Of a stretch of DNA of 32,083 bases, positions 1 through 32,083 are shown in pieces. The translations under genes and the position numbers were made by a program. Where the stretch lies: positions 1 through 32,083 of IMG/VR virus record IMGVR_UViG_3300020202_000179, one strand, 5' to 3'. Source of the stretch: a virus. The notes beneath the pieces were generated by a model. The model did no database searches. It saw nothing but the letters and a program-made list of their open reading frames with translations, and was not told where the DNA came from. The first letter of the stretch is position 1; every line of letters begins with the position of its first letter.

Positions 1-136
1 GCGACCGGGTAAGGGGGTTCATCGATGAGGCACCTTGGTTGGGGCCTTCCCCATAGGACGCAGCCGCCGCGTGGTTCAACCCATGGAACCCTCCGCCGCA
101 GACGCGCTTTCAGGCTTAGCTTGAAGGGAGACAGCG

Positions 137-622
137 ATGTTTCGCAACTACGCCTATGCGTGGATCACCGCGGGCTTTTTCCTGGTGTCCATCGTCCTGC
201 ACTGGTGGCTGGGCTGGCAAGCCTACGTCGACGAGCAACAGGCCCACGGCCAATCGCCGGAGGCCGCCGCCTACATGATCGAAGCCGGCCGGGACACCTT
301 CGAGAACTGGCAGTCCGAGTTCCTGCAGCTGCTCTGGCAGGTGGTCGGCCTGGCCTACTTCCTCTACGTCGGCTCGCCGGCCTCCAAGGAAAACGACGAC
401 CGTACGGAGGCCAAGCTCGACGCCTTGATCAAGCTGCAGGCCGGAGCGAAGGGCGACTCGATCATTGACGACATCGACCGCCGCTTCCTGCGCCACGGCG
501 GCCACGCCGCGCCGCATGGCCACGGCGACGACCGCGAACACGACACCATTGGCGACATGGAGGAAAAGGCCGGCGGAAAGCCCAAGCGGTCTTCGCGAGG
601 CCGCCGCAAACCCGCTCGATAG
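137..622 (+). CDS. Small two-helix membrane protein, DUF6766-like
   Basis: A 161-residue protein starting at an ATG preceded by an AGGGAG ribosome site. Two hydrophobic segments are clear, at about residues 8-28 and 62-80. They are separated by a polar stretch containing FENWQSEFLQL, which I associate with the DUF6766 family of alphaproteobacterial membrane proteins (from memory, not searched). The C-terminal half is soluble, rich in His, Asp, Lys and Arg, and ends in a basic RGRRKPAR tail. It probably sits in the inner membrane with a charged cytoplasmic tail. Function is unknown. It is followed after 54 bases by another membrane protein on the same strand, so the two may be co-transcribed. 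Confidence 0.85.
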   Translation: MFRNYAYAWITAGFFLVSIVLHWWLGWQAYVDEQQAHGQSPEAAAYMIEAGRDTFENWQSEFLQLLWQVVGLAYFLYVGSPASKENDDRTEAKLDALIKLQAGAKGDSIIDDIDRRFLRHGGHAAPHGHGDDREHDTIGDMEEKAGGKPKRSSRGRRKPAR

Positions 623-676
623 AAACAAGCGCGGCCGCCGAGCGTTGAGCCGATTCAGGAATTCCGGAGTGACCTC

Positions 677-1369
677 ATGACCGACGTTCACGCGACATCC
701 TACGGCCCCCATCCCGATCACGCCCTGATCTCCTGGCGCGCCGTCCTAGCCGGCGCCGTCGTGGCCATCGCCGTGGGCGCCATGCTGAACCTGCTCGGCG
801 TGGCGCTGGGCGCGGCAAGCCTCAACCCCTTCGACCTCAGCCGCGCCGACGCCGGCGAGTTCAGCGCGCTGGCCGGCATCTGGGTGGCTCTCGCCAATCT
901 CATCGGCCTGTTCATCGGCGGCTTCGTCGCCAGCCGTGCCGCCCGGTTCGCCGACCACCATCGCGGCCTGCTGGTCGGCCTCGCCGTCTGGGCGCTCGCC
1001 TTCCTCTTCGCCATCCTGATCGCCGGCGCGACCACCGCCGGCGGTCTCACCTCGGTAATGAACGGCGTGGCGGAACGGGCGGAATTCTCGGAACTCGCGC
1101 CTCCGCCGGCCCTGATCGAGGGCGAAACCCCGACCAGCGAGCGCGCGGCCGCCGTGCCGCCTCCCGTCCAACCCCTGGCCGAAGAGACCGCCGACGCCAC
1201 CGGCGCCTTGGCGCTGTGGGCGTTCCTGACCATGCTGCTGGGAGCGGTCGGCGCCGTTTTCGGGGCCCGCTACGGCGCGACGCGGCACGGCTGGGAATTG
1301 AAGGCGGACCTGGCCGGCGACACCGGTCCCCACGTCGGCGGCCGCTCACGCACCACCTCGACGGTGTAA
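677..1369 (+). CDS. Multi-pass inner-membrane protein, PhnA-like/YrzE-like hypothetical
   Basis: A 230-residue protein with four hydrophobic segments at about residues 20-47, 65-88, 97-122 and 175-200. The helices are rich in Gly and Ala, and a Pro/Glu-rich loop lies at about 135-172 between helices 3 and 4. A GGAG ribosome site lies seven bases before the ATG. The layout resembles alphaproteobacterial proteins often labelled 'PhnA-like', a name that does not imply phosphonate metabolism. No catalytic motif is visible and function is unknown. It lies 54 bases after the first membrane protein and may share its transcript. Confidence 0.8.
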   Translation: MTDVHATSYGPHPDHALISWRAVLAGAVVAIAVGAMLNLLGVALGAASLNPFDLSRADAGEFSALAGIWVALANLIGLFIGGFVASRAARFADHHRGLLVGLAVWALAFLFAILIAGATTAGGLTSVMNGVAERAEFSELAPPPALIEGETPTSERAAAVPPPVQPLAEETADATGALALWAFLTMLLGAVGAVFGARYGATRHGWELKADLAGDTGPHVGGRSRTTSTV

Positions 1370-1510
1370 GGACCGGGTTCGGCGCCCCGTGAATTCTGCG
1401 TGATCGCTTGCTTTTGAGGCGACGCGCGGGCTTCGCGGGGCGTATGGTGCCGCTGTTCGGAGACGACGGCCCCTTGGGGGACCGCGAACTCCCGCTGCCG
1501 GGAGATTGCA

Positions 1511-1702
1511 ATGTCCTACCTATGTTTCCTGCAGTCGGCGGACGGCACGACGCCCCACTTCGAAGCCCTCGACGCCGAAACGCCCGACGAGGCCCGTATC
1601 CTCGCTGCGAACATCCTCGGCCGCCATTCCAGCGCGGTGCGCGCCGAGGTCCGTTCGGAGGACGACAACCTGATCTGGGAGTTGCAGCGCGACGCGGTCT
1701 AG
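1511..1702 (+). CDS. Small orphan protein related to the protein at 30182-30382
   Basis: A 63-residue soluble protein with a good ribosome site (GGGAGA) before the ATG. No known domain is recognised. It resembles the 66-residue product on the opposite strand at 30182-30382. Both begin M-x-Y-x-C, share a central TPH-x-E-x-L-x-AET block, and then carry an Ala-rich probable helix. The DGTT...AET...A...A layout also recalls short DUF6894-type proteins, but I cannot establish that. It is probably host, since it lies outside the prophage, between a membrane protein and the hemerythrin-like gene. Confidence 0.65.
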   Translation: MSYLCFLQSADGTTPHFEALDAETPDEARILAANILGRHSSAVRAEVRSEDDNLIWELQRDAV

Positions 1703-1802
1703 CAGGCCGCCCTTCTCAGTTTCACGGCCTCCTCGGTGGTGAGACGGCAGTCGGCCGCCGGCTACCGGCCGGCGGATTCAGCACGGGCCCCGACCGGACA
1801 GC

Positions 1803-1832
1803 AAAAGGCCCCCGGCTATTCACCGGGGGCCT
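1803..1832 (-). terminator. Intrinsic terminator of the hemerythrin-like gene
   Basis: A perfect ten-base-pair stem (AGGCCCCCGG pairing with CCGGGGGCCT) encloses a seven-base loop. Read on the minus strand it is followed by TTTTGC. It lies about 20 bases past the stop of the leftward hemerythrin-like gene. It could also slow transcription coming from the left, since the stem is symmetric, but there is no T tract in that direction. Confidence 0.8.
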
Positions 1833-1852
1833 CTGTCGTCTGAAAATCGGCG

Positions 1853-2371
1853 CTATCGGGCGCCCATCTGGTCGAAAGTCGTGGTCGTCGGCGGCGGAAG
1901 GCCCTGAGTCTTGAACCGCTGCGTCAGCTCCAATTTGCGAGCCATCAGCTCCTCGCCGAGCTGATCGACGTCGACGCCGGCCTTGCGGGCCTGGGAGAAC
2001 ATTCCCTCCACCCGCTTCTCCTCCTCCTCGACGTGGTGCTCGATCATCTCCTGCAGCACCTTGACCTTGGCGTCGTAGAACTCCTCGTCCGGCCCGCCGG
2101 CTTCGATCTCTGCCATCAGGACCTTGGCGCCGTCGTGCTCGACGTAGGCCTCCTTCAGGAGTTCCTCGTCCACCGCGCCCTCGCAGGCCGGATAGAAGAT
2201 TTCTTCCTCGATCATCGCGTGCACGGTGAGCTCCAGGCAGATCTGTTCGGCGATCTCCTGCTTGCGGCGCTCGCCGCTTGCCGTCTCGTAATCGGCGAAC
2301 AGCTTCTCCACCGTGCGATGGTCCTGCTTGAGCAGCGCGATGGCGTCCTTGGGGGGTTCGTCTTTGGCCAT
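1853..2371 (-). CDS. Hemerythrin HHE-domain protein
   Basis: A 172-residue protein. The open frame extends further upstream, but the start is set at the ATG at 2371 because AGGAGG lies eight bases before it (2380-2385) and the homologous part begins there (MAKDEPPKD). The four-helix iron-binding pattern is present: His18, His51-x3-Glu55, His79 and His112/113 with Glu117. Such cytoplasmic proteins bind a di-iron centre and are linked to oxygen, nitric oxide or stress handling. The C-terminal 40 residues form a charged helix and a TTTT/Pro tail. A stress-type promoter (2397-2421) and a terminator (1803-1832) make it a single-gene unit. Confidence 0.92.
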   Translation of the reverse strand: MAKDEPPKDAIALLKQDHRTVEKLFADYETASGERRKQEIAEQICLELTVHAMIEEEIFYPACEGAVDEELLKEAYVEHDGAKVLMAEIEAGGPDEEFYDAKVKVLQEMIEHHVEEEEKRVEGMFSQARKAGVDVDQLGEELMARKLELTQRFKTQGLPPPTTTTFDQMGAR

Positions 2372-2396
2372 TATGAGGTCCTCCTGTGCTGAGGAG

Positions 2397-2421
2397 AACA
2401 GGCCCCGCCCGGTCTGGTTCC
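2397..2421 (-). promoter_or_regulatory. EcfG/sigma-T-like promoter for the hemerythrin-like gene
   Basis: Read on the minus strand this is GGAAC, 16 bases, then TGTT. The alphaproteobacterial general stress sigma factor consensus is GGAAC-N16/17-CGTT, so one base of the -10 box differs. It lies 26-50 bases before the start codon and back to back with the perfect match at 2456-2480. Confidence 0.6.
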
Positions 2422-2455
2422 TGCGCCGCTTCAACAACTTCGGATCGTTAACGCC

Positions 2456-2480
2456 GGAACGCTTCGTCGACTTCGCCGTT
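2456..2480 (+). promoter_or_regulatory. EcfG/sigma-T-like general stress promoter
   Basis: GGAAC, 16 bases, CGTT: an exact match to the alphaproteobacterial EcfG consensus. It lies about 25 bases before the ATG of the membrane-anchored coiled-coil protein at 2505. Together with the divergent element at 2397-2421 it suggests co-induction of both genes in the general stress response. Confidence 0.75.
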
Positions 2481-2504
2481 GCGGCTCCAGTTGTGGAGCA
2501 CGCC

Positions 2505-3011
2505 ATGTCTGACGTCGAAAATGTAACCGTTTCAGAAAACGCCACGGTCGCGCGCGATCCGGTCAGCGGCCGCACGTCGGAAACCGTCCAAGCCGAGCGC
2601 GTCGTGGATCGCCGCAGCGACAACAACTGGGCCTTATGGATCGCGGCGCTCGCGGTCCTGGCCGCCGGTCTGGTCATCGTGCTCTTGCTGATGACCCGCA
2701 ACGACGACCGCACGACCCAGGACGAGCTCATCGCGGCCCAAGCTCAGGCCGAAGCCGCGCGGCTGCAGGCCGAGCAGGCGATAGCCGACGCCAACACCGC
2801 CCGCCTCGACGCCACCGCCGGCGCGCTTACGCTCGGCAGCCAAGCCAACAATAGCGCCGCGGCTGCGAGCGCGGCCGCTGCCGAGGCCGCCGCCGCACGC
2901 GCCCAGGCCGCTGCCGACGCGGCACGGTCGACCCCGCCGGTTGTCGTCCACCGTCCGGCCGAGCCCGCGCCTATCGTCGAGGACTCGGAAGCGGAGCTTC
3001 CGCCGCAATAG
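2505..3011 (+). CDS. Membrane-anchored Ala-rich coiled-coil protein
   Basis: A 168-residue protein. The ATG at 2505 follows a GGAG site and the stress-type promoter; upstream in-frame starts would run through that promoter, so I reject them. Residues 1-41 are polar. A single transmembrane helix covers about 42-63. Residues 70-145 are an Ala/Gln/Glu-rich heptad-like region that should form a long coiled coil. The end is Pro-rich and acidic. Topology and length suggest a stress-linked envelope protein of unknown function. Its last 41 bases overlap, tail to tail, the phage Rz1-like gene, so the host-prophage boundary falls here. Confidence 0.75.
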   Translation: MSDVENVTVSENATVARDPVSGRTSETVQAERVVDRRSDNNWALWIAALAVLAAGLVIVLLLMTRNDDRTTQDELIAAQAQAEAARLQAEQAIADANTARLDATAGALTLGSQANNSAAAASAAAAEAAAARAQAAADAARSTPPVVVHRPAEPAPIVEDSEAELPPQ

Positions 3012-3303
3012 GCGGGTCGAGGCAGGTGTTCCGGGCCAGGGCGGCGCGCGCCCATCCCTCGCGTCCCCATGCGCGCGCCTCCGCCTCGCCGGCCAGGAAG
3101 GCGGCCACGGCCGCCTTTTCAGCCGGCGTCGCCGGCTGAACCAGACCGCCCAGCACGGGCGGCTCCGGCTCCAGGCTGGCGGCCAGACGGGGATCGCAGG
3201 CTGGCGCAGCCGGCGCCTGGACGGGTTCAGCCGCGCGGAATGAGCGCGTCGCGCAGGCGCCCAGCAGGCACGAGCCCGCGAGCAGGACAACCTCTCGGAT
3301 CAC
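2971..3303 (-). CDS. Rz1-like outer-membrane spanin lipoprotein
   Basis: A 110-residue protein beginning with a short signal peptide ending in LLGAC, a good lipobox with Cys17. The mature part is small and Pro/Ala-rich, as in o-spanins. It overlaps the 3' end of the Rz-like gene by 77 bases in another frame, the classic Rz/Rz1 arrangement. Spanins join inner and outer membranes in the last step of phage lysis. It follows the endolysin and Rz genes in the leftward late operon and is the last phage gene. Sequence similarity to known Rz1 proteins cannot be claimed; the call rests on lipobox, size and overlap. Confidence 0.75.
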   Translation of the reverse strand: MIREVVLLAGSCLLGACATRSFRAAEPVQAPAAPACDPRLAASLEPEPPVLGGLVQPATPAEKAAVAAFLAGEAEARAWGREGWARAALARNTCLDPPIAAEAPLPSPRR

Positions 3304-3664
3304 GGGAAACCTCCTCGGTCACGACATCCTTGATGGCGGCCGCAGATCTGCGGGCGCCGGCGACCCTTCCGGCGCAGGCCTTTGTCGCCGCGTCGACCGC
3401 GACCCGCGCCGCCGCCGCTTCTCGCGCGCGGAGTTTTTCGGCGTCCTGGAACGAGGCGCGCCAGCCTCCGGCGGCGCGTCGCCAGTTCGCCGCCGCCGCA
3501 CGCCACTGGTCGCGGTCCTTGGTCAGCCGATCGGCGCGGGCGGCCTCGGCTGTTCGTCCGATCGCAGCGATCGCCAGCAGGCAGGCCAGCACCACCGCGG
3601 CGGCGACCGCGACAGGCCCGGCCAGCCGCGCCGTGACCATGCGCCAGACGATCGCACCGATCAT
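3227..3664 (-). CDS. Rz-like inner-membrane spanin
   Basis: A 145-residue protein with one N-terminal transmembrane helix (about 15-36), followed by a long Ala/Arg-rich, helix-forming region (about 40-120). This is the architecture of lambda Rz. Its start overlaps the endolysin stop by four bases (ATGA type), implying translational coupling. Its 3' end overlaps the lipoprotein Rz1-like gene. It should pair with that lipoprotein across the periplasm to disrupt the outer membrane during lysis. Confidence 0.75.
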   Translation of the reverse strand: MIGAIVWRMVTARLAGPVAVAAAVVLACLLAIAAIGRTAEAARADRLTKDRDQWRAAAANWRRAAGGWRASFQDAEKLRAREAAAARVAVDAATKACAGRVAGARRSAAAIKDVVTEEVSRDPRGCPARGLVPAGRLRDALIPRG

Positions 3665-4038
3665 GGATAGGCCTCCCTCGAGAGCTCGAAATGCGGGCCG
3701 TCGCGGAAGCGCTTCCAGTCGCCGCCCCAGGTGATCGGGATGTCCAGCTCCGCGGCTGCGGCTTTCATGGCCTCCGCCAGCCGAGCGTAGAGCGGCCAGT
3801 CCCAGCGCACCTTGCCGGCGACCCGAACCGCGAGGTCCACGGCGTGGCCAGTCAGGTGACGCGAGTTCAGGGTCCGTGAGGCCCCGGCGGCGACCAGCCG
3901 CTTCTGGCGCTCGGTCGAGCGCCGGCCTTCTGTAACGGTGAAGTCGACATCCCCGGTTTCCGCGGCCCTTCTGACGACCCGCTCCAGGTCTGGATGCACA
4001 CCGTTGAGATTCCGCTCGCCGCGGGCGTCGAGGGGCAT
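3661..4038 (-). CDS. Phage endolysin, M15-family peptidoglycan L-alanyl-D-glutamate/D-Ala peptidase
   Basis: A 125-residue protein, typical for small M15C endolysins. The zinc-peptidase signature S-x-H-x-x-G-x-A-x-D is at Ser59, His61, Gly64, Ala66, Asp68, and the third zinc ligand lies in PHFEL at His116. TEGRRSTERQ (36-45) fits the conserved substrate-side segment. An AGGAGA ribosome site precedes the ATG. No signal peptide is visible, so release needs a holin, for which the upstream membrane proteins are candidates. It is coupled to the Rz-like gene, forming a complete endolysin-Rz-Rz1 block. Confidence 0.93.
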   Translation of the reverse strand: MPLDARGERNLNGVHPDLERVVRRAAETGDVDFTVTEGRRSTERQKRLVAAGASRTLNSRHLTGHAVDLAVRVAGKVRWDWPLYARLAEAMKAAAAELDIPITWGGDWKRFRDGPHFELSREAYP

Positions 4039-4154
4039 TGCTTGTCTCCTATGTTGGGGATGGCCGCGAGGGGGAACAGACCGCGCTCACGACCGTTTGA
4101 TGGGCGCCGCCGCATCCCTTGTCCGGCGGCACGAGTGCGAGACTTCCCCGACTT

Positions 4155-4179
4155 CGGCCCGCGCCCCGTGCGCGGGCCG
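4155..4179. other. Strong G+C hairpin between holin candidate and endolysin
   Basis: A nine-base-pair perfect stem (CGGCCCGCG with CGCGGGCCG) with a seven-base loop, in the roughly 206-base noncoding stretch 4039-4244. It has no T tract in the leftward direction and a weak TTCTGTCT on the forward strand. It could modulate endolysin expression. I see no gene in this stretch. Confidence 0.45.
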
Positions 4180-4244
4180 TTCTGTCTGGTGGAACACAGT
4201 CATCGGGCGCCCGGTTGAACGGGCGCGCCGATGCGAACACGGCG

Positions 4245-4604
4245 CTACGGCCTAGGCCCGCGTCGACCTCTCTCCCTCCCCTCCGGCGCGGGCCTTTCCT
4301 TGGGAGAAGCTTCCCTCGAGGTGATCTCCAACTCCCCCGCCGCCGTCCTGGCCCGGATGCTGGGCGTCGGTCGGCGCTGGTAGAACAACGTGCCCAAGCC
4401 GATCAGGCACAGGGCCCCGATCAGCCCGGCCCCCAAGAGGCCCAGGCGCTGGGCTTCGACCCGCGCGGACCAGGCGCCGAAAGCGATGATCGTGGTCAGC
4501 CAGGCCGCGTAAAGGCTCAAGACCGGGGTGTAGAGGAGCGCGGCCCAGTCGCGGGCGACGTCTGCCGCTGTCCTCAACTGGGCAAACGTCGGCGGGCGCA
4601 TCAA
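4245..4604 (-). CDS. Two-helix membrane protein, holin candidate
   Basis: A 119-residue protein with two hydrophobic helices, at about 24-45 and 54-75, and a highly basic C-terminal tail rich in Arg, Pro and Glu. Small size, two helices, charged tail and position two genes before the endolysin all fit a class II holin. No holin family signature is recognised, so this is inferred from topology and context. Its start overlaps the stop of the preceding gene by four bases, indicating coupling. Confidence 0.6.
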   Translation of the reverse strand: MMRPPTFAQLRTAADVARDWAALLYTPVLSLYAAWLTTIIAFGAWSARVEAQRLGLLGAGLIGALCLIGLGTLFYQRRPTPSIRARTAAGELEITSREASPKERPAPEGRERGRRGPRP

Positions 4605-4915
4605 CGGTTGCCTCGGCGTGGCGGCGTCACCCCCGGCGCAGGCTCATGCGCGGACAAGGCGTCGACGCGCATCCACCGGATGGCCGAGTTGAGATCGCGG
4701 AATTGCTCCAGCAGGCCGTCCAGCCGCGTTTCGATCTTGGCGATCTGGACGCGGATTTCGCCAACGGAGCCCGCCTCCCCCTCAAGCGTTTCCACCCGCT
4801 GGCCGAGCGCCTTCACGGTGCTCTTCAGCGCGCCCCAGGCGACTAGGTAGCCGGCCATGTTCAAGAGGAGGGTGACCAGGAGTCCGGCGATGGCGGTCCA
4901 AAGCGTTTCGGACAT
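4601..4915 (-). CDS. Single-helix membrane protein with coiled coil, lysis/holin-associated candidate
   Basis: A 104-residue protein starting at MSETLW. An earlier ATG nine codons upstream would overlap the previous stop; either is possible. One transmembrane helix lies at about 7-28, followed by a coiled-coil region (about 30-80) with regular Leu/Ile/Val spacing, then a Pro/Arg tail. Similar small proteins sit in lysis modules of many alphaproteobacterial phages. It could be a holin partner or antiholin; no specific family is recognised. It is coupled at its 3' end to the two-helix protein. Confidence 0.65.
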   Translation of the reverse strand: MSETLWTAIAGLLVTLLLNMAGYLVAWGALKSTVKALGQRVETLEGEAGSVGEIRVQIAKIETRLDGLLEQFRDLNSAIRWMRVDALSAHEPAPGVTPPRRGNR

Positions 4916-4919
4916 CGGC

Positions 4920-5405
4920 TCAGGCTCCCAGGTCGTGGGCATCGGGCTCGCCCTGCCCGGCCCGGCCGTAAATCTGTAGCCAGAGATGCGGGTTGGCCTG
5001 GAGGAGGGCCCGCTGCATCGCGTCCATGCCGACTTGCGCGGCCCAGGCGTCGAGGCCAGCCTGGCGCCGCCGCTCTTCGAAGCGTTCGTCGGCGGCCGCC
5101 AGGTTGCCCCGGCCGCCGCTCATGTCGTGAAGCGCCGCCCCTAGGCGGTACATCTGGTCCCGCCAGGGGAACGCCTGGCGCTTGCCGAGCTGGGCGGGAC
5201 CGTCGAAGACCTTGGCCTGGTTCATGCCGCCCGGGTGCGATCGGCCGCCCTGCAGCCCGACCTTCAACAGGCCGCCCGCGTTGGACGGCCCGTGGCCGAG
5301 CGTAGACGCGTGACCGAGCGATCCAGCATGGTGCTGGAACGGGGCGCGTTTGGGGGCGCCAGCGAGCAGGCGGGAAAAGAAATCTTGGATCATCGGAACA
5401 CTCAT
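4920..5405 (-). CDS. Phage hypothetical protein (virion-associated candidate)
   Basis: A 161-residue soluble protein with no recognised domain. The N-terminal third is Gly/His/Pro-rich and low in predicted structure. The C-terminal half (about 85-155) looks helical, with many charged and Gln residues. It overlaps the previous gene by four bases, so it is translated in series with the injection-protein block. Position between the internal-virion protein and the lysis genes suggests a minor virion component, which is an inference. Confidence 0.7.
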   Translation of the reverse strand: MSVPMIQDFFSRLLAGAPKRAPFQHHAGSLGHASTLGHGPSNAGGLLKVGLQGGRSHPGGMNQAKVFDGPAQLGKRQAFPWRDQMYRLGAALHDMSGGRGNLAAADERFEERRRQAGLDAWAAQVGMDAMQRALLQANPHLWLQIYGRAGQGEPDAHDLGA

Positions 5406-5695
5406 CGGAATGCAGGCATGGACGGGTGGCCGAAGGCCTGGCTCCAGACCTGTTGCTGACTGAATGGATCAAGGCCGCCGAAGCCCAGGCCGTGAAAGGC
5501 CTGCGTCGGCCAGGCCGTCATCGGCGGCGCGACCTGCGGGGCCCAGCCCATCGCCGCGGCCGGCCCATGCGGCTGTCTCCAGGGAGCGTAGGCGGTCTGG
5601 GCGTGGGCCCCCTGCCGCGCCAGCAGATGGTCGGCGTAGCCGGGACCGAAACGGACGCCGCGCGGCGGCGGCTTGGGTGCGAACAGGGGGATCAT
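5402..5695 (-). CDS. Small Pro/Gln-rich phage protein
   Basis: A 97-residue protein starting MIPLFAPKPPPRG. The start at 5695 overlaps the previous stop by four bases (ATGA), which decides it over longer upstream frames. It is rich in Pro, Gln, Gly, Trp and Phe, with no predicted membrane helix or known domain. It is part of a tightly coupled series and may be a minor internal virion or assembly protein. Confidence 0.65.
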   Translation of the reverse strand: MIPLFAPKPPPRGVRFGPGYADHLLARQGAHAQTAYAPWRQPHGPAAAMGWAPQVAPPMTAWPTQAFHGLGFGGLDPFSQQQVWSQAFGHPSMPAFR

Positions 5696-7185
5696 TGCGG
5701 ATTCTCCAGTTGGCCGTAGTCGACCATCAGCCAACCGTCGGCTTCGCTGACGGCGTGCGGATCGGTGTCGAGGATGTCCTGGGCGACGACCCCGAGGCGC
5801 TCGACCCCCGGCTCGTCCCAGACGTATCGGAACGTCCACCAGTTGCGCCGGCCGTCGTGACCGGCCCACTCGATGTCGGTCTTCAGGCGGCCGTCGGAAG
5901 GCATGGGCGGTAGGCCCGCCGCGAACTGCAGACCGGCGGCGATCGCGGCCATCGGATTGAAGCTGCTGCTCGACTCCGTCCCGGTCGTATGCCTGGTCCA
6001 GGGCGTGGCGGCCATCACGCCCTGCATCAGGGCCGCCTGCTGGAAGGGATACTGCTGCTGGCGGAGGAACTCCTGGTAGGCGGCGTCGAGCGCGTGCTGG
6101 GCGTAGGCCTGGTTCTGCGTCCCGAACTGATTGAGCAGATTGGCCTCGTTCATCCCCATCTGCTGCTGCTGCAGTCCGAAGTCGCCGAGCATGTTGGCGG
6201 CCAACAGGCCCAGCTGGGCGTTCTGCAGTCCGGCCGACTGGTTCGCCATCGCCGCCTGCAGCTGCCGGCCGAGGTCGGCCTGGGCCGCGGCCTGGGCGTT
6301 CTGGAAACCGGTGGAATAGATGTTGTTGAGGCCTTCGGACGCCTGTCGCGCGAAGGCCTCGTTGGTGAGGCTGTCGGCGACGCCGTGACGCGAGCCGCCG
6401 AAGGCGCCCTGCTTGGTCAGGTCGCCGGACTGGTTGTTCAGCGCCATCGCCCGGCTGCGGTCCAGGCCCGAGAGGTAGTCGCCTGCGACCGCGTCAAGGT
6501 ACGGGTTCATGTAGGACGACATGTCCATGCCCGCGGTCGATCCCCCGTGAACGTTCATCGGCGAGTGGCCGGCCGCGTTCTGGGCGGCGGCGATCGCCGC
6601 GTTCAGGGTGTCACGACCCAGGCCGAGGTTGCCTTGGGCAAGAGCCTGGGCCTGCTGCTGCAGCGGGTCCGGCCTGTAGCTCAGATCGCCCCCGTAGGGC
6701 GTCACGGGCCGGTTAGCGATGCCAAGGATGCCTTGGGACAGATTGTCGTACTGCTGCTGGGCCCAGGGGCTCAGGCTTTCCTTCTGCTTGGTCTTCGTCT
6801 TGCTTTTGCTGCTCATCCTCAGATCCTTGGCCAGGGCCAGGTAGACCGGCCGATAGTGCTTCAGCGCCCGGGCCCAGCCCGGCCGCCCGTGAATGGTGAT
6901 GCGGTCGCAGCCGAGCGAGCGGGCGAAGACGGCCGCCGCCCGTTCCATTTCGACCAGTTCCGCCAGGTCCCCGCCCGCCAGCCAGACGTGGTAATCGCGC
7001 CGCCGCGGATGCTCGACGAACTCGCCCACCGCCGCCGACCGCCGGCCGGGCCAGAAGTGGAACTCGCCAGTGCGCACGCCTTCGAACACGTCTTCGAGCG
7101 TATGCGACCCGTCGAGGGCGGCCTGGATCCAGGGCGCGCAGCGTCGCCACTCGGCGCCAACGGCGCCGGCGGTTGGATTGTCCAT
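5692..7185 (-). CDS. Fused GNAT-like/DNA-injection protein with S74-type C-terminal chaperone
   Basis: A 497-residue protein with three parts. Residues 1-122 look like the GNAT-fold protein found in podovirus virion modules (compare T7 gp13), ending CDRITIHGRPGW...LALAKDL. Residues about 124-405 are Gln/Ala/Asn-rich and helical, typical of ejection proteins that enter the host with DNA. The C-terminus has SDGRLKTDI, then W-x-FRY-x-W, GVVAQDI and VDYGQL, the pattern of a Peptidase_S74 intramolecular chaperone that self-cleaves at Ser-Asp. An internal ATG at 6816 (residue 124) has AAGGA seven bases upstream, so the ejection part may also be made alone. In other phages the two parts are usually separate genes. 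Confidence 0.82.
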   Translation of the reverse strand: MDNPTAGAVGAEWRRCAPWIQAALDGSHTLEDVFEGVRTGEFHFWPGRRSAAVGEFVEHPRRRDYHVWLAGGDLAELVEMERAAAVFARSLGCDRITIHGRPGWARALKHYRPVYLALAKDLRMSSKSKTKTKQKESLSPWAQQQYDNLSQGILGIANRPVTPYGGDLSYRPDPLQQQAQALAQGNLGLGRDTLNAAIAAAQNAAGHSPMNVHGGSTAGMDMSSYMNPYLDAVAGDYLSGLDRSRAMALNNQSGDLTKQGAFGGSRHGVADSLTNEAFARQASEGLNNIYSTGFQNAQAAAQADLGRQLQAAMANQSAGLQNAQLGLLAANMLGDFGLQQQQMGMNEANLLNQFGTQNQAYAQHALDAAYQEFLRQQQYPFQQAALMQGVMAATPWTRHTTGTESSSSFNPMAAIAAGLQFAAGLPPMPSDGRLKTDIEWAGHDGRRNWWTFRYVWDEPGVERLGVVAQDILDTDPHAVSEADGWLMVDYGQLENPQ

Positions 7186-7213
7186 CGAGTTCCACTTTCC
7201 TAGGACGGCGCCC

Positions 7214-7432
7214 TCAGATTCCGACCGTCGTCAGCGCGCCGTCGTCGCCGACCGTCAGGCGCCAGCGGGCGCCGTTGGGGCTGACGAGGATCAGGCCTGC
7301 GGCGGGTGCTCCCAGATCGAGGTCGCGGCCGCGCTTGAGGGTGTCGCGATCCGCCGCTTCGAGCAGGCCGCGAAGCGTCTGCTCATGCAGCGGATCGTAG
7401 GCCGCCGGCGCGCGCGGCAGGGTCAGGGGCAT
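7214..7432 (-). CDS. Small conserved-type phage protein
   Basis: A 72-residue protein whose second half reads LVSPNGARWRLTV...GALTTV, a pattern I recall in short proteins next to tail or fibre genes of alphaproteobacterial phages. It ends 28 bases before the injection-protein start and is the first gene of the leftward block running to the endolysin. Exact role is unknown. Confidence 0.65.
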   Translation of the reverse strand: MPLTLPRAPAAYDPLHEQTLRGLLEAADRDTLKRGRDLDLGAPAAGLILVSPNGARWRLTVGDDGALTTVGI

Positions 7433-7507
7433 GGCGGTTTCCGTCAGGCTATGGACTTTCGCCCGGACGCGCCGTCACACTCCGGTCGACCTTCGACGGG
7501 GGGAGCC

Positions 7508-8797
7508 ATGAAGGGCGGGGCTTTGGTGGCGCTCGTGGGCGTCGGAGTGCTGGGTGTGGCCGCCTGCGGGGGCGGCGGCCCGAAGGACGGCGGCTCGCAG
7601 ACCGCAGTGTACGACTACGTTCTGACGCCGCTCGCTTACGGGCCCAAGTGCGGCTTCGTCGACGCCAGGGGCAAGCTGGTCGTCAATCCCCAGTTCGACG
7701 CCGCCGGCCGCTTCCTGCAGCGGTCGGGGCTGGCGCCGGTCAAGGTCGCGGCCAAATGGGGCCTGGCCGACCGCAAGGGCGAACTCGTCGTCACGCCCCA
7801 GTTCGATCGCCTCATCCCCTCGGGCGACGGCGAGGCCTTCTGGGTCCTGGTCGCCAACCGCTGGGGACTGATCGACCGCAAGGGCCAGTTCCGCATCAAC
7901 CCGACTTACGACAGCGTCGCCGGCGACTTCGACGCCCGCGGCCGCGCCGTGGTCACCCTCAACGGTAGGCAGGGCCTGATCGACCGGAAGGGCGAGCTGG
8001 TCATCCCGGCGGCGTTCGAAGCCATCGCCGTGCGCGCCCTGCCGCGCGGCCGCCAGTCGATCTTTTCCGGCGGCCTCGCCGCAGCCCGCCAGAACGGCAA
8101 GTGGGGCTACATCGACGAGAAGGGCGCCTGGGTCATCAATCCCCAGTTCACCGAGGTCGGCTGGTTCGACGCCAACGGCCTCGCGCCCGCCGCCGTGCCC
8201 TCGCTGGCCGCCGCACCGGCGACGCCCGGCGCGGCCGCCCCGCCCCCGGGACCGAACCGCTGGGGCTTCATCGACCGCAAGGGCGCCTGGGCGGTCCAGC
8301 CCCAATTCGCCGCCGCCGGCCAGTTCGAGGGCGCCAGGCTGGCGGCCGCGAAGGTCGGCGACGTCTGGGGCTACGTCGACGCCAAGGGGCAGTTCGTCAT
8401 CAACCCGCAGTTCGCCCAGGCCTGGCCGTTCCGCAAGGGGCCGGGCGGCTTGCTCGCCCGCGTCGCTGTCCAGTCCGGCCCGTCGCAGCGCCTCGCCATG
8501 GTCGACCCCAAGGGCCAGTTCCGCATCCCACCCCAGTTCGACGGCCTGGGCGACTTCGACGACAACGGCCGCGCTCTTGCCGCCATGGGCAACCAGTGGG
8601 GTCTGATCGACGAGCGCGGCCGCTTCGCGGTCAACCCGATGTACGCGGGCCTGGCCGCCGTCGCCGGCTCCGGTGACTACGCCTTCAACCGCCCCGTCCC
8701 GCTGGCCGCCGTCGCCGGCGCCATGGAGATCGGCCGCACCGACAAGGGCGGCAAGGTGCTAGGAGCGGTGACGGGCGTGCCGTGCCCGGCGCAGTAG
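7508..8797 (+). CDS. WG-repeat lipoprotein
   Basis: A 429-residue protein. The ATG at 7508 follows GGGGGGAG; the long upstream frame is antisense to phage genes and is ignored. A signal peptide ends VLGVAAC, so it is probably a lipoprotein. The rest is about nine copies of a WG-repeat unit of the form W-G-[LFY]-I-D-x-K-G-x-[FLW]-x-[IV]-x-P-x-[FY], interrupted by an Ala/Pro linker at about 230-255. WG repeats form beta-rich binding surfaces; function is usually unknown, and some occur as immunity proteins in toxin loci (family knowledge). It is on the strand opposite to the phage operon, so it is cargo. Its last 40 codons recur as a fragment at 10087-10215. Confidence 0.88.
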   Translation: MKGGALVALVGVGVLGVAACGGGGPKDGGSQTAVYDYVLTPLAYGPKCGFVDARGKLVVNPQFDAAGRFLQRSGLAPVKVAAKWGLADRKGELVVTPQFDRLIPSGDGEAFWVLVANRWGLIDRKGQFRINPTYDSVAGDFDARGRAVVTLNGRQGLIDRKGELVIPAAFEAIAVRALPRGRQSIFSGGLAAARQNGKWGYIDEKGAWVINPQFTEVGWFDANGLAPAAVPSLAAAPATPGAAAPPPGPNRWGFIDRKGAWAVQPQFAAAGQFEGARLAAAKVGDVWGYVDAKGQFVINPQFAQAWPFRKGPGGLLARVAVQSGPSQRLAMVDPKGQFRIPPQFDGLGDFDDNGRALAAMGNQWGLIDERGRFAVNPMYAGLAAVAGSGDYAFNRPVPLAAVAGAMEIGRTDKGGKVLGAVTGVPCPAQ

Positions 8798-8821
8798 GGC
8801 GAACGCGACGGTCTTGGCGGC

Positions 8822-9427
8822 TCACTCCTTGAGATAGTATCCGTCCAGATCCGAGTGTAGACCGCAGATATTCTGTGAGTAGCGCTCGACCACGTTGGCC
8901 CCGCGCTCGTCGAACACAACTACCACCAGGCCCTCACGCGCCAAGGCGTCCGCTTCGCTGACCGAGTGATGATCAGATCGGAAAGCCTTCAGGTGTCCAA
9001 CGAGTCTGCGCTCATCGAGATATCCGTAGACGGCGAGGGTGCAGGTGCTCGGAGTCGAGTCTCCTCGCCACGGCGCTTCACCTTCCAAGTAGACTTCCCA
9101 GCCGTTTTCCTGCGACCTGATCCGCATCAGGCCTTTTGGGTCGGAGCGGCGATAGACGCCCGTGGGGTTGAAAGGCAGGCCGCTGAGTTCCGCGGGCAAC
9201 AGTCCCTTGACGGGATCGTTCACATGCGGCGGCGCAGGGAGCGGCCCAGATCTCTGGCTCGATGCGGGACCAGCGGGCGCCGCGGGCGGATGCTCCAGCG
9301 CTCGGGCGCTGCGCTCCTCCGCTGCGTCCCGGCCGGCTTCCCTGGTTGCGGCTGGCTGACCACAGCTGACTACCGTGACCGCCAACGCAGCGAAGACCAG
9401 CCGATGACGTACGACCCTGCGAAGCAT
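8822..9427 (-). CDS. Putative lipoprotein, family shared with 10233-10829 (copy A)
   Basis: A 201-residue protein. The ATG at 9427 has GGAG nine bases upstream; a GTG at 9442 is an alternative. The signal peptide ends VVSC (Cys22). A Pro/Ala/Glu-rich spacer (about 25-65) leads to a C-terminal domain of about 130 residues beginning PPHVNDPVKGL and ending NICGLHSDLDGYY. That domain is strongly similar to the second lipoprotein in the window. No known family is recognised. It carries two Cys (in PSTCT and NICGL) that could form a disulfide, fitting a periplasmic fold. It sits downstream of a lysozyme-like pseudogene. Immunity against that enzyme type is an inference. Confidence 0.78.
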   Translation of the reverse strand: MLRRVVRHRLVFAALAVTVVSCGQPAATREAGRDAAEERSARALEHPPAAPAGPASSQRSGPLPAPPHVNDPVKGLLPAELSGLPFNPTGVYRRSDPKGLMRIRSQENGWEVYLEGEAPWRGDSTPSTCTLAVYGYLDERRLVGHLKAFRSDHHSVSEADALAREGLVVVVFDERGANVVERYSQNICGLHSDLDGYYLKE

Positions 9428-9504
9428 GTCGATGGTCTCCACCTCTACCCCGGAAGCCTAACTCATGTTCGCCGTTTGTTCCATAGAACGACTCGCCTGA
9501 TTTG

Positions 9505-10070
9505 TCAGTATCGCGGAGGTGCGACTTTGGGATCACGTCCCAAGGGCAGTAGCCGAAGGGCTTCTGCTTCTTCGCGGGCGTACCTGGCGGCCGTTCGAGG
9601 GAAACGGCGGGCCCGTTCAGCGTAGACTTCCCGCACGAGGGCTTCCTCAAAGCGAGGGTCGGCCCGTAGGGCACTCGCCTCGCCGCCGCCGCGATGTTGT
9701 CCGTGTCCGGCCCGTGCTGCACGGCGGTCGACCAGACGACGTCGCGCATGGCTTGGGAGCTTCCCGGCAGGTCGGGCCCCCCGAGGTCCCGCATTCGCGT
9801 CAGCTGCGCATCGAAATGTGCGGCGGATGTAGTCTCGCTGCGCGCGTTCGAAACCGTGGGGATCAACCGCAGCGGCCTGCCTCCAAGCCGCATCGAATGC
9901 GGGAGTCCCCGGCTCCATGCCGTGGAACCGCGGCGCCCAGGCCGCTCCCTCGCGCTGCAAGAACTCCTGCGGCCGCCGTCTTCGGGTGGCGAGTTGCCAG
10001 CTCCCATACGACACGCCTCCAGGGTCCCTTTGGCCACGCCCCAGCCAGCCGGTCGAAACCGTACCGGGCC
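9505..10070 (-). pseudogene. Decayed copy of the GGVSYGSWQLAT lysozyme-like gene
   Basis: Minus-strand similarity to the intact protein at 10884-11711 begins near its residue 84, with GGVSYGSWQLAT kept at about 10017. It runs in one frame to IRRT (about 9817), then continues in the next frame with QAMRDVVWSTAVQHG, and returns to the first frame near 9670-9690 with VYAERARRFP. Two compensating indels therefore scramble about 45 residues. The N-terminal 83 residues, including the acidic SEEAAE segment that may be catalytic, are missing because the 5' end is fused to the antisense of a WG-gene fragment. The open frame upstream to 10236 is an artefact of that fusion. Confidence 0.8.
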
Positions 10071-10086
10071 CGCCATGGGGGCCCAC

Positions 10087-10215
10087 TCGAAGGACTACGC
10101 CTTCAACCGCCCCGTCCCCATGGCCGCCGTCGCCGGAGCCGCCGAAATCGGCCGCATCGACAGGAGCGGTAAGGTTCTGGGTGGGGTCACGGGCGTCCCT
10201 TGTCCGGATCAGTAG
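10087..10215 (+). pseudogene. 3' fragment of the WG-repeat lipoprotein gene
   Basis: Forward-frame translation matches the last 40 or so residues of the WG-repeat protein (DYAFNRPVPMAAVAGA... to VTGVPCPDQ and a stop), with several substitutions. No start or repeats precede it; upstream sequence belongs to the antisense lysozyme-like pseudogene. It marks the left edge of the second duplicated unit. Confidence 0.85.
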
Positions 10216-10232
10216 GTGCGACGGTCGCTCGC

Positions 10233-10829
10233 TCACTCTCTGCGGTAGTATCCGTCCAGGTTTGAATGGAGGCCGCAGATGTTCTGACCGTAGCGGTCAA
10301 CGACGTTGGCTCCGCGCTCATCGAAAACGACGACTGTGAGGCCGTCGGTTTCGCCTAGAGCTTCATAACTTACCTCGTGATGATCGGATCGGAATTCCGT
10401 GAGATATCCAACCAGTCGTCTATCATCGAGGTAGCCGTAGACGAGAACTGTGCAGGTCGAAGGCGTGGCGTCTCCTCGATATTCCGCCTCACCTTCCAGA
10501 TAGACCTGCCATCCGGTCGACTTCGATCTGATCCGCATCATCCCCTTGGGACGAGCGCGGCGATAGATTCCTGAAGGATCGAACGGCAGCCGGCGGCGTT
10601 CGGCGGGCGACAATCCTTTCACCGGGTCGTTGACGTGGGGTGGTTCGGGAGGAGGCCGGAAGTTCGGGTCAGCAGCCGGAAGCGGGGGAACCTTGGACGG
10701 CGTGACTGCAGGGGCCAGCCCCTCGCGACCCTCCACGACCGTCGGCCTGGGTCTCGTCTTCGGCGGGGCAGGTTCACCGCAGGCGGCGACCACGGCGGCC
10801 AAGGCGACACTGATGCTAATCATACGCAT
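10233..10829 (-). CDS. Putative lipoprotein, family shared with 8822-9427 (copy B)
   Basis: A 198-residue protein. The start is set at MRMISISVAL, where a signal peptide begins that ends VVAAC (Cys17). A Pro-rich spacer (about 20-70) precedes the conserved domain: PPHVNDPVKGL, then MMRIRS, VYLEGEA-x-x-RGD, STCT, VYGYLD-x-RRLVG, FRSDHH and FDERGANVV, to a C-terminal NICGLHSNLDGYY. Both Cys of copy A are conserved. No family is recognised. It lies 54 bases after the intact lysozyme-like gene on the same strand and is probably co-expressed with it. The placement suggests a periplasmic partner or inhibitor; this is inference. Confidence 0.8.
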   Translation of the reverse strand: MRMISISVALAAVVAACGEPAPPKTRPRPTVVEGREGLAPAVTPSKVPPLPAADPNFRPPPEPPHVNDPVKGLSPAERRRLPFDPSGIYRRARPKGMMRIRSKSTGWQVYLEGEAEYRGDATPSTCTVLVYGYLDDRRLVGYLTEFRSDHHEVSYEALGETDGLTVVVFDERGANVVDRYGQNICGLHSNLDGYYRRE

Positions 10830-10883
10830 GGAAGCTTCCGCGCCTAGGGGATGTGCGATTTGTTCATACTTTGTTCCCACGCG

Positions 10884-11711
10884 TCAATAGGGATGCCTCT
10901 TGAAATCATCCGGCTTGCGGTCGGTGCTCGGCGTCAAGGCTCGCAACGCCGCCAGGCGCTCACGATCGAACCTTGGCGCAGTGGTCGGAAACTGGCGAGC
11001 CCGTTCCTCGTAGATCTTGTTGATCAGCGCCGCTCTGTAGCCAGGCGTCCGGGGGTCCATTCCCAACGCCTGATAGGCGTCACTGATCACATCGGTATTC
11101 CGGCCATGCTGGACAGCCGTCGACCAGACGACGTCCCGCATCGCGGGCCCCATGGCGGCGAAGTCCTGACCAGTCTTCCCTCGTAGACGGCGAAGCTGCA
11201 CCTCGTAGTCGGTCCGTCGGATGAACGCGCGTTGTGCGCGCTCGAAAGCCTCCGGCGTCTCTGTCGCCACGAGGCGCCACACCGCGCTGAATTCCGGGCT
11301 TCCGGGCGTCAGGCCGTTGAACCGGTTCGCCCAAGGGCGACCTTCGTTGAGGAGGAACTCCGCGGGTCGCCCCCAGTTGGTGGCCAGTTGCCAACTTCCG
11401 TAGGAAACGCCGCCCCGGTCCGGTCCGGCGTTCGTTCGACCGCTGGACACGGCCCAGGGACCTTCGGCTGCTTCCTCCGACCGGGACAGGCGCCCGAGCA
11501 GTTCGGCCTTGTCCTGCCAGTTCAGAGCGGGCGGCTTTTGCGGTCTCGGTCGGGGGCCACCGGGGTGACCGGGCTGCGGGCGTGGCGAAGGTCCCATGAG
11601 GGTGGGCGGCATCGGGGGCAGAGGAGTGGCGTTCACCGCGTTTTCGTCGAGATACAGCAGTCCCCTGCGACGCTTGTTCAGTTGCGAAGGTGCAAACCGG
11701 TTCTTGGGCAT
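10884..11711 (-). CDS. Lysozyme-like (GGVSYGSWQLAT-type) protein, candidate virion-borne hydrolase
   Basis: A 275-residue protein with AAGGAGA seven bases before the ATG. Residues 1-27 are basic and may be a sorting tail. Residues 28-62 are a Pro/Gly linker. From about 65 onward a domain reads LGRLSRSEEAAEGPWAVSSGR, then GGVSYGSWQLAT (100-111), with a C-terminal VWSTAVQHG block. I recall similar G-D-x-GGVSYG-x-x-QL segments in phage and VgrG-linked proteins with a lysozyme/chitosanase-like fold; Glu79, Glu80 or Glu83 would be the catalytic candidates. There is no signal peptide. It lies just downstream of the propeller-like virion protein and upstream of a lipoprotein, unlike the true endolysin at 3661-4038. 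Confidence 0.7.
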   Translation of the reverse strand: MPKNRFAPSQLNKRRRGLLYLDENAVNATPLPPMPPTLMGPSPRPQPGHPGGPRPRPQKPPALNWQDKAELLGRLSRSEEAAEGPWAVSSGRTNAGPDRGGVSYGSWQLATNWGRPAEFLLNEGRPWANRFNGLTPGSPEFSAVWRLVATETPEAFERAQRAFIRRTDYEVQLRRLRGKTGQDFAAMGPAMRDVVWSTAVQHGRNTDVISDAYQALGMDPRTPGYRAALINKIYEERARQFPTTAPRFDRERLAALRALTPSTDRKPDDFKRHPY

Positions 11712-11751
11712 GTCCCGTCTCCTTGCTGGCGGAAGGTTGGTTCGTCGGTCG

Positions 11752-13230
11752 CTACCGCCGCCCCGCCGGCCGCAGGTCCAGGCGCATGACGCCTACCCGG
11801 CTGTCGGCGGCGGCGGTGAAGGCCACGCGCGTTTCCACCTGCCTCGCGGTGAAGCGCGCGTCGGTGGGGGCGTCGGCGATGGCGTAGGGGCCGTGCTCGG
11901 TCTCCGCCGCGTTCGGAAACGCCCGCGCGTAGAAGGTGACCGCCGCCTCACCCTGGGTGCGTTCGTCGCCGATCAGGCCGCCCACGGCCATCACCTGCTC
12001 CCCCGCGCCCAGCTCGAGCGGCGCCGAGCGGGCGTAGGGCTCGGCCCCGTCCCAGTCCCAGCCGACCTCGTGCTCCCACACGCGGCCGTCGGGCGAGACC
12101 AGCAGCGGATGCAGGAAGGCTCCGGCCGAGGTTCCGCAGGTGCGCGCCAGTTCGCCCACCGACCACTTGCCGGTGCGGTAGCTCCAGGCGACGTAGCGGT
12201 CGTTCTCGACCGAGCCCGAGGACGGATAGTGCCACCAGATCTCGCCGTGCTCGGTGTTGTGCCAGGCGGTGATCTTCGAGGCCTGCAGCGCGTTCAGGTC
12301 CTGGAACACGTAATCGCCGACCTCGCACGGCAGGTCCTCGACCGCCCCGCCGTTGAAGACGAAGAAGGCGCCCTTGCCCATCCACACAGCGCGCGCGTCG
12401 AGCGACACGGCCGCGCCCTTCGACGCCACGCCGCAATCGGTCCCCACGCGCTGGAAGCCGTAGACGGCCACCCCGCCCAGGTACTGCGCCGCCCACACGT
12501 CGACGTCCGAGAACACCAGGGTCTGGCCGCGCACCCGGCGGCCGCACACGAGCACGCCGGTGGTCTGCAGGTCCAGGTCGCCGGCCTGGTTGGTGGCCGC
12601 CGGGGTCCAGGTCGTGCTGTCGGCCTGGTCGCACCAGGCCACGTTGCGGTCCCTGAGCGCGAAGATGAAGTTCTCCGCGGTCACCACCAGGCCGCGGCAG
12701 TTCTCCGGCGCGCCGGCGATCGCCGCCGCCGGATCGCCGACGTCCAGGCTCCATTCGTAGAGCTTGCCGTCGCCCTCGCAGCAGCCGAGCAGATGCTGGC
12801 CCCAGGTGTCCAGGGTCCACACCGCGGCCGGGATGATGCTGCCGGCGTCGGGCCGCGGGGTGCCGTAGGCGCCCGCGCCGTAGAGGGCCGCGCCGTAGCC
12901 CGCGCCGGTGTCGGCGTCGTCGGGGCCCGGACTGAAGCCGGCCGGCGTGATGTCGGCCAGGGCGCCCGAGGCGGTCATGGCCCACAGGCCCTGGCTCGAG
13001 CCGATGGCGATCCAGCGACCGGCGTCGTTGTCGCGCCAGGTCAGGATGGCGCGCGCCTTGCCCGCCACCGGGTCCTCGTCCGGCGCCTTCAGGCGCCAGC
13101 CGCCGACCGGCTGCAGGTCGGGGCCGTTGGGCCAGCGCACCAGGTTTGACAGCCGCCAGCGGCCTTTCGCCTGCCTGGCGGTGCCGTTCGCGAACACCCC
13201 CGGCGGGATGTCCAGATCGACGTAGGGCAT
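11752..13230 (-). CDS. Beta-propeller-like virion protein, P22 gp10-type stabilisation/tail hub candidate
   Basis: A 492-residue protein with many short repeats of the form hydrophobic strand-turn-strand (VVTAENFIFALRDRNVAWCD, RYVAWSYRTGKWSVGE, LVSPDGRVWEHEVG). This suggests a beta-propeller like the packaged-DNA stabilisation proteins of P22-type phages (gp10, about 470 residues). Length, placement before the fibre genes and co-occurrence with P22-like coat and portal support that. I cannot show direct sequence identity with gp10. It starts one base after the stop of the fibre gene at 13232, so it is tightly coupled. It would sit below the portal and hold the tail spikes. Confidence 0.62.
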   Translation of the reverse strand: MPYVDLDIPPGVFANGTARQAKGRWRLSNLVRWPNGPDLQPVGGWRLKAPDEDPVAGKARAILTWRDNDAGRWIAIGSSQGLWAMTASGALADITPAGFSPGPDDADTGAGYGAALYGAGAYGTPRPDAGSIIPAAVWTLDTWGQHLLGCCEGDGKLYEWSLDVGDPAAAIAGAPENCRGLVVTAENFIFALRDRNVAWCDQADSTTWTPAATNQAGDLDLQTTGVLVCGRRVRGQTLVFSDVDVWAAQYLGGVAVYGFQRVGTDCGVASKGAAVSLDARAVWMGKGAFFVFNGGAVEDLPCEVGDYVFQDLNALQASKITAWHNTEHGEIWWHYPSSGSVENDRYVAWSYRTGKWSVGELARTCGTSAGAFLHPLLVSPDGRVWEHEVGWDWDGAEPYARSAPLELGAGEQVMAVGGLIGDERTQGEAAVTFYARAFPNAAETEHGPYAIADAPTDARFTARQVETRVAFTAAADSRVGVMRLDLRPAGRR

Positions 13231-13231
13231 C

Positions 13232-14221
13232 CTACTCGATGACCAGGACGCAGAAGCTCGTCGGGTCCTCGTAGTTGCCGCCCGCGTCCTTGAACTCGAC
13301 GGCGAAGCTCGACCCGGGCAGCGACGCCAGTTGCGGAATCACGGTCGCCGCGGCGTCCACGCCGGTCACCAGCACCGCGCCGATGGTGGTGGGGGCGCTA
13401 TCGAGGTTGACGGTGTAGCGGCCGGTGTTGGTCTTCGAGCAGGAGGCGATCCCGCTGTCGGTCAGCACGGTCCCGGCCCCGCTGATGACGCCCGCGGCGT
13501 TGAAGGTGACGCCGATACCGAGCAGCGTTCGGACCTGGGCGGCGGTGAGGTCCGTCGGGTCCCCCGTCCCCGCTCCGGACGCCCGCCCCTTGATCGTGGC
13601 CTGCGCCATGTTCGCCAGCTTGGCGTTGGTCACGGCGTCGTTGTCGATGTTGGTCGTGGCCACGGAGGCGAGCGTCGCGAGCGCGCCGAGGCCGAGCGCG
13701 CTCCTGGCCCCGGAGGCGCTGTTGGCTCCGGTGCCGCCCTGCGCGATCGACAGGGGCGTGGTCAGGCCCGACAGGCTGGTGATGTCGCTGTTGGCCCCGG
13801 ACTTGGCCGCCGAGAGGTTGGTGCGCGCGGTGGCGGCGTCGGACGCGCCCGTGCCGCCGTTGTTCACGGCCAGGTCCGTCCCCGACCAGTTGTCGTTGTT
13901 GACGGTGACCGCGCCGCCGGCGGCGGCCAGCGGGCCGACGGTGGCTCCGTTGACCTGGACGTAGAGCCCCGCCGAGGTGGTCCACAGCATGCCGTTGTCC
14001 GGAGCGGACGGGGCCGTGCCGTGGGGGATGCGCAGCGGGCCGAGGCCGGACGTGGCGGCCGGCAGCACCAGCGCCCCGGTCATCGTGCCCCCGGCCTTCG
14101 GCAGCATGCCGAACACATCTCCGTCGGCCGCCTCGAAGGCGTCGTTGAGGATGCCGCCCCAGTCGTCGGGCGAGCCGCCCTCCTCCGGCAGGATCCAGTT
14201 GAAGTTCGTCGTTTCTGGCAT
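13232..14221 (-). CDS. Phage tail fibre protein
   Basis: A 329-residue protein. The N-terminus (NFNWILPEEGGSPDDWGGILN) is typical of fibre attachment regions. The middle carries fibre repeats such as LPKAGGTMTGAL, the tandem GGTGAS/GGTGANSASGAR segments and LGLGALATL, and IDNDAVTNAKLANM, all familiar from trimeric tail fibres. The C-terminus (about 255-329) is a compact beta-rich domain ending SFCVLVIE, likely the tip. It would bind the host surface together with the adjacent tailspike. It lies eight bases after the tailspike stop in the same operon. Confidence 0.87.
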   Translation of the reverse strand: MPETTNFNWILPEEGGSPDDWGGILNDAFEAADGDVFGMLPKAGGTMTGALVLPAATSGLGPLRIPHGTAPSAPDNGMLWTTSAGLYVQVNGATVGPLAAAGGAVTVNNDNWSGTDLAVNNGGTGASDAATARTNLSAAKSGANSDITSLSGLTTPLSIAQGGTGANSASGARSALGLGALATLASVATTNIDNDAVTNAKLANMAQATIKGRASGAGTGDPTDLTAAQVRTLLGIGVTFNAAGVISGAGTVLTDSGIASCSKTNTGRYTVNLDSAPTTIGAVLVTGVDAAATVIPQLASLPGSSFAVEFKDAGGNYEDPTSFCVLVIE

Positions 14222-14229
14222 GGCGGTTC

Positions 14230-15903
14230 CTACGCGAGCACGCCCGCAACCTTCAGGTCCGCGATCAGCGTCCCGAGAACGTCGGCAAGCTCGTCGGTTG
14301 TGGTGGCGTTGGCGTCGAACGAGCGATCGGTCGTCACGTTCGACGTGGTGTAGGCGTTGGCGCCCCTGATGGCCCCGAAAGGAAACCAGGTACCGGGCGT
14401 GCCGGCGGCGGTGCAGACCCAGCCCAGTACGCCTCCGGCCGAGGGGGACCGGTTCCAGACTATCTCGCCCCGCGCGTGGTCACCGGATACCGGTGAACCC
14501 GTCCCGTTGGTCATGTGGCGGGCATCGTTGGCAGCTGAGCCTACGAAGAACCCCGCCGGAAAGAATTTTTGACCACCGTCGGGCGCAGCCGCACGCCCGA
14601 ACGTTAAGGTATTAGTGTCGAGAGTCACGCCGCTTGCGTCGCGCGTGGATGTTCGAGCGTGGCGCTCGCGAATAGTTCCCGTACCAGTGTCATAGAACCA
14701 GGGGCAGTAACCGCTAGCATGATCACCAGCGGTGATGAGGCGGACTCCTTCTTCCGGCGCGGCCGTCCGGTTAAACGAAACATCCACATCACCACTGGCG
14801 AAGATCTGCGATCCGGTAATGCTCTCCCCAAGGTAGCGAGGTGCCGTGGAGGTCGTGGTGAAACCCGCGCCGTGCAGGCCGCCTAACACATTCGATTGCA
14901 GCATAATGTGTGACGGCGGTTGACTGCTTTCGGAGTAGCAGCCAACGAACACGTTACGTGCGCTAAGGCTGTCAGAATAATACGCGAAGCCTTCGTACCA
15001 GGTCATACCCGAGACCCAGGGGCGGAACGGCGACGTATCGTCTCCGGCTCCTATAAGCACCCAGGCGCTTCCAGTGCCGGGGGTCTGGGTCGAGGCAGTC
15101 GCGGCCATACCGGGGGCCACATAGTAGCGATTACCGCCATAGCTGCATTGGGACAACTCACCATTTCCGCTCGTATGGCACCCTACGTAGGTGTTGCCGA
15201 GCAACGAGGAGTCACAGACACCCATTGATTCACAACCTGAGACGTCCAGCCCAACGGCTCTCCCGGCATTGGCGTCGTCGCCGTCGACATACCAGCCGAT
15301 ATGGCAGTTGCGGACGCGAACCGTGTCTGCCGACCAGCAGTTGGCGTTGCCCTCGCCTGATCCTCCAGCGCCCACGGTAGCGACAATGTTCACGCCATTA
15401 CCTGCGAAGCCCTCGATGCTTACTTGCTCAAGGGTGGCACGGGCCCTCAGCCAGATTCCGTGAGTATTCAAGTCCGTTCCGCCTCCGGTGATCCTGAGGT
15501 TCCGGAAGATCGTGGCGTCCCCGCCCGTGGTAGTTGGACTTTCCACCGTATCGTCGATCGTATTGAACCGGTGCACGATGAACGCGGTCGTATCGGAAGC
15601 GAACCTCAGCGTAGAAGCGTAATTGCCCGCTTCACCAACGGCGTCACCTTCTAGGATGACGGTCTTCTTGAGTTGGATGGTGTTCGCGAAATAATACTTC
15701 CCCGGCGGGAAATAAATGCGAGGGCCGGCAAGTTGGGTGGTAACACCGGTCGGGTTCTGGCTAACAATGTCAATCGCTTCCTCCAAGGCCGCGGTGCAGT
15801 CGAACGTTGACGTGCCCGCGAGGATGCCCTCCCACTCCTCAGCCTCGATAAAGTCGAGGATGTTGACGCGCTCCTGCACGTCGACAATCAGGTGACGGGG
15901 CAT
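14230..15903 (-). CDS. Tailspike with pectate-lyase/beta-helix fold
   Basis: A 557-residue protein with AGGAG before the ATG. Residues 30-330 show the right-handed beta-helix pattern: IYFPPGKYYFANTIQLKKTVILEGD, then rungs such as LRITGGG, VSIEGFAGNGVNI, VRVRNCHIGW and LDVSGCESMGV. These proteins bind and often cleave surface polysaccharide. The C-terminal 40 residues (ANAYTTSNVTTDRSFDANATTTDELADVLGTLIADLK region) match a trimerisation end shared by many phages. Base composition is visibly less G+C-rich than the neighbouring phage genes over most of its length, indicating recent exchange of the receptor-binding part. Its start is 18 bases from that of the divergent methyltransferase. Confidence 0.85.
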   Translation of the reverse strand: MPRHLIVDVQERVNILDFIEAEEWEGILAGTSTFDCTAALEEAIDIVSQNPTGVTTQLAGPRIYFPPGKYYFANTIQLKKTVILEGDAVGEAGNYASTLRFASDTTAFIVHRFNTIDDTVESPTTTGGDATIFRNLRITGGGTDLNTHGIWLRARATLEQVSIEGFAGNGVNIVATVGAGGSGEGNANCWSADTVRVRNCHIGWYVDGDDANAGRAVGLDVSGCESMGVCDSSLLGNTYVGCHTSGNGELSQCSYGGNRYYVAPGMAATASTQTPGTGSAWVLIGAGDDTSPFRPWVSGMTWYEGFAYYSDSLSARNVFVGCYSESSQPPSHIMLQSNVLGGLHGAGFTTTSTAPRYLGESITGSQIFASGDVDVSFNRTAAPEEGVRLITAGDHASGYCPWFYDTGTGTIRERHARTSTRDASGVTLDTNTLTFGRAAAPDGGQKFFPAGFFVGSAANDARHMTNGTGSPVSGDHARGEIVWNRSPSAGGVLGWVCTAAGTPGTWFPFGAIRGANAYTTSNVTTDRSFDANATTTDELADVLGTLIADLKVAGVLA

Positions 15904-15921
15904 TTGCTACTCCTGTAGGCT

Positions 15922-16845
15922 GTGAAAATGTTTCAGAAGGTCGCCGGCATCCGGCGCTATGCATTTGTTCCGGTCGAGCAATGTGAGATGTGCGGGTCAG
16001 CCGCCCACCGCGTTCTCGGACTTCGACTCAACCGCTCCCAAGGCCTCAACCCGGCCGGTCGAACTGGGATCGCCGTCGGCGTGAAGCGCTGTCGAGACTG
16101 CGGCCTGACCTTCGCCGATCCACGCCCCATTCCGGGGGCCATCGAGGACCACTACGGCGTCCCGCCTGAGGGCTATTGGTCGCCGAAGCGGTTCGAACCC
16201 GACCCGTCGTATTTTCAGCGCGAGATCGCCGAGGCGAAGCGCTTACTGCCGTTCCAAGAAGGGATGTCAGCCCTCGACATTGGAGCCGGCTTCGGGAAGG
16301 CAATGACGGCACTTTCGGCGGCCGGATTCGATACTTGGGGCCTCGAACCGTCGGAGCCATTTCGTGACCGCGCCATAGAGAAGATGGGTATTCCAGCCGA
16401 CCGGCTGGCCCTTTCGACCGTGGAGGCGTTCAATCCCGTAGTCGGGTTTGACTTCATCACCTTCGGCGCGGTGCTCGAGCACCTTCAGGAACCCGCAAGG
16501 GCACTCGAGCGCGCGATGGCGTGGTTGAAGCCTGGCGGGATCATTCAAGCCGAAGTCCCGTCTTCAGACTGGCTCGTGTCTAAGCTGGTCAACGGCTTCT
16601 TCCGACTTCGAGGGACGAATTACGTCACCAACCTCTCTCCGATGCACTCGCCCTTTCATCTCTACGAGTTTGGCCTGAAGTCATTTCAAGCTCACGCGGC
16701 GAAGGCGGGGTACGAGATCGCCCATCATCACTACATGGTCTGCTCGATCCCCCATGTTCCCAAGCCCCTGAAACCCCTCCTGCGAGAGGTCATGGCGCGC
16801 ACGAACACAGGTATGCAGTTGGTCGTGTACCTCAAGCGATCTTAG
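15922..16845 (+). CDS. Class I SAM-dependent methyltransferase with N-terminal zinc-ribbon, surface-glycan type
   Basis: A 307-residue protein starting at GTG 15922 (ATG 15928 is an alternative). A Cys cluster near the N-terminus (CEMCG at about 20, CRDCG at about 57) looks like a zinc site. SAM motif I is LDIGAGFGK (about 114-122), followed by GLEPSE (acidic motif II) and FITFGAVLEHLQEPARAL, which is typical of Methyltransf_11/23 enzymes. Proteins of this kind are common in LPS or capsule loci and methylate sugars. It is inserted between tailspike and lectin-like gene on the opposite strand, overlaps the latter by 14 bases at its 3' end, and has lower G+C. Methylating the receptor glycan to block superinfection is plausible but inferred. 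Confidence 0.85.
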   Translation: MKMFQKVAGIRRYAFVPVEQCEMCGSAAHRVLGLRLNRSQGLNPAGRTGIAVGVKRCRDCGLTFADPRPIPGAIEDHYGVPPEGYWSPKRFEPDPSYFQREIAEAKRLLPFQEGMSALDIGAGFGKAMTALSAAGFDTWGLEPSEPFRDRAIEKMGIPADRLALSTVEAFNPVVGFDFITFGAVLEHLQEPARALERAMAWLKPGGIIQAEVPSSDWLVSKLVNGFFRLRGTNYVTNLSPMHSPFHLYEFGLKSFQAHAAKAGYEIAHHHYMVCSIPHVPKPLKPLLREVMARTNTGMQLVVYLKRS

Positions 16846-17569
16846 CGGCGCAGTATTCGTTAAGTGAGGTGATCTGTCCGGCGCTCGGCTGAGTGTCGAG
16901 AATGAACACCTCATGGATGACACCTCCAAAGAACCCGCTTGGGGTGTTGGCGAGGTTGCTCCCCATGCGCACGCGCGTTGTAGAGGTTGCCAATGTCGGG
17001 GTTCCAACCGCCCCTGCCAAGCCGTCCACATGGCAGTTAATCCCCCCGTTTACGAAGATACCCCGCACATAATGTCGACCAGAAAAGTCGATGTTTAAGT
17101 TGCTGGGAAAACTATTCTGCGCGTGAATAAAGGCTCGGTTGGTCCCACTGGAGGTTGAGCGATTTAGCAGGCGAAACGGCCCTCCATCCGTTCCGTAGCC
17201 GAACGCACAACGGTTCGTTGCTGTGGCTGCTGACAGGTCCTGGCTGCACACGACCCAAACTTCGGATGAAGCCGATCCGGTGGGAAATGTGGGCGGAACA
17301 GACTCCAATCCTAAATGGTCGTCTCCCCCATCAAAGCTCACCCCCGGTCGCCCGTTGAAGCTGGCGGCGCTCCAGGTCGGGCGGGCGCCGGCGGAGGCCT
17401 GGGTCAGGTCGTAGCCGCCGATACGGTCGACCCATGAGGACACCGCGCCGCCGCCGGCGTCGGTCACGCCGCGGTCGGCGGTCCACCAGCCGACGAGGTT
17501 CGCGCCCATGATCGTCTGGGGGGTTGCGGGTCCGAGGGCCGCGACGCTGGTTTGGGGCTGCCGGAACAT
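16832..17569 (-). CDS. LamG/concanavalin-like lectin-domain phage protein
   Basis: A 245-residue protein. After a short N-terminal arm, residues 20-245 match the concanavalin-type jelly-roll layout: LVGWWTADRGVTDAGGGAVSSWVDR, FNGRPGVSFDGGDDHL, CHVDGLAG and a final EVFILDTQPSAGQI-x-x-LNEYCAAKIA. Such domains bind sugars or act as capsid/tail decoration. Composition changes sharply inside the gene near 17338: the N-terminal quarter is G+C-rich like the backbone, and the rest is A+T-richer like the tailspike. That suggests a recombination junction in the coding region. It lies directly downstream of the unknown 17571-17996 gene. Confidence 0.75.
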   Translation of the reverse strand: MFRQPQTSVAALGPATPQTIMGANLVGWWTADRGVTDAGGGAVSSWVDRIGGYDLTQASAGARPTWSAASFNGRPGVSFDGGDDHLGLESVPPTFPTGSASSEVWVVCSQDLSAATATNRCAFGYGTDGGPFRLLNRSTSSGTNRAFIHAQNSFPSNLNIDFSGRHYVRGIFVNGGINCHVDGLAGAVGTPTLATSTTRVRMGSNLANTPSGFFGGVIHEVFILDTQPSAGQITSLNEYCAAKIA

Positions 17570-17570
17570 C

Positions 17571-17996
17571 TCAGGTGAAGGTCCCGATGGCGATGGCGGA
17601 GACGTTGGCGCCGGTGGTGACCTCCCAGCCGCCGCCGACCGAGTTGGCGCCGATGGGGATCCAGAAGGGCACCAGGTTGGAGACCGAGTTGGCCCCGCCG
17701 GCGAACACCGTGACGTTCGAGATCGCGCCGTCCTCGATCAGCACCGCGCCGGGCGACGTCGTGGCGGGGATCACCAGCAGGCCAGCCAGAAAATCGCCTG
17801 CGGCGCCGGTCGATCCCAGCATCTGGTCGGTCTGGGAGGCGGCCACGGTCTCGTAGGCGGCGTTGCTGTAGCCGTCCACGGCGACCGCGCCCCCGATCGA
17901 CCCCGGCGGGGTGATCGGCGCGCCGGTGGCGGGATTTACGATGACGACTTCGCGCGCCGTGCGCGCGGGCTCGGCGGAGCCGATGGGGCGATCCAT
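17571..17996 (-). CDS. Phage structural-type hypothetical protein
   Basis: A 141-residue Gly/Ala/Thr/Val-rich protein with no charged helix, predicted mostly beta. It contains YETVAASQTDQMLGSTGAAGDFL and ends in a repetitive Gly/Asn/Val region. Position between adaptor and lectin-like protein suggests a capsid decoration or head-fibre protein. No family is recognised with confidence. Its stop is one base from the start of the downstream lectin-like gene. Confidence 0.7.
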   Translation of the reverse strand: MDRPIGSAEPARTAREVVIVNPATGAPITPPGSIGGAVAVDGYSNAAYETVAASQTDQMLGSTGAAGDFLAGLLVIPATTSPGAVLIEDGAISNVTVFAGGANSVSNLVPFWIPIGANSVGGGWEVTTGANVSAIAIGTFT

Positions 17997-18086
17997 GTCC
18001 TGTTCCTCGATGGAGTGAAATTCCCCTTTCGGGGGCGCGACGAAGCGGCGCGCTTCAACATCTTCGTAGCCACCTCAACCTGTGCC

Positions 18087-18230
18087 ATGATCCGGCGCAT
18101 GGTATGGGTGTCTCTGATGGCGATCGGGGCCTGCTCGGGTGTCGTCGCCGCCCTCTTCATGCCGCCCGGCGTGCGCCGGCCCCGACCGCCCAGCTACCGA
18201 CGGCGGCCTATCCTGCGCCTCGTGCAGTAG
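18087..18230 (+). CDS. Possible small membrane or secreted peptide
   Basis: A 47-codon forward frame in the 238-base gap between two leftward genes. It starts with basic residues, then a hydrophobic segment (VWVSLMAIGACSGVVAALFM) and a Pro/Arg-rich tail. A lipobox-like IGAC is present. There is no convincing ribosome site, so it may be spurious. Confidence 0.3.
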   Translation: MIRRMVWVSLMAIGACSGVVAALFMPPGVRRPRPPSYRRRPILRLVQ

Positions 18231-18234
18231 CCCC

Positions 18235-18858
18235 TCAGCCTTCGACGATTCCGAAACGACGCTCGAGGGCGAGCTCGGTCCGCAGGGGCGCCTCTCGGCT
18301 GATCGCCTCGCGCCGGTTGACGGCCCCGACGGCGGCCTCGTAGCGCGCCTGCCAGCGCACGGCCTGGTCCTCGTCCGCCGCCCAAAGGGCGGCCTCCACG
18401 AGGGCGGCCGCGAGGTAGGCGTCCGGATGGTTGGCCAGCAACCAGTTCTCCGGCTCCGCCTCCGAAAGCTCGAAAGCCGCCAGGTAACGCAGCACGAAGT
18501 CGGTCGCCGCCGCGCAGGGCCGCTCGAAGGCCACCGCGTCGGCGTCCAGCGTCCAGTATTCGGGCGTTCCCGCGGCGGTCGAAACCGCCAGGGTCGAGAG
18601 CACGCGCCTGAGGGGCGCGCGACCCTCCGCTCCCGAGCGCCAGAGCGCGATTGGCGCCAGGAAGCCTGCCGGCAGCGGCAGACGGACGTCGCCGGCCGCC
18701 GCCGCCAGGGCGGCTTCGGCCTCCATCACCCGCAGCCTGAGGTCCCGGTTCAGCCGCGCCTCGCCCAGGCGCACCAGGTCGGCCGCCGGCAGGTCGGTGC
18801 GATTGAAGCTCCAGGCGCCGACCGCAGCCTTCAGGTCTTCGTAGTTGGCAAGCGCCAT
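18235..18858 (-). CDS. Head-tail adaptor protein (SU10/P22 gp4-like)
   Basis: A 207-residue mostly helical protein. The opening MALANYEDLKAAVGAW...LVRLGEARLNRDLRLRVME matches the N-terminal helix pair of the podovirus adaptor family, where L-A-E-x-R-L-N-R-x-L-R is a hallmark. A middle beta segment (LPLPAGFLAPIALW) and a helical end follow. It should form the ring below the portal. The order coat then adaptor agrees with this. No catalytic motif is seen. Confidence 0.82.
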   Translation of the reverse strand: MALANYEDLKAAVGAWSFNRTDLPAADLVRLGEARLNRDLRLRVMEAEAALAAAAGDVRLPLPAGFLAPIALWRSGAEGRAPLRRVLSTLAVSTAAGTPEYWTLDADAVAFERPCAAATDFVLRYLAAFELSEAEPENWLLANHPDAYLAAALVEAALWAADEDQAVRWQARYEAAVGAVNRREAISREAPLRTELALERRFGIVEG

Positions 18859-18928
18859 GGGAACTCCTGGTCGATGGAGCGGTCAGCCGCCGCCCTTGCG
18901 GGGCGAACGGCGCCGCGTTCCGCAAATG

Positions 18929-18954
18929 TTGACCGCCGCTACGCTTGCGAAAAC
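18929..18954 (+). promoter_or_regulatory. Caulobacter housekeeping-type promoter for the gene at 19023
   Basis: TTGACCG, 11 bases, GCGAAAAC. The Caulobacter sigma-73 consensus is TTGACGS-N10/14-GCTANAWC, so the -35 matches in six of seven and the -10 in all but one defined position. It points to the small gene at 19023 and is followed at once by two tandem 21-base units. Confidence 0.55.
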
Positions 18955-18955
18955 G

Positions 18956-18997
18956 GCGACTGTCGGGTTCAAGACAGCGACTGTCTGGTTCGAAACA
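18956..18997 (+). promoter_or_regulatory. Two tandem 21-base units, candidate operator
   Basis: Two adjacent copies of a 21-base unit (18956-18976, 18977-18997) differ at only three positions. Each contains a dyad: CTGTC...GACAG in the first and GACTGT...ACAGTC spanning the second. Period 21 is two helical turns, so a dimeric repressor could bind both on one face. They lie immediately after the -10 box, where repression would be expected. Confidence 0.55.
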
Positions 18998-19022
18998 GTC
19001 CCCTGGCTCCCAAGGGCTCCCC

Positions 19023-19220
19023 ATGAGCGCGGACCGCTATCGAGAGAACGCCGCGCGGGCGCGTGAGGCCGCCCAGGGCGCGGTCGACGCCGCCACCCGC
19101 GACACCTTCCTCGAGATCGCGCGCACCTGGGACGAGCTCGCCGCCAGATCCGAAGAGTTTGACGCCCGACATCGGGGTCGTGAGGCTCGAAGGCGAGGCT
19201 GGTCGGAGGACGAACCCTAG
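19023..19220 (+). CDS. Small alphaproteobacterial helical protein (cargo gene)
   Basis: A 65-residue protein. The ATG at 19023 begins MSADRYRENAARAREAA, which matches a small, widespread alphaproteobacterial family I know by its pattern (R-x-x-A-x-x-x-R-x-x-A-x-x-A-x-D-x-x-x-R-x-x-x-L-x-x-A-x-x-W). It is all-helical and charged, with no catalytic residues. Function is unknown. It stands on the forward strand between adaptor and coat genes with its own promoter and operator-like repeats, so it is probably a moron or host remnant and not a virion gene. Confidence 0.7.
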   Translation: MSADRYRENAARAREAAQGAVDAATRDTFLEIARTWDELAARSEEFDARHRGREARRRGWSEDEP

Positions 19221-19351
19221 CGGAGCCGTCCGTGGCGCCAAGGCCACGCTTCCGCCGGAAAGGCGCATCCGCCCAATCCCTTGCGGAACGATGCCCGCCC
19301 AACGTCGTTGGCACGGGGTCGCACCGGGATCGGCCCGTCGTCGTTCATCAT
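19217..19351 (-). CDS. Possible 44-residue protein after the coat gene
   Basis: A short leftward frame in the 211-base gap between the small cargo gene and the coat stop. It begins MMNDDGPIPVRPRANDVG and ends basic. An AGGAG lies about 13 bases before the first ATG. No family is known. It may be a genuine small late gene or chance. Confidence 0.25.
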   Translation of the reverse strand: MMNDDGPIPVRPRANDVGRASFRKGLGGCAFPAEAWPWRHGRLR

Positions 19352-19431
19352 GCCCTTTGAGCGCTCCTGGACGATCCCGGTGCGACGCCTGCGACCCGCC
19401 GATCTGCGGCCGCCTTTCCGGAAGAAAGCTC

Positions 19432-20610
19432 CTAGTTCGCCGCCAGGCGGCAGGCGAGCTGCGGACGCAGGGTCTTGAACCCGTAGAGCACGTCGATGCG
19501 GCACGGGAACTTGTCGTTGTTGATGTCGTACTGGCGCACAACCCGCATCGAGATGCCGTCGTAGACCTCGCGCGCGCCCCAATCGACGCCGCGCGGCATC
19601 AGCAGGTCCGCGGTTGCGAAGGTGAAGGCGTCCTCGTGGAACAGCAGCGACTGGCCGTAGTTCGTGCTCGCCGTTCCCGCGACGCTGACCGCGGCGTTGT
19701 CCGCGGGCGAGCCCGCGACGTTCTGGGTCGCGCCCGAGGTGACGATCGCCGGGCTGATGGGGATGGACCCTGAGCCGCCGGCGTAGTCGGCGGTGACCAC
19801 GAACTGCTGCAGCACGCCGGTGGACACCTTGGTTTCCGGGTGCACCGAGAACACGCCGGCGATGGTGATCACCTCGCCCGCGGTGATGGCGCCCGTGCCG
19901 CCGTCCACGGTCAGCGAGGCGCCGGTCTGGCTGGCGCCGTTGACCAGGTAGGCGCCGTTGGCGGCGCCGCGGCTCTGGGCGGTCAGGTGGGTGTTCTCGA
20001 AGAAGTCGAAGCCGGCGGTCCGCCCCATGGCCCCCTCGCGGTACTGGCGCGAGATGCCGTCGGTGTCGTTGAACAGCCCCTTCAGCGCGTCGACCAGGTC
20101 GGCGTTGTCGGTGGTGTTGAGCAGCGCCGAACGGGCGCCCGGCGGGCACAGGCTGTCCTCGAGCTTCTTGCGGCCGGCCAGCAGCTTGGCGAAGGTCAGG
20201 GCCTGGCCCTGGTTGTCGACCTGCTGCCAGACGTCCTTGCGCATGGTCAGGGCGTCGGCCTCGATGGCCGCGGCCAGCACGCCGATGGCGGGCTCCAGCA
20301 CCCGCTGCGAGAAGTCATCCAGGCCGAGCGACAGCTCCGCGGAGCTGAAGTTCATGTCGACGCCCTTCTGGGTCGCCACCTGGAGGGTGGTCGAGCTCTC
20401 GGTGGTGTCCTGAGCCGACATGGTGGCTCCGGTGCGCACCGTGTACTGGTTGGGCAGCCGCACCTTCAGGGTGTCGCCGATCTTGGCGCCCGAACGGGCG
20501 AAGCTGTCGTCGTACTGCCGGTTGATGTTGCCGATGAAGTTGCACTTCTGGTGCAGGATGCGGAGCGCTTCGCGCGTCACCGCCGTGGGGGAAAGGATGG
20601 AGTTCGCCAT
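19432..20610 (-). CDS. Major capsid protein, P22 coat (gp5)-like
   Basis: A 392-residue protein. The start MANSILSPTAVTREALRILHQKCNFIGNINRQYDDSF is characteristic of the P22-type coat family (normal length 390-430). It also shows KIGDTLKVRLPNQY, KGVDMNFSSAELSL, a PGARSALLNTTDNADLV segment and the C-terminal CRIDVLYGFKTLRPQLACRL. It forms the HK97-fold icosahedral shell. The start is adjacent to the scaffold stop (20611), so coat and scaffold are co-translated. A variable Gly/Ala-rich insert lies at about 230-315, in the part that corresponds to the surface-exposed I-domain region. Confidence 0.93.
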   Translation of the reverse strand: MANSILSPTAVTREALRILHQKCNFIGNINRQYDDSFARSGAKIGDTLKVRLPNQYTVRTGATMSAQDTTESSTTLQVATQKGVDMNFSSAELSLGLDDFSQRVLEPAIGVLAAAIEADALTMRKDVWQQVDNQGQALTFAKLLAGRKKLEDSLCPPGARSALLNTTDNADLVDALKGLFNDTDGISRQYREGAMGRTAGFDFFENTHLTAQSRGAANGAYLVNGASQTGASLTVDGGTGAITAGEVITIAGVFSVHPETKVSTGVLQQFVVTADYAGGSGSIPISPAIVTSGATQNVAGSPADNAAVSVAGTASTNYGQSLLFHEDAFTFATADLLMPRGVDWGAREVYDGISMRVVRQYDINNDKFPCRIDVLYGFKTLRPQLACRLAAN

Positions 20611-21300
20611 CTAGCCTCGTGCCTTCTTTCTGAGTTGGGATTGACGGGCCTGCATCCAGGCCTTCGTGGACTGTCGATCGGAGGGGGCGGCGCCGCCCCA
20701 GCCTCCGCCGCCGAGCTGGACGGGGGGGCGGAAGCGGCCGAAGGCGCGCGCGGCCATGGCCTGCTCGCCCAGCATCGCGAGGTGCAGCACCTTGACCTCG
20801 CGGGGATCTTCGACGCCGGCCAGCTCCTCGTCCGTGAAGCCCTTGGCGCGGCCGAAGCGGGCGAGTTCGGCCGCCATCTGCGGCGACCATCCCTCGATGT
20901 CGCGCGCCAGCTCGGCCTCGGCCGCGGCCAGGCGGGCGGTCCGGTCCGAGTCGCTCTCCGCGTCGCCCGGGAAGGCGCCCTCGGCGCGGACCGCGGCCAG
21001 CGCCTCGTAGGCCTCCCAGGCCTGGGCGGCCGCGGCGGGATCGCTCGCCGCCCACGTCTCCCAGTCGACCTGGGCGAAGCGGGCCAGCTCCGCGTCAAGC
21101 TGGGCTGTCTCGTGATCGTCCGGCGGCACGAACCGGACGGGCTCGTAATCCTCGAGCGCCTCGGGCGCCTCCCAGAGGCGCCCGTCCAGCTCGATCTCCG
21201 GCATCGGGTTGGCCGAGTCGACGGCGGATGGGCGCGCGGGCTCGCCCGCGCCGGGCGCAGGACCGGGCGCGGCGCCGACCCCGAAGGTCGCGTCGTGCAT
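20611..21300 (-). CDS. Capsid scaffolding protein
   Basis: A 229-residue protein immediately before the coat gene. It has an acidic, Glu/Asp/Ala-rich helical body and a basic C-terminus (STKAWMQARQSQLRKKARG), the arrangement by which scaffolding proteins of P22-like phages bind coat subunits. The central section contains GWSPQMAAELARFGRAKGFTDEELAGVEDPREVKVLHLAML, a helical motif common to this class. It directs procapsid assembly and leaves before or during DNA packaging. The call rests on position, composition and tail. Confidence 0.78.
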   Translation of the reverse strand: MHDATFGVGAAPGPAPGAGEPARPSAVDSANPMPEIELDGRLWEAPEALEDYEPVRFVPPDDHETAQLDAELARFAQVDWETWAASDPAAAAQAWEAYEALAAVRAEGAFPGDAESDSDRTARLAAAEAELARDIEGWSPQMAAELARFGRAKGFTDEELAGVEDPREVKVLHLAMLGEQAMAARAFGRFRPPVQLGGGGWGGAAPSDRQSTKAWMQARQSQLRKKARG

Positions 21301-21392
21301 GCAGTTATCTCCAGTGATGAAGCGAATAGGCTCCGCTCAGGCGCGTCACGACGTTGTCGCGGGGAACGCGGGGGCCGGACTCTTTCAAGCCT

Positions 21393-21538
21393 GAGGACGT
21401 CCTCTCCGAAGCCTTCGGCGACGGAGGTGGGGCGAGGAGCCGGGCAGCTGAGGGGTAGCCAGACTCCTCGCCCCTCTCCTGCCCGAGGGCCGGAGAACGG
21501 CTAAGGTATGGAACCCGAGGGCCTCAAACCAGCCCTCG
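21393..21538 (-). promoter_or_regulatory. Dyad-rich leader before the scaffold gene
   Basis: The 240 bases before the scaffold start hold several inverted repeats: a perfect 12-base palindrome at 21393-21404, CCGAAG/CTTCGG at 21406-21418, an 11-base-pair stem (21429-21439 with 21464-21474) and a 7-base-pair stem at 21516-21538. In the leftward transcript these would fold into consecutive hairpins. They could be an attenuator or mRNA-stabilising leader. There is no T-run terminator and no gene. Confidence 0.4.
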
Positions 21539-21540
21539 CC

Positions 21541-21591
21541 GGTTCGTCGACCAGGCCATAATCGCACCCTGATCCGGCCTGCCCCGTCAAG
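21541..21591 (-). repeat. Dispersed 51-base intergenic repeat, copy 1
   Basis: Shares the core GCACCCTGATCCGGCCTG and the frame ATCGACC/GTCGACC...GTCAAG with copies at 22227-22277 and 28420-28470. Read leftward, copies 2 and 3 begin CTTGACACGCC and this one begins CTTGACGGGG. All are outside confident genes and in the same orientation. Possible promoter, processing site or host repeat. Confidence 0.7.
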
Positions 21592-21645
21592 GGGCGAATT
21601 CGCGGACTGCGGCGCAAGTGAACGATCCGTAATGGCGGACGCCGG

Positions 21646-21804
21646 CTAGCCCTGCCGGCGACGGCGCCAGATCACATAGCCGCCCCTCACGACATCGGCG
21701 AGCGCAGCAAGGGCGAAGAACGTCGATGTTCAGCCCCATTCGTTGGCATAAGCGAGGACAACCGCCGCACCCAGCAGTCCCGCAAGCGCGAACTCACCAG
21801 TCAC
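21646..21804 (-). pseudogene. Small two-helix membrane protein gene with in-frame TGA
   Basis: From a GTG at 21804 (GAGG just upstream) a frame encodes a hydrophobic helix, LAGLLGAAVVLAYANEWG, then TGA. The same frame continues with TSTFFALAALADVVRGGYVIWRRRRQG and a stop. Both halves look like one roughly 52-residue membrane protein with a basic tail, broken by a nonsense codon. The layout resembles the frames at 21855-22076 and 23355-23585. Confidence 0.45.
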
Positions 21805-21854
21805 TCAGCCTCGATCAAGACAGTGAACAGAGCGGCCTTGACCAGCAGACCAAC

Positions 21855-22076
21855 CTATTGCGGCGGCTGAGGTCGACGGCCGCGCCAGACCTGGTAGCTC
21901 GCTCTGCCAAACGCTCCCCGGGCCGCGAATAGGCATAATCCGCTCAACCGGCCGAACCCGGACTGGGCCATCATCCACGCGGCCAAGCCGAGCCAGGTTG
22001 CTCCAGAACGGCGATGCGGGCGGCCGAGGCCCGAGACAGACCGTCGAAATACCTGCGCTCCCGACAGGCCGGACAC
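21855..22076 (-). CDS. Possible small membrane protein related to 21646-21804
   Basis: A 73-codon frame whose second half has two hydrophobic segments (WLGLAAWMMAQSGFG and LSGLCLFAARGAF) and a basic end (YQVWRGRR). This recalls the broken gene next to it (WRRRR end). The first half looks non-native, so the frame may be 5'-degenerate. The region 21301-22376 otherwise has no convincing gene; it holds this frame, the broken copy, leader dyads and two dispersed repeats. Confidence 0.35.
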   Translation of the reverse strand: MSGLSGAQVFRRSVSGLGRPHRRSGATWLGLAAWMMAQSGFGRLSGLCLFAARGAFGRASYQVWRGRRPQPPQ

Positions 22077-22226
22077 CGCGCGGAGTTGAGACGCGGGGGT
22101 AACGAAGTGCGTCCTGGAAAACGGGTCGGGTAGGGCATGGGATTTCCTCGGCCGCGGTCGCCAGGGCGGACGATGCGGTTCCAGCTCGGCTGCGATTGTG
22201 GGAGGGCGGCCGAACCGGCGCCCGCC

Positions 22227-22277
22227 GGTTCATCGACCAGGCATTAATGGCGCCCTGATCCGGCCTGGCGTGTCAAG
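22227..22277 (-). repeat. Dispersed 51-base intergenic repeat, copy 2
   Basis: Aligns without gaps to copy 1 over 51 bases, including GGTTC-TCGACCAGGC and CCTGATCCGGCCTG. It lies about 45 bases before the stress-type promoter of the copper-storage-type gene and, read leftward, precedes the small membrane frames. Confidence 0.7.
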
Positions 22278-22320
22278 CGAAATGTTGCTGTTTTGTTCGC
22301 GCGCCCGGGCTGTTCGCTTC

Positions 22321-22345
22321 GGAACCTACCCGCGGGCCCCCGGTT
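22321..22345 (+). promoter_or_regulatory. EcfG-like promoter for the Cys-rich protein
   Basis: GGAAC, 16 bases, GGTT; one mismatch from the GGAAC-N16-CGTT general stress consensus. It lies about 30 bases before the ATG at 22377. Confidence 0.5.
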
Positions 22346-22376
22346 GACGGTCGTCCTTCAACCCATGGAGCCCGCC

Positions 22377-22790
22377 ATGCACGCGCAGGAGATGATCGCC
22401 ACTCATCCGGACGTCCGCGGCGCCGCCAACGACGCCCTCATACGCGCCATCGAGGAGTGCTACGACTGCGCCCAGGTCTGCTCGTCCTGCGCCGACGCCT
22501 GCGTCGCCGAAGGCAAGCCCGAACTGATCCAGTGCATCCGCCTCGACCTCGACTGCGCCGACATCTGCTACACCGCCGGCGTCGTCGCCACGCGGCGCGC
22601 CGGTTCCAACGAAGGTGTCATCGTCCAATTGCTCGAGACCTGCGCCGCCGCCTGCCGCGCCTGCGCCGCCGAGTGCGAGAAGCACGCCGCCCACATGGAG
22701 CACTGCCGCGTCTGCGCCGAGGCCTGCCGCCGCTGCGAGCGGGCCTGCATGGCCGCCTGCGCGTCCATCTCGCCCGAGCAGCTGCAGTAG
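22377..22790 (+). CDS. Csp/DUF326-type four-helix copper-storage protein
   Basis: A 137-residue protein. The ATG at 22377 is preferred over 22365 because GGAG lies six bases before it. It has 18 Cys, mostly in C-x3-C and C-x2-C pairs along helices (EECYDCAQVCSSCADAC, LDCADIC, ETCAAACRACAAEC, EHCRVCAEACRRCERAC). This is the hallmark of Csp proteins, whose four-helix bundle lumen binds many Cu(I) ions. There is no signal peptide, so it is the cytosolic Csp3-like type. A stress-type promoter precedes it and a strong hairpin follows. It sits between the portal and scaffold genes on the opposite strand, so it is an insertion into the phage operon. Confidence 0.92.
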   Translation: MHAQEMIATHPDVRGAANDALIRAIEECYDCAQVCSSCADACVAEGKPELIQCIRLDLDCADICYTAGVVATRRAGSNEGVIVQLLETCAAACRACAAECEKHAAHMEHCRVCAEACRRCERACMAACASISPEQLQ

Positions 22791-22817
22791 CACGCCAGTT
22801 CGGCCAGGACCTTCCGC

Positions 22818-22848
22818 CCGTGCGACGCCGTCCGCCTGCGTCGCACGG
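22818..22848 (+). terminator. Hairpin after the copper-storage gene
   Basis: An 11-base-pair perfect stem (CCGTGCGACGC with GCGTCGCACGG) with a nine-base loop, 28 bases after the stop codon. There is no T tract, so it may be a weak terminator or an mRNA 3' protector. Confidence 0.5.
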
Positions 22849-22951
22849 CGCACGGGTTGCAGCCGCGAAAACAACCCTGCATGCGGATTTCTGAGCTGGG
22901 CGTGTGTCGGCAAGCCTTGCAACCTCGTCGCGGCTCGTAAATCATCGTGCG

Positions 22952-23206
22952 GTGACATCGCGCCCGCCCGTCTTCGACCGCTACCTCGACCGCCTGGTGG
23001 CGGCGCGGGCCAGCCTCATCCTGAAGAAGCCGGCGCTCGGCGACTGGCTGTGCCAGTTCCGCTTCCGCGAGGGCCTCAGGGTCGAGACCCTGGCCCGGGC
23101 CGGCGCCTTCATCGAGTACAACCGCGACTGGGTCCGCTCGGCCTCGCCCAAGGATCTCGCAGCCCGCCTCGAGACGATGGCTTCCCGCGCCCACGCGCGG
23201 CGGTAA
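22952..23206 (+). CDS. Hypothetical small protein
   Basis: About 84 residues from a GTG at 22952; an ATG at 22904 would give 100 residues with a poorly structured head. The body is helical and basic (FDRYLDRLVAARASLILKKPALGDWLCQFRFREGLRVETL), and a C-terminal helix ends in Arg. No family is recognised. It follows the copper-storage gene on the same strand and is probably host-derived like it. Confidence 0.55.
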   Translation: MTSRPPVFDRYLDRLVAARASLILKKPALGDWLCQFRFREGLRVETLARAGAFIEYNRDWVRSASPKDLAARLETMASRAHARR

Positions 23207-23354
23207 CGCCTTCCTACGCGCGCTGGATCGGGTTGAACGCGCGGGCTTGGCCGGCAGGTCGCCGATCACCCGCGGGGCCGCGGTAGCTTCAGCTCCGGGG
23301 ATCGACCTGACGGCCAGGCCGTCGTCCTCCCGACGCCACAAGCCCCAGCCTCGA

Positions 23355-23585
23355 CTAGGCCGTCGGCCGGCCTTTGCCTGGACGTTTACGACGTCTCCCC
23401 TCCAGCACGCCGTCGGCGATACAGATGGCGCCCAGCGCAACCGAGACCCCGTCCGTCCACCTTGGCGAACCGAGAGACACGCTGATGAAGGCCCCGGCCA
23501 GGCAGTAGGCTCCGACGAGCCAGTAGTTCCACAGCCAAGTCCCGTCTGGCGGCTGTTGATCGGCCGCCGTGCGGAATCCGAACAA
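23355..23585 (-). CDS. Small two-helix membrane protein
   Basis: A leftward 76-residue frame read from a TTG at 23585; no ATG or GTG is near and the start is uncertain. Two hydrophobic helices (YWLVGAYCLAGAFISVSLG and VSVALGAICIADGVL) are followed by a basic tail (EGRRRKRPGKG). It resembles the small membrane frames at 21646-22076. The frame upstream joins the recombination scar, so the gene may have lost its original 5' end. Confidence 0.5.
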   Translation of the reverse strand: MFGFRTAADQQPPDGTWLWNYWLVGAYCLAGAFISVSLGSPRWTDGVSVALGAICIADGVLEGRRRKRPGKGRPTA

Positions 23586-23619
23586 CCTGCCCAGAAAGAC
23601 TAGCGCTAGCTGCCCGCCC

Positions 23620-23737
23620 CTAACGCTCCGAACGCCGCGTCGTGCCGGCCCGCGTCTTGGCGCCAGCGGCGATGAGCAGGGCGCGCGCGTCCTGCGTGCC
23701 GGCAGCCTCCACGAGAGGCCATTCGCCGACGGGTCGG
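23620..23737 (-). pseudogene. 3' fragment of an ankyrin-repeat protein gene
   Basis: The leftward frame ends with PVGEWPLVEAAGTQDARALLIAAGAKTRAGTTRRSER and a stop. The x-PL-x-x-AA...ALL-x-AGA pattern is one ankyrin repeat, like the ankyrin lipoprotein at 26075. No start or signal peptide is attached; upstream sequence is the duplicated portal end. Confidence 0.6.
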
Positions 23738-23752
23738 GCGCCAACGGGTCGG

Positions 23753-23895
23753 GGTGGCGGCGAGGCGTTGGGTTTGGCGGAAGGCCTCGATCTCGAGGCG
23801 GCGGCTGTCGAGCTGCAGGCGGGCGAGGTCGAGCTGGCGGGTCGAGGCCTGGGCCTGCAGCGCCTGCTGCAGCTGGGCTCCGGGCTGCTGGATCC
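23753..23895 (-). repeat. Duplicated fragment of the portal gene 3' end
   Basis: Closely matches portal bases 24044-24197, with a few substitutions and two in-phase gaps (3 and 9 bases). It lies about 290 bases away in the same orientation. It encodes no usable portal tail here. It links the start of one gene fragment to the end of an ankyrin fragment, marking illegitimate or homologous recombination. Confidence 0.88.
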
Positions 23896-23901
23896 ATGAC
23901 G

Positions 23902-24006
23902 AGTTCGGCGTCCGGGTTCGGGTACTGTCGTTCGTAAGCGTCCTGAAGGTCGCCCGCCCTCTCTGGTCCCACCATGATCCGAGCCCGGCTGGAACGGGTT
24001 TGGCAT
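23902..24006 (-). pseudogene. 5' remnant of a gene following the portal (MPNPFQPG...)
   Basis: An ATG at 24006 with AGGAGGAG six bases upstream, 22 bases after the portal stop, encodes MPNPFQPGSDHGG. The next plausible protein, AGDLQDAYERQYPNPDAELVMD, is in another frame, and then the portal repeat begins. MPNPF-x-PG is also the start of the GH104-like protein at 26920. This looks like the head of a similar gene, frameshifted and cut. Confidence 0.6.
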
Positions 24007-24028
24007 CTTCTCCTCCTGAATGGTCCGA

Positions 24029-25927
24029 TCAGCCGCGGCCGCCGGTGGCGGCGAGGCGGTGGGTCTGGGCGGCGAAGGCCTCGATCTCGAGGCGGCGGCT
24101 GTCGAGCTGCAGGCGGGCGAGATCGAGCTGGCGGGTCGAGGCCTGCGCCTGCAGCGCCTGTTGGGCCTGCTGCAGCTGGGCCCCCAGCTGCTGGATCTGC
24201 TGCTGCGCCGCCATCAGCTGCGGGTTCTGGCCCGCCGCGCCGGGCGGGAGCAGGCCGCGCAGCCGTTGGGCGATCTCGGCCGCGCCAGGCCAATCGAGGT
24301 TCTTGGCCAGCAGGTCGCCGATCACCGGCGCGGCCTGGGGGAAAACGCGAACGAACTCGATCATCTGTTCGGCCGCTTCCTGCCGCCGCGTGGTGAACGA
24401 CGGCCCGGCCTCGACGGTCAGGTCGTACTTGCCCAGGCCCAGGTCGTAGATCCGCTTCACCGGCGAGGCGGGCGGCTGGCCGGGGGCGGCCGGCTGCGGC
24501 TGGTTCACCGCCACCACCTGCGGCATCCCCTCCGGCCCCAGCACGCGCAGCACCCGCGGCTCGGAATAGACCTTGGGGATCAGGTCGATGAGGATGCGCC
24601 CGGCGTGGCGGATCGCGCGGCTCAGGTTGTCGATGTAGTGGAAGGTCGAGACGTCGCCCTCCCGCTGCCGCGCCGTGATCGCCCGGCCCGAGGTCTCGTT
24701 CGACGGCGCCCCCAGCGAGGCGTCGTGCAGGCCCATGATCGCCTTCATGTCGTCGCTGGCGTTCAGCGCCTCCTGCAGGGCGCCGGCGGGCGGGCCGTCG
24801 AACGGCTGGCGCTGCGGCGGCTGGGGTCCGTCGTACTCGATGAAGGCGTGAGTCTCGACGTTGGCGGTCGACCACTTCTCGACGTCGCTGTCGAAGGCGC
24901 CCTTGGGCCCGATGAACGGCGCCTTGGGCGACAGCGCCACCAGCTCGGTCGAGACCGTGCGCCAGTAGTTGAACATGCGCTGCGGGTCCTTGGCGTCGCG
25001 CACCAGCGAGCGGAAGTGCCGCTTGCCTTCGACCATCACCTCCTCGCCGAACACCGGCACGATCGGGATGAAGCGGCCGGGCCAGTCGGTCTCGTCGAGG
25101 AGCTCGGCCCCGGTGAGCAGCCGCTGGCGGACGCGCATCGTCGTCGTCGGGCGGTCGGCGACGACGGTCAGGCCCAGCGCGTCGAACTGGTCCTTGCGCG
25201 CCTTGTAGGTCGCCAGGTCCACGGCCTGCCCGTCGGAGAGGCCCAGCAGCCGCGAGGGGACGGCCTCGCGCGTCCACCATTCGGCCACCAGCACCCGGTC
25301 GCCGTCCAGCCACGGCCCGCCGACGCCGTGGTAGGCGTTCCGCCAGTCGACCGCCTGGGCGCCCTTGAAGCGCTTCTCGAACACCGTCTTGGGCATGGCC
25401 TCGACCACGAAGGCCGAGTTCCAGTCGGCGCTGTCGGCGGCGGTGGAATACGGGTCGGCGTAGACCGTGAAGGGGTCGGCCACGCGGCGGATGCGGATGT
25501 CCTGCTCGAAGCCCTCGTCGCCGGCGTACTCGAGCCCGATGCGGAAGTAGCCCAGGCCCCCGGTGACCGCGCTCTCCAGGGCCGTGTCGTAGGCGACGTC
25601 GGCGTCGGACGCATACTCGATGTTGCGGATCAGGCCGCTCATGATCTGGGCGGTCATCGGGTCGGCCAGGCTGTCGGCCGGATGCACGGTGATCGAGGGC
25701 CGGTTCTGGCGCCCGTCGTTGACCACCTGGCGGATGAAGGCCGGCAGCCGGTTGATGGTCAGGCACGGCCGCCCGTCGCGGCGGCGCTTGTCGGCCATGT
25801 CGGCCGGCCACTGCTCGCCGAGCCGGGCGAAACGGATATCGTCCAGCGCCTCGGCCCGGTTCTCGGCCTCGGCGTCGAGGCACAGCTGGAACGCCTCGCG
25901 GGCGTCCTGAAGGATGTCTCTGGTCAT
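24029..25927 (-). CDS. Portal protein, P22 gp1-like
   Basis: About 632 residues. The start MTRDILQDAREAFQL at 25927 has GGAG seven bases upstream; an earlier ATG 11 codons before is less likely. P22-type portal features are RFARLGEQWPADM...RPCLTINRLPAFIRQVVNDGRQNRPSI, ESAVTGGLGYFRI, DPFTVYADPYS, RMFNYWRTVSTELVALSPKAPFIGPKGAF and ETSGRAITARQREGD...YIDNLSRAIR. A Gln-rich C-terminal barrel-like tail starts at about 560. It forms the dodecameric DNA entry ring. In other phages terminase genes precede it; here an ankyrin lipoprotein does. Confidence 0.93.
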   Translation of the reverse strand: MTRDILQDAREAFQLCLDAEAENRAEALDDIRFARLGEQWPADMADKRRRDGRPCLTINRLPAFIRQVVNDGRQNRPSITVHPADSLADPMTAQIMSGLIRNIEYASDADVAYDTALESAVTGGLGYFRIGLEYAGDEGFEQDIRIRRVADPFTVYADPYSTAADSADWNSAFVVEAMPKTVFEKRFKGAQAVDWRNAYHGVGGPWLDGDRVLVAEWWTREAVPSRLLGLSDGQAVDLATYKARKDQFDALGLTVVADRPTTTMRVRQRLLTGAELLDETDWPGRFIPIVPVFGEEVMVEGKRHFRSLVRDAKDPQRMFNYWRTVSTELVALSPKAPFIGPKGAFDSDVEKWSTANVETHAFIEYDGPQPPQRQPFDGPPAGALQEALNASDDMKAIMGLHDASLGAPSNETSGRAITARQREGDVSTFHYIDNLSRAIRHAGRILIDLIPKVYSEPRVLRVLGPEGMPQVVAVNQPQPAAPGQPPASPVKRIYDLGLGKYDLTVEAGPSFTTRRQEAAEQMIEFVRVFPQAAPVIGDLLAKNLDWPGAAEIAQRLRGLLPPGAAGQNPQLMAAQQQIQQLGAQLQQAQQALQAQASTRQLDLARLQLDSRRLEIEAFAAQTHRLAATGGRG

Positions 25928-25950
25928 GGAATCTCCATTGAAAATGACGC

Positions 25951-25994
25951 AGCCGCCCACGCCCCGGGCTGGAGGGTTCCGGGAGCGGGCGGCT
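25951..25994 (-). terminator. Hairpin between the ankyrin gene and the portal gene
   Basis: AGCCGCCC (25951-25958) pairs with GGGCGGCT (25987-25994) around an inner G+C-rich dyad. Read leftward it is followed within a few bases by TTTT. It follows the ankyrin stop by about 80 bases and precedes the portal ribosome site. It could end a separate lysozyme-ankyrin unit. Confidence 0.45.
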
Positions 25995-26074
25995 ACAAGC
26001 CGGAGACCGGCCGTTTCGTGGTGATTGAAGCTATTGCCGTCGGCGCAAGCGGACGGCGGCTCAGACGTTCGCCA

Positions 26075-26878
26075 TCAGGACCGGCCCCTCCGCGGATGCT
26101 TGGCCCTGGACGAAATGAGTCGCCTCATTTCGTCCGAAGCCGCCGCCTCGTATGCGTTCTCCCACGGGCGGCAGCCCTTCTCGAACTTGGGCCAGGCACA
26201 TTCGCGGATGTTCGGATCGGCGCCGGCGTCCAGGAGGACCCGGGCCGCAGCCAGGGAATTCTCCCGGCTGGCCCAGGTCAGGGCGGTGCTGTCGCTGACG
26301 AACCCGCCGCTGTGCTCGCTTGTCGTTCGGAGATCGACCTCGGCGCCGGCGGCGAGCAGCGCCTCGACGGCCTCTGGTTGGTCGCAGATCGCCGCCCGGA
26401 CCAAAGGAGACATGAGGAGGCCAGATACGATCTTGATATTGGGGTCAGCGCCCTTCTCGATCAGCCTGCGGATACCCGGAACGTCGCCACGTTCCGCTGC
26501 AACATAAAGTTCGATCGATATCCGCTGGCGCTTCAGCCAAGCCCTTTCATCTGCAGTTGCAGCGGGGGGATCGGGTGCTCCGGCGTGCACCTCCGCAAGG
26601 GCCCAGCTCCAATCGCGACGACGCAGGGCCTCGGAGAGGTGAGTCACGCCCCCGGCTCGGGGGCGGCCGCCGCATCCATCCTCTCGCCACAGAGCGACGG
26701 ATCGAATGGCTCGGACAGGCTTCTCGCTTGCTTTGGCAGGCGCTGGTGCGGGCGAACTTAGGGGCCTGGCCGGCGGCTTCTGCGGCGCCCTTTCACACCC
26801 CTCCAGCCCCGCGAGAACGGCGGCGAGACCGACCGCCGTGACCGCGATGATTGTTAGGGGCATCCGCACGGTCGCCAT
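26075..26878 (-). CDS. Ankyrin-repeat lipoprotein, immunity candidate
   Basis: A 267-residue protein from ATG 26878; GTG 26896 and ATG 26863 are alternatives with no clear ribosome site for any. A signal peptide is followed by LEGC (Cys28), an imperfect lipobox. A Pro/Ala spacer and a short helical region lead to about three ankyrin repeats (about 140-260): ELYVAAERGDVPGIRRLIEKGADPN, SPLVRAAICDQPEAVEALLAAGAEVD and TALTWASRENSLAAARVLLDAGADPN. It should be a periplasmic-facing binding protein. It starts about 40 bases after a lysozyme-like gene, the arrangement expected of a toxin and its immunity protein; that role is inferred. Confidence 0.82.
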   Translation of the reverse strand: MATVRMPLTIIAVTAVGLAAVLAGLEGCERAPQKPPARPLSSPAPAPAKASEKPVRAIRSVALWREDGCGGRPRAGGVTHLSEALRRRDWSWALAEVHAGAPDPPAATADERAWLKRQRISIELYVAAERGDVPGIRRLIEKGADPNIKIVSGLLMSPLVRAAICDQPEAVEALLAAGAEVDLRTTSEHSGGFVSDSTALTWASRENSLAAARVLLDAGADPNIRECAWPKFEKGCRPWENAYEAAASDEMRRLISSRAKHPRRGRS

Positions 26879-26919
26879 AGAACGTAATAAGAACACAAGG
26901 CATAGGCAGCTGCAACTCC

Positions 26920-27813
26920 CTAGCGCCGTCGCAAGCGGTCTCGATAGTATTCCAGGCGTTCGTCGTATCTGTCTTGAACCTGTTGCGGCGTGACCCTGGC
27001 GTGGACCCCACCCGGCAAGCTCGTCCAGGTCCGGTTCGCTCGCGCGGTTGCGAGGTCCGGTCTGTCACGTCGAACTGCGTCGAGAATGTCTTTCACGATC
27101 AAGGTTCGGGTGGCCATCGCGTCTTGGGTAAGCGGCGACATGTCCGTGAGACCAAGGTCCCCGACGCGATCTGTATTGAGATCGGCCCCGATCTGATAAC
27201 GACCCGACATGCTAGAGGGGCCCCCTGCCCAATTCGCTCCGCGCTGTCCCGGGTGCCGCGAAAAATCGGAGAAGGTCCGTTGTCCGGCCCGATTGTCGCC
27301 GAAGAGCGAGTTGTAGCGGGCGGCCTCCGACATCGCGAGGACGTCGAGCCAAGCGAGCGTTCGAGGATCACGCCACACTTGGCGAACCTCCTGAACCGCC
27401 CGCCGCTGCGCTGGCGGCAGTGGCGCCACTTTCTCCCGTAGCCAGGTCTCCCGCGCCACCTGTTCCGGCGACTGCCGACGACGACGGCGCGGGTCGTAGG
27501 TCAGCGTCGCGAGGTTGTCGCTGACCATGTAGTTCTCGGGGTTCATGGCGCCCTGGAAATCACCCACCTTCAGGCTGGGAGCGAACCGAAGCCTGCCCTC
27601 GGCCATCAGCGTCCGGACCCGCTCGCGGTCGGCGCGGGTCGGCGGGGTGCTGCGCGGAAAGCTCCTGGCGTATTCGTCCGGGCGGGCGCGAGCCGCAGAA
27701 CTGCCGGCCGCCCGCAAGCGCGCCGCCTCTCTGTCATAGGCGACGCGCGCCCACGGATGCGCGCGTTCGTAGCGATGCCAGAGCGGCGTGCCGGGCAGGA
27801 AAGGATTGGGCAT
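26920..27813 (-). CDS. Phage-borne lambda-R-like (GH104) lysozyme-domain protein
   Basis: A 297-residue protein with AGGGAG before the ATG. Residues 1-155 are a basic N-terminal region with no known domain, starting MPNPFLPGTPLW. Residues 156-270 match the lambda endolysin R family in order: LDVLAMSEAARYN with Glu163 at the catalytic position, FSDFSRHP (181-188), SSMSGRYQI (200-208), LGLTDMSPLTQD (220-231) and TWTSLPGG (262-269). Such enzymes cleave glycan strands as lytic transglycosylases. The long extension, lack of signal peptide and distance from the lysis cassette argue against a simple endolysin. It could be a virion-associated hydrolase or an effector. An ankyrin lipoprotein gene follows. 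Confidence 0.85.
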   Translation of the reverse strand: MPNPFLPGTPLWHRYERAHPWARVAYDREAARLRAAGSSAARARPDEYARSFPRSTPPTRADRERVRTLMAEGRLRFAPSLKVGDFQGAMNPENYMVSDNLATLTYDPRRRRRQSPEQVARETWLREKVAPLPPAQRRAVQEVRQVWRDPRTLAWLDVLAMSEAARYNSLFGDNRAGQRTFSDFSRHPGQRGANWAGGPSSMSGRYQIGADLNTDRVGDLGLTDMSPLTQDAMATRTLIVKDILDAVRRDRPDLATARANRTWTSLPGGVHARVTPQQVQDRYDERLEYYRDRLRRR

Positions 27814-27915
27814 TTCGAGTGCTCCCTAAAGGTTGGGATGGTCAACCCGCGCGCCGGCGTGCGCCGGACGCCTTTCAGGTCTGACTGACGAGCGCGGCCG
27901 CTCGCCGTTTGTGGC

Positions 27916-27940
27916 GGAACCTTGTTCGAGCGGGGCCGTT
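27916..27940 (+). promoter_or_regulatory. EcfG/sigma-T-like general stress promoter
   Basis: GGAAC, 16 bases, CGTT, an exact consensus match, about 30 bases before the ATG at 27970. The divergent phage gene starts 103 bases to the left; I see no clear promoter for it. Confidence 0.75.
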
Positions 27941-27969
27941 TTTTGCAGGCACCAGGGGAGGAAGCCCCC

Positions 27970-28398
27970 ATGCGCCTGCTCGCCTTCGCCGTCCTCCTGG
28001 CTGTCGGCCTGATCGTCGCCGCCGCGCCGACGCGTTCGGCGCCGGCCGATGCAGCGCCCGGTTTCGAGTTCGTCTCCACCGCCGAGTTGACCCGCCAGGC
28101 GCGGTCCGACCTTTACGGCCTGCCCGTGGAGCTGCTGTTCGTGCCCACCGAGGTTCGCGAGGCTGGCGAACTGCGTCTGCTGCGCGACGCCGCGACCGGC
28201 CTGACCTGCGCCGCCGGCGAGCGCCTGGCGTCGCGGCTGGGGGACCTCGGCGACGACTTCCTGGTGGTGCGCGGCCGCCTGGGCGGCGGCGTCATCGAGA
28301 ACTGTGAGGTAGTGCGCTTCGACGGCCTGGCCTGGGAGGAGCGGCGGCTTGCCGAGCGCCGCCTGCAGCGCACCCTGTTCGAGGCCGGCCGGCTCTAG
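27970..28398 (+). CDS. Secreted hypothetical protein, stress-promoter controlled
   Basis: A 142-residue protein from ATG 27970, preceded by AGGGGAGGAAG. A clear signal peptide (MRLLAFAVLLAVGLIVAAAPTRSA) is followed by a mature domain of about 115 residues with two Cys (GLTCAAG and ENCEVV), which could form a disulfide. No family is recognised. It has an exact general stress promoter and is host-like. The dispersed repeat copy 3 begins 21 bases after its stop. Confidence 0.75.
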   Translation: MRLLAFAVLLAVGLIVAAAPTRSAPADAAPGFEFVSTAELTRQARSDLYGLPVELLFVPTEVREAGELRLLRDAATGLTCAAGERLASRLGDLGDDFLVVRGRLGGGVIENCEVVRFDGLAWEERRLAERRLQRTLFEAGRL

Positions 28399-28419
28399 GC
28401 CCGCGGACCAGCCCCGGCC

Positions 28420-28470
28420 GGCAGCTCGATCCGGCCATGATCGCACCCTGATCCGGCCCGGCGTGTCAAG
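28420..28470 (-). repeat. Dispersed 51-base intergenic repeat, copy 3
   Basis: Aligns to copies 1 and 2, with the strongest identity over ATCGCACCCTGATCCGGCC and GGCGTGTCAAG. It lies between the secreted protein and the CAP-domain gene, just outside the prophage. A copy beyond the phage genes favours a host origin or transfer between the two. Confidence 0.7.
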
Positions 28471-28570
28471 CGCCTCGCGCCCGCTTGGACAACCGGCGCG
28501 GCCAGCGTAGCGTGGCCGCACACACCGCCAGTGACCTCGCGTGCCCGCGTCTCCGCTTCAGGAGGGTCCG

Positions 28571-29884
28571 ATGCCGCGCTTGCCCGCTGTCCACACGTTC
28601 GTCCTCGCGCTGCTCGCGGCCCTCGCGATCGCGATCACGCCCGAGCCGGCCCTGGCCATCGATCCGTCCTTCACCCAGTTCGAGACGCCCTCCACCGAGC
28701 AGCTCCCCGACCGCTGCAAGACCGCGGCGGTCAGCCATCGCATCGACGAACTGAAGGCGGCCATCGGACGCCTCGATCGCAAGATCGAACGCATGGAACG
28801 GGCCAAGACCGAGACTCTGCAGGCGATCTACGCTGCCAGGGACCCGGCGCGGCGGCGCGCCCTCGTCGGGGAGTTCGGCGTGCTGGGTCACTGGCAGGAC
28901 ATGTGGGTCAGCTTCAACGCCTTCCTGAAGGAACAACTGCGCTACTACGAGGGACTGCCTGAATGCGGTCAGCGTGGCCGCCGCGGTTCCTGGCCCGGCG
29001 GCCTGGCGATCCCGACCGACGTCGCTACAGTCGATCCGATCGACACCACCAACATCTGCGTCGAGGAGAAGAGCCGCCGCTGGTTCGGCGAACTCGTAGA
29101 GCAGAACCGCGCTCACGCCGAACAGCGGCAAGCCACCCGCAACCAACTCGATCAGACCCTGCGGCAGCTGGACGAGGCGGTCGCCGGGGGCGGGGCGGCG
29201 GACCGCGTCGAGAACCTGCGCAAGGAGATCCGCGCCCTCCTCGACGCGATCATCGAACGCGAGGCCAGGATCCGCAGCAACAATCGGCTGATCAATAGCC
29301 TGCGCGTTCCGTGCCCGCCCGACACCCGCCGCTCCGCCGTCGATCCGCCGCGCACCGCCGGCGGCGGCGAGCAGGCCGCTGCGGTCCCGTTCGACGAGTG
29401 CGGGGCCGCCACGCTCGCCGCCATCAACGCCCTGCGCGCCGACCCGACGGGCTACGCCCAGAGCCTGCGCGGCGTCCGCGGCCAGGCCGCGGCCGAGGCC
29501 CGCGACTTCCTCGCCGGGCGGCAGCCGGTCGCGGCGCTCGCCGCCGACCCGAAGTTGACCGCCGCGGCGCTGGCCCACGCCCGGGACCTGGCGGAGCGCG
29601 ACGTCGTCGGCCACGCCGGGGCGGACGGCTCGGGCCCGTTGCGGCGCTTCCAGGTCCAGGGCCATTTCGTGACGCTGGCGGGCGAGGTCATCGCCGTCAG
29701 CCAGTCGACCGGCGAGGGCGCCGTGCGCCAGCTGGTCATCGACGAGGGCAACCCCGGCGGCCCGCACCGCAAGGACCTGTTCAACGCCAACTTCACCCTG
29801 GTCGGCATCGCCTGCGTCCGCACTCGCAGCCACGGCCAGATCGTGGTCATCAACCTGTCCAACGCGCCGATGCGGCGGGACTAG
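28571..29884 (+). CDS. Secreted CAP (SCP/PR1)-domain protein with coiled-coil region
   Basis: A 437-residue protein with AGGAGGG before the ATG. A signal peptide ends near EPALA (about 30). Residues 55-230 are helical with heptad-like charge pattern and several Cys (DRCKT, PECGQ, NICVE, RVPCP). The C-terminal 140 residues are a CAP domain: ATLAAINALRADPTGYAQSLR, LTAAALAHARDLAERDVVGHAGADGSGPLRRF, AGEVIAVS, HRKDLFNANFTLVGIACVRT and IVVINLSNA. Bacterial CAP domains are extracytoplasmic, sometimes proteolytic or ligand-binding. The stop overlaps that of the convergent membrane gene. Confidence 0.9.
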   Translation: MPRLPAVHTFVLALLAALAIAITPEPALAIDPSFTQFETPSTEQLPDRCKTAAVSHRIDELKAAIGRLDRKIERMERAKTETLQAIYAARDPARRRALVGEFGVLGHWQDMWVSFNAFLKEQLRYYEGLPECGQRGRRGSWPGGLAIPTDVATVDPIDTTNICVEEKSRRWFGELVEQNRAHAEQRQATRNQLDQTLRQLDEAVAGGGAADRVENLRKEIRALLDAIIEREARIRSNNRLINSLRVPCPPDTRRSAVDPPRTAGGGEQAAAVPFDECGAATLAAINALRADPTGYAQSLRGVRGQAAAEARDFLAGRQPVAALAADPKLTAAALAHARDLAERDVVGHAGADGSGPLRRFQVQGHFVTLAGEVIAVSQSTGEGAVRQLVIDEGNPGGPHRKDLFNANFTLVGIACVRTRSHGQIVVINLSNAPMRRD

Positions 29885-30135
29885 GTCGGCGGGTCGCGCG
29901 GATCGCGGTATTCCACGTCCTCGTCGTAGCCCTTCTTCGAGGAGTAGAAGGCCAGGCGCATCAGCACCCCGGTCAACAGTCCGGTGACCAGCACGCCGAC
30001 GGCGATGGTGATGGTCAGGCCGGTCGAGCCGCGGCCCAGCTCGCCGAACACGCCGCTGGACCACAGGGTCCAGCCCATGAAGCCGAACAGCGCGAGCAGC
30101 GCCAGGAACAGCAACAGGCCGCCGAGGAGTTTCAT
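29881..30135 (-). CDS. Small two-helix membrane protein
   Basis: An 84-residue protein with two strong transmembrane helices (about 3-24 and 42-65) and an acidic, Asp-rich C-terminus (EDVEYRDPRDPP). No family is recognised. The CTAG at 29881-29884 gives stop codons to both convergent genes. It starts 46 bases after the stop of the small orphan gene at 30182, on the same strand. Confidence 0.8.
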   Translation of the reverse strand: MKLLGGLLLFLALLALFGFMGWTLWSSGVFGELGRGSTGLTITIAVGVLVTGLLTGVLMRLAFYSSKKGYDEDVEYRDPRDPPT

Positions 30136-30181
30136 GGGCGTCTGGTTACGCCTCGCGTCCGCCCTTTGAAAGCGGCGGCGC

Positions 30182-30382
30182 TCAGTTCGCGGAGACCTGA
30201 TCGTCGGGGGTCAGGCTGAGCAGGCGGATCTCGTCGTTCCAGACCTCTACGAACCGGGCCTTGGGGGCGGTCGCCAGCAGCTTCCGGGCCTGGGTCACGG
30301 CTTGCGCCAGCGTCTCGGCCGGCAACACCTCCATGTGGGGCGTCGCCTGGGCGTCCACGTAGATGTAGCAGATGTACGCCAC
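30182..30382 (-). CDS. Small orphan protein related to 1511-1702
   Basis: A 66-residue soluble protein beginning MAYICYIYVDAQATPHMEVLPAET, with the shared block TPH-x-E-x-L-x-AET and then an Ala-rich helix. The C-terminal half (RFVEVWNDEIRLLSL) is beta-like and less similar. No family is recognised. It is probably host. It lies upstream of the two-helix membrane protein on the same strand. Confidence 0.7.
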   Translation of the reverse strand: MAYICYIYVDAQATPHMEVLPAETLAQAVTQARKLLATAPKARFVEVWNDEIRLLSLTPDDQVSAN

Positions 30383-30512
30383 ACCGACCCTTCCCGGAAG
30401 CTGCCGGCAGCCCCGGCGCCCCGCTGGTTAACGAGTGCTTTCCGTATCGCCGGTTTGCCGAATAGGGCCCAGTCCACATCTTGCCGCACCCGCGTCGGGC
30501 GCGGCCGGGGAC

Positions 30513-30875
30513 CTAGATTTCCACCCCGCGCGGAGCCGTGTAGCGCGCGTCGACGACGTCGCCGGTGTTGACCACCTCGGCGGGCTCGAACAGCAGGATC
30601 TCGGCCTCCTCGTCGGCGACGGGCCGGTGCTCGACGCCGCGCGGCACCACGATCACCTCGCCCGGTCCCAGCTCCACGGAGCGATCGCGGAACTCCAGCC
30701 GGAAGCGGCCCTTCCAGCAGAAGAACATCTCCTCGGCCTCGGCGTGGCTGTGCCAGGGGAACTCGCCCTTGATCTTCACCAGCCTCAGTTCCTGGCCGTT
30801 CAGCCGCGCGGCGGTCTTGGGCCGCCAGTGCTCCGAGAAGCGCGCGAACTTCTCGTCGAGGTTCACCTTGTCCAT
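30513..30875 (-). CDS. Cupin-domain protein
   Basis: A 120-residue protein. The start is set at MDKVNLDEKF because GGAGG lies just before it; the longer frame has no such site. Cupin motif 1 is PWHSHAEAEEMFFCWKGRFRLEF (G-x5-H-x-H-x3-4-E-x6-G) and motif 2 is VVPRGVEHRP with its His. Two His, one Glu and a third His could hold a metal. It is short and single-domain, as in many bacterial sugar- or oxygenase-like cupins. Substrate is unknown. Confidence 0.9.
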   Translation of the reverse strand: MDKVNLDEKFARFSEHWRPKTAARLNGQELRLVKIKGEFPWHSHAEAEEMFFCWKGRFRLEFRDRSVELGPGEVIVVPRGVEHRPVADEEAEILLFEPAEVVNTGDVVDARYTAPRGVEI

Positions 30876-31088
30876 GGCCGCCTCCTCCGCTGGCTCGATA
30901 TGGCTCCGCGCGGCCGGCCGCAAGAGTCCGCCGGCGCGCACGGGGGTCCGAGCGAGCTTGCCGGCAATGCATCCATGAGGCGATCTATCCTGCGTCAAAT
31001 CGACCCAAGATGGCAGTTGCGGCGTCCCGATTTACCCTCCGTTCGCCTTGCCGCGCCCAGGGTTGCCCAAAGGCAGGGGCAAAAACCC

Positions 31089-32083
31089 ATGTTTGCTCAA
31101 TCTCTTACGGCGGGGGGCACGGTAAGCCGCTTCGACGCCGCCGCATTGGCCGACGCCATCGGGCGGCTGGGCGAGGCCGGCCTGATCGACGGCGGCGGGG
31201 TGGTGGTCGTCAACCTCGAGGCCGTGCGCGTGGCCCTCGCCGAGCGCTGGGACGCCAAGCGCGAACAGGTGTGGGAGCACGTCGAGCGCTCGCTGACCCG
31301 CGAGCTGGGCCCGGCCACCATCGCCGTTCGCGCCGGCGAGACGGACTTCCTGGTCGCCCAGCCGGGCGTCGAGCGGCCGGCCGCCCACGGCGGCGTGCTC
31401 AGGGCGCTGAAGGAGATCCTGGCCTTCTTCCTCGGCCAGGTGCGGCCCCAGGACCTGCGCCTGCAACAGGTCGACGGCGTGGACGGGGGCGCGCTCATCT
31501 GCCGGCCGCTCGACCCGGCCGGCGGCGAGGATATCGTCGTCACCGCGCGCGCCGGCCAGGCCGCGGCCCAGCCGTCCGCCCCCGCCTTCTCCTACTCCGT
31601 CTTCGCCGCGGTCGACGGCGCGGTCCTGCGCGTGACCTGCGCCTACGACGACCTTGTCGCGCTGAAGAACGGCGGTCCCGCCGGCTACCGCCTGCGCCCC
31701 TGCGTCAGCGACGTCAGCGGTCCGAACCGGCTGTCGGTGCGCACCGCCTCGCTCGACTGGCGCGACGCCGAGCGCGTCGATTCCGCCGTGCTGCAGCAGG
31801 CCATCGGCCTGCTGGCCAGCCTGCCGCCGCGCGCCGGGGTCTGCCTGGCGCCGGTGTCCTTCGCCACCCTGTCCTCCCAGCGCGGACGGCGGAGCCTGTT
31901 CGAGCTGGTCGAGGCCCTGGCGAGCGGAACTCGCCGGATCGTGTTCGAGATCCGCGACCTCAAGGGCGTCCCCGCCAGCCGCCTGACCGAGGTCGTCGGT
32001 CTGGTCAGGCCGCTGGTCTACGGCCTGGTCGGCGAGGTCGAGGCGGACCGGACGCAGATCGCCGGCCTGGCGGGCACGCGGAA
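31089..32083 (+). CDS. Large cytoplasmic protein, degenerate GGDEF/EAL-like layout (3' end outside)
   Basis: An open frame from ATG 31089 to the window end, 331 codons so far. The N-terminal part has VVVVNLEAVRVALAERWDAKREQVWEHVERSLTRELG and RAGETDFLVAQPG, which recalls a degraded GGDEF-type fold. The later part (IGLLASLPPRAGVCLAPVSFATLSSQ, RRIVFEIRDLKGVPASRLTEVVGLVRPLV) has the spacing of an EAL-type barrel without its catalytic residues. I know similar Caulobacteraceae proteins without a defined role. It is incomplete here, so the family is not secure. Confidence 0.65.
   Translation, partial: MFAQSLTAGGTVSRFDAAALADAIGRLGEAGLIDGGGVVVVNLEAVRVALAERWDAKREQVWEHVERSLTRELGPATIAVRAGETDFLVAQPGVERPAAHGGVLRALKEILAFFLGQVRPQDLRLQQVDGVDGGALICRPLDPAGGEDIVVTARAGQAAAQPSAPAFSYSVFAAVDGAVLRVTCAYDDLVALKNGGPAGYRLRPCVSDVSGPNRLSVRTASLDWRDAERVDSAVLQQAIGLLASLPPRAGVCLAPVSFATLSSQRGRRSLFELVEALASGTRRIVFEIRDLKGVPASRLTEVVGLVRPLVYGLVGEVEADRTQIAGLAGTR

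Follow-up and report, generated by a model that had tools for sequence, protein, structure and literature searches.

What would a prophage that already encodes an endolysin gain from further lysozyme-like genes, each followed by a gene for a lipoprotein? The question is raised by a viral sequence of 32,083 nt (IMG/VR record IMGVR_UViG_3300020202_000179, positions 1 to 32,083; the whole stretch is called the window here). An initial annotation had seen two such couples in it, one with a decayed second copy and one with a relic, and had read them as effector-immunity modules surplus to lysis. Each gene that it placed does have an open frame at its position. The window is a decaying podoviral prophage, and its phage genes include:

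24029-25960, minus strand: P22-like portal (phrog_156, E 2e-149)
19432-20610, minus strand: major head protein (phrog_283, E 8e-80)
11752-13230, minus strand: virion structural protein, encoded immediately upstream of the VgrG3-C pair described below (phrog_3287, E 5e-71)
5692-7185, minus strand: DNA ejection protein (phrog_4287, E 3e-18)
3661-4038, minus strand: M15-type endolysin (phrog_465, E 2.4e-57; PF13539, E 1e-12)

The complete endolysin-Rz-Rz1 cassette that had been described holds for the endolysin; the spanins come down to a spanin-like layout seen by eye at 3227-3664, with no match to a spanin family. In Pfam- and PHROG-type scans none of the window proteins was identified as a terminase, integrase or repressor, which makes delivery in virions doubtful for this copy; carriage by the virion, as had been suggested, is not borne out for the window. 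A terminase query from phage CV-1-33 had no match in the window or in genome G001, which taken alone is weak evidence of absence because G001 carries a different terminase (L293, 11949-13139) that the query missed. PADLOC returned only ankyrin-repeat and methyltransferase matches in the window, and one weak match of a nuclease model to the ankyrin protein.

One couple lies among the late phage genes as part of a repeated unit:

10884-11711, minus strand: VgrG3-C-type muramidase, 275 aa (PF21277, E 4.3e-36)
10233-10829, minus strand: lipoprotein A, the proposed cognate inhibitor, VLI family (198 aa from the ATG; the open frame extends to 10880)
10093-10215, plus strand: 3' end left over from another WG-repeat lipoprotein gene (matches the 3' end of 7508-8797 at 83% over 129 nt and in the same frame)
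9505-10086, minus strand: second muramidase gene, decayed, with a frameshift and without its N-terminal part
8822-9427, minus strand: lipoprotein B, an intact orphan VLI, 58-60% identical to lipoprotein A
7508-8797, plus strand: WG-repeat lipoprotein, convergent with lipoprotein B (PF14903, E 1.8e-64)

The hydrolase-type motif GGVSYGSWQLAT reported for 10884-11711 is present, and the product is a member of PF21277, scoring 125 bits against a curated cut-off of 27. A Pro-rich N-terminus of about 70 residues, with no signal peptide visible by eye, precedes the PF21277 domain, which is the only one that Pfam recognizes; there is no fusion to VgrG. The nearest solved structures are the same by sequence (4NOO, E 5e-24; 4NSO, E 1e-23) and by predicted model (E 7e-7 and 1.4e-6); they show the VgrG3 effector and its immunity complex. 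E79 and D98 are invariant in 30 aligned domains and are putative catalytic residues. VgrG, Hcp, PAAR and other T6SS genes are absent from the window proteins scanned, a statement about the window only, the rest of the host genome being outside the data. The XVIPCD C-terminal domain, which Pfam includes, is matched by neither window hydrolase at E up to 10.

The ATG of lipoprotein A follows the muramidase stop after 54 nt on the same strand. That the partner genes encode signal-peptide lipoproteins was upheld, by eye, by the lipoboxes VAAC-G, VVSC-G and LEGC-E. Lipoprotein A has no match in Pfam or NCBIfam, a best E of 0.36 in PHROG and 0.23 in the PDB, and no match by phage and plasmid BLAST; used singly against viral contigs, lipoprotein A and each of the hydrolases found no relatives, nor did an alignment of the two lipoproteins (A1) in genome and viral contigs. 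Relatives were first reached by scanning with a VgrG3-C alignment: bacterial neighbours of VgrG3-C genes match lipoprotein A (hhalign probability 98, E 1.8e-13), and we call this previously unnamed lipoprotein family VLI. The lipoprotein domains are under purifying selection (domain Ka 0.20, Ks 1.86), and lipoprotein A is predicted to form a beta-barrel (pLDDT 84). With VLI, Foldseek gave a best E of 0.03 and VIA a best Z of 9.1 to a D-aminopeptidase domain, followed by streptavidin-like and nitrophorin/lipocalin-like barrels. MliC, PliI and TsiV3, which may still be kin, are not among the fold matches listed, and VLI was not retained as a fold relative of a known lysozyme inhibitor, none being a clear relative by either program. 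At E up to 10 the VLI profile found no immunity entry (TsiV3 included) among PDB sequences, and PF07007 (LprI) matched neither the window lipoproteins at E up to 10 nor the eight rows of alignment A4 at E up to 1. An Rz-like spanin was considered for the lipoprotein and rejected, the match to phrog_11951 (E 0.36) being too weak.

Homologous muramidase/VLI pairs recur in Caulobacter, Luteimonas and other bacteria. Among 299 Caulobacteraceae genomes, 14 have both genes, 5 the enzyme only, 5 VLI only and 275 neither (Fisher p 3e-16, not corrected for relatedness). In this tally G050 stands as "enzyme only", its VLI gene being absent from the survey matches, and one VgrG3-C match below the Pfam cut-off (G072) is left out; a PF21277 search matched none of 14 control genomes. 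VLI matches weaker than E 1e-19 were discounted: all were 5.5e-7 or weaker and mostly covered the signal-peptide end of the profile. The strong matches adjoin an enzyme gene in 12 of 19 cases in Caulobacteraceae (2 of the 12 are profile rows) and in 5 of 5 among 247 Lysobacteraceae (one or more of the 5 being profile rows), and much of this adjacency is circular because VgrG3-C neighbours supplied part of the VLI profiles. The initial annotation had counted lipoproteins occurring without the hydrolases as evidence against its reading, and these do exist in part: 7 of the 24 strong VLI matches over both surveys are unlinked, and 2 of those 7 genomes have the hydrolase elsewhere. The VgrG3-C alignment scans cover the best 80 of 125 matches in genomes and the best 80 of 109 in viral contigs. 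VLI lies within 2 kb in 27 of the 80 bacterial loci listed (21 of the 27 are profile rows), an LprI-type gene in 5, and neither in 48. The LprI profile was built from four sequences, one of which (L242) is also in the viral count; loci L001-L003, which are pieces of the window, were discounted. A Pfam LprI gene takes the partner place beside VgrG3-C genes in L298, L299 and L242.

The pair also recurs in two further prophages. In a related one (L090, a contig of only 6.6 kb; L212 is the same contig) a muramidase/VLI pair has the same phage position as in the window, and in a third relative (L037) a SUKH gene fills that slot. In an unrelated podoviral prophage (L301) a VgrG3-C protein of 746 aa, encoded among virion genes, is followed by a VLI lipoprotein, whose gene scores only 31-35 bits and is absent from the profile-survey matches. 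Could the hydrolases nonetheless be ordinary virion or lysis lysozymes, and the lipoproteins unrelated passengers? Large phage proteins that have no partner commonly contain VgrG3-C domains, 79 of the 85 viral loci listed have neither inhibitor type, and GH104, the family of the second hydrolase, is a standard phage endolysin family. We nevertheless find this improbable: VLI is a repeated neighbour of VgrG3-C genes, both in bacteria and in the two prophages just described, and the enzyme of the window falls among chromosomal genes, many of which are paired, apart from the other viral domains. The tree behind that statement was built from 166 sequences reduced to 148 rows (L212 was dropped as identical). 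It puts the window enzyme together with chromosomal genes in a clade of 26 rows (100/93) and in a surrounding group of 61 rows (96/95) that contains none of the 67 other viral rows; its branch is long, and its sister grouping with L090 is weak (90/40).

The same chromosomal kinship is compatible with host cargo, meaning an effector-immunity cassette of bacterial origin that ended up in a cryptic prophage without playing any part in phage biology. The missing phage functions noted above fit such an origin, as does composition: GC3 is 0.63-0.76 in the genes of the pair vs 0.88-0.96 in seven virion genes, but three other prophage genes are also low (0.70-0.73). Against host cargo are the pair in the same slot of L090, the SUKH gene there in L037, and the place of the L301 enzyme domain within a protein encoded among virion genes; on balance we think it somewhat unlikely.

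Our preferred reading, to which we give a probability of roughly 0.6, is that the VgrG3-C pair is a T6SS-class muramidase with its cognate periplasmic inhibitor, acquired by the phage, in which the inhibitor most likely protects carrier cells from the enzyme of the virion. The podoviral prophage would have acquired the pair from the stock on Caulobacter/Luteimonas chromosomes. The muramidase, which has no signal peptide, would get into the periplasm either by leakage or from the exterior, carried by the virion or set free by lysis. There the envelope-anchored lipoprotein would bind and block it, and lipoprotein A probably does block the adjoining muramidase. Cells that carry the prophage could in this way withstand the enzyme when it comes from the same phage or a related one, much as T4 Spackle acts against gp5. 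The family of the enzyme, the homology of the lipoprotein, the repeated pairing and the place among late phage genes come from computation; binding, inhibition, timing and purpose are what we infer. Because the lipoprotein genes follow the enzyme in the late strand, their expression in a lysogen is only putative.

The inhibitor might alternatively serve the producing cell, neutralizing leaked muramidase before planned lysis (cis-protection and lysis timing) rather than excluding phages. The inhibitor gene stands directly behind the enzyme gene on one strand, and there is a precedent in Xanthomonas, where the lipoprotein XAC2610 is reported to protect its producer from the producer's own lysozyme-like effector without a working secretion system; the same source describes VgrG3 as getting to the periplasm without an obvious signal (PMC10933484). 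A cell committed to lysis would presumably gain little, and lipoprotein B is intact though its own enzyme is dead, so this purpose seems unlikely to us. That second copy (8675-9232 against 10093-10643, 73% over 562 nt) had been described as a decayed pair at 8822-10070. The copy exists and its hydrolase is decayed, with VgrG3-C HMM matches in two frames (positions 15-95 and 87-146); its lipoprotein is intact, and the unit holds a third, WG-repeat gene. Under the preferred, carrier-sparing reading, the unit of muramidase, inhibitor and convergent WG lipoprotein may have been duplicated or acquired twice, and a deletion would then have destroyed the second enzyme but left the inhibitor whole, which is how an orphan immunity gene should look.

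Does the same logic extend to the second couple? Its features are:

26920-27813, minus strand: GH104-like (lambda R type) hydrolase, 297 aa, C-terminal domain about 150-291
26075-26878, minus strand: ankyrin-repeat lipoprotein, the proposed GH104 partner (PF00023, E 4.9e-14; lipobox LEGC by eye)
23753-23894, minus strand: duplicate of the portal 3' end (88% to 24044-24197)

Both family calls were confirmed, the ankyrin repeats by the PF00023 match and the hydrolase by 1AM7/3D3D (E 6e-7 to 7e-7 over residues 154-272) and the phrog_90 endolysins (E 5.9e-15). The SE motif aligns with that of the lambda R lysozyme in 1AM7/3D3D, and its Glu is presumably the catalytic one in GH104/lambda R. The pair is real as a layout, with a gap of 41 nt from the GH104 stop to the lipoprotein ATG on the same strand, and it stands without independent support. 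The relic with an ankyrin fragment proposed at 23620-24006 turned out to be mainly duplicated portal end, its sole significant match within the window, and was rejected as a copy of the pair; a GH104-start-like beginning (24 residues, E 0.07) and an ankyrin-like stretch there are not significant. A common N-terminal tag was considered for the two hydrolases (MPKNRFAP, MPNPFLPG) and left as chance, the motif occurring in none of the loci checked. The effector-immunity reading is strengthened for the VgrG3-C pair, an enzyme of a T6SS effector family with VLI, or sometimes LprI, beside its homologues; for the GH104/ankyrin couple no homologous pair was found. That this couple is a second pair of the same kind is doubtful, although adjacency speaks for it and an ankyrin-repeat lipoprotein with an immunity role has a precedent in Tli, described as acting against the lipase Tle (PMC10294624). 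In G155 (L300) a distant GH104 relative is flanked on both sides by genes whose small products look secreted, all of low GC3, and the next gene in L210 likewise has a secreted-looking product. GH104 matches occur in only 1 of 299 Caulobacteraceae genomes and in only 3 of 337 across the class; no ankyrin match accompanies them in the stretch examined, and a pattern scan of viral contigs found no relatives.

If the lipoprotein does block the muramidase, a phage lysozyme and its antidote form one linked unit, and two subjects that have been treated separately, T6SS effector-immunity pairs and phage superinfection exclusion, would be joined. A secreted gene adjoining a virion lysozyme gene could then serve as bait for entry-blocking genes, VLI would be a candidate lysozyme-inhibitor family absent from the Pfam copy used, and one could ask whether a lysogen with the lipoprotein resists phages bearing that lysozyme. 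A wider and more speculative possibility, which we hold to be unlikely, is that phages run an effector-immunity economy of their own: virion muramidases of T6SS type with linked envelope-anchored inhibitors would spare carriers and expose other infected or neighbouring cells, and prophages would stack orphan inhibitors (lipoprotein B, the SUKH gene of L037) against rival entry enzymes.

Several known systems resemble the pair in part. Ltp of Streptococcus thermophilus phage TP-J34, compared by description only, is also a phage-encoded lipoprotein and blocks superinfection; unlike the role proposed here, it is not described as a lysozyme inhibitor in the source text available (PMC3952083). LprI, predicted as partner of LysM in a T6SS pair of Salmonella Dublin according to PMC8867033, shares the partner place beside VgrG3-C genes in three loci, but the window lipoproteins lack a PF07007 match. 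The X-T4SS pair XAC2609/XAC2610 likewise joins a signal-less lysozyme-like effector to a lipoprotein, there an inhibitor for which the source reports cis-protection (PMC10933484); XAC2609 is a GH19 enzyme with an XVIPCD secretion signal, whereas the window hydrolases have no such Pfam match. The VgrG3 C-terminal muramidase with TsiV3 (4NOO, 4NSO) is like the pair in enzyme family, by sequence and by fold, and in having an exported partner encoded next door. It differs in that the window enzyme is unfused to VgrG, no T6SS gene is found among the window proteins scanned, and the VLI profile matches no immunity entry in the PDB sequence set. The closest superinfection-exclusion case found is T4 gp5/Spackle. 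To our knowledge, the Spackle gene is not linked to T4 gene 5. Spackle is described as an early gene product, a soluble helical bundle and a phage-encoded periplasmic inhibitor aimed at the gp5 lysozyme in superinfection exclusion (PMC7677548), whereas VLI is a lipoprotein, a predicted beta-barrel, encoded directly behind the enzyme gene; the two share the layout of a phage-encoded periplasmic inhibitor, in VLI a candidate one, set against a phage lysozyme.

The window, a virus record (32,083 bases; GC content 0.69), carries what is left of a P22-like podoviral prophage. The phage genes lie on the minus strand, and each end of the window has host-like genes.

Features of the window
1853-2731, hemerythrin gene, host-like, at a window end
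3661-4038, minus strand, M15 endolysin
5692-7185, minus strand, ejection protein
8822-9427, minus strand, lipoprotein B
9505-10086, minus strand, decayed muramidase gene of the second copy
10233-10829, minus strand, lipoprotein A
10884-11711, minus strand, VgrG3-C muramidase
11752-13230, minus strand, virion protein
18235-18858, minus strand, virion protein
19432-20610, minus strand, major head protein
20611-21300, minus strand, scaffold
24029-25960, minus strand, portal (phrog_156, E 2e-149; P22-like portals among its phage matches)
26075-26878, minus strand, ankyrin-repeat lipoprotein
26920-27813, minus strand, GH104 hydrolase
28541-29884, CAP-domain gene, host-like, at a window end
30513-30998, cupin gene, host-like, at a window end
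Tail fibre protein, minus strand, among the window's phage genes

No terminase, integrase or repressor was identified among the window proteins scanned; a terminase query from phage CV-1-33 also found no match in the window, a weak test in that it missed a different terminase in bacterial genome G001. A portal scan, from which 80 relatives were kept, was followed by tblastn: 76 of them have the head protein and 75 the scaffold. None of the 80 showed the window's hydrolases or lipoproteins, but this says little about the VgrG3-C slot (the place of the pair among the phage genes), because the gene on its upstream side was visible in only 29. Two other features of the window can be recorded here. 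Three copies of a roughly 65-nt sequence (21527-21591, 22213-22277 and 28407-28470; 77-83% identity) are present, one of them outside the phage genes; it is possibly a dispersed host repeat. Between tail genes lies a class I methyltransferase gene (15922-16845, plus strand; GC3 0.73), which the PADLOC model mad2 matched over the methyltransferase part only (E 4e-10).

The 10884-11711 product has 275 residues, a proline-rich N-terminus and, by eye, no signal peptide. Its sole domain is PF21277, T6SS_VgrG3-like_C (E 4.3e-36), and the nearest solved sequences are those of Vibrio cholerae VgrG3, 4NOO (E 5e-24) and 4NSO (E 1e-23), the latter titled as an effector-immunity complex. The same two entries led a Foldseek search (E 7e-7 and 1.4e-6) with an AlphaFold2 model of mean pLDDT 75 that was poor at the N-terminus and in a loop near residues 90-107. 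Residues E79 and D98 are invariant across 30 aligned domains.

Searches of Pfam and NCBIfam with the adjoining lipoprotein A gave no match, and none of its PHROG or PDB matches was convincing; its affiliation emerges from the neighbours of related enzymes. When 84,980 genomes were scanned by pattern, the best enzyme relatives came from Caulobacter, Luteimonas, Lysobacteraceae, Erythrobacter and Brevundimonas, many with a secreted-protein or lipoprotein gene behind the enzyme gene. A profile of the two window lipoproteins aligned with eight of these bacterial neighbours (probability 98, E 1.8e-13, 113 columns), which indicates one family, here called VLI. Its domain is modelled as a beta-barrel (pLDDT 84) with two invariant cysteines, for which fold searches named no clear relative.

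In Caulobacteraceae, VLI and the enzyme tend to occur together. Taking as strong VLI any match with E below 1e-19, and counting enzymes over the Pfam cut-off, each was found in 19 of 299 Caulobacteraceae genomes (both in 14, VLI alone in 5, enzyme alone in 5, neither in 275); the Fisher p of 3e-16 is too small, since the genomes are related. None of 14 control genomes had a VgrG3-C gene over the cut-off. An enzyme gene adjoins 12 of the 19 strong VLI genes; the profile itself includes two of these 12. For the remaining seven there is none within about 1.5 kb on each side, and most of those viewed are surrounded by apparent housekeeping genes; in two of the seven genomes (G269 and G281) the enzyme is encoded elsewhere. 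Among 247 Lysobacteraceae genomes the enzyme adjoins all five VLI matches, at least one of which (G003) is a profile row. When a partner was sought within 2 kb on the same strand at the 80 bacterial enzyme loci kept from the pattern scan, VLI was present at 27 and an LprI-type gene at 5 (32 in total), with neither at 48; the VLI count is largely circular because 21 of the 27 had themselves gone into the VLI profile. At loci L298, L299 and L242 the partner's place is occupied by PF07007, "lysozyme inhibitor LprI" (E 5e-8 to 7e-22), a family for which a role in T6SS immunity has been proposed (PMC12135965, PMC8867033). Two lines of support are independent in kind: VLI and the enzyme co-occur when the enzyme is defined by the Pfam model, and LprI genes can take the partner's place. 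At L298 (8564-10445) two tandem LprI genes follow the VgrG3-C gene as a small inhibitor stack. Elsewhere, in Brevundimonas and Caulobacter (L102, 5389-6621 and 8160-8816; L098, 7594-8412), VgrG3-C genes lie close to a gene of the export apparatus (PF01311, E 3e-44, a family common to T3SS and flagella) and to one for a DUF1521 protein (E 5e-40), and could encode a lysozyme of a T3SS-like cluster, with an antibacterial or wall-remodelling role.

Few viral loci show such a pairing. Across 85 viral enzyme-domain loci (the best 80 of 109 from a viral scan and five from a phage collection), 79 had neither partner. VLI was present at one, L212, which is the L090 contig again. An LprI-type gene was present at five, four of them near-identical and related to a Stenotrophomonas sequence; at the fifth, L229 on an 87-kb viral contig, an LprI-like gene lies 18 nt downstream of the gene for a 704-aa enzyme-domain protein, among neighbours that by eye look like tail and baseplate genes. 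Locus L090 of Caulobacter sp. 17J65-9 repeats the window's gene order (phrog_3287 protein, enzyme, VLI, small gene, ejection protein), the small gene resembling by eye the N-terminus of the 5692-7185 product; that genome also has a portal 67% identical to the window's, on a different contig. Genome G050 has a podoviral prophage of another type, with phrog_332 head-tail adaptor, phrog_3437 head, phrog_376 tail and phrog_418 internal virion protein. The neighbour of its internal virion protein gene encodes a 746-aa protein with a C-terminal enzyme domain (E 2e-23); behind it lies the gene for a lipoprotein that matched VLI profiles at 35 and 31 bits (one-sequence search, E 5e-13 and 1e-11). The slot itself, with both flanks matched in 21 relatives of the window's phage, is mostly empty or filled by a short frame; it contains a 417-aa frame in L018 and, in L037, a SUKH gene (7725-8342; PF09346, E 8e-18; GC3 0.44), of a superfamily described as the dominant immunity superfamily of polymorphic toxin systems (PMC3482391).

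In an enzyme tree of 148 rows, 67 of them viral besides the window, the window enzyme belongs to a 26-row clade of good support (100/93), the other rows of which are from Caulobacter, Luteimonas, Lysobacteraceae and Brevundimonas, and the 61-row group around it (96/95) contains none of the 67 other viral rows. Its sister is L090, weakly supported (90/40), and its own branch is long. This placement among chromosomal rows makes it most likely that the pair derived from a chromosomal stock and not from phage tail lysozymes. The chromosomal-stock enzyme L097 carries LysM repeats, and the window protein has none.

The initial annotation had reported a decayed second copy of the pair, and the copy is real: lipoprotein B is intact, and its enzyme lacks the N-terminal part and is frameshifted. 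The repeat does not stop at the lipoprotein: it also covers the 3' end of a WG-repeat lipoprotein gene (10093-10215 against 7508-8797, 83%), so that the repeated unit comprises three members, a muramidase, a putative inhibitor and a convergent WG lipoprotein. A single deletion between units would explain why most of the first WG gene and the start of the second enzyme are missing. The lipoprotein A and B domains differ with Ka 0.20 and Ks 1.86 (silent sites nearly saturated, protein little changed), which points to purifying selection over a long divergence; some of this divergence may be older than the arrival of the genes in the window. The intact WG-repeat lipoprotein gene (7508-8797) has 10 matched stretches and a GC3 of 0.93, unlike the pair genes.

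A second pair had been proposed in the GH104 hydrolase and ankyrin lipoprotein. Its layout and families are as described, but independent evidence linking the two genes was not found: GH104 matched in 1 of 299 Caulobacteraceae genomes and 3 of 337 genomes of the class, with no ankyrin match in the flanking stretch examined. In one Caulobacteraceae genome (G155; L300, 7803-9482) the GH104 gene lies between two genes for small secreted-looking proteins, all of low GC3, and the genome additionally carries a VgrG3-C/LprI pair; at L210 the gene directly behind GH104 also looks secreted. The supposed relic of this pair, with an ankyrin fragment at 23620-24006, turned out to be mainly a duplicate of the portal end.

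The best reading of the VgrG3-C pair is that the enzyme would cut peptidoglycan from the periplasmic side and the lipoprotein would block it in prophage-carrying cells. T4 Spackle (PMC7677548) offers a functional model and XAC2610 (PMC10933484) a model of cis-protection; either purpose may apply, and delivery of the window copy in virions is doubtful. Among the matches listed from open-licence PMC literature (in two of the searches 12 of 113 and 10 of 27), titles and the starts of abstracts named no phage-borne lysozyme-inhibitor pair beyond T4 Spackle. In overall form, VLI with its predicted barrel and two invariant cysteines resembles the MliC/ACP-type lysozyme inhibitors, which are described as disulphide-bonded eight-stranded barrels (PMC5507604).
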